Part shown: positions 1-64,000 of the stretch, piece by piece | How positions within the stretch are numbered: the first letter of the stretch is position 1 | Layout: each line of letters starts with the position of its first letter | Source: Nitrospira sp. | Lineage (GTDB): Bacteria; Nitrospirota; Nitrospiria; Nitrospirales; Nitrospiraceae | Reading direction: 5' to 3' | Assembly (NCBI GenBank): GCA_018242665.1 | Contig: JAFEBL010000010.1 | Location: 124,001 to 188,000, forward strand | DNA length: 64,000 nucleotides | Position numbers and translations under genes: made by a program | Notes under the pieces: generated by a model | What the model saw: the letters and a program-made list of their open reading frames with translations, nothing else | Told to the model about the DNA's origin: nothing | Databases searched by the model: none

Positions 1-39
1 GAGGCCGATCTCGATGCGATCCCGGCCGGCAGCCACTAG
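1..39 (+). CDS. C-terminal end of an upstream gene (partial)
   Basis: Reading from base 1 gives twelve sense codons (ending in the residues AIPAGSH) followed by a TAG stop at 37-39. The stop lies about 30 bases before the strong ribosome binding site of the next gene, as expected for an upstream operon member. Too little is visible to assign a function, and the frame could be open by chance. Confidence 0.3.
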   Translation, partial: EADLDAIPAGSH

Positions 40-69
40 CATGCGTCTATCGCCACGCAAGGAGGGCAC

Positions 70-756
70 ATGACACTCACAGCAGTTCTTCCCAAGAACA
101 GCCAGGCCCTGACAAGCAGGGTCAAGCCGTCCATGCTCATCGTGAACAAATTAATGGGGCTGATCGTCGCATGCCGCCATCCGCATCGCCGACATGTTCA
201 AGTGCGCACGGCCGATGGCATTCATGTGACCGTGCACGACCCCGTCCGCCCCGGACACACACGAGCCCTGTCCATCGGGCAACAGCTCTCGCTGCGCATC
301 CCGCCGCATGCCGTCACCATCAGTCCCGAAAGACCCATCAACGCCACGGAGGAAAACGTGTGGCCCGCGCGCGTCGTCTTGCCGGCCGGTCAGGAACGAG
401 GTTCCTTGCTGGTGGTGAAGATTATCGGACACCCCTGGACGGTGACCAGCACGCAGCAGGGATGGCCGCGGTCCCGCCCGCTTCGCGCATGGGACCGTGT
501 CACTGTGCGGATTCGTCCCGAAGCCTGCGTGATCGATCAACGCTACCCCGACGACTCCCATCTCCGTCCGCGTCTCCTGACAGAGTCGTCCGCCCTTCCC
601 GCCGACCTGCCTCGCACTCGGCCGGATAGACGCCCACCATATCCGGCTCTCAAGGGCAGGGAAACGCTCTCCTGTGTTCCCTGCCCCCCTTGTCCTGAGG
701 ACCATCGCGACCCTGTACCACACACTCTCGAGCGTCACCATTCCCGCAATGAATGA
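70..756 (+). CDS. Stand-alone TOBE (molbindin-like) protein 1
   Basis: This 228-residue protein starts at an ATG preceded by AAGGAGG with a 4-base spacer. Residues about 45-165 resemble the C-terminal di-TOBE regulatory region of the molybdate ATPase ModC: a GQQLSLRIPPHAVTIS segment, then NVWPARVV, then VVKIIGHPWTV, then a final WDRVTVRI strand. TOBE modules of this kind bind molybdate or tungstate. No ABC ATPase domain is present, so the module is free-standing. A second copy lies at 11480-11989. The last 60 residues are Pro/Arg-rich, have no counterpart in that paralogue and are encoded across a perfect hairpin, so the functional protein may be shorter. It precedes the PEP-CTERM gene by 12 bases and is probably cotranscribed with it. 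The Mo/W ligand is inferred from family resemblance. Confidence 0.7.
   Translation: MTLTAVLPKNSQALTSRVKPSMLIVNKLMGLIVACRHPHRRHVQVRTADGIHVTVHDPVRPGHTRALSIGQQLSLRIPPHAVTISPERPINATEENVWPARVVLPAGQERGSLLVVKIIGHPWTVTSTQQGWPRSRPLRAWDRVTVRIRPEACVIDQRYPDDSHLRPRLLTESSALPADLPRTRPDRRPPYPALKGRETLSCVPCPPCPEDHRDPVPHTLERHHSRNE
654..686 (+). other. Perfect 10-bp hairpin inside the 3' end of the TOBE-1 gene
   Basis: GGGCAGGGAA at 654-663 pairs perfectly with TTCCCTGCCC at 677-686 around a 13-base loop. No U-tract follows on the plus strand, so it is not a canonical terminator for that strand. It could be an attenuator, an mRNA-stability element or chance in GC-rich DNA. A hairpin with a similar GGCAGGGA core lies at 10851-10878. 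Confidence 0.4.
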
Positions 757-768
757 AAGGAGCCGGTC

Positions 769-1872
769 ATGATCCATCGACGCCGCCACCTCCGCAGCCT
801 GACACCAGTTCTGCTCAGCCTCTTCATCAGTCTCTGGTCGGTCCCGCCCCTCCTCGCGCTGCCGATCACCGACCAGTTCTCCCTCTCCGGGCTCGTCAAC
901 AACGTGGCGACCTTTGCGCTCGGCGATCTCCAGGCGTTTACACCGGTGACGCAGAACGTCTCCTTTCAATCCGGGGCTGGCACCGTATCCACCAGCTTCA
1001 CCGGCGTACCGCTGTATGACTTTTTGTCGAGTGCCCAGGGGGGAGGGGGGATCATCCAGAACGGCGCCGTCAAAAACGATCTCCTCCGCGACTATGTCGT
1101 CGCCACAGGCAGTGACGGGTATCGCGCGGTCTATTCCGTGGGAGAAATTCTCCCGAATTTTGGCGGCCAGAAGGATTTGATCGCCTATCAGTCCAACGGG
1201 CAACCGTTGGGAAACGACGGCTTCGCTCGCACCACTGCACCCGGTGATATCGCCGGAGGCCGTTACGTCTCGAACCTGTCTTCGCTCCAAGTCCAGTCGG
1301 CCACACCTGCCTCCCTCATCAACGGAACCGGCGGAGGCCCTTCGACGCAGTTCACCCTTACAGGACAAGTGTCGCAGCCGGGAACGTTCACGCTTTCCGC
1401 GCTGCAAGCCCTTCCGTCCGCAACCGAAACCGTGACCTATCGCGCAGGCCAATCCACGGTTACTGGCACCTTTACCGGCGTGCCGCTCTGGACCTTGCTG
1501 TCCAATGCCGGGCTCATCACCGACCCCAATATCAAGAACGATCTGTTGGGAAAGTATCTGGTGGCGACGGGCAGCGACGGGTACAAGGCCGTCATCGCAC
1601 TCGGCGAGATTTCTCCCCGATTCGGCAACAACAACAGCCTGGTCGCCTATAGCGTGAACGGGCAGGGCCTCGGCGCCGACGGATTCGCGCGACTGGTTGT
1701 CCCGGGGGATACCTTCGGCGGCCGGTATGTGTCGAATCTCATTGGCCTGGAAGTCTTCGACTCACGCGGCTCAGCTTCTGCCCCTGAGCCGGCCACCGCG
1801 TGGCTGCTCCTCGCAGGAATCCCGGCCCTCGTTCTGCTCGGACGCCGGCGACAAGACGAATTCGACGCCTAG
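769..1872 (+). CDS. PEP-CTERM protein with two sulfite-oxidase-like (molybdopterin-fold) domains
   Basis: This 367-residue exported protein has a GAAAGGAG ribosome binding site. A signal peptide covers about residues 1-31. It is followed by two tandem repeats of about 150 residues. Each carries FTGVPL, a KNDLL...YVVATGSDGY block, a GEI.P.FG block, a DGFAR block and a PGD..GGRYVSNL block. This pattern belongs to the SUOX-type oxidoreductase molybdopterin-binding family. The whole protein has no cysteine, so the cysteine ligand that holds Mo in sulfite oxidase is missing and cofactor-dependent catalysis is unlikely. The C-terminus is a classic PEP-CTERM signal: PEPATAW, a hydrophobic helix, then GRRR. 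The exosortase encoded directly downstream is the likely processing enzyme. A binding or surface role is inferred. Confidence 0.85.
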   Translation: MIHRRRHLRSLTPVLLSLFISLWSVPPLLALPITDQFSLSGLVNNVATFALGDLQAFTPVTQNVSFQSGAGTVSTSFTGVPLYDFLSSAQGGGGIIQNGAVKNDLLRDYVVATGSDGYRAVYSVGEILPNFGGQKDLIAYQSNGQPLGNDGFARTTAPGDIAGGRYVSNLSSLQVQSATPASLINGTGGGPSTQFTLTGQVSQPGTFTLSALQALPSATETVTYRAGQSTVTGTFTGVPLWTLLSNAGLITDPNIKNDLLGKYLVATGSDGYKAVIALGEISPRFGNNNSLVAYSVNGQGLGADGFARLVVPGDTFGGRYVSNLIGLEVFDSRGSASAPEPATAWLLLAGIPALVLLGRRRQDEFDA

Positions 1873-1894
1873 GCAAAGGATTTGTCCCGCCCCC

Positions 1895-3508
1895 ATGAAA
1901 CCAGCAGGCGGCCTATCGCATCTCGATGTGGAGGCGGGACACACAGGCGACGCGGGCTGCGAATCCACTCTGCAGACAGTGCCATGCAGGAGCACCGGCG
2001 AGAGTCTCACCATCAGACTCGGCCTTGTCGGTGCCCTGCTCGGCCTGCTGACATTCCCCACGTTTCAGGACTTGTGGACAGTTTGGTCAACCAGGCCTGA
2101 CGCCTCCCACGGCTTCCTCATTCCGCTCATCGCCGCGACGCTCGTCCGACAACGTTGGCTCGCGCTACGGCGCCTCCCCTGCCGACCATCACTGGGCCCC
2201 GGCATTCCTCTTGTCACCCTGTCCCTGGCGGGCCTGTTGCTCGGAAATGCCGGCTCCGTCGTCACGCTCAGCGGCCTCTCCTTCATTGGACTGGCCGCAG
2301 GTCTCGTCCTCACCCTCTTCGGCAAGGACTGGTTCCGGCTGTTGGCGTTTCCCTTAGGCTATCTCCTCTTTATGGTCCCGGTGCTCGACTCGGTGACCGA
2401 GCCCCTACAGCCGTATTTTCAGCTCATCACCGCCAGGATGGCCAAGGCCATGCTGGCGCAGTTCTCCCTACCGGTTTTTCAAGCCGGCACCATGCTGCAT
2501 CTCCCCACCGGCGACGTGCAGGTCGCGGCTGAATGCAGTGGGGTGGGGATTTTGATTTCGATCCTGGCGATCGGCCTCCCGCTGGCCATGATGGGACTAC
2601 GGACCTGGCCGATACGAGCCGCGCTGATCTTCGCGACGTTGATCCTCAGCATCGGTGCAAATTGGCTCCGTGTCGCATTGATCGCGCTGAGCGGCCACCT
2701 CTGGGGCTGGAACGCCGATCTCCACGGCCCCTTGCATATGCTGCACGCCATGTCGGTCTACTGGATCGGCTTGGCTCTCCTGCTGTGCGGAGTGTGGGTC
2801 GGCCGCTCAATCGAAGGACGCACGTTCCGGCACACCCCGAAGATGACGACTCCGCGTCCGGCTCCTTCATGGGCGCTGCCATGCTCACCCGGCTGGACTC
2901 ACGTGTGGGCAATGACCTGCATGATCATGAGCGTGGCCCTCATGCTGCTCTCTGTTTCGCGGGCGATCGGCAGCACATCCTCCCCGCATCTTTCCCAACT
3001 TCCCGAGACAATCGGCGACTGGACATGGGACCGGTCTGAGCCGGACCGTCCGCCCATCACCGTCGACCCGGTCGACCAGCACATCACCCAAACCTACCGC
3101 AACGGTTCGGGAGAACGCGTTCAATTATCGGTCGCGTATCTGGCTTCTCAATCGCAAGGCAGGGAGCTGATCAACCATCGCACCCTGCTGCTCCATCAAC
3201 AGGCGTCCTCCATAGGCTTGGGGACAGGAGACGCCGCAGTCACCGTGAACCATACTCCCTGGGGGGAGTCCCATCAGCGACAGGAGTTGATCTTCTGGTA
3301 TCACGCCGGAGGCCGGGTCGTTGCCGACCGCCGGTACGCGAAACTCATGACGGCCGTCTCGTCATTGAGCGGCCGTGGCTCCGGCGGCGCCTTGATCCTC
3401 ATCAGCCGTCCGCTCGTCTCGTCTCACGATGCCACACCGCCGATCGATGATCCCCTTGCACGGTTTACCCTGCAGGCCTTGCCCGTCTTACAGGCCCATC
3501 TATCATGA
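1895..3508 (+). CDS. xrtA: Exosortase fused to an EpsI-type domain (XrtA-like)
   Basis: This 537-residue inner-membrane cysteine transpeptidase is predicted to recognise and process PEP-CTERM proteins. The open frame extends upstream to 1697, but that would overlap the PEP-CTERM gene by more than 170 bases. The ATG at 1895, 23 bases after the stop of that gene and downstream of AAAGGA, is the better start. Residues 40-300 form about eight membrane helices carrying the exosortase triad: Cys214 in AAECSGVG, Arg259 in NWLR and a His in the HGPLHMLHA segment (about 277-284). The C-terminal 200 residues form a single-anchor EpsI/methanolan-biosynthesis domain, a fusion typical of XrtA systems. Its last four bases (ATGA) overlap the start of the next gene, indicating translational coupling. 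Confidence 0.9.
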   Translation: MKPAGGLSHLDVEAGHTGDAGCESTLQTVPCRSTGESLTIRLGLVGALLGLLTFPTFQDLWTVWSTRPDASHGFLIPLIAATLVRQRWLALRRLPCRPSLGPGIPLVTLSLAGLLLGNAGSVVTLSGLSFIGLAAGLVLTLFGKDWFRLLAFPLGYLLFMVPVLDSVTEPLQPYFQLITARMAKAMLAQFSLPVFQAGTMLHLPTGDVQVAAECSGVGILISILAIGLPLAMMGLRTWPIRAALIFATLILSIGANWLRVALIALSGHLWGWNADLHGPLHMLHAMSVYWIGLALLLCGVWVGRSIEGRTFRHTPKMTTPRPAPSWALPCSPGWTHVWAMTCMIMSVALMLLSVSRAIGSTSSPHLSQLPETIGDWTWDRSEPDRPPITVDPVDQHITQTYRNGSGERVQLSVAYLASQSQGRELINHRTLLLHQQASSIGLGTGDAAVTVNHTPWGESHQRQELIFWYHAGGRVVADRRYAKLMTAVSSLSGRGSGGALILISRPLVSSHDATPPIDDPLARFTLQALPVLQAHLS

Positions 3509-4620
3509 ATGAACTCCGGCCCCTGCTGGTCCGGGTGGTGGATGACCTGCCAACCTTCCATGCTCTCGCCGAACAGTGGCGCGCGATCCACACTGCCTCT
3601 GACAGTCCGTCCCTCTTTCTCACCTGGGAATGGCTGTACCACTGGACGACGCAGTACCTCGGAGAGGAGCGTTTGTGGATTCTCCTGTTCATCGATGCCG
3701 ATGAGCAGTTGCGTGGAATCGCGCCGTTCTATGTGAGGCGGACACACCGGCGACTGTGGGGCTGCTATCGAGAAGTAGCGTTTTTGGGAAGCCGCGGCGT
3801 CGGTTCGACCTACCTGGATGTGATTGCGGCTCGCGCAGACAAACGCGCCGTCCTCGCCTGTCTCTGCGAGTACCTGTTCCAGGCGTCCCAGCAATGGGAC
3901 ATCGTTACGCTCGCGCACCTTCCGGCCGAATCCATCACAGTCGATCTGTTGCAAGAGCAATTCGATCGTAGAGGAAAAGTGGCGGCGATCATGGACCACA
4001 CCGGTTGTCCGATTGTGGACCTGGCCACCTGTGTGGCCGCCCATCGGGAAGCCCTGCGCCCGAGTCTCCGCCGGACACTTCAACGCAAGCGCCGCTATCT
4101 CGAGCAACAGGGCACCGTCACATACTCGCGGGGGGACGACATCGGGGCGGCACTGGATCTGTTCCGCGAACTGCATCAAAAACGATGGGCCGCCCGTTCA
4201 CCGCAGGGAGGGGCCTTTCGCGACAGCCGGTTTCGAGCATTCCACACCGAGATTACACGGGCGTTTCACGCACAGGGACGGCTGGATTTCAGCTTCTTAT
4301 GCCTGGACGGCACCCCGCTCGCCGGCATCTATGGCTATCGCCATGAGCATACCTACTACTACTATTTGCCGGGATTCGATCCTGAACAGGCCGCGAAGGG
4401 AAGCCCGGGGATGCTCCTCCTGGCCCATTGCATGGAACAGGCGATCGAGGAAGGCTGCCGCCGGTTCGACTTCCTCCAAGGCCCAGCCGGCTACAAAATG
4501 ACCTGGGCAGACCGATCGACGCGCTGCCTCTCCCTGCGCCTCTACAACCGCACCCCGTCTGCGTTGGCCTTGCATCTCGTCGAGAGCATCAAGCGGGGCG
4601 CCAAGATCCTCCTGAGGTAA
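3505..4620 (+). CDS. FemAB/GNAT-type acyltransferase
   Basis: This 371-residue soluble protein starts inside the stop of the exosortase gene (ATGA). The N-terminal half has the FPS/SLF.TWEW pattern of BioF2/CelD-like GNAT proteins (LFLTWEWLYHW). The C-terminal half carries the Acetyltransf_6 features, including KRRYLEQQG, a FRELHQKRW helix and an FDFLQGPAGYK motif near the end. FemAB-related proteins are standard companions of XrtA loci and are thought to modify exopolysaccharide or cell-envelope precursors by acyl or aminoacyl transfer. The substrate cannot be read from the sequence. The next gene begins 4 bases after its stop. Confidence 0.8.
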   Translation: MNELRPLLVRVVDDLPTFHALAEQWRAIHTASDSPSLFLTWEWLYHWTTQYLGEERLWILLFIDADEQLRGIAPFYVRRTHRRLWGCYREVAFLGSRGVGSTYLDVIAARADKRAVLACLCEYLFQASQQWDIVTLAHLPAESITVDLLQEQFDRRGKVAAIMDHTGCPIVDLATCVAAHREALRPSLRRTLQRKRRYLEQQGTVTYSRGDDIGAALDLFRELHQKRWAARSPQGGAFRDSRFRAFHTEITRAFHAQGRLDFSFLCLDGTPLAGIYGYRHEHTYYYYLPGFDPEQAAKGSPGMLLLAHCMEQAIEEGCRRFDFLQGPAGYKMTWADRSTRCLSLRLYNRTPSALALHLVESIKRGAKILLR

Positions 4621-4624
4621 TCCT

Positions 4625-5644
4625 ATGCGGCTCGTGATCACGGTTGACGTGGAAGAAGACCAGTGGGGGATGCGTAAAGAGCGGCACAGCACGACCGACA
4701 ACATACGCCAACTGCCGCTGCTGACAAACCTCTTCCGCGACTTCGACATCGTGCCGACGTATCTGCTGACCTATCCGGTCGTCAGTGACGATGGTGCCCT
4801 CGCCATTGTGCGACATGCCTATGACTCAGGACGCTGCGAAATCGGCATGCATTGCCATGCCTGGACGACGCCGCCCTTCCAAGAGCTGCTCACCCGTCCC
4901 AACAGCATGTTGTGCAACCTCGATCCCTGGCTGCAACGGCGAAAACTGTATCGGCTCTATGAAACGATCGCCACCCGCGTGCGAACACGCCCGCTCGCCT
5001 ATCGCGCGGGACGCTGGGGTTATGGGCGGGAGACGGCCCAGGTCCTCCTGGATCTGGGCTGTCGCATCGACAGTTCTCTCACGCCTTACACGTCCTGGAT
5101 TCGTTCCTATGGGCCGGACTATTCGCACGTGGCGCCACAGCCCTACCGTTTCACTCCGGGACAGATTTTCTCGCCGACCCCCATCGGCCCCCTTCTCGAA
5201 GTGCCAGCCACGATCGGCTACCTCCGAGGACACTTCGATACGTGCGCCCGGCTCGCCCGCCGCCTGGAAATTTCACCGCTTCAACGTTTGAAACTGGCCG
5301 CGCTGTTGGGACGATTGGGCATTGTCAGAAAAGTATGGCTGTCACCGGAGCAGGAAACCACGGCACGCATGATCCAGTTGGTGAAACAGATGGAATGGCA
5401 CGGATATGGATGTCTCAACCTCGTCTTTCATTCGTCCAGCCTGCTGCCCGGCTGCAACCCGTTCGTCCGCACCATCGCCCAGCAGCAGACCTTCCTGTCG
5501 AGATTGCGCCGGTTTTTGGAGTTCTGCGGACGTACGGGGATCACCTTCGAGCGGCTCTCGTCGCTCGAAACCCGTTTCATGGAGAGGAAAGAGGCGCCGT
5601 CGGTCCACCATCTCGCCGCTCCGCCTCCATCGGCCCCACTCTGA
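4625..5644 (+). CDS. Polysaccharide deacetylase family protein
   Basis: The product is 339 residues with no signal peptide. The N-terminal ITVDVEED motif and the EIGMHCHAW motif (about residues 74-82) correspond to the metal-binding Asp and His residues of the NodB/carbohydrate-esterase-4 fold. A later RAGRWGYG block matches the conserved Arg/Trp region. This subgroup is common in exosortase-associated exopolysaccharide loci and would remove N-acetyl groups from a glycan. The ribosome binding site (TGAGGTAAT) includes the stop of the preceding gene. The last 68 bases overlap the convergent TPR gene on the other strand. Confidence 0.85.
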   Translation: MRLVITVDVEEDQWGMRKERHSTTDNIRQLPLLTNLFRDFDIVPTYLLTYPVVSDDGALAIVRHAYDSGRCEIGMHCHAWTTPPFQELLTRPNSMLCNLDPWLQRRKLYRLYETIATRVRTRPLAYRAGRWGYGRETAQVLLDLGCRIDSSLTPYTSWIRSYGPDYSHVAPQPYRFTPGQIFSPTPIGPLLEVPATIGYLRGHFDTCARLARRLEISPLQRLKLAALLGRLGIVRKVWLSPEQETTARMIQLVKQMEWHGYGCLNLVFHSSSLLPGCNPFVRTIAQQQTFLSRLRRFLEFCGRTGITFERLSSLETRFMERKEAPSVHHLAAPPPSAPL

Positions 5645-7859
5645 ACGCAGGCGAGGGCGGCGGGACGACAGATCCGGACGGCTCTTGTTTCAACGAGGCC
5701 AAGGTCTCTTGGGCTTCACGGGCCCCGGGGAACTGCGCGTCAAATGACAGTGCGGTCGCCAGCTCCTTCTCCGCCAGCGTCTTCTCCCCTCGCTTGGCCA
5801 ATAACATGCCGTAGTGATATCGAACCACCGGACTCGTATCGAGTCGCTCCGCCGCCTCAGCCAGCAGCGGGGAAGCCTTTTCCCACCATTGTTTCTTGTA
5901 ATAGATCCATCCCAGCGTATCCATGACGGACGGCGCCGAAGGGGCGGCCTCCAGGGCCCGCAGTCCATACCGCAGCGCCTCGTCGAGCTCCCCCTGTTCC
6001 AGCAGATTGACGGCCAGGTTATTCGCCGCAACCGGATTGGGCCTCATGCCGGTGAGGGCTTTCCGATAATAGTGATTCGCCTCCACAATCTTCGCCTGCG
6101 AGGAGAGGAGCATACCGAGCCCCGTCAATGCCGCGTCAAACTGCTCATCTTTGGCAATGGCCTGCCGGAACCTGTCCTCGGCATCCTGTGGTTTCCGTTG
6201 CGCCATATCCAACAGCGCCAGTTCATAATAGGGGCCGGCTGCGTTCGGCATCAGCTCATTGACTGTTCGCCAAGCCGCTCTCGCCTCTTCAAGCCTCCCT
6301 CGCGCGTGACGGTATCGCGCCGCGACCTCCCACCGGCCAGCATCCGTCGGCTGTTCCTTCACGGCCGCGTGTACGATCTGATCGGCCCGTTGCCCCTGCC
6401 CCGCCGCGACCAGCGCCGACAGATATTCCATCCGCAGGTCGACGTCGTGCTCCTCGCGCGCCACCGCCTGCGCATACCAGGTCACCGCCTTTGCAGTGAG
6501 TCCCTGCTTCTTGGCCAACTGGCCCATTTTTCGATACCCGATCGGATTCCCCGGCAACTGCGTGCACATGGCCTGATACACCAGCTCTGCCTCCCTCCAA
6601 CGATCTCGCCCCACATGGGCATCACCATAGATCAGTGCCGCCTGGAGATGACCCGGCTGACGTCGTAACACCTCCAGCGACTCTCCCGCAGCCCTGTCGT
6701 ATCGCTCTTGCCGTACGTAGAGTTCCGCCAGCGCGAGATGTCCGACCGGATTGTCCGGGTCAAGCTGCACCGCCCGTTCCAGCAACGCCTCTCCCTTGGC
6801 CGCACGGCCTTCGAGTAACTCCAATCGGCCCAGCCAGAGGTAGGGTCCCGCTTTAGCCTCTTGCACCGCGATCGCCTCGGACAACAGGAGACGCGCATCC
6901 GTCCACCTGTGCTCGACCATCGCGAGCCGTCCTTGGAGATAGAGCGTGGCGGGGTCGCGGAACGTCTTGCCCGCGAGTTCACGGATCTCGGCTCGCCCCT
7001 CCTCCACCCGGCCGGTTTCGAGGAAGAGTTCTGCCAGCAACGCCCGCCCCTTGATTGAAGCGAGCGCTCGGACCACCTCCCCCAATTCCCGCATGGCACG
7101 TTCCTGACGCCCGTGAGCCAAATGCTGCACGACCAGACTCAACCGGGCCGGCTCGCTGTCACGCCCCAACTCCAGCGCGCGATCAAACTCGCGTTCGCCC
7201 GTGTCACGGTCGCCGACCGCCAGAAAATAGTTTCCCCGCGCGAGATGGACATCAATGGAATCCGGATGCCGCTCCAGCGCCAATCGATACCACTCCGCGG
7301 CCCGCATCGCATCATTCAGCAACATCGCCACATTGCCCGCGGCCAGGATCGGTTCCAGAGACCGCCCGTCACGCCTATGAGCCTGCTCGAACCGATCGAG
7401 AGCTTGCGTCAACGCTCCCGCGCGGACCGCCAGCTCCCCCTGCAACAGATAGCCGGCGGGATGACTGGGCAACGTGGCGACCAACTCCTTCGCAATGTGC
7501 GCCGCGTCGTCCTGCTTGCCTCCCGTCAGATAAAGCCGACCCAGCAGCAGTCGTGCCGGCGCGTGACCTGGCTCGCGCCGTAAAAGATTGTGCAATTCGG
7601 TGAATGTCCGGTCGTAATCCGCTGCATGGAGACTGGCCTGGATCAACGCCCACCGGATCGCCGAGTCGTCAGGGGCATACTGCACGGCATTGAGGTAGTC
7701 GATGATCGCCTCTCGAAACTTGTGCTGTTCGACAGCGTGATCGCCTCGAGCAGCATAGGCTGCCGCCTGCTCCGGATCCGATGGTCCACAAGCCGCCAAG
7801 AAGCCTGCCACGACGACCCCGAGCAGCCCGGCATACCATCTCGCTCTGCACAGGCTCAT
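5577..7859 (-). CDS. prsT: PEP-CTERM system TPR-repeat lipoprotein (PrsT-like)
   Basis: This 760-residue protein has a lipoprotein signal peptide ending in the lipobox LAAC (Cys at about residue 24), followed by roughly 18-20 tetratricopeptide repeats along almost its whole length. Repeats such as PDDSAIRWALIQASLH, DPDNPVGHLALAELY and GQLAKKQGLTAKAVTWYAQA can be seen. Large TPR lipoproteins of this type are characteristic partners of XrtA/PEP-CTERM loci and probably scaffold envelope export or polysaccharide assembly. It is encoded opposite the exosortase cluster and overlaps the deacetylase gene by 68 bases tail to tail. It lies 9 bases downstream of the ABC ATPase gene, so it may also be transcribed with the metal-uptake operon. 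Confidence 0.85.
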   Translation of the reverse strand: MSLCRARWYAGLLGVVVAGFLAACGPSDPEQAAAYAARGDHAVEQHKFREAIIDYLNAVQYAPDDSAIRWALIQASLHAADYDRTFTELHNLLRREPGHAPARLLLGRLYLTGGKQDDAAHIAKELVATLPSHPAGYLLQGELAVRAGALTQALDRFEQAHRRDGRSLEPILAAGNVAMLLNDAMRAAEWYRLALERHPDSIDVHLARGNYFLAVGDRDTGEREFDRALELGRDSEPARLSLVVQHLAHGRQERAMRELGEVVRALASIKGRALLAELFLETGRVEEGRAEIRELAGKTFRDPATLYLQGRLAMVEHRWTDARLLLSEAIAVQEAKAGPYLWLGRLELLEGRAAKGEALLERAVQLDPDNPVGHLALAELYVRQERYDRAAGESLEVLRRQPGHLQAALIYGDAHVGRDRWREAELVYQAMCTQLPGNPIGYRKMGQLAKKQGLTAKAVTWYAQAVAREEHDVDLRMEYLSALVAAGQGQRADQIVHAAVKEQPTDAGRWEVAARYRHARGRLEEARAAWRTVNELMPNAAGPYYELALLDMAQRKPQDAEDRFRQAIAKDEQFDAALTGLGMLLSSQAKIVEANHYYRKALTGMRPNPVAANNLAVNLLEQGELDEALRYGLRALEAAPSAPSVMDTLGWIYYKKQWWEKASPLLAEAAERLDTSPVVRYHYGMLLAKRGEKTLAEKELATALSFDAQFPGAREAQETLASLKQEPSGSVVPPPSPAFRVGPMEAERRDGGPTAPLSSP

Positions 7860-7868
7860 CAGCGCCCC

Positions 7869-8663
7869 TCACCCTTCCCGACGTTGGCCCGGTTCCGCAG
7901 GCACGCAACACCTGATTCCGCTGTCCTGTGTAAGGATCTGAACCTCCACTCCGTACAAGAGCTGCAAGCGCTCCTTCGTCATCGCCACTTCAGGGCTGCC
8001 CTGTATCACCACCTTGCCCTGGTGCATCAACACCACTTCGTCGGACGAGAGAAACGCGTGATCGGGAAAATGCGTGGATTTGAGGACCGTGAACCCTTCC
8101 TCTGCCAATCTCCGAACCTCCCGCAAGAGCCGCAGTTGATTGCCGAAGTCGAGGCCGCTCACCGGTTCGTCCATCACCAGAATGCCGGCTCCTTGCGCCA
8201 GGGCCCTGGCAATGAGGGCCAGTTGCCGTTCCCCCCCGCTGAGCTCGGTATAGATCCGTCCGGCCAACTGCGCGATTCCGACCCGCTCCATCGCCTCCTG
8301 CGCCAGGCGATATTCGTCCGCCGAGTAGGTTTGCCTGAACAGATGCCGATGGGCGAAGCGACCCATCAAGACCACCTCGGACACTCGATAGGGAAACGAC
8401 AAGGTATGCGCCTGCGGCACATAAGCCATCTTCCGCGCCCGATCCCGAATACTCAGGCCAGTGACGTTACACCCGTCGAGCCAGACCGCTCCTCCTTGAG
8501 GGCGCAGCAATCCCAACAGAATTTTGATGACGGTGCTCTTGCCGCATCCATTGGGGCCCAGCAGTGCAAGCACACGCCCCCGCGGCACGCGCAACGACAC
8601 CCGATCCAAGACCCGCCGTGGTCCGTATGAAAACGTCACGTCGCGCGCATCCAGGGCGATCAT
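7869..8663 (-). CDS. ABC transporter ATP-binding protein, FecE/MolC type
   Basis: This 264-residue ATPase has Walker A GPNGCGKST, signature LSGGERQ and Walker B ILVMDEP, followed by a D-loop SGLD. Its closest recognisable class is the iron-chelate/cobalamin/MolC ATPases that pair with FecCD permeases. I place the start at the ATG that overlaps the permease stop (ATGA at 8660-8663) rather than at an in-frame GTG three codons upstream. There is no C-terminal TOBE extension, unlike classical ModC. The free-standing TOBE proteins elsewhere in the locus could supply that function in trans, which is inference. In Haemophilus the similar MolBC transporter moves molybdate and tungstate. Confidence 0.9.
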   Translation of the reverse strand: MIALDARDVTFSYGPRRVLDRVSLRVPRGRVLALLGPNGCGKSTVIKILLGLLRPQGGAVWLDGCNVTGLSIRDRARKMAYVPQAHTLSFPYRVSEVVLMGRFAHRHLFRQTYSADEYRLAQEAMERVGIAQLAGRIYTELSGGERQLALIARALAQGAGILVMDEPVSGLDFGNQLRLLREVRRLAEEGFTVLKSTHFPDHAFLSSDEVVLMHQGKVVIQGSPEVAMTKERLQLLYGVEVQILTQDSGIRCCVPAEPGQRREG

Positions 8664-9721
8664 GTCAGCCACCCCGCGCGGCTACGCCGCAGCACGGCAA
8701 TGAAGAGCGGAATGCCGATCAGTTCGGTGGCGACCCCGATCGGAATCTCCGTGCTGAACGAGACCCTCGCAAGATCATCCACGACCAGCAGAAACGCTGC
8801 GCCCAGGAGCGCGCTGCTGGGCAACAACAGCCGATTGTCCGGGCCGACGAGCAGGCGCGCCACATGGGGAATAACCAATCCGATCCAGGCGATCATCCCG
8901 GCCATGCTGACCGTCAATGCGCTGATGAACGTCGCCGCCACAATCACAGCTCCCCTCACCACACGCACATTCACTCCCAACGTCAACGCTTCCTCGTCGC
9001 CCATGCTCAACGCATTGAGTGCCTTCCCGAGGAGCATCAGGATCGTGATCCCGGCCAGGATGGGAAGGGAGAGGGCAAATACCGTGGCGGCATCCACCGC
9101 AGAGAGCCTCCCCATCAACCAGAACACAATGGCGGGAAGCTGGTTGTACGGATCGGCCAACGCTTTCACGACCGACAGCAGCGACGTAAACAACCCGGTG
9201 CTGATGATGCCTCCAAGCACCAGCATGAGCAGCGAGTCCGCCTGATAGATGCGCGCCAGCCCGAGTGAGAGGGACACTGCCGCCAAACCACCGGCGAACG
9301 ACCCCACCTGAACCAGGATCCACCGATCTCCCAACAGCATGGCCACTGCGGCGCCGAACGAAGCGCCGGCCAGCACGCCGAGGAGCCCGGGCGACACGAG
9401 CGGATTTCTGAACATCGCCTGAAATGCCGCTCCGGAGACCGACAGGCCGGCGCCGATCAACATCGCCGCCATCACCCTGGGCAACCGCACCTGGAAGATC
9501 ACGTTCTTGAGTTCGTCGTACCGCGGCGGCTCGATGAGCGGCATCTCCGATGCAAGCGAACACACAAACTGGATGAGTTCACTGACGGAGATCCCGTACC
9601 GCCCGATTCCCAACGAGAAGAGGGCCAGGCCGGCCAGGCTGAGGAGTGATCCCGCGAACCAGAGAGAACCGGCCGCAGACGCCCGCCACCGCGTTGCCAG
9701 AGGGACGGTGCCGACTGTCAT
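8660..9721 (-). CDS. FecCD-family ABC transporter permease (MolB-like)
   Basis: The product is 353 residues with about nine or ten membrane helices. Family motifs include LPRVMAAMLIGAGLSVSGAA near residues 98-118, a GxxxGA region (GLLGVLAGASFGAA) and the C-terminal GLVIPHVARLLVGPDN segment that contacts the ATPase. FecCD permeases form dimers that import iron-siderophores, haem, cobalamin or, in MolB, molybdate and tungstate. The start codon lies immediately next to the tonB stop, and the stop overlaps the ATPase start, giving a tight tonB-permease-ATPase unit. Confidence 0.92.
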   Translation of the reverse strand: MTVGTVPLATRWRASAAGSLWFAGSLLSLAGLALFSLGIGRYGISVSELIQFVCSLASEMPLIEPPRYDELKNVIFQVRLPRVMAAMLIGAGLSVSGAAFQAMFRNPLVSPGLLGVLAGASFGAAVAMLLGDRWILVQVGSFAGGLAAVSLSLGLARIYQADSLLMLVLGGIISTGLFTSLLSVVKALADPYNQLPAIVFWLMGRLSAVDAATVFALSLPILAGITILMLLGKALNALSMGDEEALTLGVNVRVVRGAVIVAATFISALTVSMAGMIAWIGLVIPHVARLLVGPDNRLLLPSSALLGAAFLLVVDDLARVSFSTEIPIGVATELIGIPLFIAVLRRSRAGWLT

Positions 9722-10792
9722 TCACCGGATCCCGTAATTGATGGGAATGCGCAACGTCACATGAGGCGCGCCGAGTTGGTGTTTCAGAGGAACCGGCGAA
9801 AGACGCCTTAAGAGGTCCAATGAGTCACGATCCAGCACCTCATGCCCTGAACTCTCGACGATACTCAATTCCAGGAGATGCCCGTCCGCGCGGATCACCG
9901 CCCGCACGACCACGCGGCCCTCCCACTTGTTCTCGAGCGCGAACTGTGGGTACCGTTTGAGTCGCTCAATCTGGGCCATCACATCGGCTTTCAGCCATCC
10001 GTAATGCGGACGGACCTGTCCCACCGACTGTACCTGCGTGACGACGGGAGTGCGTCGCTCCATGCTGACCGGCTGGGTCTGCACGATGTCTCCTGCGTCA
10101 CGGGAGTCCTCGGCGGGAGCCGCATGCCGGATCGTGGCGACGGCGGTTTCCACCGTCGCCATCTCCTGCACCACTGCCTCCTCTGCCTGGCGCGCATCCG
10201 GCTGGCCTTCACGAGAGACCACCGCCTGAGACCGTGAAACCGGTGCGGCGGCCGCCTGCACGGCCCCAGCAGTCGTGTCCACCGAGTCCTGTCTGCGCTC
10301 TTGCACGACTGGTTGTGTCTGCTGGACGTCGCCGGTCGAATGCACGACGGCGGCGGACGTATCCACGACCGGGGCACGCTCTCGCAGCGCCTCTCGGCTT
10401 ACGACTCGTGATTCAACGGGCGGGAGCGTGCGAGGCTGAATCGTGCGTACCTGCGCCATCGCACGCTGGACCGGCCTGGTCTCAACCACTGGCTTGGCTG
10501 GTCTCTCGAGCGGAGGAGAGGAGGCAGGAGCGGGCATTGCTGGCTCGACGCTTGCCGACGCTGCCGGCGCCGTCGGAGGAGGATCCACCATGGCGACCTC
10601 CCAATGAAATGGCTCGGGTGGAACCGTCGGACGAACATCGATCCGCATAAACAGCGCCGCAACAACGAGCGCGACATGCAGCCCCAGGGACAACGCCCAG
10701 CCCTGCCACCGCAATGTCCTGGCCGAATGAGATGCCTCACTCGTCTTGTCCAGACACTCAACCTGAGAACGCTGCAGTGCCACGTACTCCAT
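9722..10792 (-). CDS. tonB: TonB energy-transducing protein
   Basis: This 356-residue protein has an N-terminal membrane anchor at about residues 30-52 (WALSLGLHVALVVAALF), a long periplasmic linker and a C-terminal TonB domain. The final domain shows YPQFALENKWEGRVVVR, then ADGHLLELSIVESSG, ending in LRIPINY. The linker is not the usual Pro-Lys/Pro-Glu repeat. It is rich in Val, Gln, Arg, Glu and Thr, with recurring QTQPV, ERR and VVSRE units. The gene sits with two TonB-dependent receptors and the importer, so it is probably the dedicated energiser. ExbB and ExbD are not in this window. The ribosome binding site is weak, so the exact start is uncertain. Confidence 0.9.
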   Translation of the reverse strand: MEYVALQRSQVECLDKTSEASHSARTLRWQGWALSLGLHVALVVAALFMRIDVRPTVPPEPFHWEVAMVDPPPTAPAASASVEPAMPAPASSPPLERPAKPVVETRPVQRAMAQVRTIQPRTLPPVESRVVSREALRERAPVVDTSAAVVHSTGDVQQTQPVVQERRQDSVDTTAGAVQAAAAPVSRSQAVVSREGQPDARQAEEAVVQEMATVETAVATIRHAAPAEDSRDAGDIVQTQPVSMERRTPVVTQVQSVGQVRPHYGWLKADVMAQIERLKRYPQFALENKWEGRVVVRAVIRADGHLLELSIVESSGHEVLDRDSLDLLRRLSPVPLKHQLGAPHVTLRIPINYGIR

Positions 10793-10843
10793 GAACCACG
10801 ACCATCAGTTTCCTCGAGTCCGTCCATGGCACAATCCCCGCTG

Positions 10844-10878
10844 AATGAAAGGCAGGGAGCCTGCTGGGGCTCCCTGCC
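10844..10878 (-). terminator. Rho-independent terminator after the coiled-coil lipoprotein gene
   Basis: GGCAGGGAGCC (10851-10861) and GGCTCCCTGCC (10868-10878) form a perfect 11-bp stem with a 6-base loop. Read on the minus strand, the stem is followed by TTTCATT. It lies 65 bases past the lipoprotein stop and upstream of tonB, so it probably separates the receptor/binding-protein unit from the tonB-importer unit or attenuates read-through. Confidence 0.6.
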
Positions 10879-10943
10879 AGTCGGGAACAGCGATGGGGTC
10901 AGGCATCACCGTTCGCGGAGTCGCGTTGCGCGACGGGGGCTCT

Positions 10944-11498
10944 TCAATTCGTGCGTGTCGATTCATCCGGCGTGTTGGCCGGTTGATGCTCTGGCTTCTG
11001 CGAGTCAGGTTTCGATCCTTCCACCGCGGCGGGCTGTCCCGCCCCGACCGACTGCACCGGAGGCGAAGTCCGCCCTTGCTCCATCTGCAGAATCGAATCA
11101 TCCAATCGTTTCAACCGCTGCTGAAGATCTGCCTGTTCCGATTTCAAGGCATGCAGAATCGCGTCGCGGAGCACCCGATTGGTTTCCTGGCTCGACGCCC
11201 GTTCCTTGACGGCATATTCCTGGCGAATATGCAGGTCCTGCATTCGCTTCGAGAGCGCCGTCAGATGCTGTTCCTGGTTTTTGAGGTCCGTCGTCATCCT
11301 CGACTGCCATTCCTCCGACGCCTTTCTGGACGCATCCGCCTTGGCGAGGGCTCGATCGTACGTAGTGCGCGTCGCGTCCAGTTCCTTCTGCATATCCTGC
11401 CTAATGCTCGTGAGCTCTTGAGAGCTGGCGCATCCCGTCAAGAGACACCCGACGGACAGCCATGGGAACAATCCCCGTCTCAGTGCGTTGGTGTGCAT
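10944..11498 (-). CDS. Coiled-coil lipoprotein of unknown function
   Basis: This 184-residue product begins at the ATG at 11498, preceded by GAAAGGAA. A signal peptide ends in the lipobox LTGC (Cys at about residue 22). The next 120 residues are charged, heptad-like helix (for example DMQKELDATRTTYDRALAK and LQQRLKRLDDSILQMEQ). The tail is Pro/Gln/Ser-rich. Its start overlaps the end of the TOBE-2 gene by 19 bases, indicating coupling. I do not recognise the family. The location suggests an outer-membrane or periplasmic accessory of the uptake system. Confidence 0.75.
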   Translation of the reverse strand: MHTNALRRGLFPWLSVGCLLTGCASSQELTSIRQDMQKELDATRTTYDRALAKADASRKASEEWQSRMTTDLKNQEQHLTALSKRMQDLHIRQEYAVKERASSQETNRVLRDAILHALKSEQADLQQRLKRLDDSILQMEQGRTSPPVQSVGAGQPAAVEGSKPDSQKPEHQPANTPDESTRTN

Positions 11499-11989
11499 CG
11501 CTTGTTCCTTTCGTCTCGGCGTGCGCCCGCCACCGGCGCCTCGGATGTCTTCTTCACCGCCTGGTCCAGCGCGGGCCAACCGAACGGCACGACCCGCAAG
11601 GCTGCAGCCTCGATACTGACCCGCACCTGGTCTTCTGGCTGGATCGGGCGATGCACACAATCGGAGATGTTCGTACTGACGAGGGTGAGCGGTTGCCCGA
11701 CAATTTTGACCGTGACGACGATCTCTCCATTGCGGTACTGGCTGGCGAGCACCCGTCCGGCCCATTCATTGCCGGAGACGCAAGGGGACAGTCTGGGAGA
11801 GGCGATTTTCACATCGGTACTCGGCACGGTCAGGCGAACTCGCTGCCCCGGCGCGAGAGGGATGCGCGGGAGTCCGATCATGGCGCGCTCGACCGTGAGA
11901 CAGGCTCCCTCGTCGGTGTGCAGATGCACCGCCCGATCGTTTCTTGCTCCACAGGAAAGCAGCGTGGCCGGCGTCTCATTGACAATCAT
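11480..11989 (-). CDS. Stand-alone TOBE (molbindin-like) protein 2
   Basis: The product is 169 residues, taken from the ATG at 11989 behind GAAAGGTG; the longer frame from 12097 has no ribosome binding site. It parallels the ModC C-terminal di-TOBE region: APGQRVRLTVPSTDVKIAS, NEWAGRV, VTVKIVGQPLTLVST and a final EDQVRVSIEAAALRVV. It is a clear paralogue of the protein at 70-756, and the two share the same order of blocks. Such domains bind molybdate or tungstate. Without an ATPase domain it may store the oxyanion or sense it and regulate the nearby transporter. An AT-rich palindrome lies 40 bases upstream of its start. Confidence 0.72.
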   Translation of the reverse strand: MIVNETPATLLSCGARNDRAVHLHTDEGACLTVERAMIGLPRIPLAPGQRVRLTVPSTDVKIASPRLSPCVSGNEWAGRVLASQYRNGEIVVTVKIVGQPLTLVSTNISDCVHRPIQPEDQVRVSIEAAALRVVPFGWPALDQAVKKTSEAPVAGARRDERNKRCTPTH

Positions 11990-12028
11990 GGCGACACCTT
12001 TCGAACGAGGCAGAGTGTGATCTAGCCG

Positions 12029-12066
12029 CACGATACATAATACTTTTATAAATATCAAGTATCGTG
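12029..12066. promoter_or_regulatory. AT-rich palindrome upstream of TOBE-2 (putative operator)
   Basis: CACGATAC at 12029-12036 is exactly inverted as GTATCGTG at 12059-12066. The symmetry continues imperfectly inward (ATAATA against ATATCAA) across a strikingly AT-rich 22-base centre in otherwise GC-rich DNA. It sits in the 135-base gap between the unknown gene at 12125 and the TOBE-2 start. Position and shape suggest an operator for an oxyanion-responsive regulator. The arm spacing does not match the E. coli ModE box. Confidence 0.5.
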
Positions 12067-12124
12067 AATTCCATTCCTGGTTCCCTGCCGTAGGCACTCA
12101 CATCCGGATGTTGCGAGAGGCGAC

Positions 12125-12568
12125 TCAACAATTTTTCTGCTCCTTTCGCCCGGTATCAAATGCCCGGATCAAGGCGCGCGCGCGATCCGTAATCGCATCG
12201 ACTAATTGATCCAGTCGGCCGATCGCCAGAAATCGCAGTTCCCTCGAAGATTCCCGCAGCGGCTTGGGCGTTCCGTAACTGGAGGCGCCTCGTGTTTCCC
12301 AATCCGCCTCCTGCGCGTGGACGATGTCCCGCACCAACAGAGCCTGCCCCTCGCCATGCGGGCCGAATCCGATCACCTTGGCCACGACATGCGGCTTACC
12401 GTCTACGACCGCCGTATGACACGTGAGCGGGTCCTTCACGAGCCACACCTCCAGATCCAGGTCCATGGCCGCGAGTTTCCCCTCCACGCAATTCAGCACC
12501 TTCTGACTCTCCTTGTTTCGTTCCGCCAGTTGTCCCACCAATGCAGACAAGTCACCTAAACTCGACAT
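12125..12568 (-). CDS. Conserved-looking protein of unknown function
   Basis: This 147-residue cytosolic protein starts at an ATG behind GGGGAGG. It has an N-terminal amphipathic helix (LVGQLAERNKESQKVLNCVE), a central beta-rich part with VWLVKDPL and VVAKVIGFGPHGEGQALL, and a C-terminal helix with DQLVDAITDRARALI. No signal peptide or metal motif is evident, and I do not recognise the family. It lies 35 bases after the first binding-protein gene and is cotranscribed in appearance, so it is probably an accessory of the uptake operon. Confidence 0.7.
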   Translation of the reverse strand: MSSLGDLSALVGQLAERNKESQKVLNCVEGKLAAMDLDLEVWLVKDPLTCHTAVVDGKPHVVAKVIGFGPHGEGQALLVRDIVHAQEADWETRGASSYGTPKPLRESSRELRFLAIGRLDQLVDAITDRARALIRAFDTGRKEQKNC

Positions 12569-12602
12569 GTTCGCCTCCCCTGGTTGATGTGAATTCCGTC
12601 TC

Positions 12603-13649
12603 TCACGGCGCTCCGCGCAGCATGTGCTGCACGTCGTCGTCGGTCAGACGGACATGAAAGAACCGCTCGTAGAATCGTTTCGTCTCCTGGGTCAGATCCA
12701 GTCCGGCAACACCCCGGCCATACAACAACTCGGCCGTCCAGACGACCATGAGTGGCTGTTCGGCAGTTCGATATCCCCATGGATGCGCTCCGATTGGAAC
12801 GGCAAAGACCCGCTTCGCTTGCACGGCCTTTACCTGCTGCAACCGCGTATCGGCATACACCTGCGCCACCTCGCCGGGATCGTTCACGATCATCACGTCG
12901 GGATTCCATTGCGCGACGTGTTCGATTGAAAAGTCGAACTGCTCCGAGAGACGGCCGCCCGCGGTGACACTGACTCCACCTGCCTGACTGATCCACCAAT
13001 CTCCGATGAGATGCGGGCTACGCATGCTCTTGAAGCTGGAAAACAGGACTTTGGGACGCTCGGCGGCCGGCCGGTCGGCCACCGCCGTGTGGATGCGCGA
13101 CACGATGTCATCGAACCAGTCCAGATAAGCCTCCGCTTGCGCCTCGGTTTCGAAGACCTGCCCCAGCAGCCGCATGAGGGCGCGCACGTCGCTCTGTTCT
13201 CGCCAAGCCAAGAACAACACGGTGAAGCCTTTGCGCTCCAACAAATTGAGCAACATTTTGTCCATGACGAAGACCACCTGCGGTTTGAGCGCAAGCAGCC
13301 GTTCGATGTCCGGCTCGCCGCCCGGGCCCTGCGTGGTGGGTTGCTGCGCGAGTTGCGGCGCGACTCGCAGATGGAATTTGTACCGCGGCCCCTGCGCGAA
13401 CAACGGCATCCCGTTGACGATCGTGTCAGCCTTGCCCATCGTGAAAATGAAACTGTGGATAACCGGAACAGATCCGACCGCCGCGACACGCTCGATGTGC
13501 GCTGGCAGCGCAACCGTCCGACCCGTCATGTCGGTCACGGTGCGAGCCGGCTGTTGTGCCCCGGCGATCACCGGCAGCGCCACCAGACAGGTGGCACACA
13601 GCGCGAGGATCATCAGGCTCCGCCGAATTTCCCGCAGGTTCATCTGCAT
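12603..13649 (-). CDS. FecB/MolA-type periplasmic substrate-binding protein 1
   Basis: The product is 348 residues, starting at the ATG at 13649 behind GAGGAGGAG. A signal peptide ends at VIAGAQQ. The mature part has the class III binding-protein pattern: VTDMTGRTVALPAHIERVAA at the start, DIERLLALKPQVVFV in the first lobe, a long connecting helix and WNPDVMIVNDPGEV in the second lobe. It ends with HPWGYRTAEQPLMVVWTAELL. This family serves FecCD/FecE transporters for iron chelates, cobalamin or molybdate/tungstate (MolA). It is paralogous to the protein at 14669-15727, and both share a MGK.D/H.IVNG.P block that may shape the ligand pocket. The ligand is inferred from context only. Confidence 0.85.
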   Translation of the reverse strand: MQMNLREIRRSLMILALCATCLVALPVIAGAQQPARTVTDMTGRTVALPAHIERVAAVGSVPVIHSFIFTMGKADTIVNGMPLFAQGPRYKFHLRVAPQLAQQPTTQGPGGEPDIERLLALKPQVVFVMDKMLLNLLERKGFTVLFLAWREQSDVRALMRLLGQVFETEAQAEAYLDWFDDIVSRIHTAVADRPAAERPKVLFSSFKSMRSPHLIGDWWISQAGGVSVTAGGRLSEQFDFSIEHVAQWNPDVMIVNDPGEVAQVYADTRLQQVKAVQAKRVFAVPIGAHPWGYRTAEQPLMVVWTAELLYGRGVAGLDLTQETKRFYERFFHVRLTDDDVQHMLRGAP

Positions 13650-13674
13650 AACGCTCCTCCTCACGGCACAATGC

Positions 13675-14655
13675 TCATGCAAGAAATGGCCAGACCTCTT
13701 CCGCAAACAATCGGAGACTCATCCGGTTGACCGTCTGATCGAGAGACGCGGGTCTGAACACGAGTGACGCCAAGGGCACCTGTGCCGACAGGGCTCGGAT
13801 GGCTTCACGCACCTCGTGCGGATCTCCTACAATCGCGTTCACTTTCAGCTGTTGCGGATCGGGCCCCGTTCGTTCTTGGCCGGGTTCCGTCGGAGGCTGC
13901 ACGTACCCCCGCATCTTGGCTGAAAACGCACCGAGTCCCTCATCGGCGAGACGATGGGCATGGCTGGATGACTTCGCCACGACCAATGGCCGCAGCACCG
14001 TCAGGCTGCACAGACCTTCAGGATTGGCCTCCCGGGCGATTGCGACAATCTCCTGCAGGCGACCGACAGGCCAGGCTTGCGCGCCCAGAAGCCCATACCC
14101 TTGCTTGGTCGCATGCGCCACGAAATCCCGGTCGCTGCTGGCGATGAAGATGGGAATCTCACGTTGTATCGGCTTGGGATGAATCGTCACGTCGCTGAAA
14201 CACACCGACCGACCGGCGACCGACACTCGATCCTCATGGAGCAAGCGGCGGATGGCATCCAGTCGTTCGATGGTGATGGCCCGGCTTTCCGCGGGCGCGA
14301 CCTGGAAGTGCTGTTCCTGCAGCGGAATCGGTCCGCCGCGAGCCACGCCGAAATTGAACCGGCCACCGCTGAGCAGATCGACTGTGGCCACATCCTCCGC
14401 GGTCCGGATGGGATCCTGATACGGCAGCAACACCGCTGCTGTGCCGATTCGCATCCGGGTAGTCAGCGCGGCTAGATGGCCGGCTAATAGGAGGATCGAC
14501 GGACAGGGACTGAACGGCCCGAAATGGTGTTCTGCCAGCCACACCTCATCGAATCCAAGCTCCTCCGCGTCGGACACAAGATGGAGTTGGCGATCATAGG
14601 CCTGTCGCTCATTGTCCCCATAGTTTTCCCAGAAACCGAAGAGGCCGAATCTCAT
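13675..14655 (-). CDS. LLM-class (luciferase-like) flavin-dependent oxidoreductase 2
   Basis: The product is 326 residues from the ATG at 14655 behind GGAGG. It has a bacterial-luciferase-like TIM barrel: MRFGLFGFWE at the start, FDEVWLAEHHFGPF, the GTAAVLLPYQDPIRTAEDVA strand and the LSGGRFNFGVARGG phosphate-binding loop. The family uses reduced FMN or F420 to oxidise organic substrates or cleave C-S or similar bonds. It is sandwiched between two binding-protein genes with gaps of 13 and 25 bases. A paralogue sits at 20591-21619. No leader peptide is present, so it acts in the cytoplasm. Its substrate is unknown, and its presence in a transport operon suggests processing of an imported chelate. 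Confidence 0.85.
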   Translation of the reverse strand: MRFGLFGFWENYGDNERQAYDRQLHLVSDAEELGFDEVWLAEHHFGPFSPCPSILLLAGHLAALTTRMRIGTAAVLLPYQDPIRTAEDVATVDLLSGGRFNFGVARGGPIPLQEQHFQVAPAESRAITIERLDAIRRLLHEDRVSVAGRSVCFSDVTIHPKPIQREIPIFIASSDRDFVAHATKQGYGLLGAQAWPVGRLQEIVAIAREANPEGLCSLTVLRPLVVAKSSSHAHRLADEGLGAFSAKMRGYVQPPTEPGQERTGPDPQQLKVNAIVGDPHEVREAIRALSAQVPLASLVFRPASLDQTVNRMSLRLFAEEVWPFLA

Positions 14656-14668
14656 CGATACACCTCCG

Positions 14669-15727
14669 TTACGGCAGGCCGGACAAGATGGCCTGCACCT
14701 GCTCATCGGAAACGGTCAGGCCGAAAAAGCGTGAGTAAAACTCCTTCATTTCCCCTTCCAAATCCAGCGACTGAAACCTGTCCGGATGCAGCAACTTGGC
14801 AATCCACCACAGTCCGAGCGGTTGCTCCGGGGTGTAATGCGTCCACAGATGTCCTCCGCGGGGAACCGGATAGACCTGCTTCGATTTCACCGCGGTTAGA
14901 TGACGCAATCGTTCATCACGCAAGGTCTGCTCGGCTTGCGCCGGGGTCATGACGATCAGGAGAGAGGGATTCCACGCCAACAGTTGTTCCGTGGTGAAGG
15001 GCAGATTGTCCAACGCCCCGAGCGCGACCGAGCCGGGTACTGGCGTGCCACCAGCCGCGCCGATAAGCCATCTGGCCGTGGTTCCCATCGGCTGCGTCAT
15101 CGTGTCCATCCGGCCATACATCGCTTTCGGACGGGCGTCTCCTGGCAATGCCTCTATGGCGGCTGCGATTCGCACGAGCACCTGTCGGCGATAGTCCAAA
15201 TAGTCCTGGACACGGCCTGGCTCATTAAAAATATCTCCCAGGAGCGCCATCGTCTCGGTGACGCTGTCGGCGGACTTCCACGTCAGGACGACGGCGGGCA
15301 CCCCGCGGCTCTGAATAGCTTCGGCGCTCACGGCATCGACGACAAACGCAATGTCCGGGCGCAGGGCGAGGAGGCGTTCCATGTCTGGCACCCAATCAGG
15401 CGGCTCTGAAATCGCCGGCAGGTCCGCCAATTGAGGGGCCAGGATCGTGTGCAGGCGCCATCGGCTCTCCTGGCCTTTCATGAATCGTGGCAGCCCGTTC
15501 ACAATCAGGTGGCCTTTCCCCATCACGAATAAGAAGGTATTGATCGCCGGAGTGCCGCCTGCCGTCACCACCCGGGTGGGCGAAGCCGGCACCAGCACGT
15601 GGCGCCCCGCCATATCGATGATCATATGGCTGGTGTCCCGCGGTTCCGCTTGTGCAAGGCCTGGAACCAGCAGCACCGAGATGACGACGGTGAGGCTGAG
15701 GAGGAACGCGGACGTTCGGGTGAGCAT
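14669..15727 (-). CDS. FecB/MolA-type periplasmic substrate-binding protein 2
   Basis: This 352-residue protein has a signal peptide ending at GLAQAEP. The mature domain shows the same blocks as the paralogue at 12603-13649: IIDMAGRHVLVPASPTRVV, NTFLFVMGKGHLIVNGLP, DMERLLALRPDIAFVV and WNPSLLIVMTPAQ. Near the C-terminus is HYTPEQPLGLWWIAKLLHP, followed by EFYSRFFGL, which is typical of periplasmic proteins for iron-complex and MolA-type importers. The gene begins 2 bases after the stop of the TonB receptor gene, so receptor and binding protein are coupled. Two binding proteins with one permease suggests two ligands or two affinities. Confidence 0.87.
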   Translation of the reverse strand: MLTRTSAFLLSLTVVISVLLVPGLAQAEPRDTSHMIIDMAGRHVLVPASPTRVVTAGGTPAINTFLFVMGKGHLIVNGLPRFMKGQESRWRLHTILAPQLADLPAISEPPDWVPDMERLLALRPDIAFVVDAVSAEAIQSRGVPAVVLTWKSADSVTETMALLGDIFNEPGRVQDYLDYRRQVLVRIAAAIEALPGDARPKAMYGRMDTMTQPMGTTARWLIGAAGGTPVPGSVALGALDNLPFTTEQLLAWNPSLLIVMTPAQAEQTLRDERLRHLTAVKSKQVYPVPRGGHLWTHYTPEQPLGLWWIAKLLHPDRFQSLDLEGEMKEFYSRFFGLTVSDEQVQAILSGLP

Positions 15728-15729
15728 GG

Positions 15730-18066
15730 CTAGAATTTCGCTCCCATCGTACCGGCGACGGTAAACGATGCGCCGGGGAAGTAGGTCGGCGTCGCATCGC
15801 CGTTCCGTTCATCGGCAGTGATAATGGCCACGTATCGTTTGTCGAACAGATTCAACAGACTCAGTCCGGCAAAAATCTGCTTGGGCAGCCACGGCGATGG
15901 ACGCTTCAGTTCTTTCTCGTAGTTGATATACAGGTCCATCACGGCATAGGACGGCACCCGCTGCGTGTTGCGCACTTCGCCGTACCGATGACCCAGGATG
16001 CGCGCCATCGGAGACAGGGAGAAGCCCATGAACTGATAGGTCAAACCTGCCTTGCCGGTGACGTATGGGACATCAGGAATCTGCTTGCCCTTGACGGCAA
16101 CCACCGTCGCGGTCGCGGTCCGGATGTTGTCGTCGAAGGTGAATCGGTTGAAGGACCCGCCGGCGAAGATCGTGAGGTTCGGAATCGGCGTGACGCCGAC
16201 CTCGATTTCTGCTCCGTATGACGTGGCCCGACTCGCCGGCTGCTGGTAGGTGAGATTGACGACGGGATCGAACACCGCGACTTGCTTATCGTGATAGATC
16301 CCGTAGAACAACGTCGGGGCGATGTACCACTCATGCGTCGTATAGCGGAATCCCAAATCGAAGTTGTCGGCGACTTCCAGCCTGAGTCGATCCCACAGAT
16401 TCTGCAACGTCACACCCGCGGCCTGGAATCTCGCCAGGTTGCCGGTAAACGACGAGTACAGGGGACCTTGGAACGGATAGGCAAAGTTCCGCCCATAGGC
16501 GAAGCGAAGATGTTTTGTCTCATCGATGCTGTAGGTCGCGCCGAAATAGGGCAAGAACGCATCGTCGCTGACGCGTGAAACGCTGGTCGCCGAATTGACG
16601 GATGGATTGAAATTGAATGCTTGTTGATAATCGACGTTCGGCACACCGGCCGCATTGTAGCCGATGACTCCGGGCACTTCGGCTCGCACATACCGTACGC
16701 CGGTTTGGATATAGAGCCGGTCGAACCGGCGGCCCACGCTGACATAGGGGCTATAAAAGCGCCGGTGTTCGACCTTCGCCAACGTCGCCCAGCCGGCGAA
16801 CTGGAGATCACCAGTCGGGCTGATCCGAAAGGCCTTCTGCGAAAAACCCGGCGGGATGGTCTGGATGCCTTGAAACCAGTTGCCAATGACGAAATCTGTG
16901 TCCCAGATCGTGTGTTCGTATTGCGTCACCAACCCATATTGGGACTGTGTGATGTCGAACCTCACCACGCCGGGCGCACCTAAGGTATTCGCCGAGCCGA
17001 ATTGTCGGAAGCCGTGATCGCCCACGTAATACGGCTTGATGATTAAGCGGCTCTTGTCGGTCGGTTTCCACTCCAGCGCGGCGATGCCGTTATATTCCGT
17101 GAAGGTCTGTTTGTTGAACCCGAAGAAGTTGACGTCTTGCGCCGCATTGCCTAACAACCGGGGATTGAAGTCGAATCGATTGAAACTGTTGAGGTTGCTC
17201 GCCTGCGCGTAGGACAAGCTCCGGTATTCGTTAAGACGGAATTCGTTGTACACGCCGTACACTTCCAGCTTGAGACGGTCCGAAAATTTGTGCACGATCC
17301 CGATCTCGCCGTTTCCGCGCCGCTGTTCGCCTTCCCCTCGCCACTTGTCGGCTCCGGTATAGGAAAACGATCCGAACATCTTGGTACCGGTCGGCAAGGT
17401 CCCGGAATCCAGGCGGGCGAAGGTCCGCCGGAAATCAAACGACCCGAAACTCTGCTTGAAGGTCGCTCCCGGTTGATCGCTCGGCCTGAGCAGCGACAGA
17501 TCCAACGAGCCGGCTGTGTCGCCAAATCCCAAACCCAGGTAGGGTGGAAGCGGGCCACGGAAAAAGTTAATCGCTGCGACGTTGTCCAGATCGTAGAGAT
17601 TGCCGATCGACGCCTGCCCCACATTGACCGTGGAGGGCGTGCCTTCCACGGTGCTGGAGAGCCCGCTGAAGGTGTACCCCAATTGTCCGCGAACCCGCAG
17701 AAAGTTTTGATCAACCGTCAGCCCGAACGGATCCGTCGTTTCCACCAGCACCGAAGGCAACATGGACATCACTTTGTAGGGACTGGTCTGCGCCGGACCG
17801 CCGAGCGTTTTGATCGCTTCCCGATTCATCGTGGTCTCGGTATTCGTCTGCGTCGTCTTCGGCTGTAGGAATCCGCGGGATTGCGCTTGTTCCTGAATCT
17901 TGACATCTTCGAGCACGACTTCCGACCTTCCGCTGTCGTCCGGGCGAGCGGAGGACAGTTCCGGTGCTTCGTCCGCCCACGCGAGAGCCGACCCACAACA
18001 GCTCACGGCCGCGAGCAGGATGAGGACCGAGAGAAGCCGAGCGGAGAATCGCGATATGTGGTTCAT
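15730..18066 (-). CDS. TonB-dependent outer-membrane receptor 1
   Basis: The product is 778 residues, from the ATG at 18066 with AAGG 8 bases upstream. After the signal peptide (to about ALAWADE) comes a probable TonB box EVVLEDVKI, a plug domain with VRGQLGYTFSGLSSTVEGTP and INFFRGPLPP, and a 22-strand barrel ending in FTVAGTMGAKF. The final Phe is the standard outer-membrane sorting signal. It resembles the neighbouring receptor closely (shared AQASNLN.F..FDFN and FFGFNKQTF or YFGFNKQTF blocks), indicating tandem duplication. It is the gene before binding protein 2, so the two probably share a ligand. Annotation tools may label it a siderophore or copper receptor, but the sequence alone does not decide. 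Confidence 0.9.
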   Translation of the reverse strand: MNHISRFSARLLSVLILLAAVSCCGSALAWADEAPELSSARPDDSGRSEVVLEDVKIQEQAQSRGFLQPKTTQTNTETTMNREAIKTLGGPAQTSPYKVMSMLPSVLVETTDPFGLTVDQNFLRVRGQLGYTFSGLSSTVEGTPSTVNVGQASIGNLYDLDNVAAINFFRGPLPPYLGLGFGDTAGSLDLSLLRPSDQPGATFKQSFGSFDFRRTFARLDSGTLPTGTKMFGSFSYTGADKWRGEGEQRRGNGEIGIVHKFSDRLKLEVYGVYNEFRLNEYRSLSYAQASNLNSFNRFDFNPRLLGNAAQDVNFFGFNKQTFTEYNGIAALEWKPTDKSRLIIKPYYVGDHGFRQFGSANTLGAPGVVRFDITQSQYGLVTQYEHTIWDTDFVIGNWFQGIQTIPPGFSQKAFRISPTGDLQFAGWATLAKVEHRRFYSPYVSVGRRFDRLYIQTGVRYVRAEVPGVIGYNAAGVPNVDYQQAFNFNPSVNSATSVSRVSDDAFLPYFGATYSIDETKHLRFAYGRNFAYPFQGPLYSSFTGNLARFQAAGVTLQNLWDRLRLEVADNFDLGFRYTTHEWYIAPTLFYGIYHDKQVAVFDPVVNLTYQQPASRATSYGAEIEVGVTPIPNLTIFAGGSFNRFTFDDNIRTATATVVAVKGKQIPDVPYVTGKAGLTYQFMGFSLSPMARILGHRYGEVRNTQRVPSYAVMDLYINYEKELKRPSPWLPKQIFAGLSLLNLFDKRYVAIITADERNGDATPTYFPGASFTVAGTMGAKF

Positions 18067-18076
18067 CACCGGCGCC

Positions 18077-20377
18077 TTAAAATTTGGCTCCCACCGTCAA
18101 TGCCACGGTAAAGGGAGCGCCGGGAAAGTACGATGTCCCGCCGGCGAACGTTTCATCGAATGAATTAATCACCCCGATGTATTTCTTATCGAACAAGTTG
18201 AGGAAGCTCACCATCACGAAGCCGTCCTTCATGTAGAACTTTTCAAACAGCTTGCGATCGGCATACATCAGGTTCAGATCCACCGTCATGTAGGGCGCGA
18301 TCTGTTCTGTATTCAGCGCATCGCCGAAACGAGCGCCGACGTAGCGGAAGATCGGCGAGACGGAGAAACCGTTCCAGGTATAGGTCGCTCCGGCTTTGAT
18401 TGTGAGACGCGGCACATTGGGCGATTGCTTCCCCTTGACCGGGGAAAAGACCCCTGTGGCGGTCCTGACATCGTCGAGGAGTTCGGCCTTGTTGTATCCG
18501 CCGGAGGCATAGAAAGAGAGGTTGTCGAGCGGTTGGACGCCCAGTTCCAATTCTCCGCCGTATTGCCGGCCTTCCGCAGCAGCCGTCGGTACGGAGGTAT
18601 TGATGGCGGTATCGAAGATATTGATGAGCTGGTGATGCACCAGGTTGTAGAACAGGACCGGAGCCACGTACCACGTGTCCCCCTTGTAACGGAATCCCAG
18701 ATCGAACTTGTCGGCGGTTTCCAAGCGCATCGACCCAACCAGATAGTCGAGGGTCAAACCTTGACTGACAAACGCCGCTCGATTCTGATTGAACACGCTC
18801 ATGAGGCTAGGGAAACCTCTCGGCCTCGCATATTGCCGACCGTAGCTGGCATACAGCGCGATACGATCCGTGAGGTCGTAGCTCAATCCCAGATTGGGCA
18901 GGATCTGTCCCTGGATCCGGCGTCCATAACTGGCGCCTGGATCCCTGGCCGGATTCTGGGCGTAGGCTTGATCCAACGACACATCGCCGACACCCGTCGG
19001 CACGAGCGCATTTTTCCCCACCTCGTTCATGTAGAGATAGCGGACGCCGCCGTCGATATGAAGACGCTGCACATCCTTCACGAACCGCACATACGGGCTA
19101 TGAAACTGGGACACCCCGTCGTTCTCCGTCAGGACGAGCCAATTGTCGAAGGCCACGCCATTACCGACGGGCCGGTAGCCTTTGATGGCCAAGGGATGGT
19201 CGTACCATTCGGACCATACGCCGGCCATGAACGTGGTATCGAAGAGGGTGGTCTTGTATTCGAGAATCGCGCCATAACGCTGAAAATCCGAATTGATCGT
19301 ATCTTGAATGCCGGGGCCGGTTGTGAACGAAGACGTGGGATATTGGAACACGCGCAGATTGGCCACATTGGTAAAGTTATGACGCGTCTCACGCCAGTAG
19401 TACGGTTTCAACGTGATGGAACTCGTCGAGGACGTTTCAATCGCGAGATTGCCCATGAGGCTCGCGCCCCGGAAGGTCTGTTTGTTGAAGCCGAAATAAT
19501 TAATGTCCTGGGCCGCGGCGTTCCGAATCGTGCTGTTGAAATCGAAAAATCGAAATTGGTTGAGGTTGCTCGCTTGCGCGAACGTCAGCGGTCGATAATT
19601 GTTCTCGACGGTCTCTGTGTAGTCCCCGAACAATTCGAATTTGACGTGCCGGCCGAAGTCTTGCGCGAGTCCCATCGAAACATGCGTGCGTCCGTCGGGA
19701 GATTGTCCAGCGCCCCGCCATTTGTCCGCAGTGGTGTAGGAGTACGATGCAAACAGCCTGGTGCCCGTCTTGAGTTGTCCTGAATCCACGCGGCCATAGG
19801 ATCGGTACAAGTCCCACATGCCGTAGGTCTGGCGGAAGGTCAGACCGAATTCGTCGGACGGACGCATCATGGTGGCTTCCATCACGCCGGCGGTATTCGC
19901 CGCTCCGAAACTTTTGTTCACCGGCACCGCGCCCGGATAGAGCGTGATAGTGGAGAAATTCTCCATGTCGAACATGTCCGACCGTGGGCCTGGCGATGAG
20001 ATGCCCCAGACCGGCACCCCCTCGATGGTGAAGCCGGCCGTGATTCCTTGCCGGCCCCTGATCCGCACGCCGCCCGTGTTGTTCAGCAAATTCGTGCTCA
20101 GACCGTACGCGTCGATGGTTTCGAAGTGAACGGACGGAAGGATGTCGATGGCCTTATAGATGGAGGTTTGTCCAGGCCCGGCCAGTTTTTCGATTCCTTC
20201 TTTGGTCACTGTGCGTTCCGTTCGAGGCTGCGCTTGTTTCGATTCCACGATGGAAACCGCTGTGCGCGGAGGTCGCACTTGGATATCTTCTAAATTCACT
20301 TCTTCAGCGCCGCTCATCGAACCGGCACAGAGACTCAGGGCCACAACGCACAGGCTGTGTCGAAGTATGGGTCTCAT
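18077..20377 (-). CDS. TonB-dependent outer-membrane receptor 2
   Basis: The product is 766 residues. The ATG at 20377 lies behind AGGTGGAAA, and the longer frame to 20395 is less likely. The signal peptide ends near SMSGAEE. A putative TonB box EVNLEDIQV is followed by a plug (VRIRGRQGITAGFTIEGVPV, ITLYPGAVPV) and a barrel ending in FTVALTVGAKF. It is the likely product of a duplication shared with the receptor 10 bases downstream. The first gene in a run of about ten minus-strand genes after LLM-1, it may have its own promoter in the 213-base gap up to 20590. Confidence 0.9.
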   Translation of the reverse strand: MRPILRHSLCVVALSLCAGSMSGAEEVNLEDIQVRPPRTAVSIVESKQAQPRTERTVTKEGIEKLAGPGQTSIYKAIDILPSVHFETIDAYGLSTNLLNNTGGVRIRGRQGITAGFTIEGVPVWGISSPGPRSDMFDMENFSTITLYPGAVPVNKSFGAANTAGVMEATMMRPSDEFGLTFRQTYGMWDLYRSYGRVDSGQLKTGTRLFASYSYTTADKWRGAGQSPDGRTHVSMGLAQDFGRHVKFELFGDYTETVENNYRPLTFAQASNLNQFRFFDFNSTIRNAAAQDINYFGFNKQTFRGASLMGNLAIETSSTSSITLKPYYWRETRHNFTNVANLRVFQYPTSSFTTGPGIQDTINSDFQRYGAILEYKTTLFDTTFMAGVWSEWYDHPLAIKGYRPVGNGVAFDNWLVLTENDGVSQFHSPYVRFVKDVQRLHIDGGVRYLYMNEVGKNALVPTGVGDVSLDQAYAQNPARDPGASYGRRIQGQILPNLGLSYDLTDRIALYASYGRQYARPRGFPSLMSVFNQNRAAFVSQGLTLDYLVGSMRLETADKFDLGFRYKGDTWYVAPVLFYNLVHHQLINIFDTAINTSVPTAAAEGRQYGGELELGVQPLDNLSFYASGGYNKAELLDDVRTATGVFSPVKGKQSPNVPRLTIKAGATYTWNGFSVSPIFRYVGARFGDALNTEQIAPYMTVDLNLMYADRKLFEKFYMKDGFVMVSFLNLFDKKYIGVINSFDETFAGGTSYFPGAPFTVALTVGAKF

Positions 20378-20590
20378 CACATTTCCACCTGCCACGGCTA
20401 TTCAGTGCGACAGTGATACAGGAAATAAATGCTAGTTTCCTTGACATGCGCTTCGTTCACCTTTGATTCATGTCAGACGAGTCTTAGGCCTTTTGACCTA
20501 TGGGAAGAAAAACAGAAGCCTGAGAGGGGTGCTATCCGTCCATGCGAAGAGCAGCGTGAGGACTCTGAGCAGGCAGATGAGAGGCGTGAT

Positions 20591-21619
20591 TTACGTTGAG
20601 GGGAACGGGCTGCTACTTGCGAAGGGCGCATCATGCGCCGACCCAAAATAGGGCATCACTTCGTCTGACAGCAGCCGGAGGGAGCGCCGCAGCAAATCTG
20701 GCGGCAAGTATCCAAAGAATCCCATCAGACAGTTGACGTGACGGCTACCGGTGAGATGGGTGAGTTCCAGCAACCGGGTGCGGCAAGTCGCCGGCCCGCC
20801 GGCAATGACCATGTGCTGGTAAAATCGCTCAACCTCTAAATCCGATTCCATCAGGGTTCCGGGCTTCGCGGGGATGCCTGCCTTGCGTAATCGTTCCGTC
20901 AAGAGGTGCAACACCGGCAAGAGCTCCTGCCTGGCCGCCTCATCGCTGATCCCGACATAGACAAAGCGGCCGATCGGGACATGATGGACATCGCCGCCTT
21001 CCGTCTCGAACGCCCGAACGATTCGGCAGATATTGGGGAGCGATTGAATCCCGTGCTGAATCAGGCGATGGCCCTCGCGAGCGGCCCACGCGGCCGTGCT
21101 TTCATTGTAGGTTCCGATGTAGATGGGCGGATTGGGCTGCTGCAGCGGTTTCGGTTGCACATCGAACGACCTCCCGTTCACGCACACCTCTCCCGGTGAC
21201 CAGCACTGGATCAGCGTGGAGAGGTCCCGCTCAAACTCCTTGCGGCCCATGTCCGGATCGACCCCGAATGCCGTGGAATAGTCCCGGTTCCCGCCGCGAG
21301 ACACGCCGAAATCGATGCGCCCTCCGCTCATCACGTCCAGCGTGGCAATCTCCTCTGCCAGCCTGACGGGATGATGAAGTGGAAGAAGCAGCACCGAGAA
21401 TCCGATGCGGATATGCTGTGTATGCGCGGCCAGCTGCGCCGCCGCAATCAAGGGAGAAAAACAGAACCGCCCCCGGCCATCCCGTGGACGTTGAAAGTGT
21501 TCTTCGTTCAACCAGAGCGACTCGAACCCCGCCGCTTCGGCCATCTGCGCAAAGATAGGCCACTGCGCCGGCATGAGCGATTCGAATCCTGCACCGCATC
21601 CTGAAAGACCAAATTTCAT
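20591..21619 (-). CDS. LLM-class (luciferase-like) flavin-dependent oxidoreductase 1
   Basis: The product is 342 residues, from the ATG at 21619 behind CAGGGAG. It has a luciferase-like TIM barrel: MKFGLSGCGAGFES, FESLWLNEEHFQRP, IRIGFSVLLLPLHHPVRLAE and MSGGRIDFGVSRGG. The same barrel blocks occur in the protein at 13675-14655, but overall identity looks moderate, so the two may act on different substrates. Reaction class: FMNH2- or F420-dependent monooxygenation or reduction. It lies 213 bases upstream of receptor 2 on the same strand and probably opens the uptake regulon. Confidence 0.83.
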   Translation of the reverse strand: MKFGLSGCGAGFESLMPAQWPIFAQMAEAAGFESLWLNEEHFQRPRDGRGRFCFSPLIAAAQLAAHTQHIRIGFSVLLLPLHHPVRLAEEIATLDVMSGGRIDFGVSRGGNRDYSTAFGVDPDMGRKEFERDLSTLIQCWSPGEVCVNGRSFDVQPKPLQQPNPPIYIGTYNESTAAWAAREGHRLIQHGIQSLPNICRIVRAFETEGGDVHHVPIGRFVYVGISDEAARQELLPVLHLLTERLRKAGIPAKPGTLMESDLEVERFYQHMVIAGGPATCRTRLLELTHLTGSRHVNCLMGFFGYLPPDLLRRSLRLLSDEVMPYFGSAHDAPFASSSPFPST

Positions 21620-21798
21620 CGTCTGCTCCCTGGTGAAGGCCTTCATACACGTGACACACAACAGATACACCGTCAGGACTAAGAACTCCTTGATCGATGC
21701 AGGGATAGAAGCTTGATGTGCGTCAAGCCGGCAGGTAGGGCTTTGGATGGGGATGCGACAAAAAGGTGGTCGATTGAATGAGCGCCGGTACCAGCCGT

Positions 21799-22563
21799 TT
21801 ACAGCAGGACCGGCTCCGCATTCACGGCGGGCTCCTGAAGATCGGATGCCCGCCCCCGAGACAACCTGAGGAGCCTGGGGAGGTTAGTCAGAGTGATGAG
21901 TTTACCCTGTGCCAGCAGAAGTTTTTCCGTCTGAAATGCTCCCAATAGACGAGCCAGCGTCTCGGGCGTGATCCCGGTCATTTCTGCCAGCTCTTCCCGT
22001 TTTAACGACATACCAATTTGAATGCCATCCTCCCCGTCCGATCCAAACCGCCTGGCGAGCTCGATCAACGTGGCTGCCAACCGCTCGCGCGCGTTCTTGA
22101 ACGTAAAGGCGTCCAGCTGGGTCAGGTTCGATCGCACTTCGCTACTGAGTAATTCAATGAGCTTGAGGGCCAAGGTGCTGTCTCGCCTGACGAGATCCAG
22201 GTACGCCTTTCGCTCGATCAGGCAAATCTTGCAGGGCTCAAGGGTTTCACACGTGGTCTGGTGGACGGAGTTTTGCGCAAACGCATGTTTCTCGATGATT
22301 TCGCCGGCCTCCAAAATTCTGACAATCAAGCGCTGCCCCTTGTAGGAGGAGCGTGTCAATTTCACCTTCCCGGAGCAAAGCATGTAGAGGCCGATACTGA
22401 GGTGTCCTTCATAAAAGACGACTTGGTTTGCTTGATAGGACAGTGGAATTCGAATGCGGTGAAAATCTTCGAGCTGATGGCCATCCATCTCGAAAATATT
22501 TTCGTGGCCTGTCTTTTTCTGTGTGGTGCAGCAGGGTGAAGTGCGGTCGGCTGGTCTGTTCAT
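21799..22563 (-). CDS. Crp/Fnr-family transcriptional regulator
   Basis: This 254-residue protein has a GGAGAAACCTC ribosome binding site. An N-terminal cyclic-nucleotide-binding-like beta roll (about residues 35-140) is followed by a long dimerisation helix and a winged helix-turn-helix, with MSLKREELAEMTGITPETLA as recognition region. Cysteines occur at 11, 12, 63, 105, 111 and 114. The pattern does not match the Fnr C-x2-C-x5-C motif, but the 105/111/114 cluster (CETLEPCKIC) leaves open metal, redox or Fe-S sensing. It is divergently oriented to the porin-modA genes and head-on upstream of the LLM/receptor operon, so it is well placed to control both. Confidence 0.88.
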   Translation of the reverse strand: MNRPADRTSPCCTTQKKTGHENIFEMDGHQLEDFHRIRIPLSYQANQVVFYEGHLSIGLYMLCSGKVKLTRSSYKGQRLIVRILEAGEIIEKHAFAQNSVHQTTCETLEPCKICLIERKAYLDLVRRDSTLALKLIELLSSEVRSNLTQLDAFTFKNARERLAATLIELARRFGSDGEDGIQIGMSLKREELAEMTGITPETLARLLGAFQTEKLLLAQGKLITLTNLPRLLRLSRGRASDLQEPAVNAEPVLL

Positions 22564-22849
22564 GAGGTTTCTCCATCAGTTCCAAAGCTTGCTGTCCGTC
22601 CAACCTAGGAAACAGCGCACCTGAGAAACCTATCATAGTACATATATTATATTCAAATATACTTGCACAAAAAGAGCCATTCAGCCCAGGGCACTTCAGT
22701 ACTAATGCAATATTGTTGACAAAGTTATTAAACATAATGTATTCAATACCTCATCGGATTGAAGATATTTAAAAACCGCTTTGTCGGCAATTTCTTATAT
22801 GTAGGAATTCGCGCACAGCTAATCGTTCCATGGAGATGAGGAGTTGCAT
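22564..22849. promoter_or_regulatory. Divergent AT-rich promoter region between the Crp/Fnr gene and the porin gene
   Basis: This 286-base spacer is far richer in A/T than its flanks. On the plus strand TTGACA at 22716-22721 followed after 18 bases by TATTCA (22740-22745) is a plausible sigma-70-type promoter for the porin. An imperfect palindrome around 22638-22664 (GTACATATAT facing AAATATAC) could be a regulator site for the minus-strand gene. No strict Fnr or Crp box was found by eye. Confidence 0.45.
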
Positions 22850-24490
22850 ATGTCGATCAAAGCGCTCGGGATTGCCGGAATGCTGACCTCGTTGCTGCTC
22901 AGCCTTCCTCCTTCACAGGCTGCGGCAGTCGAGGAAGGTCAGTTCATCAAGAAAGACGGGAAATGGGAATATTACTCGGGCGAGGACCCGGGCCTGAAAT
23001 ATCTCCTGCTCAAAGGCATCATTTCGCAAGACGAATATGACCGAGGTCTCAAGGTCATCGAGAAACGCGAGCAGGTATCAAAACCCAACTATACAATCGA
23101 CGTGAACAACGGCCTGAACTTCCGTGTCGGAGACAAGTTCTTTCTCAAGCTGCGACTCCTGACGCAGGTTCGCTACACGCACAGCGCCTACAACAGTGCC
23201 TGGGGGACGATCGGAGATTCGCGCAACCCTGAAATCCTCGGCGGCCAAGTTGAATATCGGGCCATCCGGAAACAGAGCGACTCCAACCAATTCAGCGTAC
23301 CCCGTGTCCGCCTTCAATTCCTGGGTTACGCCTTCGACCCCGATTTTCGCTACAACATTTCCTGGGCGTTCGATCAGACCACCTGGAACCAGGAAGGCGG
23401 AAGCGGCAGAGCCGGTCTCCTCGATGCCTATATCTCCTCCTGGCACATTCCCTGGCTGACAGTTCAGGCCGGACAACAGCGCGTATGGTTCAATCGCGCC
23501 ACCATCAGTTCGATGGCCACGTCGACTTTCGCCGATAATCTCATCGTCCAAAACGCCTTCGCGGCCAATCAACAAAACAGCCGCGACATCGGTGTCAGCA
23601 TTTCCAGCGACGAAGACCAATACAAATTCAACTACGCCTTCGGGATTTGGGGCGGCGTGGGAGCGAATCTCGCACGGGAAGGCACCTCGGTCAGCCAAAA
23701 TGTCTTGCCGCAAACCGGCACGCCGGACGCTCCGGGAGCGGCGACCACGCGCACCTATAACTACGATACGCGCTTCTTGACTGGGGAAATGATGTACACC
23801 GCTCGATTGTTGTACAAAATCGCCGGGAATCCCGGTTATGGGCAGGGCGATATTTTAAATTCCCGCACCCTACAATCGGCGATCGCCTTCGGTTATGCCT
23901 ATAACCCAGCGCAAAACTATCTGAGCTCGATCCGTTCCGATATTGTCGATCGCGCTTACCGGCAGGCCATCGTCAAAGCGTACAACGGTCGCTTGCTCGC
24001 CGGCGGCATTTGGGACTTCCAGACCTATGAGGTCGACTTCATCGCCAAGTATCAAGGATGGTCGTTCCAGGCGGAAGGATATTACCGTCACCAACGGCTC
24101 CGCAGCGCCAATAGCGGAACCAGCGCCTTTGACTTGAATACGATCCCGTCGGCCCAATTTCTTGGGCCCCCTGTCAACCTGGGGCAGGCGTACGGATGGT
24201 ACGCGCAGGTGGGGAAATACATCATCCCACGCAAACTCGAACTCGCGGTGCGGTATGGATTTATGGATCCTTCGACCCAGCAGGTGAACGATCTGGTCAA
24301 AGAGTTCGGTGCTGCGATCAACTACAGCTTCGATGGCACCTACAACAACCGGCTCGTGATCGATTACTCGAACATCACAATGGGCAGTGGTGGACGAGCG
24401 CCGGACCGGTTCCCGTTTGAAAGCCAACCAGGATTCGGCAGCGACCTTGTCGAAAATCGGATCAATGTGCAGTACCAGTTCTACTTCTGA
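22850..24490 (+). CDS. OprO/OprP-like phosphate-selective (anion) porin
   Basis: The product is 546 residues from an ATG behind GATGAGGAG. The signal peptide ends at SQAAAVE. A short helical segment (LLLKGIISQDEYDRGLKVI) precedes a 16-strand-type barrel with many alternating aromatic strands (VPRVRLQFLGYAFDPDFRYN, WLTVQAGQQRVWFNR), ending in YQFYF with the terminal Phe. The RLRF/RFSIPRVRL-type start of the barrel is characteristic of phosphate-selective porin O/P. Members favour oxyanions. It lies 39 bases before a ModA-type protein, so molybdate or tungstate is a reasonable substrate, though phosphate or arsenate cannot be excluded. Confidence 0.82.
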   Translation: MSIKALGIAGMLTSLLLSLPPSQAAAVEEGQFIKKDGKWEYYSGEDPGLKYLLLKGIISQDEYDRGLKVIEKREQVSKPNYTIDVNNGLNFRVGDKFFLKLRLLTQVRYTHSAYNSAWGTIGDSRNPEILGGQVEYRAIRKQSDSNQFSVPRVRLQFLGYAFDPDFRYNISWAFDQTTWNQEGGSGRAGLLDAYISSWHIPWLTVQAGQQRVWFNRATISSMATSTFADNLIVQNAFAANQQNSRDIGVSISSDEDQYKFNYAFGIWGGVGANLAREGTSVSQNVLPQTGTPDAPGAATTRTYNYDTRFLTGEMMYTARLLYKIAGNPGYGQGDILNSRTLQSAIAFGYAYNPAQNYLSSIRSDIVDRAYRQAIVKAYNGRLLAGGIWDFQTYEVDFIAKYQGWSFQAEGYYRHQRLRSANSGTSAFDLNTIPSAQFLGPPVNLGQAYGWYAQVGKYIIPRKLELAVRYGFMDPSTQQVNDLVKEFGAAINYSFDGTYNNRLVIDYSNITMGSGGRAPDRFPFESQPGFGSDLVENRINVQYQFYF

Positions 24491-24529
24491 GTCCATATGA
24501 CAGGCCTTTACAGGCTCTTGGAGGACACC

Positions 24530-25354
24530 ATGAGAGCAGGATTTCGAATCAGAGGACTAGTCAGCCTAGTCGGTCTCTTGATCGGGCTGGGTGCCGTGAT
24601 CGAACCGGTCCAGGCACAGCCGGAGACCATCACCATCGCAGCCGCCAATAGCTTGAAGGACGCCCTACGGAAAGTCCTTCCGTTGTTCGAAGCGGAACGC
24701 CGAAACATCACTGTGCGGGTGATTTACGGTCCATCGCAAACACTCCGCAATCAAATCGAACAGGGGGCCCCGGTCGATATTTTCCTGCCGTCGCTGTTCG
24801 AGGAAATCGATCAACTGGAAGGCAAGGGGCTGATCATTCAAGGGACCAAACGCGCGTTCGCGGCGACCTCGCTGGTCCTGATCACAGGGACGACTCTCCC
24901 CGCTCCGATCAGCTCGATTCAGGACCTGCAAACCACTCCGATTCGCCGTATCGCCGTTGGCGACCCGAAAACTTCTTCGGTGGGAAAAGTCGCCGCGCAG
25001 TTTCTAAAGTACAGCAAGCTCGAGCCGAAGCTGAAGTCACAATACGTGCTCGGTGAACACTCTCGAGCCGTCCTCGACCTGGTGGCCAAAGGCGAGGCCG
25101 AAATCGGCGTGGTCTATCGTACCGACGCGATTTCCAATCCAAGCGTTCGTATCCTCGATACCGCACCCGTCGGCTCCCACACTCCGGTGCGGTATGGCGT
25201 CGCCGCCGCCTGGACGGCACAGAACATCTCTGCCGCCGGCGATTTCATTGAATTTCTCCTGAGTCCTACGATCCAAACCCTATTGCAGGAATTCGGATTC
25301 GACCGCGTGTCTCCCGAAGTCGGATTCGCTCAACGAGAAGAGGTGAAACCATGA
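24530..25354 (+). CDS. modA: Molybdate/tungstate-binding periplasmic protein (ModA family)
   Basis: The product is 274 residues from the ATG at 24530 behind GGAGG. The signal peptide ends at VQAQPE. The mature protein begins TITIAAANSLKDALRKVLP, the ModA motif with the oxyanion-binding Ser/Asn, followed by VRVIYGPSQTLRNQIEQGAPVD, IAVGDPKTSSVGKVA and a second-lobe EAEIGVVYRTDAI. These match ModA-like sulphate/molybdate binding folds. No modB permease or classical modC is present in the window, so its partner is elsewhere or it hands ligand to a non-standard transporter. The stop overlaps the next gene's start by 4 bases. Confidence 0.88.
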   Translation: MRAGFRIRGLVSLVGLLIGLGAVIEPVQAQPETITIAAANSLKDALRKVLPLFEAERRNITVRVIYGPSQTLRNQIEQGAPVDIFLPSLFEEIDQLEGKGLIIQGTKRAFAATSLVLITGTTLPAPISSIQDLQTTPIRRIAVGDPKTSSVGKVAAQFLKYSKLEPKLKSQYVLGEHSRAVLDLVAKGEAEIGVVYRTDAISNPSVRILDTAPVGSHTPVRYGVAAAWTAQNISAAGDFIEFLLSPTIQTLLQEFGFDRVSPEVGFAQREEVKP

Positions 25355-26085
25355 ACGGCATCAGGCTCGCACGACGGCGATCGGCAACTCATCGCACCAG
25401 ACTTCTCCTTACCGTGATCGGTGTGATAGTCGCGGCTGGTTGCGCGACACAGGTCCAGGCGCCGCCCAAGACGGTCTATCAATCGGGCTTGAATCAAGTT
25501 CGAATCGAACAGGATCCGGCATCGACAACCAACACTCACCCGGCCTCGTTGACTGCGACGGAAGTGGGTACGTTGTTACGAGGCGTGCGGATCTGGGAGC
25601 GGCGCAATCCGCTGCATCGGCTCTTCGTCGGGCAGGCAGACAAGACTCGGGCCTTTCGCGACAGCGAAATCGCGACCCTCGCACCGGCCCTGTCGAAAGC
25701 CTTGTCGCAGGCGTCGCCTTCGGATCGTGTCTACTACCATCTGAGCCATGCGACCGAACATGGCGACGAGGAGACGACCACGGGATGGTTGTCGATACAA
25801 GACACGACGCTACATCTGGCCTTGCGTGAAGCACACGACCGGCATGGACCCGGGCCCGATATCAGCAAATATGACCGACAGATGCCGAATGTGCCGCAAC
25901 GATCTCCGGCCTTTGACGCTACCTTTGAGCCGGAAGAGTTCCTGGTGAAGGTCCGGTCAGGCGGGGGGCTCTTTGCCCCAGATCAACAGGAAGAACTGTT
26001 CATTCAATACCGGGATGCGTTGGCTGCGATGCCTGCGCAACCTGGACTGGAACGAGATACCAAACCGGCCCCGGAACATCACTGA
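25351..26085 (+). CDS. Lipoprotein of unknown function downstream of modA
   Basis: This 244-residue protein overlaps modA by the ATGA tetranucleotide. A signal peptide with lipobox VAAGC (Cys at about residue 31) is visible. The mature part contains RIWERRNPLHRLFVGQ, a segment DRVYYHLSHATEHGDEETTTGWL and an FEPEEFLVKV strand. It has a mixed alpha/beta look without recognisable catalytic residues, and I do not recognise the family. Translational coupling to modA suggests a role at the envelope in the same oxyanion pathway. Confidence 0.75.
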   Translation: MNGIRLARRRSATHRTRLLLTVIGVIVAAGCATQVQAPPKTVYQSGLNQVRIEQDPASTTNTHPASLTATEVGTLLRGVRIWERRNPLHRLFVGQADKTRAFRDSEIATLAPALSKALSQASPSDRVYYHLSHATEHGDEETTTGWLSIQDTTLHLALREAHDRHGPGPDISKYDRQMPNVPQRSPAFDATFEPEEFLVKVRSGGGLFAPDQQEELFIQYRDALAAMPAQPGLERDTKPAPEHH

Positions 26086-26110
26086 GCGGCCGAGAAAGAA
26101 GGGAGCACCC

Positions 26111-26413
26111 ATGTCACTCCTGGTCGTTGGCGGTGATTCGGTCGATGGAATCACGGAGCGGGCACAGGCCGGCGGCCACGGATGTGTCGAACACTGGAGC
26201 GGACGGAAGACGCGCGACGTGGTGAAAGCCATCCCCAAGAAGACGATAGCCGTCGTGGTGGTGCTCGATCGAGTCAACCACACGCTGGCTCGGAAGGTGC
26301 GCGCCGAAGCCACCAGGCTCGGCCTTCCCGTCTTCTTCCAAAAACTGGGCCATGTCGGGACCACCGCCAACCGGCCTCTGGATGTCACGCAGTGGCTCGC
26401 CGGCAGAGAGTAA
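26111..26413 (+). CDS. DUF2325 small protein
   Basis: This 100-residue protein starts at the ATG at 26111 behind AAGGGAG; the frame extends upstream, but that part overlaps the lipoprotein gene. The sequence begins MSLLVVGGDSVDGI and continues with a Rossmann-like pattern, including AVVVVLDRVNHTLARKVRAEA and FFQKLGHVG, as in the DUF2325 family. The biochemical role of that family is not established. It sits 25 bases after the lipoprotein, at the end of the porin-modA unit. Confidence 0.7.
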   Translation: MSLLVVGGDSVDGITERAQAGGHGCVEHWSGRKTRDVVKAIPKKTIAVVVVLDRVNHTLARKVRAEATRLGLPVFFQKLGHVGTTANRPLDVTQWLAGRE

Positions 26414-26638
26414 CCACGCGGTCATGCTCCAACGAAACCATCACTGGATGGGACTGCGTCTCCGCCGCACTCTTTACCCCCGGGGACCGGACGAAAACTG
26501 TAGCCGGAGGAGAACGCGAACGATGATTCTGTCCGGACAAGGAGTGGGCACGCATCACGGGGGCCTGGCTGACCGGCCCCTGGCTGACTGGCACCAAGCT
26601 GGTCACTGTGGTACCGTAGGCGTTCACACGAGGCCTGC

Positions 26639-28243
26639 ATGCGCTGGCTCCATGACCGTTCGATCGGACAGAAATTCTTCCTCTCCTTCGGAGTCATTCT
26701 CAGCCTTCTGGCGTTGAGCCTCACGGCGCTTCTGGTCTACCTCAGCCGCATCAACAGCTATGTCGACCGCCACAAACGGATCACGGTGCCGGCCATCGTC
26801 ACGGCGGCGTCCATGCAGCGCTCGGCCTATGATATGAATCTCACCCTGCACCTGTTCCTGGAACAGATGACAAAAACCGGGGTCGACGACACCATCACCC
26901 ACCTGACCAGGCATGCCGATGAGATCCATCGTTCCCTGCAGCTGTATCGCTCCACGCATGCAGCGCGTACCCATCCGATCCTCCTGGGGATGCTGAATCA
27001 ACATCAACGACTGGACCTGGCCGATCAGGAAGATCTGGCCGTGGCCGAGATTGATCGCGCACTGCAGGAGTTGAACGGCTTGTGGGGCGCGGCGCTCATG
27101 CAGCCGCAGACCCCTGGTGCCACCCAGTCGGCAACGACCAAGGCCGATGCCCTCATCGCGACCTTGACCCACAACCTCGATCAACTGGTCGCCGCCCACC
27201 GCGACATTGACGTCGAAATGAAAATCGAAGGGGACCGGCTGCTGCAGCAGGCCCGGATGATTGCACTAGGGCTGGTCGCTGTCCTCGGGCTCGTCATCGG
27301 CGTGATCTACGTCTCGGTCAACCGCCGGATTGCGAAACCGCTCCAGCGCCTCTCGATCACCGCGGACCGTGTCGCCCATCACGACCTGACGGCACAGTTC
27401 GAGTCCTGGCCGACCCGTGATGAAGTCGGCACCTTGGCAGCCTCCCTCTCCTCGATGCTAAAGAGTTTGCGCGAGCAAACGGCCGCCACTGCCAGAAAAA
27501 CCAAAGAGCTCGAAGCCTTTACCTACTCGGTCGCCCACGACCTCAAAGGGCCGCTGCGTGAGATCGAGGGTTTTTCTTCGCTCCTCGAAAAACGATTCCT
27601 CGAAGGCGGCGATGCCGAAACCCGCCACCACATCGAGGTCATCCGCCGGTCGTCGCTGCGACTCACCCACATGATCGACGCCCTGCTCAAATATTCGCGA
27701 CTGGAACAACAGGACCTGCCTCGGCAGCGTTTCAATGTGTTGGAGATGATCACGACGCTGATCACCGACCGGTTCAGCGGACTGCAAGTGCCGAAACCGA
27801 AAATTCAGGTGGCCCTGCCATTCGCCGATCTGTACGGGGAACCGGTCAGCATCCGCCAGGCGATCGCCAACCTGCTCGACAATGCCGCAAAATTTTCCCG
27901 TCAGACCACCGCCCCTACAATCACCATCGGCGGCACCAGGACAAACGACGAACGGATTCTCTGGGTGCAGGACAACGGCATCGGCTTCGATCCCGCACAG
28001 ACCGACAAGATTTTTGGCCTGTTCGAACGGCTACACGGCCCGCAGGACTATGAAGGCACGGGAGTGGGATTGGCGATCGTCAAACTGGTGATGGACAAAC
28101 ATGACGGACGCGTATGGGCGGAATCGGCCCCTGGGGCAGGCAGCAAATTCTCGCTGGCGTTTCCTGAACGGGCCGAGATCGTCCTGGAGCGAGCATCATC
28201 GCCCTCACCGGCATCCCTACCCACCCATAGGCCTTCAGCCTGA
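26639..28243 (+). CDS. Membrane-bound sensor histidine kinase
   Basis: The product is 534 residues. It has TM1 at about 13-36, a periplasmic four-helix-bundle-like sensor (37-205), TM2 at 207-228 and a HAMP linker (229-282). A HisKA helix carries the phospho-acceptor His300 in YSVAHDLKGPLREIEG. The HATPase domain has N (LLDNAAKF), G1 (DNGIGFDP) and G2 (GTGVGLAI) boxes. This arrangement resembles phytochrome-like/bacteriophytochrome output kinases with a chemoreceptor-like sensor. The response regulator gene starts 5 bases later. The signal is unknown. Confidence 0.92.
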   Translation: MRWLHDRSIGQKFFLSFGVILSLLALSLTALLVYLSRINSYVDRHKRITVPAIVTAASMQRSAYDMNLTLHLFLEQMTKTGVDDTITHLTRHADEIHRSLQLYRSTHAARTHPILLGMLNQHQRLDLADQEDLAVAEIDRALQELNGLWGAALMQPQTPGATQSATTKADALIATLTHNLDQLVAAHRDIDVEMKIEGDRLLQQARMIALGLVAVLGLVIGVIYVSVNRRIAKPLQRLSITADRVAHHDLTAQFESWPTRDEVGTLAASLSSMLKSLREQTAATARKTKELEAFTYSVAHDLKGPLREIEGFSSLLEKRFLEGGDAETRHHIEVIRRSSLRLTHMIDALLKYSRLEQQDLPRQRFNVLEMITTLITDRFSGLQVPKPKIQVALPFADLYGEPVSIRQAIANLLDNAAKFSRQTTAPTITIGGTRTNDERILWVQDNGIGFDPAQTDKIFGLFERLHGPQDYEGTGVGLAIVKLVMDKHDGRVWAESAPGAGSKFSLAFPERAEIVLERASSPSPASLPTHRPSA

Positions 28244-28248
28244 CGATC

Positions 28249-29607
28249 ATGAGCACAGAACGCATCCGTACCCTCATCATTGATGACGAAGAATTTGTCC
28301 GCCTGGTTGTCGAGCAGGCGCTCCGTGAGGAAGGGTGCGACACACGGACTGCACGCGGTGGACAGGAGGGGCTCGATGCGCTTCGCACCGGCGACTTCGA
28401 CTGTGTCATCACCGATCTGCGAATGCCCGGCGTCGACGGGCGGGCCGTGCTCCGCTGGATCAAAGACCATCAACCGGATGTGGATGTCATCGTCCTGACC
28501 GGCCATGGCGACGTCAAGGACGCCGTGGCGGCCATCAAGGACGGGGCTTGGGATTTTCTCTTGAAAGATATTCCGTTTGATGGAGCCGCCGTAAAGGCCG
28601 CCTTGGCCAAACTGCGCACCGTGCGTGAACTCCGCCGGGAGAATCTGGCTGCCCGCCACGGCGGATATAAGAAGGATGCCGTCATCGATGGCCCCAGCGC
28701 GGCCTGGCAGCGGGTGCGAACCTCCATCAGCCAGGTGGCGCCGTCTCAGGCTCCGGTTCTCATACAAGGCGAAACCGGTTGTGGAAAGGAAGTGGTCGCA
28801 CGACTGCTCCATGCGCAGAGCCGCCGCGCCGCGGGCCCCTGCATCGCCGTCAACTGCGGCGCGGTCAGCCGCGAGTTGTTGGAAAGCGAATTGTTCGGCT
28901 ACGAAAAAGGTGCCTTCACCGGCGCCACGGCGGCGAAGCCCGGCCTGATCGCGGCAGCCGAGGGTGGGTCGCTGTTTTTGGATGAAGTCGGAGAAATGCC
29001 TGGACCGATGCAAGTCAGCCTCCTGCGTTTTCTTGACAGGAGTGAATACCGTCCGGTAGGGAGCACAAGAACCCTCCGGGCCGATGTGCGCATCCTTTGC
29101 GCCACGAACCGCGATCTGCAGGAACTCGTGCTGCAAGGCCGGTTTCGTGACGACCTGCTCTATCGCATCAACACCATCACGCTGAAAGTCCCCCCGCTGC
29201 GGGAACGGCCCGAAGATATCGCCCCGCTGGCAACCCTCATGCTGGAAACGCTCCGCCTTCCCGGCACCGCAACGAGAGCCTTCACGGCCGACGGCCTCAC
29301 AGCTTTGACCGCCTATCCCTGGCCCGGCAACATCAGAGAGCTGCGCAACGTCATCGAGCGCATCCTGCTGATGAGTCCGCACAGCGGCCCGATCACCGGC
29401 GAAGAGGTCCGACACATGCTGCCTGATTCCGCTACCGAGACCACCGCCGCTGATCTGAGGCTCCTGCCGCTCGACGAAGTCGAACGCTTCCACATCCAGG
29501 GAGTCCTGAACGCAAGCGGCGGCAACAAGAGCAAGGCCGCGCAGATCCTTAGGATCGACTACAAGACGCTCCTCACCAAATTGAAGAAATACGACGCGGA
29601 GCGCTAG
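28249..29607 (+). CDS. NtrC-family sigma-54-dependent response regulator
   Basis: The product is 452 residues. Its receiver domain (1-120) has acidic residues at 12-14, phospho-acceptor Asp56 and a conserved Lys (LLKD). The AAA+ domain has Walker A GETGCGKE (174-181), the sigma-54 contact loop GAFTGA (221-226), Walker B LFLDEVGE and the arginine-finger region. A Fis-type helix-turn-helix forms the C-terminus (GGNKSKAAQILRIDYKTLLTKL). All elements needed for sigma-54 activation are intact. It forms a two-component pair with the kinase at 26639. No clear sigma-54 promoter was found by eye nearby. Confidence 0.95.
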   Translation: MSTERIRTLIIDDEEFVRLVVEQALREEGCDTRTARGGQEGLDALRTGDFDCVITDLRMPGVDGRAVLRWIKDHQPDVDVIVLTGHGDVKDAVAAIKDGAWDFLLKDIPFDGAAVKAALAKLRTVRELRRENLAARHGGYKKDAVIDGPSAAWQRVRTSISQVAPSQAPVLIQGETGCGKEVVARLLHAQSRRAAGPCIAVNCGAVSRELLESELFGYEKGAFTGATAAKPGLIAAAEGGSLFLDEVGEMPGPMQVSLLRFLDRSEYRPVGSTRTLRADVRILCATNRDLQELVLQGRFRDDLLYRINTITLKVPPLRERPEDIAPLATLMLETLRLPGTATRAFTADGLTALTAYPWPGNIRELRNVIERILLMSPHSGPITGEEVRHMLPDSATETTAADLRLLPLDEVERFHIQGVLNASGGNKSKAAQILRIDYKTLLTKLKKYDAER

Positions 29608-29661
29608 CGCCGGATTCTTCCGACGGCAGGCTCGACGCCACGCTTCCACCCCCGCAAACCG

Positions 29662-32055
29662 TCAGGCTTTCTTCTGCTGGGCACGCGCCATCGCCAAGGC
29701 AAAGGCGTTCACCGGTTGAGGACTGTTGGCCGACCCCCGTGAGGTGTCCGCGGGGCGACGGTCACGGGGGCTGCCGGTATGGGAATCAGGTTGGGACGAT
29801 GTCGCCGCCATATCGTCCATGCGCATCGTCAGCGCGATCCGTTGGCGCGGCACATCGACGGATAACACCTTCACTTTGACGATCTGGCCCGGCTTCACGA
29901 CCTCATGTGGATCCTTCACGAACTTGTTTGCCAGGGCCGACACATGGACGAGACCATCCTGGTGCACACCGATATCGACGAAGGCCCCGAACGCCGCGAC
30001 GTTGGTCACCACGCCTTCGAGCACCATGCCGGCCTGCAAATCCGCGAGTGATTCCACGCCCTCACGAAATGTCGCGGTCTTGAATTCCGGGCGCGGGTCA
30101 CGGCCAGGCTTTTCCAACTCGGTGAGAATATCCCGCACCGTCGGTAAACCGAACGTGTCGTCCGTAAAGTCTTGGGGCGCGAGGTCTTTCAAGACCGACG
30201 GCTTCCCCATGACATCGACAATCCCCTTCTGCAGGCGGGACAACATGCGCTCGACCACCGGATAGGCCTCCGGATGGACGGCGGAACGATCCAAAGGGTT
30301 GTCGCCGTTATTGATCCGCAAGAATCCTGCCGCCTGCTCGAAGGTCTTTTCGCCTAAGCGCGGAACCTTGCGAATCATCATGCGATTGGGAAACGGACCG
30401 TGCGTATCCCGATACTCGACGATGTTTTGCGCCAGCACCCGGTTCAACCCTGACACTCGAGCTAACAACGGCGCCGAGGCGGTATTCACATCCACGCCGA
30501 CCGCGTTGACGCAGTCTTCGACCGTCGCATCAAGCGACCGCGCCAGCGCCCGCTGATTGACGTCGTGTTGATACTGCCCCACCCCGATGGATTTGGGATC
30601 GATCTTCACCAACTCGGCGAGCGGATCCTGCAGTCTTCTGGCAATGGACACGGCGCCGCGCAAACTGACATCCAGCGCGGGAAATTCCGCGGCCGCGAAG
30701 GCCGAGGCCGAATACACGGACGCGCCCGCTTCGCTCACCACGATTTTGGCCACCTTCTGTTCCGGCTTCCGCTCCGCCACCACCTTGATCACCTCAACAG
30801 CCAGCTTGTCCGTCTCACGACTGGCGGTGCCATTGCCGATCGAAATCAATTCGACCCCGTGCCGGATCACCAAGTCGACGAGGGTTGCCAGCGCTCCGTG
30901 CCAGTCGTTGCGAGGTTGATGCGGATAGATCGTGGTGGTGTCGAGGAGTTTTCCCGTGGCATCCACCACCGCCACCTTGCAGCCGGTACGAATACCAGGG
31001 TCAAGGCCGAGCACCGCTTTGGGACCGGCCGGCGCGGCAAGCAGGAGCTCGTGGAGATTGCGACCGAAAATCTTGATCGCCTCCGCTTCCGCCGCCTCCC
31101 TCACCTGTAGCAGCAACTCGGTGCTGAGATGCAGATGCACCTTCACCCGCCAGGCCCAGTAACAGACATCGTTGAGCCATTTGTCGGCGCGCCGGCCTTT
31201 GTTCTCAATGCCGAAATGGGTCGCAATGAGCGCGGCGCAGGGATGTGGCACCTGGGCATCGAGCGTGTCACCCAGACCAAGGTCCAGTTTCAGCACGCCC
31301 AACGTCCGGCCACGGAACATGGCTAAGGCTCGATGGGAAGGAATCGTGCGAATGGTTTCAGAATAGGCGTAGTAGTCGCGGAACTTTTCTTCTTCGGCCG
31401 TCTCTTTGCCCGGCAGAACCGTCGACGTCACGATCCCTTCATTCCACAACTTGGTCCGCAGGGTCGCGAGCAGATCGGCGGTTTCGGCGAATCGTTCGAC
31501 GAGAATATCGCGGGCGCCTTCCAATGCGGCCTTTGTGTCCGGCACATTGATCGCCTCGACACCTTCGGCCGCAGCCACCACCTTCACGTATTTCGCCGCT
31601 TCTTGTTCGGGATCGAGCGTTGGATCGGCCAGCAACGCGTCTGCCAGAGGCTCCAGTCCCGCCTCGCGTGCAATCTGCGCCTTGGTTCGGCGCTTGGGCT
31701 TGAACGGCAAATAGATATCTTCCACCACCTGTTTCGTCGCGGCCTGTTCGATGGCACGGCGCAGCTCGTCGGTCAGTTTGCCCTGTTCTTCGATCGAGGC
31801 CAGGATCGTCTGCCGCCGTTCTTCGAGTTCACGCAGATACAACAGCCGTTCTTCCAATGTACGGAGATGCGTGTCATCTAAATTATTGGTCGCCTCTTTG
31901 CGGTACCGCGCAATGAACGGCACGGTCGCGCCGCCATCCAGCAGGGTCACCGCCGCTGATACTTGCGGTGAGGTGACGCCGAGTTCTTTGGCGAGCAGAT
32001 CGACAATACGTTGCTGGGCTTCGGCGGAAATAGTCGGCGTCGTGGAGGCAGTCAT
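29662..32055 (-). CDS. tex: Tex-type S1 RNA-binding transcription accessory protein
   Basis: The product is 797 residues, the usual Tex length. The N-terminal helical region has the typical [19 protein letters not shown] motif. The YqgF-like core has [17 protein letters not shown], followed by HhH motifs ([21 protein letters not shown] and FLRI...[11 protein letters not shown]). The S1 domain at about 660-735 shows [22 protein letters not shown] short, variable tail ends the protein. Tex proteins bind nucleic acid and influence transcription processivity. The gene converges with the response regulator and diverges from kup. Confidence 0.96.
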
Positions 32056-32367
32056 GGGCGTCTAACAGGCTTTCCGAAAGCGAGGCGTGGCCGGATCACA
32101 TCCCACCGGTCTCACAGGCTTTCTTATCAGATGAAGTGGACGACTTCGGGCGGCGCGCTGGCGATGCCCTTGCGATGACCGGTCGGAATTTAGCAGAAGA
32201 CCCGAGGAACTTCCAGGCCGGAACCTACCTTGTGCCTCTCGCAGGATATCACCGTGATTCCACCTAGACGCTGGGCACCCCGGCATTCATGTGTCGGACA
32301 TGATATAGTCGCGTCCATCACCGAGAAGCCGCCTCAATGAACGGCCCTTGCACCCGGTGCCCCACGT
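32056..32367. other. Divergent intergenic region between tex and kup
   Basis: These 312 bases separate two divergent genes and presumably hold both promoters. On the plus strand a TATAGT at 32304-32309 could be a -10 element for kup, but no convincing -35 partner is visible. I see no small gene, RNA or long repeat. Confidence 0.3.
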
Positions 32368-34251
32368 ATGCAGAAACCCCTGCAGCCTTCATCCACGTCC
32401 GCATCCCTCACCGTCGCCGCCATGGGGGTGGTCTATGGAGACATCGGCACCAGCCCGCTGTATGCCCTGCGCGAGTGTTTTCATGAATCACATGGACTCG
32501 CGGTCTCGCCGGACAACGTGCTGGGCATCCTCTCGATGATCGTCTGGTCGCTCGTGCTCGTGGTCACGGTCAAGTATCTGCTCTTCGTCATGAAGGCTGA
32601 TAACGACGGCGAAGGGGGCATGCTGGCGCTCATGGCGCTCAGCCAACGCTCCCATCCGGCCAATCTGCGGAAGGGCCTGAGCCTGGTCGTCTCACTGGGG
32701 TTGGTCGGCGTTGCCTTTCTGTACAGCGATGGCATCATCACGCCCGCGATTTCCGTCCTCAGTGCGGTGGAGGGGCTGACGCTGGCCACTGATGTGTTCA
32801 CTCCCTACGTGCTCCCCATTACCGTCGGCCTTGTCGCCCTGCTCTTCATCATCCAGCGCCGCGGCTCCGGAGCCCTAGGAAGCGTCTTCGGCCCCATCAT
32901 GCTGGTCTGGTTCGCCGCCTTGGCCCTGCTCGGGCTGCACAGCCTGCTCCAAACGCCGACGGTACTGCTCGCGGCCAATCCGCTCTATGCCGCCAGGTTT
33001 CTTCTCCACCATGCCGGCATCGGGTTTCTCGTATTAGGCAGTGTCTTTCTGGTGCTGACGGGAGCCGAGGCGCTGTATGCAGACATGGGACATTTCGGAC
33101 GTCGTCCGATCCAGCTCGGCTGGTTCGCAGTCGCGTTGCCGGCACTGCTGTTGCAGTATTTCGGCCAGGGTGCGCTCTTGATGCGAAACCCGGCGGCGCT
33201 CGCCAATCCCTTTTATCACCTGGCGCCGGACTGGATGCTCTATCCGCTGATTGCGCTGGCGACCGTGGCGACGATCATCGCATCGCAGGCCATGTTGTCC
33301 GGCGCCTTCTCACTGACCTTGCAAGCCGTGCAACTCGGCTATCTTCCGCCGCTCCGGATTACGCACACCTCCGCGGAGCAGCATGGCCAAATCTACTTTG
33401 CCCTCCTGAACTGGCTGATGTTCGTCGGCACCGTCGGGCTGATCCTCTCCTTCGGATCGTCCAGCAACCTGGCTGCGGCCTACGGCATCGCCGTCTCCGG
33501 CTCCATGATCATCACCACATTGCTGATGTACCGTGTCACTCGCAGCCATTTGGGATGGAACGCGGCGCCCGCAATCCTCACGGTGGGGACATTCCTTTGT
33601 ATCGACCTCGCCTTTTTTCTCGCGAATGCGCAAAAGATTCCTCATGGCGGATGGTTTCCCTTGCTCCTCGGGGCGGCGATTTTTACCGTGATGAGCACCT
33701 GGGCGCGAGGTCGTGCGATCGTCGCCGAGCATCTGCGTGTTCAGTTCCCTCCCCTGCATCAATTTGTCACCGACGTCTTGTCGAGAGTGGAATGCCGGAC
33801 AGCGGGTCGCGCCCTGTTCCTGTCCCAACAACCGGACATCACCCCACCGGCCCTGCTACAGAATGTCCGCCACAACAAGTCGATCCACGAGCATGTGTAT
33901 ATCCTCACGGTCCGCACAGAGCACGTGCCATTCGTTCCCGCACAAGCACCGTTGGAAATCACGGTGATCCAAGAACATCTCTTTCAAGTGATCGCCCGTT
34001 GCGGCTTCATGGAGACCCCGGACATTCCGCGCGTGCTGACGCAACTGGCCGCGCAGGGTCATGCGCTGCCGCTACACGATACGACCTTCTTCCTGAGCAG
34101 AATTACATTTTTGGCAACCCCCAAGCCGGGGATGGCCATCTGGCGGGAGAAACTCTTTGTGGTGCTATCGCGCAATACCCAACGCGCCAGTTCCTACTTC
34201 CATTTGCCGTCGGAGCAGGTGGTCGAGATCGGATTGGTATTGGAGATTTGA
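32368..34251 (+). CDS. kup: Kup-type low-affinity potassium transporter
   Basis: The product is 627 residues, normal for the family. The N-terminal signature GVVYGDIGTSPLYALRECF is diagnostic. About twelve membrane helices follow, with the DGEGG motif (ADNDGEGGMLAL) and GALYADMGHFG-like EALYADMGHFG. The last 150 residues are a cytosolic beta-rich domain (IHEHVYILTVRTEHVPF and YFHLPSEQVVEIG). It imports K+ together with protons. It faces trmL tail to tail across 69 bases. Confidence 0.96.
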   Translation: MQKPLQPSSTSASLTVAAMGVVYGDIGTSPLYALRECFHESHGLAVSPDNVLGILSMIVWSLVLVVTVKYLLFVMKADNDGEGGMLALMALSQRSHPANLRKGLSLVVSLGLVGVAFLYSDGIITPAISVLSAVEGLTLATDVFTPYVLPITVGLVALLFIIQRRGSGALGSVFGPIMLVWFAALALLGLHSLLQTPTVLLAANPLYAARFLLHHAGIGFLVLGSVFLVLTGAEALYADMGHFGRRPIQLGWFAVALPALLLQYFGQGALLMRNPAALANPFYHLAPDWMLYPLIALATVATIIASQAMLSGAFSLTLQAVQLGYLPPLRITHTSAEQHGQIYFALLNWLMFVGTVGLILSFGSSSNLAAAYGIAVSGSMIITTLLMYRVTRSHLGWNAAPAILTVGTFLCIDLAFFLANAQKIPHGGWFPLLLGAAIFTVMSTWARGRAIVAEHLRVQFPPLHQFVTDVLSRVECRTAGRALFLSQQPDITPPALLQNVRHNKSIHEHVYILTVRTEHVPFVPAQAPLEITVIQEHLFQVIARCGFMETPDIPRVLTQLAAQGHALPLHDTTFFLSRITFLATPKPGMAIWREKLFVVLSRNTQRASSYFHLPSEQVVEIGLVLEI

Positions 34252-34320
34252 CTTCCCAGCGAGCTTGTCCTGAAACGCTCCATCTGCCTGGTGGATGGCA
34301 AGAGCGAGATTCGAGAAACA

Positions 34321-34785
34321 TCACCGGCACTGTCCGAATTCAGCCTGCCGCCAGGCTTCATAGAGCACCACCGCGACCGAGTTGGACAGGTTGAGGCTCC
34401 GGCTGCCAGGCACCATCGGCACGCGGATCCGTTGCTGATCGGAGACGTTTCCAAGAATCTCCGCCGGCAGCCCGCGACTTTCCGGCCCGAATACAAACAC
34501 ATCGCCTTCCGCGTAACGCACCAGATCGTACCGCTGCCTACCCTTGGTCGAGACGGCGAACAATCGTTGACCAGTGAAACGTTCGAGACAGGCCTCCCAG
34601 GTCTCATAGACGGCGAGCGTGGCCCATTCGTGGTAGTCAAGCCCGGCCCGCAAGAGTTGCTTATCTTCCAGCGTAAACCCCAGCGGTTTCACCAGATGCA
34701 GACGGGCACCGGTATTGGCGCACAGCCGGATGATATTGCCGGTGTTGGGAGGAATTTCCGGCTGATACAAAATGACATCAAACAT
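34321..34785 (-). CDS. trmL: tRNA (cytidine(34)-2'-O)-methyltransferase
   Basis: The product is 154 residues when started at the ATG at 34785 (MFDVILYQPEIPPNTGN); the longer frame adds 19 atypical residues. This is the minimal SPOUT methyltransferase TrmL: LYQPEIPPNTGN, a FGPESRGLP knot motif, RIRVPM and the closing SLNLSNSVAVVLYEA. It methylates the ribose of the wobble base in tRNA-Leu isoacceptors. There is no TRAM or N-terminal extension, which fits the family. Confidence 0.95.
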   Translation of the reverse strand: MFDVILYQPEIPPNTGNIIRLCANTGARLHLVKPLGFTLEDKQLLRAGLDYHEWATLAVYETWEACLERFTGQRLFAVSTKGRQRYDLVRYAEGDVFVFGPESRGLPAEILGNVSDQQRIRVPMVPGSRSLNLSNSVAVVLYEAWRQAEFGQCR

Positions 34786-34873
34786 GACGACAGGGAGATG
34801 GATCGACGGAGATCGGCGCGGCGAGTCGAGGGGAGCCGGCAAGTCGCCCGGCCCCCTTCTAGCCGTTCAATGG

Positions 34874-35332
34874 TTAGGAACGAAAGGCCTGCACATCGCC
34901 GGATTTGCGCAGCATCTTATTCACTTCGTCGAGATGAAGCTCTTCACCCACGATCATTTCCCGGGCGTACTCTTCCAACAACACGGACTTGCCTTCCGCT
35001 AGCTTCAGCAGTTCGTAGTAGGAGGCGACGGCGGCTTTTTCATGCTCCAGGCTCTCCCGCAAAATATCCCCGACATCGTGTTGTTCCGTTTCGAGCAAAG
35101 TCCCGATTTTCAGGGAAGGATGGCCGCCCAGCAGCGTCACCAGTTCGCCCGCCTTGTGCGCATGGGCCAGGCTCTCATCCGCGTTGCCCTTCAGCCAGGA
35201 GACGATTGGAATCCGATTGTACCCGTAGATCATGAGCGCATAATGCGTGTATCGCACGACGCCGGCCAGCTCGAGTTCCATGATCCGATTGAGAATGCCG
35301 ACCGCGCGCTGCGTATCTTGTTCGTTCATCAT
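34874..35332 (-). CDS. Ferritin-like (bacterioferritin-type) protein
   Basis: The product is 152 residues from the ATG at 35332 behind GGGAGATCA. It is a four-helix ferritin-like protein with Glu/His iron-ligand positions: MELELAGVVRYTHYALM in helix A, ESLAHAHKAGEL in helix B, ESLEHEKAAVASYYELLK in helix C and VGEELHLDEVNKML in helix D. It resembles bacterioferritin but is about the length of short Bfr/Dps-like forms. It is likely to oxidise or store iron. It lies 49 bases from ychF on the same strand. Confidence 0.85.
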   Translation of the reverse strand: MMNEQDTQRAVGILNRIMELELAGVVRYTHYALMIYGYNRIPIVSWLKGNADESLAHAHKAGELVTLLGGHPSLKIGTLLETEQHDVGDILRESLEHEKAAVASYYELLKLAEGKSVLLEEYAREMIVGEELHLDEVNKMLRKSGDVQAFRS

Positions 35333-35381
35333 TGATCTCCCGCAAAGATTCATTGCCTCATCACATGGTCATGGCACTTGG

Positions 35382-36473
35382 CTACACGTTGAAGCGGAAG
35401 TGCATCACGTCGCCGTCGCGCACAACGTATTCCTTCCCTTCCAGCCGCATTTTGCCCTTTTCCTTCGCGCCCGCTTCCCCCTTGCAGGCGATGTAGTCGT
35501 CGTACCCGATCACTTCCGCCCGGATGAAGCCCTTTTCGAAGTCACCGTGAATGACGCCTGCGGCCTGCGGCGCGGTGTCGCCGATATGGATGGTCCATGC
35601 GCGAACTTCTTTGACACCGGCCGTAAAGTACGTCTGCAACCCGAGCAGTTGATAGGCCGCACGGATGAGACGATTCAACCCCGGCTCCTTCATCCCGATA
35701 TCGGCCAAGAATTCCTGCTTTTCTTCGTCTGACAACACCGCGATCTCCGATTCCAGGGCGGCGCAGATGGCCACGACTGGCGCCCCTTCCTTGGCGGCGT
35801 ACTCTTCCACACGCGTCAGTAGCGGATTGTTGGCAAAGCCCTTTTCCGACACGTTGGCCACATACATCACGGGTTTCATCGTCAGCAGGCACAGCGGTTT
35901 GAGCAACGCCCGTTGCGCCGGGTCCAGTTTCATCGTCCGCGCCGGTTTGCCCTCGTTCAGACAAGCCACCACTTGCACGAGCAGGTCGCCCAGCTTGACG
36001 GCATCTTTGTCACCCGATCGAATGAGTTTCACATTCCGCTCTTGCGCCTTTTCGACGGTGGTGAGGTCGGCCAACGCCAGTTCGGTCACGATGGTGGCGA
36101 TGTCAGAAATCGGATCGACCTTTCCCGCCACGTGCACGACGTTATCATCCTCGAAACAACGCACCACATTCACAATCCCGTCGGTTTCGCGAATATTGGC
36201 GAGAAACTGGTTCCCCAAGCCTTCGCCTTTCGAGGCCCCTGCCACCAATCCCGCAATATCCACGAACTCGGTCGTGGCATACTGCATCCGCTGCGGCGTG
36301 ACGATATCGGCCAGCGCCTGCATCCGGGCATCCGGTACCTCGACAATCCCGATATTCGGCTCGATCGTGCAGAACGGATAATTCTCCGCCGCGATCCCCG
36401 ATTTGGTCAGCGCATTAAAGAGGGTGGACTTGCCCACATTCGGCAGTCCGACGATGCCACATTTCACACTCAT
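35382..36473 (-). CDS. ychF: Redox-regulated ATPase YchF (Obg family)
   Basis: The product is 363 residues. The P-loop is [14 protein letters not shown], switch motif is [20 protein letters not shown], and the NxxE G4 site typical of ATP preference is in [11 protein letters not shown] domain at the C-terminus shows [22 protein letters not shown] and ends DVMHFRFNV. It binds ATP and ribosomes and participates in stress control of translation. The ribosome binding site GGAAGGGA is 8 bases upstream. Confidence 0.97.
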
Positions 36474-36761
36474 GACGATCCCTTCCTGGTCATGGCCCTG
36501 TTGGTTCGGTCCGCCGTTCCCATATCTCTAGAGGTTGAAGGGTCAGCGCGAGCCGAAGAGGCGCATTCTACGTGTTCAAGGCTGGCGCGGTCCACTCCCC
36601 CTTCAGCGACTGCCGGAGTGGCCCTGCTCCGCGGGGCTAAGGGAAAAAACCGTCGAGGATGATCAGAATCTGACGGAGCGTGATGGACAGGTTGCAGAAA
36701 CGGGGCGTATGAACGGGTTCCCGGCTGAGCCGGTCACCCATCGGTGTCAGTCGCCGGACGA

Positions 36762-37817
36762 TTACCCCTTGCCTTCCGAAGAACCGCCAGACGCCGGCAT
36801 TGGCGGCACCACGGCGTCGGGATTGCGAAACAAGGCCCCGGATGCCTGGATAATCCAGTGGATCATGTCAGTATCGTTCTGCTGCGCGTGTACACCAGTG
36901 GTCGCCATCAGGCCATAGGCGTGCCGAGCTAAGGCATACCGGCTGAATTTGCGCGTCGTCGACTCCCGTTTCCAGGTCGCGCCGATGACACGAAACCCTT
37001 CTCCTTGCATGACAGCCATCGACGGGAAATTCTCCTGCTCGTCATAGTGCCAGTCACACATCACAATGTCCCGCGGAAGATGGTCACGGAGCGGTTTTCC
37101 ATACCCGTCCGCGATGCCATGCAGGGATCTCGTCTGCGCGCCGGGGAATTCCGTCGGACTCAGGACCATGTCGGCCCACATCCAGGTCGCCACCCCCTTC
37201 TTGTTGAGATAATCGTGCACCCGCACCACATCCCGCAGAAAGAGATTCGCTGGGATCATGACTTCACCCAGCTTCAACCATTTTGACACCTGCCCGACGG
37301 TCCACCCGAACGCTTCGTCGTGGCCGATATGGATCGCCCGGGGATGCATCGCCTCGATCAGTTCGTCAAGAAACGGGAACACCACCGCATAGGTCGCATC
37401 CTTCCGCGGATCATAAGACACGGTATTGAACATCAAGCCCGGATATTGACGCTGAAAGAATTTTTCCTGGTGCGTGAGCAGCTTGACCTCTGGAATGACT
37501 TCTAAGCCATGGGTGCGAGCATAGTCGGCCCAGGACTTGAACTCGGCTTTGGTCCAGGCGGTCTTCACCGGTTTCCATGGCGCATGGTCGAACTGCACGC
37601 CGTCGGTCAGCAGCACCTGCACCGCGGTAAACCCTGCTGCCTGCGCCTCATTCACAAATCCGCGCGCGCGCTCCAGCGACACGGTCTCGGCCAGGACGAA
37701 ATGCATGATGCGCAAGGTTTCTTCCGAGGGCCTCGACGACGGCTCTGCCGCCGCACCGACGCCCCACCAACCGGCCCACATCACCATCGCACACAACAAC
37801 ATCCCCACACGGCCCAT
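36762..37817 (-). CDS. GH20-like (beta-N-acetylhexosaminidase-type) exported glycosidase
   Basis: The product is 351 residues with a signal peptide ending at VGAAAEP. The barrel sequence resembles the family 20 glycosidase catalytic domain: EVIPEVKLLTHQEKFF, AIHIGHDEAFGWT (the Asp-Glu pair used in substrate-assisted catalysis), then ATWMWADMVL and IVMCDWHYDE. The usual N-terminal GH20b domain is absent, so it is a minimal version. It is probably periplasmic, and an exact glycan substrate is unknown. Its start has GGAGAGACACAC upstream. Confidence 0.78.
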   Translation of the reverse strand: MGRVGMLLCAMVMWAGWWGVGAAAEPSSRPSEETLRIMHFVLAETVSLERARGFVNEAQAAGFTAVQVLLTDGVQFDHAPWKPVKTAWTKAEFKSWADYARTHGLEVIPEVKLLTHQEKFFQRQYPGLMFNTVSYDPRKDATYAVVFPFLDELIEAMHPRAIHIGHDEAFGWTVGQVSKWLKLGEVMIPANLFLRDVVRVHDYLNKKGVATWMWADMVLSPTEFPGAQTRSLHGIADGYGKPLRDHLPRDIVMCDWHYDEQENFPSMAVMQGEGFRVIGATWKRESTTRKFSRYALARHAYGLMATTGVHAQQNDTDMIHWIIQASGALFRNPDAVVPPMPASGGSSEGKG

Positions 37818-38325
37818 GTGTGTCTCTCCATCGCAATGGTTCTGTCACACGCCTCACACGACGGCCGACCTTGGCGACAGGTCGCTCTCACCTTCAAAAG
37901 GCCGGCGATCTCGCCTGCTATAATAACGCAGGACTACGTAGACAAAAATCTGTCGGGCAAAATACACCTGCCCATGCATCACGTCAAGAAATCACGACAG
38001 ATAAAAGCCATCGACACCGACATTTTTCAACCATGTAGCTCAACGTATGACAACGCAATGAAATCCAACTACAGAAATGGCCTTTCTCGACCGCCTTGGC
38101 TCATGGTACCGGACGCTGGAGGAACCCACTGAGGTGGCACGGGCCAGAGAAATACCATCGCCTTGGCGTCGTGGAACGCGCGACCTTGGTGAAGGAGGGT
38201 GAGGAGATTTCCCTACGTATCGTGCGAGGCGTGATCGAGCCGGAATGAGTAAATCGTTTGGGATCCGTTCCGGTTCACCATACACTGACAGTCACGAACA
38301 GACAGACGTGATGAGAGGAGCACCT
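37818..38325. other. 508-base intergenic region with a possible gene remnant
   Basis: This spacer between a minus-strand gene and a plus-strand gene is partly AT-rich (37960-38070). One frame, ending at the TGA at 38248-38250, reads through about 65 codons with protein-like composition at its end (VERATLVKEGEEISLRIVRG), but it has no ATG and an in-frame stop just upstream. It may be a decayed gene. Nothing else is recognisable. Confidence 0.3.
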
Positions 38326-38991
38326 ATGGAGATATTACGAACCGGCACCGCCCAATCGAGCGTTGTTGCGTGCATGAGCCTGACCCTGATGTCGATTGTG
38401 ACTAGCGTGCTGCCGGCGATGGGGCTGGAAGGCAGCGCTCATACAATCGTGTCCCAGCCACATAGTCGCGTGGGACTCTCCATCGACCTCGCCGGCTTCA
38501 CAATCGAACGCGATCGATTTAAACCCAACGGGCGCCGCTACCTCCTGGCTTCACACCCAGCGACGGGCATCAAGGTCGCCATCGCACTGGAGCAGGTGGC
38601 CGGGCACGCATCGACCACCGGATGTATCGAGCATTTGCAGCAGCTGCAAAAAGGACCGGCGGTGAGCCGTGGAAAAGACGTCACGCTCTCGACCACGCAC
38701 GACATGTCGACACTCGAATATACGCTTCCCCGCTTCCAAGGTGTGCGCCTCGATCAAAAAAGCCTGTACGCCTGCATGGCCGAAGGGAACGTCTATGCCA
38801 ACATCCATGTGTCGAAAGTTCAGTATACCGATGCCGATGCATCCCGCTTTCAGCAGCTCCTCACGACATTACGCTTACAATTAGACCCACGACCCCGCAT
38901 GACGGCTCACCAGCCGAACGCCGAACCGCTCTTTTCCATAGAAACTGTGCGCTACGAACAGCAGAACGAGACGAGAACCATCGCGCGGTAG
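38326..38991 (+). CDS. Exported protein of unknown function
   Basis: The product is 221 residues from the ATG at 38326 behind GAGAGGAGC. A signal peptide-like segment covers about residues 1-36 (VACMSLTLMSIVTSVLPAMG). The mature part has GLSIDLAGFTIERDRFKPNGRRY and a two-Cys pattern (TTGCIEHLQQLQK and LYACMAEGNVYANIH) that could form a disulfide. I do not recognise the family. It is followed by a strong terminator inside the converging gene. Confidence 0.7.
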   Translation: MEILRTGTAQSSVVACMSLTLMSIVTSVLPAMGLEGSAHTIVSQPHSRVGLSIDLAGFTIERDRFKPNGRRYLLASHPATGIKVAIALEQVAGHASTTGCIEHLQQLQKGPAVSRGKDVTLSTTHDMSTLEYTLPRFQGVRLDQKSLYACMAEGNVYANIHVSKVQYTDADASRFQQLLTTLRLQLDPRPRMTAHQPNAEPLFSIETVRYEQQNETRTIAR

Positions 38992-39008
38992 GAGATGCGA
39001 CTTGCCAC

Positions 39009-40223
39009 TTATCGCGGCGCCGTGAGGGCATCCTGAGCGGTGTGACCGCTCAGGGATTTTTCCTGGATGTTGTGCTGAATCTCCAACGCGATGACCCGCG
39101 CCAGCTGATCCGCTGACAAGGCCCCCATCGACAGACCTTGTGCCTCCCGATAGAAGGGATCGTCCGGGGCAGCGGACCGATGGAGGTTGACCAGAATTGC
39201 GGCCGGTTGGATGCGCTGGCTCCGCTCCCCCACTTTCACGGCCTTTTCCTCCGGCAGGACCCTCGTGCGGGTGGCCCAGTCGCGTTGATCGATGTTCACG
39301 AAGGCGACATTCCACACCTTGCCATTGAGCAGACTGCGGACGGCCTTGGGAGTCTGCTCCAGGAAGTATGGGTCACGCACGATCTTCTGCAGCGCTTCAC
39401 GAATGCGGATGTCGTAGAGCTTCGTGGTGGAATCCGCATGAGCCGGCGGTATCGGCGCGGGATTGCCAACTTCGTACCACGCTTGTCCATCGAGGCTCTT
39501 CTGATCGTCTACCGTCCGCACATAGGTATCAAACAGCTGTTGCAGACGTCGGGCCCGATCGTCCGCAGACAGACCCGCGATTTCCTCGTCTAGCAGAATG
39601 GGAGCCTTCAGGAGGTTTCGTTCCACGGCAACGGACTTCGCCTTCGGTGCGGTATCGGCCTTGCTCACCACCCATTGAAATTCTCTGGCCAGCACAGGCA
39701 GCAGGCTGTCCGGATGATGGAGATACCCGTTGGCTTTCAGGGAGGAGGCGCTGATCAGGAGTATGACGCGACCCGGTTCTTTCGTGCGAGCGACCAAAAA
39801 CGGAAAGGCTTTCCCCTCGCCATTCACGACGATAGGTTCGATCACGACCTGCTTCAGCGCCTGTTTTGTGAGGCTCTCCTCGAATCGCGGATAGTCGGTG
39901 CGATGCTGCAGCATGATGGTGAACGTATCGATCACTGTTTGGACTGCCGCATCGAGATCGGCACCATCCAGTCCGCTGACACCGGCTGCTCCTGTGCCCA
40001 GAAAGACGTGAAAGGGCACGCCGGGGATTTCTCGCCCCTGGCCGAGGACCGCAGGACCATCCGTTTCTATATGGGTTTGATGGCCTTGGTGATTTGCCTG
40101 CGTGTCAGGCACGAAGAGGAGCGAGCACAGGCCCACACCTGCGCCAAATACCCTGAGCACCACGCGAGGACAGAATATGCTCGAGCCTGCCTGGGAGCCA
40201 TCTCTTATGAGTCGATTTATCAT
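39009..40223 (-). CDS. Exported protein of unknown function, 404 residues
   Basis: A hydrophobic signal (VVLRVFGAGVGLCSLLFVPDTQA) precedes a long soluble region. Visible blocks are PGVPFHVFLGTGAAGVSGLDGADLDA, VVNGEGKAFPFLVART, DDRARRLQQLFDTYV and VGERSQRIQPAAILVNLHRSAAP. No catalytic signature is apparent. The start is uncertain: the ATG at 40223 has only a weak ribosome binding site, and a GTG closer to the signal peptide is possible. Its 3' end contains the terminator hairpin of the convergent gene. I cannot assign a function. Confidence 0.7.
   Translation of the reverse strand: MINRLIRDGSQAGSSIFCPRVVLRVFGAGVGLCSLLFVPDTQANHQGHQTHIETDGPAVLGQGREIPGVPFHVFLGTGAAGVSGLDGADLDAAVQTVIDTFTIMLQHRTDYPRFEESLTKQALKQVVIEPIVVNGEGKAFPFLVARTKEPGRVILLISASSLKANGYLHHPDSLLPVLAREFQWVVSKADTAPKAKSVAVERNLLKAPILLDEEIAGLSADDRARRLQQLFDTYVRTVDDQKSLDGQAWYEVGNPAPIPPAHADSTTKLYDIRIREALQKIVRDPYFLEQTPKAVRSLLNGKVWNVAFVNIDQRDWATRTRVLPEEKAVKVGERSQRIQPAAILVNLHRSAAPDDPFYREAQGLSMGALSADQLARVIALEIQHNIQEKSLSGHTAQDALTAPR
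39032..39061 (+). terminator. Rho-independent terminator embedded in a convergent gene
   Basis: CCTGAGCGGT (39032-39041) and ACCGCTCAGG (39045-39054) form a perfect 10-bp stem with a GTG loop, followed by GATTTTT. On the plus strand this is a textbook terminator for the gene ending at 38991. It lies within the last 50 bases of the coding sequence of the minus-strand gene at 39009-40223. Confidence 0.8.
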
Positions 40224-40235
40224 CCGCGATCAGCC

Positions 40236-41255
40236 TCAGCCCGCATACCCGTTCGGATTGGTATTCTGCCAGCGCCAGGCATCGGCGCACATGTCCTCCA
40301 ATCCGCGCGCCGCACGCCACCCCAACGACTTCAAGGCATACCCGGGATCGGCATAACAAGAGGCGACATCGCCGGGACGCCGCGGGGCAACTTTGTAGGG
40401 AACCGCCTTTCCGCTGGCCTTCTCAAAGGCCCGGACAATCTCCAGCACACTGTACCCGTTCCCGGTGCCGAGATTGACCGTCAGACAGTCCTTCGGGCGA
40501 TCCAATCCATCCAGCGCTTCCAACGCCTTGAGATGCCCGAGCGCCAAATCCACCACATGAATGTAGTCGCGCACGCCGGTTCCGTCAGGGGTGGAGTAAT
40601 CGTTGCCCCACACATTCAGGTGTTCGCGCCGGCCGACCGCCACCTGCGCCACAAACGGGAGAAGATTATTCGGCATGCCCTGAGGATCTTCGCCGATCAA
40701 GCCGCTGGCGTGCGCTCCGACCGGATTGAAATACCGCAGGATGCCGATTCGCCAGGACTGGTTGCTGCGCTGCAGGTCGCGCAAGATCTCCTCCACCATG
40801 AGCTTCGTCCGTCCGTACGGATTGGTCGCGGACAGAGGATGATCCTCGGTCAACGGCAAGCGCTGCGGATCTCCATAGACGGTCGCGGACGAACTGAAGA
40901 CGAGTGTGGTGACGCCGCACTCCCCCATCGCTTCCAGAAGGCGCAGCGACCCGACCACATTATTATCGTAGTAGGACAGCGGCTTCTCGACCGATTCACC
41001 CACGGCTTTCAACCCGGCAAAGTGAATCACCGATGTGGCGCCGCTCTCTCGAAGCGCCGCAACCAGCGCCGCTCGATCCCGAACGTCGCCTCGAATCAGA
41101 CGCAGGGATTTTCCCGTGATGCGTTGCACACGCGCCAGGGCTTCAGGATGGCTATTGGAAAAGTTATCGAACACGGTCACTGCCGAGCCGGCATTGAGCA
41201 GTTCCACACAGGTATGCGAACCGATATACCCGGCGCCCCCCGTCACCAAGATCAT
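40236..41255 (-). CDS. galE: UDP-glucose 4-epimerase
   Basis: The product is 339 residues. It has the NAD-binding motif ILVTGGAGYIGSHT at the very start, the FDNFSNS loop, a catalytic Tyr-x3-Lys in NPYGRTK and Ser in FSSSATVYG. The C-terminal NLGTGNGYSVLEIVRAFEKASG block is typical. I prefer the second in-frame ATG (41255) because the GGAGG lies 8 bases before it and only 2 bases before the first. It interconverts UDP-glucose and UDP-galactose for envelope sugars; galM lies about 5 kb downstream. Confidence 0.96.
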   Translation of the reverse strand: MILVTGGAGYIGSHTCVELLNAGSAVTVFDNFSNSHPEALARVQRITGKSLRLIRGDVRDRAALVAALRESGATSVIHFAGLKAVGESVEKPLSYYDNNVVGSLRLLEAMGECGVTTLVFSSSATVYGDPQRLPLTEDHPLSATNPYGRTKLMVEEILRDLQRSNQSWRIGILRYFNPVGAHASGLIGEDPQGMPNNLLPFVAQVAVGRREHLNVWGNDYSTPDGTGVRDYIHVVDLALGHLKALEALDGLDRPKDCLTVNLGTGNGYSVLEIVRAFEKASGKAVPYKVAPRRPGDVASCYADPGYALKSLGWRAARGLEDMCADAWRWQNTNPNGYAG

Positions 41256-41422
41256 GCGCATCGCCTCCGCTGGAATGAGATGAACACACCTGTCTCTTCC
41301 GGCCTACGATACACCGCCTCGAGGGCTCGCACAATGGCAGGGCAGGAAGGACATGGCTCCCCTATTTCGACCTAGCCGTTTCCCGTCGCACTCCGTTACA
41401 CTTCGATCACGCAGAGACACCG

Positions 41423-42283
41423 ATGCCGCACGACCGCAACACCAACTATTACGCCATCCTGGAACTGTCTGCTGACGCGACGGAAGCGGACATCAAACGC
41501 GCCTGGCATGAACAGATGCAGGTCTGGCACCCTGATCGCTTCGTACACTCGTCTGCGCTGCACAAGAAAGCCGAAGCTCGCACGCAACTCATCAATCAGG
41601 CCTATCAAACACTCAGTGAACCGACCGCACGCGCCCGCTACGATAACAGCAGGCAACATCCCTCAGCACCGCCGTCGCCTTCGCGACCTGCTCCGCCAAC
41701 GCGCCCGCAACCAGCCGCACGCCCGCGCCAGGAGTTGCGCGGACCGCAAACGATGCTGAACGTCACGCGCTTCAGTCATCCCAAAATCATGGTCCCTGCC
41801 ATTCATGTCCTGGTCGATGTGCACGAAACCCAGCCCTACGAATTCAAAGGCCTCATCCGGATCGCCGGAACCCGCAAGCAGGCCCTGCCGGCGGGTGACT
41901 ACGCCATCGCGGAAGCGCCCGACATCTTCTGCGTCGAACGCCGGCGCGCGGAGGAATTCAATACCATTGTCTCGAATCCGTCCGACAATCGCCCGCGCTT
42001 TCTCCGTGAACTCGAGCCGCTTTGCGCCATTCCTCATCGGTTTCTCGTCATCGAAGGTCCGCTGCATTCCCATCACAGCGCGGGCCGGCTCGGACAGTAT
42101 CATCGCAATGGCTTGATAGACTTTCTCGATTCCATCACAGCGCGATTTGGCATTCAGATAGTCCAGGCAGAGAACCGCGAAGAAGCCGAGGAACGCGTCG
42201 CCAATCTGGCCGCCATCCATTACGCGTACCACCTCGCGGAACAACAAGGCCTCGGCCGATGCCTCACGGAAAACGACGTCTGA
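41423..42283 (+). CDS. J-domain (DnaJ-like) protein with unknown C-terminal domain
   Basis: The product is 286 residues. Residues 5-72 are a J domain (NYYAILELSADATEADIKRAW, the essential HPD in WHPDRF, then NQAYQTLSEPTARARYDN), which would stimulate an Hsp70. A Pro/Arg-rich linker (about 75-110) leads to a 170-residue C-terminal domain with FSHPKIMVPAIHVLVDVHE, YEFKGLIRIAGTRKQALPAG, FCVERRRAEEFN and DSITARFGIQIVQ. The last part resembles an ERCC4-type nuclease-like fold (VERR and F.V.EG motifs), which suggests nucleic-acid handling. This second assignment is tentative. It is followed by an AAA ATPase gene. Confidence 0.75.
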   Translation: MPHDRNTNYYAILELSADATEADIKRAWHEQMQVWHPDRFVHSSALHKKAEARTQLINQAYQTLSEPTARARYDNSRQHPSAPPSPSRPAPPTRPQPAARPRQELRGPQTMLNVTRFSHPKIMVPAIHVLVDVHETQPYEFKGLIRIAGTRKQALPAGDYAIAEAPDIFCVERRRAEEFNTIVSNPSDNRPRFLRELEPLCAIPHRFLVIEGPLHSHHSAGRLGQYHRNGLIDFLDSITARFGIQIVQAENREEAEERVANLAAIHYAYHLAEQQGLGRCLTENDV

Positions 42284-42383
42284 GAGGCTGCCATATCTTC
42301 AACTGATGTGCCGTCCCGCACGGTAACCCGCAATCGATCCTTCGCTTGGAGAGACGCATACCTCGTGCTAGCATTTCACTCCT

Positions 42384-43946
42384 ATGCCTCTCACAACCAC
42401 CGTGCACGATCTCCGCACCCTGATTCGCTCCTCTCACCCGCTCATTGTGATCGAGACCGTGGAAGAAGAGCGGGTGATGACCTTGCTGCAATCCGTCGCC
42501 GCCCAGGAACGGATGCCGCTCTTCGAATGGTCGATTACGCGAGGGCTCACCAGGCCCGAAGAAGGACAGGGCCTCAGTAAGCTGACCGCGACGCCCCTGG
42601 CCGTGCTTCAACATCTCAATGGATTGACCGTTGAAGGCCTTTTCTGGTTGAAGGATCTTGCGCCGCACTTGCAGGATGCCGCCGTCGCGCGCCAACTGCG
42701 TGAGGTGAGTCAGCACTTCGGCCGTTCACGCGCGACCTGTGTCATGACGGGACATCCCATCGCTTTGCCGCTCGACCTCGACCGGATTGCAGTGCGGTTC
42801 GACCTGCAGCTCCCGGATCGAGAGGAGTTGCACGCGATGCTTCAGAGTGTCCTGCAATCGTTGAAGACCAGAACGTCACCCCGTCGCCCAACATCGACCA
42901 CCGTCGTACAGAGCCTGCTCAACTCCATGGCCACCCCCAAAGCCACGACGGCCGGTCCCTCCGACCGAGATTGCGAGGCCATCCTTCGCGCCTTACAAGG
43001 GCTGACCTTGCATCAGGCGCGGCAGGTCATCACCCAATGCGTCGTCGAGGATGGAGTGCTTTCCGCCGACGATGTGCAGACGATTCTCACGCGCAAGGTG
43101 CAAGCGATCAGAGACGGCGGCCTGCTGGAATATTATCCCTTGGAAGACAACCGGTTCGAACTGGGCGGATTCGTGAATCTGAAGTCCTGGCTGGAGCGGG
43201 CGAAGATGGGCTTCACGGCCGAGGCCAAGGCGCTCAACCTGACGCCGCCGCGCGGCATCATGCTGGTCGGTGTGCCGGGATGCGGCAAATCGCTCGCGGC
43301 CAAAGCGATTGCGCGCGAATGGCAATTGCCGCTGCTCAAGCTGGATGCGGGCCGGTTATTCGACAAATTCATCGGCGAATCCGAAAAGAACTTTCGCAAG
43401 GCCATCGAGATGGCCGAATCGCTGTCCCCGATCGTCCTGTGGATCGATGAAATTGAAAAGGCGATGTCGGCGGGAGGCGGCAGCGGAGAGGCGGATGGAG
43501 GCTTGAGCCGCCGGCTGTTCGGCGCCTTTCTCACGTGGCTGCAGGAAAAGAAGCTGGACGTCTTCGTCGTGGCGACCGCGAATAATCTCTCGGCTCTGCC
43601 GCCGGAATTGCTGCGCAAAGGTCGCTTTGACGAAATATTCTTCGTGGACCTGCCGGACATGGACGAACGTACCGCCATCTGGTCGATCCATCTGAGCCTT
43701 CGCAAACAAGACCGCTCGCACTTCGATCTTCCGAAACTCGTCGACGCCAGCCACGGATTCAGCGGTTCGGAAATCGAACAGGCCGTGGTGGCCGGTCTGT
43801 ATCGCGCGCTGTATCACAAACAGCCGTTGACGACCGATCTTCTCATCCAAGAACTCGCCCATACCGTGCCGCTTTCGGTGACGCGGAGCGAAGAAATCAA
43901 TCAGCTGCGAGCCACGGCTCAAGGCCGCTTCGTCAACGTGCGATAA
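42384..43946 (+). CDS. AAA+ ATPase, Ycf46/FtsH-like single-domain type
   Basis: The product is 520 residues. An N-terminal region (1-230) without catalytic motifs includes LIVIETVEEERV and the FWLKDLAPHL block. A single AAA module follows: Walker A GVPGCGKSLAAKA (about 297-309), Walker B IVLWIDEIEKAM and the second region of homology with NLSALPPELLRKGRFDEIFFVDLP. This pattern matches chloroplast Ycf46-like ATPases of cyanobacteria and Nitrospirota. No transmembrane segment or protease domain is present. Client proteins are unknown. It starts 100 bases after the J-domain gene. Confidence 0.88.
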   Translation: MPLTTTVHDLRTLIRSSHPLIVIETVEEERVMTLLQSVAAQERMPLFEWSITRGLTRPEEGQGLSKLTATPLAVLQHLNGLTVEGLFWLKDLAPHLQDAAVARQLREVSQHFGRSRATCVMTGHPIALPLDLDRIAVRFDLQLPDREELHAMLQSVLQSLKTRTSPRRPTSTTVVQSLLNSMATPKATTAGPSDRDCEAILRALQGLTLHQARQVITQCVVEDGVLSADDVQTILTRKVQAIRDGGLLEYYPLEDNRFELGGFVNLKSWLERAKMGFTAEAKALNLTPPRGIMLVGVPGCGKSLAAKAIAREWQLPLLKLDAGRLFDKFIGESEKNFRKAIEMAESLSPIVLWIDEIEKAMSAGGGSGEADGGLSRRLFGAFLTWLQEKKLDVFVVATANNLSALPPELLRKGRFDEIFFVDLPDMDERTAIWSIHLSLRKQDRSHFDLPKLVDASHGFSGSEIEQAVVAGLYRALYHKQPLTTDLLIQELAHTVPLSVTRSEEINQLRATAQGRFVNVR

Positions 43947-44110
43947 GCCATAGCCATCCCTGCGTGCCATCTCGCAGATCTCGCCTTTCGTACAGTAAGA
44001 TGACCCGTTGAGCCACAGGATTCCACGGGGCGTGAATCCTTCCGGCCGACGATGCCTCAAATGATGAGAGCCACAAGAACGCATGGTTCATCACTCGAGA
44101 GAGACACGGG

Positions 44111-45889
44111 ATGATTACGTCTATGTTCGGTACGGCTTTTTTCCTACCGCGTTGCGAGACGACGGCCGCACCGCGGCCATGGTTGTGCAGATGGTTCGCG
44201 ATGCTCATTCTATCCGGGGCGATGAGCGCGGCGGCCACAGCCTTCGGCGAAGTACCTCTGCAGTCGGAAGGCCAGATCGCCCAGCATGCCAAAGCCGCCT
44301 GGGAGCAGGGCACACTTGATCTTGCCCTCGATATTCTCAACCAGGGCCTCCAGGACCATCCCCAAGCCCTCACGCTGCATCAGTTGCGGGGCGACATGTT
44401 GGCCACGTCGCGGCAGACGGAGGCGGCCCTGCAATCCTATGACAGGGTTCTCGCGAGCCGCCCCTCCGCCCTGAATGTCCGTTGGGCCAAATGGAGCGTA
44501 TTGGTGCGCTCGGGGCAGGTCGAGGATGCCGTCAGCGAACTCCGGCTCATTGCCGGGATCGACCCCCACAACCCACTCATGTACCTGCGACTTGCTCGGG
44601 AACTTCGAAAACTGGACCGACTGGAGGAAGCGTTCGAAGCCGCGAAGAACGCAGTAGAACTCGGGCCCGACATGCTCAACTGGCGCTTGGCCCTCGCCCG
44701 GGCGCGGTTCGACATTCTCGATTACGAAGGTGCGGAGCGGGATGTGCAATTCGTCCTCGAGCGAGTGTCGCCGGGATCCCCGCTTGAGCTTTCCGCCAAG
44801 AATTTGCTGACGGTGTTTTTCGGCTCCACGGAACGAGGCCGACGGTTTGCCCCGGTTATGACTCCGGATGCGAACCCGAAACAACTGCGGGACTGGTCGA
44901 TGATTCGCGCGGAAGGCTATCGGCTGTTCGAAGCCGGACGATTTCAGGAAGCCGAACCGGTGTATCGAGAGCTGCTCCGCCTCAATCCGATGGACCCGCT
45001 GGCCAACCAGCACTTGAGCTTAATCCTGATAGGACTTGGCCGCTGCAAGGAGGCGCTCGCCTTCAGTCAGCCCGGCGCTGAATTCGACCCGATGGATGAG
45101 GAACAGACGACCACGGCCTTTCGCGTGGGCCAGTGCCTGGTGGAACTCGGCCGCTGGGAAGAGGCCTACATGCAATTCAAAACGCTGTACAATGCGACCA
45201 ACGAATTGGAGAAATCGACGAGAGACGTCCAACTCCCGTCAGGGACCCGCGTCCTGAACAAGGCCATGTTGATGCAATGGTTGGACAAGGTTCGCCTACA
45301 TGTGCCGGAATTCGCACAGGAGGTCGATGCCGAGGCCGAAGCACAAGCCGCGGCAGCACGGGTGAATGCGGCAGTCACGCCAATCCAGCCGGAAACGGAA
45401 CTGACGGCCAAAGCCGCGGAACACTTGCGGCCACAAAACACGCTGGACGCGGCGGCCTCGTTGGTCGGCCGAGACGCCGACTTCGCCTGGTTCCGATTCG
45501 TCATCCCGGCTCAGAAAGTCATGCGCGATGATTCACCAACGGGAGCCCATGATTTCATTCCATTGGACCCCGGCATCAGTTTTCCCCCCACCCAACCCGA
45601 CATCTACCTTGTTTTCGGGTTGGTAACCGCCTCTTACGACGAGGTGCCTCTGGCCGCCCGCTGTTTCAAGGAGACAGCCGAATTGACCGGCACCCAGCCG
45701 GCTGTGGCGCAGGACCGTCTGATCATGTCCACAAACGATCAGTCCGGCTATTTCGTGCTCCAGCGCCCGGCCACGGGATGGGCGCCGGGCCTCTATCGAT
45801 GCGGGTTGTTCGCGGGAGAAGAGACGTCGGCCTATACGCAGGTCGATGAGGTACGGTTTCGTATCATTGAACCAAGCAGGCCGTCGTAA
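44111..45889 (+). CDS. Exported TPR-repeat protein
   Basis: The product is 592 residues with an N-terminal hydrophobic segment at about 24-46 (WLCRWFAMLILSGAMSAAATA) that may be a signal peptide or anchor. Residues 50-300 contain tetratricopeptide repeats (AKAAWEQGTLDLALDILNQG, FEAGRFQEAEPVYRELLRLN). A linker (about 390-440) is Ala/Glu-rich. The C-terminal 130 residues form a beta-rich domain (FVIPAQKVMRDDSPTGAHDF, YFVLQRPATGWAPGLYRCGL) resembling bacterial surface domains that bind ligands or partners. It is on the same strand as the J-domain and AAA genes. Function unknown. Confidence 0.75.
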   Translation: MITSMFGTAFFLPRCETTAAPRPWLCRWFAMLILSGAMSAAATAFGEVPLQSEGQIAQHAKAAWEQGTLDLALDILNQGLQDHPQALTLHQLRGDMLATSRQTEAALQSYDRVLASRPSALNVRWAKWSVLVRSGQVEDAVSELRLIAGIDPHNPLMYLRLARELRKLDRLEEAFEAAKNAVELGPDMLNWRLALARARFDILDYEGAERDVQFVLERVSPGSPLELSAKNLLTVFFGSTERGRRFAPVMTPDANPKQLRDWSMIRAEGYRLFEAGRFQEAEPVYRELLRLNPMDPLANQHLSLILIGLGRCKEALAFSQPGAEFDPMDEEQTTTAFRVGQCLVELGRWEEAYMQFKTLYNATNELEKSTRDVQLPSGTRVLNKAMLMQWLDKVRLHVPEFAQEVDAEAEAQAAAARVNAAVTPIQPETELTAKAAEHLRPQNTLDAAASLVGRDADFAWFRFVIPAQKVMRDDSPTGAHDFIPLDPGISFPPTQPDIYLVFGLVTASYDEVPLAARCFKETAELTGTQPAVAQDRLIMSTNDQSGYFVLQRPATGWAPGLYRCGLFAGEETSAYTQVDEVRFRIIEPSRPS

Positions 45890-45917
45890 CGAGTGCGATG
45901 ACAAGCGGCGGGTGGTG

Positions 45918-46880
45918 CTACGTGTCTGAACCGAGGCTCGCCGTCACTCGGTACCGGCAGAAGAAGGTCTCGTCGGGAAGCAGTCGTTTCAGCCCCCACT
46001 CTGGATGGTTGAATGCGTCTGTTGCGCAGGTCATCGGCTCGATCGCCAAGGCGCGCCGCGGGGCATCGGCAATAGCGTCCCCGGTATACACCACAATCGC
46101 GGAGAAGGCCTCGTCCATCACGACGTCAATCGTCGCCCCCGTGCCCGGATGGCGCAAGGAAGCCGTGGCGTTCCCCTCCTGGTCGCGCTCCAAGCCGATG
46201 AAACAATGGTTGAACCGGCGCGGCCCGACCACGCGATAGTCACGATAATCCCACTCGGTGCCCCGCGCATCCAGCACCTTGCCGGTCGGCGACAACCTGT
46301 CGTTGAATTCCAGATAGCCGCTCGCGGGAATCTTGGCCTCCGCCAGATCCACCAGCGAGGTCCCCACGGTGAAATAGGGATGGAACCCGATGCCGACCGG
46401 CGCTGCCGCCTGCCCCACATTCCGGACTGAACACGCACAGGTCAGCCCTTGACGGTCCAGGGCATATCGCACCTCGATCGCAAGCGAAAACGGGTAGCCG
46501 CGCGACGCATAGGTCGCCGCATCCAAGCGGACGTGAAAGGTCACCTCACTCAGGCCAGCCCGTTGTACCGCCCACGGGAGGGCACGCACGAAGCCATGGA
46601 TGGCATTCGGACCTTCCTTGTCGTTTCGTTCGAGTTGCAGCGTCTGCCCGTCAAACGCATATCGTCCCTCGGCCACGCGCCCTGGAAAGGGAATGAGCAC
46701 GTCTCCCTGCCCGCCCTTCTTGTTGGCGCCGCCTGAGTATCCCCAGACGATGTCGGTTTCCGCGCCGTCCTCATTCACCACAGCATACCGTCGCAATGAG
46801 GCGCCCCAGGGCGAGAGCCAGGCCCGCTGCCGCTCGAAGGTCAGTTCAATTTCTGTGTCAAGGCTGAGGCTCGCCGCCAT
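45918..46880 (-). CDS. galM: Aldose 1-epimerase (GalM-like)
   Basis: The product is 320 residues from the ATG at 46880 with GGAG 5 bases upstream. It has a galactose-mutarotase-like beta-sandwich: the substrate region NAIHGFVRALPW, VRNVGQAAAPVGIGFHPYFTVG (active-site His), and the C-terminal YTGDAIADAPRRALAIEPMTCATDAFN (catalytic Glu in IEPMT). It interconverts alpha and beta anomers of hexoses. It lies 48 bases after the phosphofructokinase gene and may be cotranscribed with it. Confidence 0.92.
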   Translation of the reverse strand: MAASLSLDTEIELTFERQRAWLSPWGASLRRYAVVNEDGAETDIVWGYSGGANKKGGQGDVLIPFPGRVAEGRYAFDGQTLQLERNDKEGPNAIHGFVRALPWAVQRAGLSEVTFHVRLDAATYASRGYPFSLAIEVRYALDRQGLTCACSVRNVGQAAAPVGIGFHPYFTVGTSLVDLAEAKIPASGYLEFNDRLSPTGKVLDARGTEWDYRDYRVVGPRRFNHCFIGLERDQEGNATASLRHPGTGATIDVVMDEAFSAIVVYTGDAIADAPRRALAIEPMTCATDAFNHPEWGLKRLLPDETFFCRYRVTASLGSDT

Positions 46881-46928
46881 CACGTCTCCGAGGCGTCATC
46901 GGCTGAATCGCCGCCGGTGCAGTCGCTC

Positions 46929-48194
46929 TTACAAATCCTTGCCCAATAGATAGTCGAACCGCTTCCGGAAATCATCCTCGGCCATGCCTGCGGTGGTCGC
47001 CAAACGCACCACCTCTTGCGGATGGCTCAGGTCTTCCGCCAAAAGGCGAATCATGTAGCGGCGGGCGATGACGTAGGATTCCGATTCGACATCCACCATG
47101 CGGACTCTGGTGCGGCCGGTCGCCGGATCCAAAATCTCACTGAACGGAATCGGAATGAACCGGCCGTTTTGAATGGACACCATTGCGGCATTGCCGCCTT
47201 CCAGCAGGAATTGCGCCGCACAATACCCAAGGTCGCGCGTGTACTCCATATCGAAGGAAATGGGGTCCGCGCACCGCAGTTCATATCCAATGTTCTTCTC
47301 GACGATGGTGGTTTTAATACCGAAGGCGCGCAGTTCCTGTTCCACGGCGCGCTTCAGCACGACGCCGAAATTGACTTCCGCCAGGCGCACATGCCCATGC
47401 TGGTCGCGCTCGACATCGTCCAATCCGTTCAAATCCTGTTGATCGAGAAACTCAACCAGCCCCTCCGCCAGCACCGCCACTCCGTCAGAACGTCCTGCCG
47501 CGAGCCGCTTGATGAAGGCCGCCGCCAAAATATCGACGATGGCTTTCAGTCGAATGGGCTTCCGGCGAAATTCTTCCGGAATGATCGTCAGCGTCGCGCC
47601 CGCCGCCTTCCCGATGCCTAGCGCCAGGTGTCCGGCCTTGCGGCCCATCGTCACGACGAAATACCAGCGCGAGGTCGTCTCCGCATCGACCATCAGGCTC
47701 TTCACCAGTTCCACACCGATATGGCGGGCGGTCTGAAATCCGAATGTCGGAATCCCATGCGGCAGATCGAGGTCGTTGTCGATCGTTTTGGGAACATGCA
47801 CCACCTGCAGGCGCCCTTGCGCCCGTTGTTCCAATTTGAGCGCCGAGAACGCCGTATCGTCCCCACCGATTGTGATCAGTCTCGTCACGCCCAACGCGTC
47901 GAGACTGGCCAGGCACGCGTCGAGCAATTCCATCTTCTGTGTGGGATTGGCGCGCGCGGTGCCCAAATAGGACCCGCCACTAAAGTGGATGCGGCTGATA
48001 TCTTCGATGGACAAGCGCTTGATCTTGCTCCGGTTGCCCGCCATGATCCACTTGAACCCATCCTGAATGCCGATCACGTCGCACCCGCCGAGAATGCTGC
48101 GAATCGTCGCGGCGCCGATCACACTGTTGATCCCGGGAGCCGGCCCGCCGCCGACCAGGATTGCCACCATCGGTCGTCGATCACCCTGTGTCAT
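46929..48194 (-). CDS. pfp: 6-phosphofructokinase with pyrophosphate-type signatures
   Basis: The product is 421 residues from the ATG at 48194 behind GAGGAGCAGG; the longer frame adds unlikely sequence. The nucleotide region starts VAILVGGGPAPGINSVIGAA. The donor-determining motif is GGDDT rather than the GGDGS of ATP enzymes, and the catalytic motif is PKTIDND rather than PGTIDND. Both changes are hallmarks of pyrophosphate-dependent, reversible phosphofructokinases. It also has MGRKAGHLALG and IIPEE. It phosphorylates fructose 6-phosphate and can run in both glycolysis and gluconeogenesis. Donor choice is inferred from sequence. Confidence 0.93.
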   Translation of the reverse strand: MTQGDRRPMVAILVGGGPAPGINSVIGAATIRSILGGCDVIGIQDGFKWIMAGNRSKIKRLSIEDISRIHFSGGSYLGTARANPTQKMELLDACLASLDALGVTRLITIGGDDTAFSALKLEQRAQGRLQVVHVPKTIDNDLDLPHGIPTFGFQTARHIGVELVKSLMVDAETTSRWYFVVTMGRKAGHLALGIGKAAGATLTIIPEEFRRKPIRLKAIVDILAAAFIKRLAAGRSDGVAVLAEGLVEFLDQQDLNGLDDVERDQHGHVRLAEVNFGVVLKRAVEQELRAFGIKTTIVEKNIGYELRCADPISFDMEYTRDLGYCAAQFLLEGGNAAMVSIQNGRFIPIPFSEILDPATGRTRVRMVDVESESYVIARRYMIRLLAEDLSHPQEVVRLATTAGMAEDDFRKRFDYLLGKDL

Positions 48195-48435
48195 GTTCAC
48201 CTGCTCCTCTCTCATCTGCCAACTCACGCCACGTCGCTCTTCGGCCGTCGCATCCGGCATCGGCCAACCGGCCGTCACACGACCAACCTGGTGGGACCCT
48301 ACACCGCCCCCGGAGGAGCCGTCAAGAACGACGGGGAAGCAGTCCATGGGCAACTTCCACAATATCGTTCGCCTCTTTTCGATCTTGTGCTAGCCTAACG
48401 GTGAACATTCTTTCTCCCCCCGACTGAGGCGCACC

Positions 48436-48816
48436 ATGATCGAGATCCTCGTCGTCGACGACAATCTGCAATTGCGAGACACCCTGCGGACTATTCTGAA
48501 CAAGCGGCCCGGGTTTCGGGTCATCGGTGAAGCTGCTGACGGCATCGCGGCCGCGCAGTTGGCTCAGACCCTGCGCCCAGCGGTGGTATTGATGGATGTG
48601 GGGATGTCCCGGATGGATGGAGTCGAAGCGACCCGACGTATTCGAGCGCTGCTTCCGAACACGGTCGTGATCGGGATGTCCTGTCACACGAGTCGGGATG
48701 TCGAATCGGCGTTGCGGGCGGTCGGCGCGAACGCATTCCTCCCGAAGGAACTGGTGCCGGAAAAGATCTTCGATGTGCTGACCGAACAATTCGCTCGCCG
48801 GGAGCCACAGCCGTAG
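48436..48816 (+). CDS. Single-domain response regulator (CheY-like receiver)
   Basis: The product is 126 residues: a complete receiver domain with acidic pair at residues 8-9 (VVDDN), phospho-acceptor Asp54 (VVLMDVGM), a Thr/Ser position replaced by Ser in GMSCHTS and a conserved Lys in FLPKE. No output domain is present. It converges on the hybrid kinase gene at 48866, whose own C-terminal receiver is similar (VLLVDDHRMLRQGLRTI). It could accept phosphate from that kinase and act as a phosphate sink or allosteric partner. Confidence 0.88.
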   Translation: MIEILVVDDNLQLRDTLRTILNKRPGFRVIGEAADGIAAAQLAQTLRPAVVLMDVGMSRMDGVEATRRIRALLPNTVVIGMSCHTSRDVESALRAVGANAFLPKELVPEKIFDVLTEQFARREPQP

Positions 48817-48865
48817 AGACGAACTCCGCCTGCGGACTCCACCGTCGCCAAGGAGGACCGCCCCC

Positions 48866-51800
48866 CTAGCGGGTGTGCGTACTCACCATCGCCTCGACGA
48901 TCGCCTTGCACAACTGTCCTCCCGCGCTTTCCTTTGTCAGATAGCCGCAGGCGCCGGCCTGCTTCATCCGCGCGACCATGTCGGCCGAATTGTGCATGGA
49001 CAAGGCGAGGATCTGGACCTCCGGAAATTCCTCTTTGATGCGCTTCGTCGCCTGCACCCCATCGCATCGCGGCATGTTGACGTCCATCACCACCACGCTA
49101 GGCTTCAGAGTACGGACGAGGTCAATAGCCTCCAACCCGTCGCCCGCCTCGCCGACCACCTCCAATTGCGGATGCTCATTGACGATGGTCCTAAGCCCCT
49201 GGCGCAACATTCGATGATCGTCCACCAAGAGCACCCGGGTTTTCTGACGAGCAACGCATGGTTCACCGCCCGTGTGATGGGACTCAGCCTCCTCCGGCTC
49301 AAGGGACAGGGACTCGGCCAGGACGGCCTGCGCAGCGGCCTCATCCGCCCGTTCCGTTGAGGAGGGAGCCGGTGACTGCATGGGCAACCTCAGGGTGGCG
49401 ATGGTTCCCTGCCCCGGCAGGGACTGCACATCGAACGATCCGCCGAGGGCCTTCATCCGCTCGCGAATGCTGAACAGCCCGAATCCGGCCTTGAGTCCGG
49501 TCTCAGCTGCCATCAGATCGCAACCGGCGCCACGGTCGGACACGGTGATGGACAATGATGCGCCGGATTGAGCGACCGTGATCCGAGCCTCGTGCGTTTC
49601 CGCATGTTTCACAATATTCATCAACAGTTCGCGGACGGATTGAAACAACAGCACAGATTGTTCCTCAGACAGCGGGAGGTTCTCCGTTTCCGTTTCCAGC
49701 TCCAGCACGACGGTCAGTTCAGGCTGCATCCGATCCGCCAACCAGCGCAACGCCATGAGCAAGCCAAACTCATTGAGGATCGGCGGACTGAGCTGCGCCA
49801 CCAACGTGCGCGTATAGGCCAAGGCCTGGTCCATGACCTCTTGGACCTCCGTCATCGCCTGGGCCGCCGCCGCGCTGACCTCTTCCAGTTTTGCCTGCCC
49901 CAATTTGATGCGGCTGAGCACCAGAAGTTGCGCCAGATAGTCGTGAAGATCGGTCGCGAGTTGTTTCCGGATGCGATGCTCGGCGAGATTCAAATCGGTC
50001 GTCAGCGCCCGGAGCCTGTCTTGGGAATCAGCCAGCTCTTTCGTACGCTCCTCAACACGCCGTTCCAAGTCATTCGCCAGTTGTAGCCATTGCGCCTGAG
50101 CTTCCTTCCGGCTTTGAATATCCTGCACAATCGAGATGAAATGTTGCGGACAGCCATGCCCGTCACGCAACAATGACACGGTCAACTGCACCCAGATGAG
50201 CGAGCCGTCTTTCCGCACATAGCGCTTTTCCATGGAAAAGGTGTCAATGTCACCGGTCAGCAGGCGACGCACTGAGGCCCAGTCCGTTTCCAGATCGTCA
50301 GGATGCGTGATGTCGGAAAATGTACTCCCCAGCAGCTCCTCCTGAGAATAGCCAGTGAGCGCGCAGAGGGCCTCGTTGCAGCGCAACCAAGAACCATCCA
50401 ACCCCACATGCGCAATCCCGACCGCCGCGTTGTCGAAGGTGGCCCGGTGCTGCGCCTCGCTCTCACGAAGCGCTTGCTCCGCCATCTTTGCCGCCGTGAT
50501 ATCCTCCGCAAAAACAATGATGCCGCCGACATCTCCCACCTTGTCCCGCCACGGACGCACTTCCCACCGTATCCAGCGCACGCTTCCGTCCTGACGCTCG
50601 AAGCGATCCTCGTCCTCGCGCGATACGACTCCAGCCAGTCCCTGCTGATGCGCCGCCTTCCACCGTTCGGGAATGTCGGGAAGCACGTCGTAGTGCGATC
50701 GTCCGATCAGATTCTCCTCCAATCCGTATTCCGCCAACCAACGCCGACTCACGGCGACGTAGCACAATTGCCGGTCCAGCATCGCAATCGCCGCAGGCGC
50801 ATGTTCGATAAACAATCGCAGACGTGCTTCGCTTTCCCGTAACGCCGCTTCAGCCCGCTTTCGTTCCGTGATGTCGTGGGCGACTTTCGACACGCCCACG
50901 ATCCGGCCCTCATCATTGCGAATCGCCGACACCGTCAGGGAAATATGGATGCGCGTGCCGTCTTTCCGCTGTCGCTCCGTTTCATACTGTTGAATCGCCT
51001 CGCCCCGACTGATCCGTTCGAGAATCGGCACTTCCTGATCGAGGAGATCCTCCGGCACCAGCATCGTCACCGGCAGGCCAACCGCCTCTTGCTGACTGTA
51101 CCCGTACAGGCGCTCCGCTCCGCGATTCCAACTGGTAATGATGCCGTCAAGGTTTTTGCTGAGGATGGCATCTTCCGACGACTCTACAATCGCCGCCAGC
51201 GTCGCGCGGGCTTCCTCGGCTTGTTGTCGTTCGGTAATATCGACGATCGCGGCGATGAACCCCATGACAGTTCCCGACTCATCCCATTCCGGCGCATAGG
51301 TGACTTGTAGGAGGCGCGTGCCGGAGAAGGCGCCCATGAACCGTTGATCGAATCGCACTATCCGTCCGGCGAGCGCCTCCGCCATGTATGGCGCAGCCTG
51401 CTGGTAGGCCTCGGCGCCCAACACCTCGCTGGGATGCCGGCCGATGAACTGCTCCGGAGTGTGGCCGAGCAGTTCCGCATACTGGCGGTTGACGAAACGG
51501 TACCGACAGTCAGTGCCGCATTGCGCAATGAGGACCGGAGCATGATCTGTCACGAACTGCATCTGTCGCTGGCTCGCGCGTACCGCCTCCTCGGCCTTGG
51601 CCCGCACTTCGATCTCACGCCGCAATCGCTGTTCCTCGGCCCGCACGTATGACGTTTCCGCCTGCGCGCGCAAACGCGCCCGTGTCATCGCCTCGGAAAG
51701 GGACACGATAATGAGGTTAGCTGCGATGAAGACGACTACGGCGGTCTGTTGTTGATGGGGTGAGCCCTGCACATCCAGAAGAAACCAGGCCGAGAGCGCC

Positions 51801-52069
51801 GCAGAAATCAGCGTCGCACCGGCACCATGACGCCACCCGCAGGCGACTGCCACGAACATGATCGCCGGATAGTACGTGATGAACGTGTAGGTCGAGCCCC
51901 AAAGCGGCGTGAGGGCCATGCGCAGCCCGGTCGCGAGGCCGAGGACGCCAGCCGTCAGCAGGGTCGGATTCCACGCCTCCAGGCGAGACCACCAGGAGCG
52001 CGTCCCCTGACAAACATCGTCACTTGTCTTTGCGTCCAGCGAGAGTGGTTCGGAAGCCATGGGTTCCAT
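48866..52069 (-). CDS. Multi-PAS hybrid histidine kinase with C-terminal receiver
   Basis: The product is about 1067 residues. The frame can extend to a TTG at 52174 and the ribosome binding site is weak, so the N-terminus is approximate. It has a KdpD-like membrane module (TLLTAGVLGLATGLRMALTP and following helices), four PAS/PAC units (FVTDHAPVLIAQ; GIITSWNRGAERLYGYS; WLAEYGLEENLIG; DGSWLRCNEALCALTGYSQEE), a HisKA_3 dimerisation helix with the phospho-acceptor His in ATDLHDYLAQL and a HATPase with SDRGAGCD. A NarL-type receiver lies at the C-terminus. This is a NarX-like kinase with an attached receiver. PAS repeats suggest cytosolic ligand, redox or haem sensing. Its output partner is not obvious. 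Confidence 0.9.
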   Translation of the reverse strand: MEPMASEPLSLDAKTSDDVCQGTRSWWSRLEAWNPTLLTAGVLGLATGLRMALTPLWGSTYTFITYYPAIMFVAVACGWRHGAGATLISAALSAWFLLDVQGSPHQQQTAVVVFIAANLIIVSLSEAMTRARLRAQAETSYVRAEEQRLRREIEVRAKAEEAVRASQRQMQFVTDHAPVLIAQCGTDCRYRFVNRQYAELLGHTPEQFIGRHPSEVLGAEAYQQAAPYMAEALAGRIVRFDQRFMGAFSGTRLLQVTYAPEWDESGTVMGFIAAIVDITERQQAEEARATLAAIVESSEDAILSKNLDGIITSWNRGAERLYGYSQQEAVGLPVTMLVPEDLLDQEVPILERISRGEAIQQYETERQRKDGTRIHISLTVSAIRNDEGRIVGVSKVAHDITERKRAEAALRESEARLRLFIEHAPAAIAMLDRQLCYVAVSRRWLAEYGLEENLIGRSHYDVLPDIPERWKAAHQQGLAGVVSREDEDRFERQDGSVRWIRWEVRPWRDKVGDVGGIIVFAEDITAAKMAEQALRESEAQHRATFDNAAVGIAHVGLDGSWLRCNEALCALTGYSQEELLGSTFSDITHPDDLETDWASVRRLLTGDIDTFSMEKRYVRKDGSLIWVQLTVSLLRDGHGCPQHFISIVQDIQSRKEAQAQWLQLANDLERRVEERTKELADSQDRLRALTTDLNLAEHRIRKQLATDLHDYLAQLLVLSRIKLGQAKLEEVSAAAAQAMTEVQEVMDQALAYTRTLVAQLSPPILNEFGLLMALRWLADRMQPELTVVLELETETENLPLSEEQSVLLFQSVRELLMNIVKHAETHEARITVAQSGASLSITVSDRGAGCDLMAAETGLKAGFGLFSIRERMKALGGSFDVQSLPGQGTIATLRLPMQSPAPSSTERADEAAAQAVLAESLSLEPEEAESHHTGGEPCVARQKTRVLLVDDHRMLRQGLRTIVNEHPQLEVVGEAGDGLEAIDLVRTLKPSVVVMDVNMPRCDGVQATKRIKEEFPEVQILALSMHNSADMVARMKQAGACGYLTKESAGGQLCKAIVEAMVSTHTR

Positions 52070-52282
52070 CGGCAAGCGATGAAGGGCTTGGTGCGAAACG
52101 GCGCTGCCGGCATTGAGCCGACGCCACGAGACTGTAGCTGGTACTAAGGTCCACAGTGTACAGGAATCATGCAACGGACTCCACGGTTTCGCATGAAACC
52201 ACCGGATACACCGCGCAGGGTTTCCCTGAATTTATGAGGGCAGCCGAAGGTGAGGAAGGAGGGCCAGATGGCGGAAGGGACG

Positions 52283-52663
52283 TTAGCCTTCCGGATGGGT
52301 CGAACCGCGTGACCTGTTTCGTCGATGACGTCGCTCGAGCCACTCGATCAGCTCCAGTCGCAACAATCGATTCAACCGTTGCTGTGCGGCCTGGGGCAGG
52401 CGCTGGAACTCCACACCGAATTGATTGCCATGGACCCATTTGATGGTCCCGAGTTCGACCGGCACTGCTGGCGGTTCATTGTTGAGCCACATGCTGACGC
52501 GCACTTCGCTCCCGCAGAGCACTTCACGATCGCAGGTCACGGAACATCCCTTCAACGACAAGTTGGTCAACAGCCCTTCGCCGACAAACGGCGCGCCACC
52601 GAAGATGACCGGATACTGTAAGGGGAACCGGTAGTAGGTTCGGACATACGGACGAGCTGCCAT
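52283..52663 (-). CDS. PilZ-domain protein
   Basis: This 126-residue protein is a single PilZ domain. The c-di-GMP motif RxxxR is seen as RTYYR at residues 8-12, and the (D/N)xSxxG motif as NLSLKG at about 33-38. Both are intact, so c-di-GMP binding is likely. The C-terminal helix is basic and rich in Arg (ERRHRRNRSRG). No other domain is attached, so it probably acts as an adaptor. It sits between the hybrid kinase gene and the AT-rich island. Confidence 0.88.
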   Translation of the reverse strand: MAARPYVRTYYRFPLQYPVIFGGAPFVGEGLLTNLSLKGCSVTCDREVLCGSEVRVSMWLNNEPPAVPVELGTIKWVHGNQFGVEFQRLPQAAQQRLNRLLRLELIEWLERRHRRNRSRGSTHPEG

Positions 52664-53089
52664 GGCCGCCTCCTTGTGGGCGGATACTATCGAGACAGCC
52701 GGTTGAACGGTATCCTACCTTGGAAGGGGGGAGGCGGAGTGGCTCACTAGGGGCTTCCGGCACTATAGCTTTTGTCTTGTCGATCAGTTATGAAAACGTG
52801 AAGGCTTGCCGCCGACAGTAACCTCTGACGATGAGGTGAGACAAATCATCTTCGAATCCAAATCTGCAACAGCTATGGTTTAGGTGATTTCTTTAGAGTT
52901 TCTACAGCAGCCGCCGGAATCGTCTACTGCTCCATGTTACTCAATGCACTTCCGTCATGTATCGGGCTTCCGGACAGAGAAAAAGTATACGCACAAAAAA
53001 GTCACAAAACTGCGGCACCATCCTTCACTTGCTCCAACTCCGTCTTGTTTGCGGATTTTTCAAAACTTCGGCATCCCAATCAAATCATT
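52664..53089. other. 426-base region at the left edge of the AT-rich island
   Basis: The G+C falls noticeably from about 52760 onward. It holds short open frames without ribosome binding sites or family resemblance. I see no terminator hairpin, repeat, tRNA-like attachment site or integrase remnant. Confidence 0.3.
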
Positions 53090-55030
53090 TCAATACTTGC
53101 ACATCGCTATGGATTGAATGACCGCCTCAATCTCATGCCCTTTATCATCAAACTCTCCGTGGCGGTGAGAAGTCGTAGCATGGCATTCCGTAGCGAAAGT
53201 CACCCTTGTGGATTCAAAATCCTCCCTGATTCCCAGGATGGGAGCGCGCTTTGAACCTTCAAGGTGATCAGCCACGTAGGTTAGTAAGGAACTGGGATAT
53301 ACGATGATACTATCCGATGCTTCGTCTCCGGGCGCCAACGTATACACCAGAAAATTTGTCTCAGGGACCGCCATCGTGGCCCCTGAGCTAAATGCCTGCT
53401 GCGCTCGGCTTATTGAAATTGCTGGCGCAAGAAATTGGATTGAGGCGAGAGAAACATTTTGCATAACAACCAGCCGATCCCGTAACACATTCTCGTACAA
53501 AAATCCGTGGAATATGGATCCTGCGCTATGCCCGACTAAATGAATCTTGTATCGTTCACCTGGAGTTGTTTCCATAGCGCTGAACAATTGATCAAGAAAC
53601 AGTTTGGCTCCGCCGTTAGTCTTCGTAGCGCCCTCACACCGGCCCTTCATTTCGTTCCAAAATGCAGTGCGCACGGCAGGCGCCAGCTGTTTACCCATCC
53701 ACTCTTGGCCTTCTCGCACAACCTTTCCCAGGCTTTCCTTGAACTTGCTCCAGGCATCCCCAAACTTGAATCCCGCAGGCCCCTTCTGATCATCTTCACT
53801 TCTCAGATATCCCATCAGGGACTCATCCCAACTACTCTCCCAAATGAACAGGTAGGGACAGATGCCCTGGCTCTTCGCGATTCCCCAGAGACGATCCGCA
53901 ACCGTGGCAGCATATGTTTCTGAATTAAGCCCACCATGCGCATACAGCATGACGTGGTGATACCCGTCGTCCAATTTGGGGGTGGCAAGCACTCGCTGAG
54001 CCATTGCCGGCAACTGAGCAACGCTAGTAGTCAAGGAGCCGCTGGTAGAGAGCGCACCGCGGTCGTCCGTATTGATTAGATGGAATAAGATCTCAGGATT
54101 GCTGAAATCTAGACCATCAACGGAACTCCGAACCTGCGCATCTTTGCCAAGCGCAACGGTTGAACCGGCAAAGCCAGCCACAAACACGGTCGGGCGCCCC
54201 TTAGCATCCTTCGTCTCGGGACCAGGTCTTGACACCCAGGCATCCTGCCGATGCTCCATCCAGTCCTCATAGTGCAACAGGGCAAGACCATTCCTTCCCC
54301 ATTTTCGGCCCCAGGAATTCTGGATAATAAAACCATGCGGTGTATAGCCGACGATCGCAAAAGCATGGAGACCTTTTGACCTGGATGCAAACGGAATAGT
54401 CGGATAGGCGATACCGCGACGCACCCTTAAATTCTTCTGATCCCAGCCGTCGTGAACCCAAGCTGACGCCAGAACGGCATCTCCTTCGATTAGTGCCGCC
54501 TGCATGTTCCCAACATCGCTATCTACGAGCCGATAGTACGCACCTATGGGATGCCGTTTCGCCTCCTCCGCTCTCTCTACGGTGAAGGCTCTGTCCGTAA
54601 TCCACAGCCCGGCTTTCGTGAGTTTCCCTTTTGACGACCACACCGCTTCCGAAGCTACTCCATGATGATGCCAACCCTTCATGGCGCCCCGAGGACTGGT
54701 CCCATCATAGTGTTCGCCTTTCCACTCATCGTACCGCTTGGCAATCTCATACAACATCCGGGCGCTGACCTGGCTGAATTGCCTTGGGCGGCGATTTATG
54801 TCACGCGCACGTAGGCTGACATTGATCACGGTAGCCAATGCGAACCCTACGCAGGCGCCTTCCCTCCCCTGATCGAGCACGGGGATACCAGTAAGTGGCT
54901 TTTTGGCTTCCGGGAGCAGCGTGAGGCTCGGTGCAAAGATGTAATCCCGGGCATCTGAATCATCTGCGCGCACATCCAAGGTACGTAGCCGCGTATCCTT
55001 GTTCCCTCCAGGAAATCGAATGACAGGCAT
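53090..55030 (-). CDS. Papain-family (C1) cysteine protease fused to an alpha/beta-hydrolase-like domain
   Basis: This 646-residue protein has no signal peptide or membrane segment, so it is probably cytosolic. Residues 1-275 are a papain-like peptidase: oxyanion Gln54 and nucleophile Cys60 in DQGREGACVGFA, His222 in KGLHAFAIVGY and Asn238 in IQNSWG are all present. Residues about 355-590 resemble an alpha/beta hydrolase: oxyanion-type HGG (365-367), nucleophile Ser502 in LVGHSAGS, an acidic residue near LAPGDEASD and histidines at 620-624. The fusion of a protease with a lipase/esterase-like module is unusual, and I do not know a characterised example. It is co-directional with, and about 490 bases downstream of, a membrane protein gene, in AT-rich DNA unlike its neighbours. 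Confidence 0.78.
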   Translation of the reverse strand: MPVIRFPGGNKDTRLRTLDVRADDSDARDYIFAPSLTLLPEAKKPLTGIPVLDQGREGACVGFALATVINVSLRARDINRRPRQFSQVSARMLYEIAKRYDEWKGEHYDGTSPRGAMKGWHHHGVASEAVWSSKGKLTKAGLWITDRAFTVERAEEAKRHPIGAYYRLVDSDVGNMQAALIEGDAVLASAWVHDGWDQKNLRVRRGIAYPTIPFASRSKGLHAFAIVGYTPHGFIIQNSWGRKWGRNGLALLHYEDWMEHRQDAWVSRPGPETKDAKGRPTVFVAGFAGSTVALGKDAQVRSSVDGLDFSNPEILFHLINTDDRGALSTSGSLTTSVAQLPAMAQRVLATPKLDDGYHHVMLYAHGGLNSETYAATVADRLWGIAKSQGICPYLFIWESSWDESLMGYLRSEDDQKGPAGFKFGDAWSKFKESLGKVVREGQEWMGKQLAPAVRTAFWNEMKGRCEGATKTNGGAKLFLDQLFSAMETTPGERYKIHLVGHSAGSIFHGFLYENVLRDRLVVMQNVSLASIQFLAPAISISRAQQAFSSGATMAVPETNFLVYTLAPGDEASDSIIVYPSSLLTYVADHLEGSKRAPILGIREDFESTRVTFATECHATTSHRHGEFDDKGHEIEAVIQSIAMCKY

Positions 55031-55518
55031 TGCAACAACCTCTCTTCCTCATAGATTCTTCACTTGACCAACATGCCAAGATCGATATCACTAGAGTCGG
55101 GAAATTAAAAACTTGTGCCTCAGTACGTGCAGTTATAATTCTCTCTGCCACCTCGCTAGAAAATGATGGCATTGCAACATAAAGGTGAAATGAGGGCTTC
55201 CGCCGCCACCGCCGATAGGAATGGGATAATGGATTGGCATAGTGGCCTGCAGAGCAGATCGTGAATCGCATCGACAAACTCACAAGAGCACACCGTCGGA
55301 GATGTTGATGGCAACTCGGCGCTGGCCCTAAAACTTGATATACCGGGAGACACCGTACACCCTTCTCCGGCTAACTGTAATGCCTACCTGAATCAACCGG
55401 GGCTGCTAGATCTTGGCAGAACACCATCTTCAAGCTATAGGCAGCCACCGGCTATTTCCCTGAGTATATTACTTCGGAGTAGACAGCGTCCCCTTTCTCT
55501 ATCTGCCAGTTTAAGCGA
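55031..55518. other. 488-base intergenic region between the protease and membrane protein genes
   Basis: AT-rich and without a convincing gene. Short frames on both strands lack ribosome binding sites. If the two flanking minus-strand genes form an operon, this gap is unusually long, so the protease probably has its own promoter here. No inverted repeat with a T-tract was seen. Confidence 0.3.
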
Positions 55519-56901
55519 CTATTTCTCTTTCTTGACGATGGAATTGGCCACCATTTCGACCGCACGGTCCAAGAGGGCAAAAAATACATCAATGCTAAAA
55601 CCAAACAAGAACGAGACCCCGAATAAGGTAGTGTTCCAGGAATACACGCCTGGCGCCTTCGGCTGCGAATCTCCAAACACCCAAGATATGCTGACGCCAG
55701 CCAAAATCCCTAAAGAGAATCGCATGAGCAAACGTTCAAATGATGGATCTGGCACAAGCGGATTCAGAATCCCCCTCATCTGAAAAACCACCGCTCCCAA
55801 AAGACCATACATGGCCGGCAATACCCAGATTCCGAGCATTGCTGTCAACTTCTGGCACTGGTAAATTAAAGATGAGAGTGTATATCCGCCTGATGAGGTC
55901 ACTTGCACAGAATCACTCCTATCTTTCGGCACGGTCGGACCAATGTAACCCACCCCCAAATGATACAGGAACTCCACGAGTTGCCTTTGTTTATTGATAA
56001 GCTTTTCAACAGGTCCAGACTCCTCGCTCTGACCCTTGCCGTGAGTAAGAGATAGCAGCTTTTGCTGTGAACCAAGTTTTCCAGTGACTCTACTGCTGTC
56101 GTCCTTGGCGATAGAAGACTGCTCTCTTAGCGACTCTGCCGATTCGTAATTTCCCCCCTTATACACATATCCTTTATCTTTGCCTTCGCTTCCACCCACA
56201 GCTGGATAGCTACTTCCCTCCGACGCTCCGCGCGTAAACCATGAGTGTATCCACGAAGATATATTGCTCACAGGATGTGATGTCTCATTGATCAATTCAA
56301 GCGAGAGCGGCAAGTAGGTAATCCATTGATCGTTAATTTTTAATAGATCCACGTAGTGCTTCAAGTAAGGTTCAAATATCACCTCATCTTGATCTTTCTT
56401 GTCCGCCTGCCTTTGCCTTTCGTGTTTTTCGTTTTTTTCAGTAAGGCCAAATAAATCTTGATGGTTCTTGAAAGTAAATCTGAACAACCGTTCGGCTTTG
56501 TCGATGGCATTTTGTGACTGAATATCGCGAAGTGCTAGGAGCAATGAGTTAGCCTGACTGTACAACTGCGTGTAATAAGCTGTAGCGACGACAACCGCGA
56601 CAGCAAAGAATGAAAATAACGTGCGGGTTATTCGACCTGTTATCGAAATAGGAAAGGGTTGCCAATCTGACCCTAAGTCTTTGAGGGTAACCGGAGCAAT
56701 CGCCTGAATCGATTCGTTCAAAGCCGACGCCAGTGCCACGGCAAGCTCTTCATCCCCCTCGCTATCGACAGATCCCGAAGTTGCACGCGCCAGAGCCTCT
56801 GCTAGTGCCTTGCTGGGCAGGCGTCCTGATCTGGCAGCATAGGCTAGAACTAAGCGCGCATCAGAAATTAAGGTCGTCAAACTACCATTTTGGTTAGTCA
56901 T
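55519..56901 (-). CDS. Membrane protein of unknown function with large central domain
   Basis: The product is 460 residues. A cytosolic-looking helix region at 1-90 (YAARSGRLPSKALAEALARA) is followed by TM1 at 92-111, a large hydrophilic region at 112-355 rich in Lys/Glu/Ser and three helices at 356-375, 391-409 and 424-443. The C-terminal block (MYGLLGAVVFQMRGI, then RFSLGILAGVSISWVFG, then FGFSIDVFFALLDRA) looks like a conserved membrane module. I do not recognise the family. It is in the AT-rich island with the protease-hydrolase fusion and a small secreted protein; a functional link is inferred from location only. Confidence 0.7.
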   Translation of the reverse strand: MTNQNGSLTTLISDARLVLAYAARSGRLPSKALAEALARATSGSVDSEGDEELAVALASALNESIQAIAPVTLKDLGSDWQPFPISITGRITRTLFSFFAVAVVVATAYYTQLYSQANSLLLALRDIQSQNAIDKAERLFRFTFKNHQDLFGLTEKNEKHERQRQADKKDQDEVIFEPYLKHYVDLLKINDQWITYLPLSLELINETSHPVSNISSWIHSWFTRGASEGSSYPAVGGSEGKDKGYVYKGGNYESAESLREQSSIAKDDSSRVTGKLGSQQKLLSLTHGKGQSEESGPVEKLINKQRQLVEFLYHLGVGYIGPTVPKDRSDSVQVTSSGGYTLSSLIYQCQKLTAMLGIWVLPAMYGLLGAVVFQMRGILNPLVPDPSFERLLMRFSLGILAGVSISWVFGDSQPKAPGVYSWNTTLFGVSFLFGFSIDVFFALLDRAVEMVANSIVKKEK

Positions 56902-56965
56902 TACTAACGTTCCAATTCCCCTGCCCCAAGGCTAGTTCCGCTCGAAGTTCTTCCCCTAGACATAT

Positions 56966-57175
56966 CTAACCCCGAACTCCATAGACAGGACCGTACGGCG
57001 AAGGACAAATACACATTGTTCCTGGGGGTCCCGGAGGTTGAGCCCAGCACCAAAAATTTGGCGTGTAACAAACCGTGCCTGGAGGATGGGGAGGAACCTG
57101 AGCTAACGCTAGGTCACCAGAACAAGGAAACAGCACTATGAAACCAAACACCAGAAACAAACGCATAAGCTTCAT
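56966..57175 (-). CDS. Small secreted Cys/Pro-rich protein
   Basis: The product is 69 residues from the ATG at 57175 with AGGAGA 11 bases upstream; a longer frame to 57202 is less likely. A signal peptide ends at LALAQ. The 40-residue mature part has two similar Pro/Cys units (PPHPPGTVCYTPNFWCW and PPGPPGTMCICPSPYG), giving four cysteines that could form two disulfides or bind metal. Similar short PPGT-Cys peptides occur in other Gram-negative bacteria without known function. It lies 64 bases upstream of the membrane protein gene on the same strand. Confidence 0.65.
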   Translation of the reverse strand: MKLMRLFLVFGFIVLFPCSGDLALAQVPPHPPGTVCYTPNFWCWAQPPGPPGTMCICPSPYGPVYGVRG

Positions 57176-57602
57176 TTTGGATTTGTCTCCTAGCGAACGC
57201 ATTGATGAGATTGTCCATGATTGTTCACCGCCTTAACGAGGAACATCATGTCTTAACTCCAAGCACCACACAGCTCTAATGGTAGAACAGCGTGACGTCT
57301 ACAGACCAAATTTGTAGATCATTAACTACGTATCCGCAATACGTCCAAACGGCCCTACTGCATCCCGAAATACCATCATTTTTAACTGTGTGCACTACCG
57401 ACAGATGCCTGCGCATGGTTGATGACGTTTTTGCAGTACAACTAGAACTGGGTTGGTCAAAGAGGTAGAGAGATTTTGTTAGCGAAGACGGATAAGTTTG
57501 GATGAGTCGCGGGATGCAGGCCTGACAAATCGGCAGGAGGATTTTCACGGGGAAAGGGAATCGATGGAGAGACACTCTTACCGCTGAGGCTGACTTGAGA
57601 GG
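57176..57602. other. 427-base region at the right edge of the AT-rich island
   Basis: The sequence separates the island from the twin MFS genes. One 99-codon minus frame (57276-57575) shows no family features and no good ribosome binding site. Nothing resembling an attachment site, integrase or transposon end was found. Confidence 0.3.
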
Positions 57603-58865
57603 CTACGGCATCTTGATCGACGACGGCAGCGCGCGAGCGGTCTCACTAGCCGCTCGATTCCGAAACCACGCCGTGCCTGCCGCCAATATTCCCATCACCA
57701 CGCCGATCCCGATGACACTAGGGACGGAACCAAACCACTCGGCAACCCACCCGAACACGGTCATGCCGAGCATGGAGGTCGCCGTGGCGGCTGCTGTGTA
57801 CACAGCCATGACCCGCCCGACCATTCCCGGCGGCGACACCTCCTGAATGATGCCCCAGGCAATCGGGGTCCAGGTTCCGAATCCGATTCCGACACAAACG
57901 ACGAGCACCGACGCGATGCGCACATGTTGCGTCCACGTCAGGCCGATCAAGGCCAGCCCGGCGAGGGCGCAGGAAAGCAAGATCACCGACAGTCGGCGCG
58001 AAAGGCTCCAAGCGCTCATGCGCACCAACCCGAAGGACGCGAGGAGGAATCCCGCCCCGAGCCACGACCAGAGATACCCGATCTCCACCGGTCCAAGTCC
58101 GAGGAGATGGCGGCCGAATACGGGAAACAGAGTGGTGAACGCGCCACTGGCGAAGGTATAGATCGACGCGAGGACAATCAGGACAAGAACGGTGTGATGA
58201 CTCAGAAATGCCCACCGTAAACCATCGAGCGCGTGCCCGAAGAAGCTTCCCCTCCCCTCGCCCATTGCGGGTTTCCGCTCCGCGTCACGCAATCGGATCG
58301 GCAACAGGCAGGCCGCCGAAGCAAAATATGTCGCCGCATTGACGCACAGGACATCCTGCGAACCGGAAAAGGCAATGCCGAGTCCGCTGGCAGCGGGGCC
58401 GAGGATGATGCCGATACTGGTCGTACTCTGGAGCAGCGCATTCGCGGCGGTGAACTGCGGGCGGCCGACCATGAAGGGAATGACGGACGAGAGCGTAGGC
58501 ACAAACAACGCCGTGGCCACGCCATACAGAAACGTCAGCAGATAGAGCGATTCGACCGTGAAGTGCTCGACCGACACCAGGCAGGGAATGACGCCGATCA
58601 GTATGCCCCGCGCCACATCGCTGCCGATCAGGATCACTTTCTTCGAGCAACGATCGACGACGACACCGATGAATGGGCCGAAGAGAATCGGCGGCACGGT
58701 CAGCAACAGCCCGATGACGGTGGTTTTGATGGGGGACCCGGTCACGGCGTAGACAAACCAGAGTAAGGCCAGCTTGCTCACGCCTTCCGCGATCTGGGAC
58801 AGCACTTGACTCCACCAGATGAAGCGGAAGTCTCGCGTCAGGAGCCATCGAGGGGCGTCAACCAT
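57603..58865 (-). CDS. MFS transporter (MFS_3 / enterobactin-exporter-like) A
   Basis: The product is 420 residues with twelve predicted helices. I take the ATG at 58865 (MVDAPRWLLTRDFRF); the upstream extension in frame is not protein-like. Typical features are the RDFRFIWWSQVLSQIAEGV start, the FGPFIGVVVDRCSKKVIL loop of motif A and EVSPPGMVGRVMAVY in the middle. It probably exports a small molecule using the proton gradient. It is a paralogue of the next gene at 59022-60284, which also encodes 420 residues. The substrate is unknown. Confidence 0.87.
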   Translation of the reverse strand: MVDAPRWLLTRDFRFIWWSQVLSQIAEGVSKLALLWFVYAVTGSPIKTTVIGLLLTVPPILFGPFIGVVVDRCSKKVILIGSDVARGILIGVIPCLVSVEHFTVESLYLLTFLYGVATALFVPTLSSVIPFMVGRPQFTAANALLQSTTSIGIILGPAASGLGIAFSGSQDVLCVNAATYFASAACLLPIRLRDAERKPAMGEGRGSFFGHALDGLRWAFLSHHTVLVLIVLASIYTFASGAFTTLFPVFGRHLLGLGPVEIGYLWSWLGAGFLLASFGLVRMSAWSLSRRLSVILLSCALAGLALIGLTWTQHVRIASVLVVCVGIGFGTWTPIAWGIIQEVSPPGMVGRVMAVYTAAATATSMLGMTVFGWVAEWFGSVPSVIGIGVVMGILAAGTAWFRNRAASETARALPSSIKMP

Positions 58866-59021
58866 GGCGCCAGTATAAACGTTTGCGCGAGGGGAGGAAT
58901 CAACAGGAAGGGCTGTCGAGGGATGTGGTTTCACGCATGGTCTCTCCAGTTGCCATTCGCGGCGGCGCACTCTGCGTCAGGATGCGCCTGAAGATACGAC
59001 GGCGGCCTGCTCCACATCTGC

Positions 59022-60284
59022 TTAGGCGCGCACGGCAGGCACGAAACAGACTCGCTGAGCACAGCAGACGGCCACGGCTGCCGTGAGTAGTAAGACCGAT
59101 CCCAAGCCGATCAGACTCGCAGCAGGTCCCATCGCGTCTGCCACCCACCCGAACCCTGTCATCCCTGCCATGGCCGACGCCATGGAGCCTACGCTGAACG
59201 TGGTGAGGACCCGGCCGATCAGATGTTCAGGCGTCACTTCCTGCAACAAGGCCCAGACGATCGGGTTGAGCACGGCTGTGCTGCCGCCGACGATGATGAC
59301 GATACCTGCCGCCAACAACGGCGTCTCCAGTAGGCTCAGGCTGCAGACGGCAAGACCACCGATGGTCATGCCGCGAACCACGATACGCAATCCGCCTTGC
59401 ATATCGCTCTGTTTCTTCAGCGCCAACCAAGTCGATGCGGCCAGCATGCCGACGCCAAGCGCAGACCACAACCAGCCCAATTGCACCGGGCCTACCTGCA
59501 GAAACTCCTTGGCATACACCGGCAGGATAAAGACGAAGGCACTCACTCCTAAATTGTAGAGTGACGAAATGATGACCAACGTCAAAACCATGGATTGCTG
59601 TGAAAACACAAAACGAAATCCGGCAAGGAGTTCCTCCAGGACCGAGGAAGTCCGGTCGCTCGCTCTGGGCTGGGCGGCCGCAAAGCGAATGGGCATCAGG
59701 CAGAAGGCGGACATGAGGAACGTGGCCGAATTCACGAACAAGACGTTTTGCGCATCGATGAGGGCGATCATGATGCCGCTGATGGCCGGCCCAAGCAGCA
59801 TCCCGATGTTGTTCGTACCTTGAATGAGCGCATTCGCCGACATCAGCTCGGAGGGCCGCACCAACAGCGGCACGGCGGACACCAGCGCGGGACCGAAGAC
59901 GGTGGAGACCACGGAGGTGAGAAAAATCAACCCATAGAGGCCTTCGATAGAAAGCTGATGCATGGCATAGAGCGTCGGGATGAGTAACGTGAGGAGCGCA
60001 CGCGCAAGATCAACCCATACCATCACGGCCTTCTTCGGCAATCGATCCAGGTACACGCCGATCAGCGGTCCAAACAGCAGCGGAGGAATGGTTTGCAGCA
60101 AGCCAACCATCGTCATCTTCATGGCCGAGCCGGTCAGCTCATACACGAACCAGAGGAGTGCCACCTTGTTGAGGCCCTCGCCGATCTGCGAGGTTGTCTG
60201 GCCCCACCACAATAATCCGAAGTCTCTGGTGTGAATCAGGCGCCACCCGCGACTGACCTGTGAAGGGGAATGATGGTCGGACAT
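59022..60284 (-). CDS. MFS transporter (MFS_3 / enterobactin-exporter-like) B
   Basis: The product is 420 residues from the ATG at 60284 with AGGAGG 10 bases upstream. Twelve helices are predicted. It aligns block by block with the paralogue downstream: RDFGLLWWGQTTSQIGEGLNK, FGPLIGVYLDRLPKKAVM and EVTPEHLIGRVLTTF. The pair arose by tandem duplication and has since diverged. MFS_3 members export siderophores, drugs or macrolide-like compounds. A 156-base gap separates the two genes. Confidence 0.9.
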   Translation of the reverse strand: MSDHHSPSQVSRGWRLIHTRDFGLLWWGQTTSQIGEGLNKVALLWFVYELTGSAMKMTMVGLLQTIPPLLFGPLIGVYLDRLPKKAVMVWVDLARALLTLLIPTLYAMHQLSIEGLYGLIFLTSVVSTVFGPALVSAVPLLVRPSELMSANALIQGTNNIGMLLGPAISGIMIALIDAQNVLFVNSATFLMSAFCLMPIRFAAAQPRASDRTSSVLEELLAGFRFVFSQQSMVLTLVIISSLYNLGVSAFVFILPVYAKEFLQVGPVQLGWLWSALGVGMLAASTWLALKKQSDMQGGLRIVVRGMTIGGLAVCSLSLLETPLLAAGIVIIVGGSTAVLNPIVWALLQEVTPEHLIGRVLTTFSVGSMASAMAGMTGFGWVADAMGPAASLIGLGSVLLLTAAVAVCCAQRVCFVPAVRA

Positions 60285-60562
60285 GATGGCCAATCCTCCT
60301 GGGCGCGACGAAACGGGTTGGTCATGGACGTGCGCGCTCTAGGCGCTGGAACCATGTTACCGATTCCTGCCGGACAACCGCCCTAGGGAAGGCCCTGGCG
60401 GCGCATCGACAGATACCCAGTCCTCCCCCCTTTCGCATCTGCCGAATGCCCGGCGCGCCTTGATCGCCGCACTGGACGCGTCCATTCGGAAGGCCTTTCT
60501 TAAGATTCTCCTTCGCCCGTCCGACACAGGAAGGGGAATCCCAATTCTCGTAAGGAGGCAAC

Positions 60563-60937
60563 ATGTCGAAGATCGTCGAACAGATCGAGAAGGCCATCGG
60601 GGCGCACGGAGCATGGAAGGTCAAGCTGCGACAGAACATCGACGGGACGCTCGCATTGGTCCCTGCCGAAGTGGGAGTGGATAACCGGTGTGAGTTCGGA
60701 AAGTGGCTTTACAGTCTGGCCGGGACACCAGTCGCCAACGATCCCCGCTATAAGGAGATCCTTGAGCTCCACAAGGCCTTTCACAAAATTGCGGCAACCG
60801 TGGTGACGAAGGTACAGGCCGGCGACAAAGCAGGAGCGGAAGCGTCGATCGGACTGAAGGGCGACTATACCGTGGCATCGGCCACGCTCACGGCAAAAAT
60901 GATGGAGTGGAAGAAAACGTCGACGAAGGCAGCCTGA
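60563..60937 (+). CDS. Stand-alone CZB (chemoreceptor zinc-binding) domain protein
   Basis: The product is 124 residues from an ATG behind AAGGAGG. The four zinc ligands of the CZB family are in place: His15 in GAHGAWKVKL, Cys43 in RCEFGKWLY, His70 and His74 in ELHKAFHKIA. CZB domains normally sit at the end of chemoreceptors or in diguanylate cyclases such as DgcZ, where they sense zinc or oxidants. Here the domain stands alone. The Cys motif is RCEFGKWLY rather than the more usual H-C-x-LG-x-W. It precedes a response regulator and an RND exporter. Confidence 0.88.
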   Translation: MSKIVEQIEKAIGAHGAWKVKLRQNIDGTLALVPAEVGVDNRCEFGKWLYSLAGTPVANDPRYKEILELHKAFHKIAATVVTKVQAGDKAGAEASIGLKGDYTVASATLTAKMMEWKKTSTKAA

Positions 60938-60956
60938 GTACCACCGGCCCCAGGCT

Positions 60957-60993
60957 CTGGAGAAATTCCTCACGCACTGGGGAATTTCTCCAG
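60957..60993 (+). terminator. Perfect 13-bp hairpin after the CZB gene
   Basis: CTGGAGAAATTCC (60957-60969) and GGAATTTCTCCAG (60981-60993) pair perfectly around an 11-base loop, starting 20 bases after the CZB stop. There is no T-tract immediately after it on either strand, so termination may be weak. It may instead stabilise the CZB mRNA 3' end. Confidence 0.55.
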
Positions 60994-61152
60994 AACGTTC
61001 TCGCCGCAACGACCGGGCGCTCACCCATATCCATCTGACGGTGACGCGCCGAACTGATTGGCGTGGTTGAGGTTTTTGATTTTCACTCCGGTTCTCGCGC
61101 CGCCTGGAATGACCTCTGCAGTGCCATGAACCCAATTATCGGGTAGGAATCC

Positions 61153-61578
61153 ATGGCCGCCTCCATTCTCGTCATCGACGACAGCCCGGGCGAATGCGAA
61201 CTGCTTCGCCAGGCACTCACTCAAGCCGGTTTCACCGGACGGCTGGAGATCACTGAGAGCGGCCGATCCGCCCTCGCCTATTTGCGCGATCACGCAACTG
61301 GCGATGAATTGGGATTGATCCTCCTCGACCTCAAACTCCGCGGCGAACGCGGTGTGGATGTCTTGAAGCAGCTCAAGCAAGACCACCGGTTCGCACACAT
61401 CCCCGTGGTGATCCTCACGAGTTCAGACGATACGCTTGATATCGGGGCTTGTTACCAGGCCGGAGCCAACGGCTACGTCGTGAAGCCGGGGGAATTCAAC
61501 GACTTGGTCACCTTGGCCCTGCATCTCTGGAAATTCTGGCTGATCCACAATTGCACCCGGCGGATGGCTGCATGCTGA
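61153..61578 (+). CDS. Single-domain response regulator (Rcp1-like)
   Basis: The product is 141 residues with a GTAGGAATCC ribosome binding site. It is a receiver domain with acidic residues at 9-10 (VIDDSPGE), phospho-acceptor Asp59 (LILLDLKLRG), a Thr/Ser in VILTSSDD and Lys in GYVVKPGE. This is the long Rcp1-type receiver usually phosphorylated by phytochrome-like kinases. The stop codon overlaps the start of the RND gene (ATGCTGA), indicating translational coupling. No kinase is adjacent. Confidence 0.88.
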   Translation: MAASILVIDDSPGECELLRQALTQAGFTGRLEITESGRSALAYLRDHATGDELGLILLDLKLRGERGVDVLKQLKQDHRFAHIPVVILTSSDDTLDIGACYQAGANGYVVKPGEFNDLVTLALHLWKFWLIHNCTRRMAAC

Positions 61579-64000
61579 CACGCGCCGCGCTCAAGAATCC
61601 TTACGCCGTCTTCGCGCTCTGCATGATCGCGTTAATCCTGGGCGGTGTCTCGTACCAGAAAATGCGCGTGGACATTTTCCCCGAGATCAAGCTGCCCTCA
61701 ATCCTCGTCACCACTTTTTATCGCGGTTTGAGCCCAGGCGAAATGGAAGGCGCCATCAGCTTCCGCTTGGAACAGCGATTCGTCGAAGCCAGCTACGTCG
61801 AGCACATCGAATCCCAATCGCTGGCCGGCATGAGCTACATCAAGGTCTTTTTCCAACCGGATTACAGCATCGACGCCGCACAATCCGAGCTGACGAGCCT
61901 GGCCTATAGTGTCATACGGACGCTTCCTCCCGGCGTGTATCCCCCGTCTGTTTTTAAATTCGGCGTGTCGAGTTTGCCGATCGGCTACCTCGCCATCAAC
62001 AGCGACTCGCTGGGGGCGAAGGAAATTCGCGACCTCGCCTATTTCACGGTGCGGGGACAAATCGCATCGGTTCCCGGCGTGTCCTTCGGTCCTCCATTGG
62101 GAGGCAAGGTCCGCCAGGTCACGATCTTTCTCGATCAACAACGGCTGCTCGCCCGCGGCATTTCCCCATCGGAAGTGGTCAAGGCGCTGAATGCGCAAAG
62201 CGCCATCATTCCGGCTGGCGATATCAAACTCGGCGACCTGGACTACTACGTCTATTCCAACAGCCTCATCGACGTCGTCGAGAAGATCAACGACATTCCG
62301 ATCAAAGTCGTGAACGGCATCCCCGTGCTCGTCCGTGATATCGGGACGGCGGCGGATAGCGCGGCGATCCAAACCTCGATCGTGAGAGTGAACGGGCGCG
62401 AAGCGACCTACATTCCGATCACCAGGCAGGAGGGCGCCAACACGCTGGAGGTAACCGATGGTATCCGTGCGAAGCTGCCGAAACTGACCGAAATTCCCTC
62501 CGGCACTGGCGTGAAATTTCTCTACGACCAGTCACTCTACATCCGTCAATCCATTGCCAATCTGCAGAAAGAAGGGTTGCTGGGTGCCGGGCTGGCCGGC
62601 CTGATGATTTTCATGTTTCTCGCCAGTGTGAAAGCGGCGCTCGTGGTCGGCCTGGCCATTCCCCTGTCGCTCACGGCGGCGTTAGTCGCGCTGTACCTTA
62701 CGGGCCAGAGCGTCAACATCATGACGCTGGGGGGCTTGGCGCTGGTGATCGGTACCCTGCTCGACAACAACATCGTGGTGCAGGAAAACCTGCATCGGCA
62801 CCTCGAAATGGGGAAGGACGGACGCTCGGCGGCGGAGGACAGCGCCATGGAACTCACGCTGCCGATTCTCGTCGCCACGATTTGCATCCTGATCGTGTAT
62901 CTGCCGATCATGTTTTTTACCGGCATCATCAAGTACCTGTTCGTGCCATTGGCCATGACCGTGGCCTTTGCCATGCTCGCCGATTATGTCGTCTCCATGT
63001 CGGTCACGCCGGTGGTCTTGGCCTGGCTGTATCAGGCCGGTAACGGCAAGAAGGCGGAACACGAAGCATCGGCCGACGAGGGATGGTTTCGGTATGTTCT
63101 CGCGATCTACGAACCCTTGCTGCGAGGGGGACTGCGCGCCAAGCCAATTGTGATCGGATTGGCGGCCGTTGCCTTGATCGCCACCGGCGCCTTCCTGCTG
63201 CCCCGTCTCCACACGGAGTTTTTCCCGAAAGTCGATGCAGGCAATTTCACGATGCTGGTGATGGCGCCGGAAGGCTCGCGGATCGAGAAGACCGCGGCCA
63301 TCGTCGGGCAAATTGAGCAACTGGTGCATGACACAATCCCGAAGGCCGACTTGGAGGAAGTGATTTCCAATACCGGACTCTATTTCGGCGATGCGGCACG
63401 ATTCGCACCGAACACCGGGAACCATACCGCCTTCGTGCTGGTCAACCTGGTCAGCGAACACACAGGCAAGACCGATGACTACATCGCCCAACTGCGCACC
63501 CGCCTCCGCACCTCGCTGCCCGGCGTCGAAATCGCGTTTCAGACCGGCGGGATCATCAACGACGTCTTGAATTTCGGGCTGAAAGCGCCGATCGATATTC
63601 AGGTGAAGGGCCCGAGCCTCGACGTGATCCGTCCCGTAGCCGAGCGTATCCAACAACAGATCGCCCAGGTTCCCAACACCGTCGACGTGCGCATCAAGCA
63701 GGGAAAGAGTTATCCCGAACTCCACATCGATGTGGATCGGACCAAGGCAGCCTATTACGGAATTACGCAGGACAAAGTGATCGTCGATGTCATCACCGGC
63801 ATCAGCTCCAACATAGCACTCTCACCCAACTATTGGCTCGATCCCAAGACGGCCAACGGCTACTTCCTGCTGGCGCAATACCCGGAACAATCCCTCACCA
63901 CGACGGAAGACCTGTTGAACATTCCGGTCATCGGCGCCCGCACGCCGCTGCTGCCGACGGCCAGCCTCACGGGAGGCGGGATCCAGGGCTCGACGCTGGC
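61572..64000 (+). CDS. RND-family efflux permease (partial, runs off the window)
   Basis: The frame is open from the ATG at 61572 to the end, at least 809 residues; a full RND permease is about 1020-1060. The N-terminal MLTRAALKNPYAVFALCMIA helix is followed by the porter head (VDIFPEIKLPSILVTTFYRG, VPGVSF) and a helix bundle with GGLALVIGTLLDNNIVVQEN. In most hydrophobe/amphiphile RND pumps this position has two acidic residues for proton relay (DD), whereas here it is D-N. The closest overall feel is the HAE/heavy-metal superfamily. It likely exports drugs, lipids or metal together with partners beyond the window. Its start overlaps the response regulator stop. Confidence 0.9.
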   Translation, partial: MLTRAALKNPYAVFALCMIALILGGVSYQKMRVDIFPEIKLPSILVTTFYRGLSPGEMEGAISFRLEQRFVEASYVEHIESQSLAGMSYIKVFFQPDYSIDAAQSELTSLAYSVIRTLPPGVYPPSVFKFGVSSLPIGYLAINSDSLGAKEIRDLAYFTVRGQIASVPGVSFGPPLGGKVRQVTIFLDQQRLLARGISPSEVVKALNAQSAIIPAGDIKLGDLDYYVYSNSLIDVVEKINDIPIKVVNGIPVLVRDIGTAADSAAIQTSIVRVNGREATYIPITRQEGANTLEVTDGIRAKLPKLTEIPSGTGVKFLYDQSLYIRQSIANLQKEGLLGAGLAGLMIFMFLASVKAALVVGLAIPLSLTAALVALYLTGQSVNIMTLGGLALVIGTLLDNNIVVQENLHRHLEMGKDGRSAAEDSAMELTLPILVATICILIVYLPIMFFTGIIKYLFVPLAMTVAFAMLADYVVSMSVTPVVLAWLYQAGNGKKAEHEASADEGWFRYVLAIYEPLLRGGLRAKPIVIGLAAVALIATGAFLLPRLHTEFFPKVDAGNFTMLVMAPEGSRIEKTAAIVGQIEQLVHDTIPKADLEEVISNTGLYFGDAARFAPNTGNHTAFVLVNLVSEHTGKTDDYIAQLRTRLRTSLPGVEIAFQTGGIINDVLNFGLKAPIDIQVKGPSLDVIRPVAERIQQQIAQVPNTVDVRIKQGKSYPELHIDVDRTKAAYYGITQDKVIVDVITGISSNIALSPNYWLDPKTANGYFLLAQYPEQSLTTTEDLLNIPVIGARTPLLPTASLTGGGIQGSTL

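Follow-up and report, generated by a model that had tools for sequence, protein, structure and literature searches.

Nitrite oxidisers depend on a molybdenum (Mo) enzyme for energy, and the window analysed here, a 64,000-nt stretch of a Nitrospira genome, carries genes for a TonB-driven importer together with genes of molybdate handling. The locus raises the question of whether this importer serves Mo or tungsten (W) rather than iron and, if so, in which chemical form the metal would be taken up.

Gene content of the locus

Profile searches place a TonB receptor, TonB, a periplasmic binding protein (SBP), a FecCD permease and a FecE ATPase all together in the window (Table 1). The gene types named in a preliminary description of this DNA are all present on open frames, but it overlooked the two luciferase-like monooxygenases (LLM1 and LLM2), the CRP/FNR regulator, the coiled-coil lipoprotein and the small conserved protein. 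Its label "anion porin" is backed by no profile; the protein is only porin-like, with no Pfam or NCBIfam match. The ATPase is 41-56% identical to the ATPases of homologous modules outside the genus, and the TonB gene is found in those Nitrospira copies with a complete operon. The coiled-coil lipoprotein corresponds to the C-terminal part of ORF 10944-11765, with a start near MHTNALRRGLF..., while the small protein, which recurs in three sister genomes at 50-81% identity, is kept in modules of the window's genus. ORF 10845-12020 (+), a long antisense frame with no family match, was rejected as a gene.

Table 1. Features of the locus, with positions in the window and the supporting match or observation.
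Feature	Position	Strand	Evidence
Second di-TOBE protein, other end of inserted block	70..756	+	TOBE_2 20.5 bits, just below cut-off
PEP-CTERM protein, two Oxidored_molyb domains, part of inserted block	769..1872	+	PF00174 64.3 bits
FecE/MolC-type ABC ATPase	7869..8672	-	ABC_tran 109.5 bits
FecCD-family permease, MolB-like	8660..9721	-	FecCD 262.7 bits
Dedicated TonB	9722..10792	-	TonB_C 56.2 bits
Coiled-coil lipoprotein	10944..11501	-	Signal peptide and lipobox-like sequence in translation
Free-standing di-TOBE (di-Mop-like) protein	11480..11989	-	TOBE_2 27.9 bits, cut-off 21
Small conserved protein	12125..12568	-	No family match (profile search)
Periplasmic binding protein SBPa	12603..13706	-	Peripla_BP_2 65.1 bits; start probably inside ORF
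LLM1, FMN luciferase-like monooxygenase	13675..14652	-	PF00296 183.6 bits
Second binding protein SBPb	14669..15727	-	Peripla_BP_2 58.7 bits; 37% identical to SBPa
TonB-dependent receptor TBDR1	15730..18069	-	TonB_dep_Rec barrel 91.3 bits
TonB-dependent receptor TBDR2	18077..20395	-	Barrel 94.3 bits and plug
Inverted repeat TGACATG-N20-CATGTCA	20442..20475	.	5' of receptor operon
LLM2, FMN luciferase-like monooxygenase, conserved in module	20591..21616	-	PF00296 141.6 bits
CRP/FNR-family regulator	21799..22563	-	cNMP_binding and HTH_Crp_2
Porin-like protein, 548 aa	22844..24490	+	36% identical to porin2 of mod cluster
ModA-family binding protein	24497..25354	+	TIGR01256 148.6 bits, curated cut-off 62.5
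Lipoprotein closing porin-ModA operon	25351..26085	+	28% identical to mod-cluster lipoprotein

Position of the block within the mod locus

The window is immediately preceded by a canonical mod cluster (ModA, ModB, ModC and Mop), the last gene of which encodes a third TonB receptor, TBDR3 (42% identical to TBDR1 and 45% to TBDR2). ModB and ModC are both found in this cluster (G000:C10, 108-112 kb) and are absent from the window block. The gap between the mod regulator and the porin-ModA operon measures 265-592 bp (0.3-0.6 kb) in six relatives, compared to 19.8-27.3 kb, with the block in between, in three genomes (that of the window and two sisters); the insertion of the TonB/FecCD/LLM block falls precisely at the junction of the mod cluster with the porin-ModA operon. 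In G171, this interval holds just a remnant of LLM2 and the CRP gene. The porin, ModA and lipoprotein genes form a second, ancestral arm of the mod locus, and the preliminary view of a single integrated system gives way to that of a TonB/FecCD block inserted beside this arm. TBDR1, TBDR2, LLM1 and SBPb are additions present only in the block of the window's genome, and the G287 and G210 blocks have one SBP and LLM2 only, with no LLM1. The second di-TOBE gene, located in the window at 70-756 on the far side of the block, adjoins TBDR3 in G000, G210, G287 and G288.

Promoter elements

In block-bearing genomes, a 29-bp element is common to the mod regulator promoter and the divergent promoter of TBDR3 and the di-TOBE gene, with no further site at ≤4 mismatches in 537 kb. 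Apart from the inverted repeat 5' of the receptor operon, sites of the form TGACAK-N11..23-MTGTCA, a pattern found post hoc, number just three in 517 kb, all in promoters of mod regulator genes in relatives. A single operator serving the block as well as every mod regulator gene was rejected, given that the motif of the baseline regulators (TGACAKA-N10-TMTGTCA) is missing before TBDR3 and LLM2. No Fur box was found in the window at ≤3 mismatches to the E. coli consensus, from which Nitrospira Fur sites may differ, and a classical Fur-regulated siderophore operon was largely, if not fully, set aside on this ground. Cobalamin uptake (BtuCDF) was likewise rejected, as no cobalamin riboswitch was found and the cobalamin-type importer of the genome lies elsewhere (contig C45).

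TOBE proteins and luciferase-like monooxygenases

In fold, the AlphaFold2 model of the free-standing di-TOBE protein (mean pLDDT 76) resembles ModG as well as the di-Mop domain of ModE, though it also matches TOBE domains from sugar and polyamine ATPases. Two TOBE units in tandem, with neither an ATPase nor an HTH domain attached, give it the architecture of a molbindin, and it is homologous to the di-TOBE protein encoded at 70-756 (29% identity).

LLM1 and LLM2 are the only two PF00296 genes in the whole genome. LLM1 was discarded as a marker gene, being present in only two genomes in the phylum, and LLM2 is the conserved one. The PF00296 superfamily includes NtaA and EmoA, which attack metal chelates after their uptake, as well as alkanesulfonate-type enzymes. 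While sharing this superfamily with the chelate monooxygenases, LLM1 and LLM2 fall outside their subfamily: LLM2 scores 32.3 bits against TIGR03860 (NtaA/EmoA; cut-off 279.7), and TIGR03860 is not among the best 25 families of LLM1. LLM2 is instead nearest to the alkanal monooxygenase alpha chain and PuwE.

Distribution of the module

Comparison of gene neighbourhoods across Nitrospirota, proposed in the preliminary description as a check on a Mo role, spoke for this role in two respects: the block sits inside the mod locus in three genomes, and TBDR3 is found in either of two loci. In one genus (g1), orthologues of TBDR3 (77-79% identical) belong to the mod cluster; in another (g2), they are part of an LLM2-TBDR3-TonB-SBP-FecCD-FecE arrangement. 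TBDR3 and intact LLM2 occur in the same seven of 175 family genomes, a co-occurrence due in part to physical linkage. In three of the seven, TBDR3 adjoins LLM2 instead of the mod cluster.

Relatives of LLM2 (43-81% identical) occur in many genera, mostly adjoining SBP, FecCD or TBDR genes. By SBP profile search, the module is rare (4/397 genomes order-wide and 2/369 class-wide). The core module was also found in Nitrotoga, Nitrobacter, Hyphomicrobium and methanotrophs, and in Nitrotoga, Hyphomicrobium, Methylosinus and Nitrobacter it combines a receptor with a binding protein, a permease and an ATPase; nitrite oxidisers and methylotrophs make up most of the carriers. A CRP/FNR gene adjoins LLM2 in the Nitrospira copies with flanking sequence, G171 included, and the CRP-LLM2 pair of G322 and of G317 has a mod-type regulator (HTH and PF12727) next to it. 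Mop genes adjoin one Hyphomicrobium copy and one G922 copy, and a distant relative of the PEP-CTERM/Oxidored_molyb protein adjoins the Nitrotoga receptor. Within 10 kb of most copies outside Nitrospira, no TOBE gene was found. ModB exceeds its cut-off in 22 of the 24 carriers, and G322/G248 (94% complete) has none; because most carriers thus also have ModB, the module as a general substitute for ModABC is ruled out.

Candidate substrates of the importer

The presence of an importer and monooxygenases inside a molybdate-transport cluster points to energy-driven uptake of Mo (or W). Judging from sequence comparisons, we favour, on balance, uptake, driven by TonB, of Mo/W that is probably chelated, with a luciferase-like monooxygenase freeing the metal. 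The block would be an accessory importer, horizontally spread and inserted into the mod locus. TBDR1, TBDR2 and the TBDR3 of the adjoining cluster would bring a Mo or W species across the outer membrane, powered by the local TonB, and the FecB/MolA-type binding proteins would pass it to the MolB-like permease and its FecE/MolC-type ATPase. In the cytoplasm, the FMN monooxygenase may break the chelate oxidatively, and the freed metal, as the oxyanion, may be bound by the di-Mop-like TOBE proteins. The Mo/W link suggested in the preliminary description, based there on a weak TOBE and a ModA, gains independent comparative support from the position of the block, the placement of TBDR3, the shared profiles of TBDR3 and LLM2, the MolB-like permease, the di-Mop-like fold and the proteobacterial Mop neighbours. 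The MolA-like fold of SBPa, the 29-bp promoter element and the lack of Fur-box-like sites and of a cobalamin riboswitch also speak for it. Counting against it are the presence of YiuA, crystallised with iron complexes, in the SBP branch, a conserved SBP motif that MolA does not share, the scarcity of TOBE genes near copies outside Nitrospira, and the receptors, LLM1 and SBPb peculiar to this block. It had left the choice between an oxyanion and its chelate to be made; we lean to the chelate, since the two flavin monooxygenases built into the module would be difficult to account for if the ligand were a bare oxyanion, and free molybdate needs no receptors. A bolder version is a dedicated, mobile molybdophore system, in which TonB receptors and a MolB-like ABC importer carry an organic Mo/W chelate into the cytoplasm and a luciferase-family FMN monooxygenase cuts the ligand, passing the metal to di-Mop proteins, and which would have spread among nitrite oxidisers and methylotrophs, organisms that require Mo or W in quantity for their key enzymes; we offer this tentatively, as a real possibility that falls short of probable.

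The main rival, which we consider unlikely, is an importer of iron chelates (xenosiderophore or ferric-citrate-like) that came to lie in the mod locus by chance, or that provides Fe-S molybdoenzymes such as NXR with iron in addition to Mo. The receptor family has its best scores with siderophore receptors. The SBP branch includes YiuA, crystallised with iron-catechol and iron-NTA, so that the earlier inference of receptors serving an oxyanion or its chelate "rather than iron" was too firm. A published precedent exists in Acidithiobacillus ferrooxidans, where a predicted cluster for Fe-Mo transport is linked to nitrogenase and read as bifunctional for Fe and Mo (PMC2631029). By description, the likeness is one of composition: a single island there combines a pair of receptors and TonB with a pair of siderophore-type binding proteins and a ModA-like protein, a set also present in the window. 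The cluster differs in its nitrogenase link and in that no monooxygenase is mentioned. Against an iron importer stand the lack of a Fur-box-like site in the window (E. coli consensus), the TOBE proteins within the block, the receptor orthologue inside the mod cluster itself and the permease, the best solved relative of which is HI1471 (MolB; E 5e-62, next 3e-46). In profile comparison, the permease scores 323 bits with MolB and 248 bits with the next, whereas a control permease, taken from the genome's own cobalamin locus, favours haem permeases over MolB.

Less likely still is a MolABC-like importer of free molybdate or tungstate, in which the receptors would only boost outer-membrane flux at trace levels and the monooxygenases act elsewhere. 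MolABC of Haemophilus influenzae (HI1470-1472) shares with the block a FecCD-type permease and a FecB-type binding protein, and among solved relatives whose ligand is known, MolB and MolA come closest, MolA (3psa) being the second-best fold match of the SBPa model (pLDDT 92). However, MolABC, which carries molybdate and binds tungstate, is a low-affinity route (PMC4031551) and as described has no TonB receptor, TonB, TOBE protein or monooxygenase. Moreover, the conserved SBP motif GxHxW(G/A)xRTxEQ is missing from MolA in the alignment, and LLM2 always accompanies the module.

We regard as quite improbable an importer of another metallophore (copper, lanthanide or other), for which the predominance of nitrite oxidisers and methylotrophs among the carriers would speak, as would a PQQ methanol/ethanol dehydrogenase gene adjoining one Methylocystis copy and mox genes adjoining a Paracoccus relative; these neighbours are not conserved, whereas Mo-related ones recur in Nitrospira, Hyphomicrobium and G922. 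Weakest of all is sulfur scavenging, with the monooxygenases desulfonating an organosulfur compound imported via TonB and the ABC transporter: despite the superfamily shared with alkanesulfonate-type enzymes and a sulfate-type transporter set adjoining the porin-ModA operon in one relative, LLM2 is not SsuD-like, the sulfate-type genes lie elsewhere in the window's genome, and we know of no FecCD importer serving sulfonates.

Comparison with known systems and implications

The favoured uptake of a Mo/W chelate has partial parallels in known systems. The block sits inside a ModABC locus with Mop/ModE-type regulation, to which the window's ModA and porin belong, but its permease is of another family and ModABC has no outer-membrane receptor. 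The T6SS-ModA-IcmP system of Pseudomonas aeruginosa likewise captures molybdate at the outer-membrane level (PMC8602904), but with secreted ModA and IcmP and no TonB/FecCD module. In Azotobacter, molybdophores mediate Mo uptake as an organic chelate, as proposed here, with the transport proteins not defined in that work (PMC3440940); no chelator biosynthesis genes were recognised in the block. In the open literature searched, we found no characterised TonB receptor for Mo, no demonstration of the energy-driven uptake route favoured here, and nothing relevant that connects TonB to Mo in Nitrospira or to luciferase-like monooxygenases. If the favoured reading is true, the locus would name a receptor, an importer and a candidate release enzyme for Mo complexes in nitrite oxidisers, and would give one clade of luciferase-like monooxygenases its first physiological role.

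Gene Content of the Locus and the Adjoining mod Cluster

The protein families named in the preliminary description, which read the locus as a TonB-dependent uptake system for molybdate or tungstate (or a Mo chelate) rather than iron, are all present in the window sequence. Overlooked there were two FMN luciferase-like monooxygenases (PF00296; LLM1 and LLM2), the only two in the whole genome. The free-standing TOBE protein was borne out (TOBE_2 match, 27.9 bits), and the AlphaFold2 model of this di-TOBE protein (seven rows, mean pLDDT 76) aligns with almost the entire length of the di-Mop proteins ModG and ModE (TM-score 0.66–0.70, normalised by ModG/ModE). Since polyamine and sugar ATPases have TOBE domains that match the model too, the fold alone is no proof of Mo binding.

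Upstream of the window, which spans 124001–188000 of contig C10 in genome G000, lies a canonical molybdate cluster, the regulator of which combines HTH_3 with a MoeA-type PBP_like domain (PF12727). Its TonB-dependent receptor, TBDR3, shares 42 and 45% identity with the two receptors of the window (TBDR1 and TBDR2, 37% identical to each other), which thus have a close paralogue inside the mod cluster. The window porin is 36% identical to porin2 of this cluster, and homology also links the two TOBE proteins. A fourth receptor of the family (37% to TBDR3) lies on contig C2 of the window's genome, with no transport partner recognised around it. Elsewhere in the window, an exosortase W gene (NF038142, above the cut-off) is immediately preceded by the gene of a PEP-CTERM protein that carries two Oxidored_molyb domains; the two possibly form a dedicated exosortase-substrate pair within the inserted block described below. 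A stretch of 51–53% G+C (~60% around it) carries a papain-like protease gene.

Features of the locus and of related loci (L numbers, loci compared in other contigs and genomes)
Feature	Position	Strand
CRP/FNR, LLM2, TBDR2, TBDR1, SBPb, LLM1, SBPa, small protein, di-TOBE, lipoprotein, TonB, FecCD, FecE	window, 22.6 down to 7.9 kb	minus
Porin-like protein, ModA, lipoprotein	window, from 22.8 kb	plus
ModC, ModB, HTH-Mop, ModC, ModB, ModA, porin2, lipoprotein, second ModA, regulator, TBDR3	contig C10, ~107.9–123.5 kb	
TGACATG-N20-CATGTCA, upstream of TBDR2	window, 20442–20475	
PEP-CTERM protein, exosortase W	window, 769–3508	
Low-G+C stretch	window, 52000–58000	
Fourth receptor	L062 9656–11984	
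LLM2 remnant, CRP gene (G171)	L087 1830–2526	
ACR3-like permease, ArsC-like protein	L025 8671–10268; L028 18280–20340	
Sulfate-type transporter set	L026 1112–5135	
Radical SAM protein	L040 14863–15936; L042 1549–2739	
DUF364 gene	L030 6771–8595; L023; L035; L075	
PQQ dehydrogenase	L019 16877–20647	

Insertion and Loss in Related Genomes

In six relatives (G055, G145, G094, G110, G289, and G123), the PF12727 regulator lies next to the porin-ModA-lipoprotein operon in divergent orientation, and just 265–592 bp separate the two. The distance from regulator to porin-ModA is 27.3 kb in the window's genome (G000), 19.8 kb in G287, and 20.1 kb in G210 (like G288, a member of the window's genus), the interval being occupied by a block of TBDR3, TOBE, FecE, FecCD, TonB, periplasmic binding protein (SBP), LLM2, and CRP genes. 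In G171 this site has kept no more than the CRP gene and a frame-broken remnant of LLM2; the block was therefore lost there by deletion, leaving a scar.

In a second genus (G110, G322, and G317), a TBDR3 orthologue (77–80% identical) adjoins LLM2, in an operon of LLM2-TBDR3-TonB-SBP-FecCD-FecE wherever the contig is complete, with LLM2, SBP, and FecCD sharing just 51–62% identity with their counterparts in the first genus. A PF12727 regulator adjoins these genes in G322 and G317. Of 175 genomes in the family, seven have TBDR3, and precisely these seven have an intact LLM2. Physical linkage accounts for part of this co-occurrence, but TBDR3 accompanies LLM2/FecCD in two different arrangements. 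Directly after the module (the homologous core of the block) in the second genus are genes for an ACR3-like permease and an ArsC-like arsenate reductase/phosphatase, and in Nitrospira sp. UBC2 a sulfate-type transporter set (binding protein, two permeases, and ATPase) adjoins the porin-ModA operon.

Promoter Elements

A 29-bp element, TATCAKGATARATTA-N5-TGTCAASTA, occurs upstream of the PF12727 regulator in G000, G287, G210, G288, and G171, and, in the first four, also in the divergent promoter region between TBDR3 and the small gene/di-TOBE operon. The way the element is oriented points to a role in driving the regulator and the di-TOBE operon; a link to TBDR3 is argued from the intergenic region that TBDR3 has in common with that operon. 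The two sites of each genome agree at 19–22 of 29 bases (18 for the best site in AT-rich control windows; among all control windows, a single chance site matched at 22), and no further site with up to four mismatches was found in 537 kb. The three other sites of the TGACATG-N20-CATGTCA type in 517 kb are regulator promoters in relatives, with a spacer ten bases shorter. Both elements were spotted post hoc. Neither a Fur-box-like site nor a riboswitch was found.

Permease, Binding Protein, and Monooxygenase

The closest solved relative of the permease is MolB, HI1471 (E 5e-62 vs. 3e-46 for the next; profile score 323 vs. 248 bits); for the genome's own cobalamin-locus permease, haem permeases are preferred and MolB ranks fourth. 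The first fold match of the SBPa model (pLDDT 92) is an uncharacterised Veillonella protein and the second is MolA, followed by YiuA, which was crystallised with iron complexes. The SBPs share a motif, GxHxW(G/A)xRTxEQ, that is absent from MolA, which fits a ligand that is not simply bare molybdate. LLM2 is closest to the alkanal monooxygenase alpha chain and PuwE, and exceeded the cut-off of no NCBIfam subfamily listed, including NtaA/EmoA and SsuD.

Wider Distribution and Gene Neighbours

With LLM2 as the query, 25 loci were retrieved across 84,980 species genomes, from Nitrospira, Candidatus Nitrotoga, three Nitrobacter, Hyphomicrobium, Methylosinus and other Methylocystaceae, Methylomonas, Sulfuricurvum, Afipia, Mesorhizobium, and others. 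SBP, FecCD, FecE, and TBDR genes lie within a few genes of LLM2 at most loci, and a compact TBDR-SBP-FecCD-FecE-LLM module is carried on Methylocystis and Methylosinus plasmids. The LLM2 tree groups Nitrotoga, Methylomonas, and Janthinobacterium with Nitrospira (support 84/82), which suggests horizontal spread.

Most copies of the module have no Mo gene close by. In Hyphomicrobium LHD-15, FecE is separated from the receptor by a Mop gene, and in genome G922 the SBP has a di-Mop gene at a distance of 2.3 kb. A TOBE-bearing ATPase is found 4.6 kb away from the Nitrotoga LLM2, and Mycobacterium bohemicum has a lone LLM2 relative with an HTH-Mop gene at 2.8 kb. Against a background of 113 TOBE matches in ~93.5 Mb (summed), or 0.02 expected per 20-kb neighbourhood, three were observed in 23 loci where ~0.6 were expected, an excess that is suggestive only.

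In Afipia and Janthinobacterium, the module adjoins a radical SAM protein (52% identical mutually; one with a BioB-like BATS region), possibly involved in ligand chemistry. Several related loci carry a DUF364 gene (PF04016, "putative heavy-metal chelation"), accompanied in Nitrotoga and Paracoccus by a methyltransferase. The PQQ methanol/ethanol dehydrogenase gene adjoining the module in Methylocystis sp. MJC1 is a possible lanthanide link.

Proposed Function

The systems that come closest are MolABC (PMC4031551), an Fe-Mo cluster predicted in Acidithiobacillus ferrooxidans (PMC2631029), T6SS-ModA-IcmP (see the review PMC8602904), and the Azotobacter molybdophores (PMC3440940); as described in the open-access literature, none has TonB receptors together with a MolB-like importer, with TOBE proteins, and with luciferase-like monooxygenases. 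Small oxyanions cross porins without TonB, and the module is consistently accompanied by a monooxygenase; on these grounds, a chelate as the ligand has about an even chance of being correct, and its cleavage by the monooxygenase is proposed tentatively. Such a chelate would be scavenged, as the block showed no recognisable genes for metallophore synthesis. The locus probably serves Mo or W, and the best-supported chain is one in which this cargo would pass from a TonB-energised receptor to an SBP, through the MolB-like FecCD/FecE importer, and on to cytoplasmic TOBE proteins.
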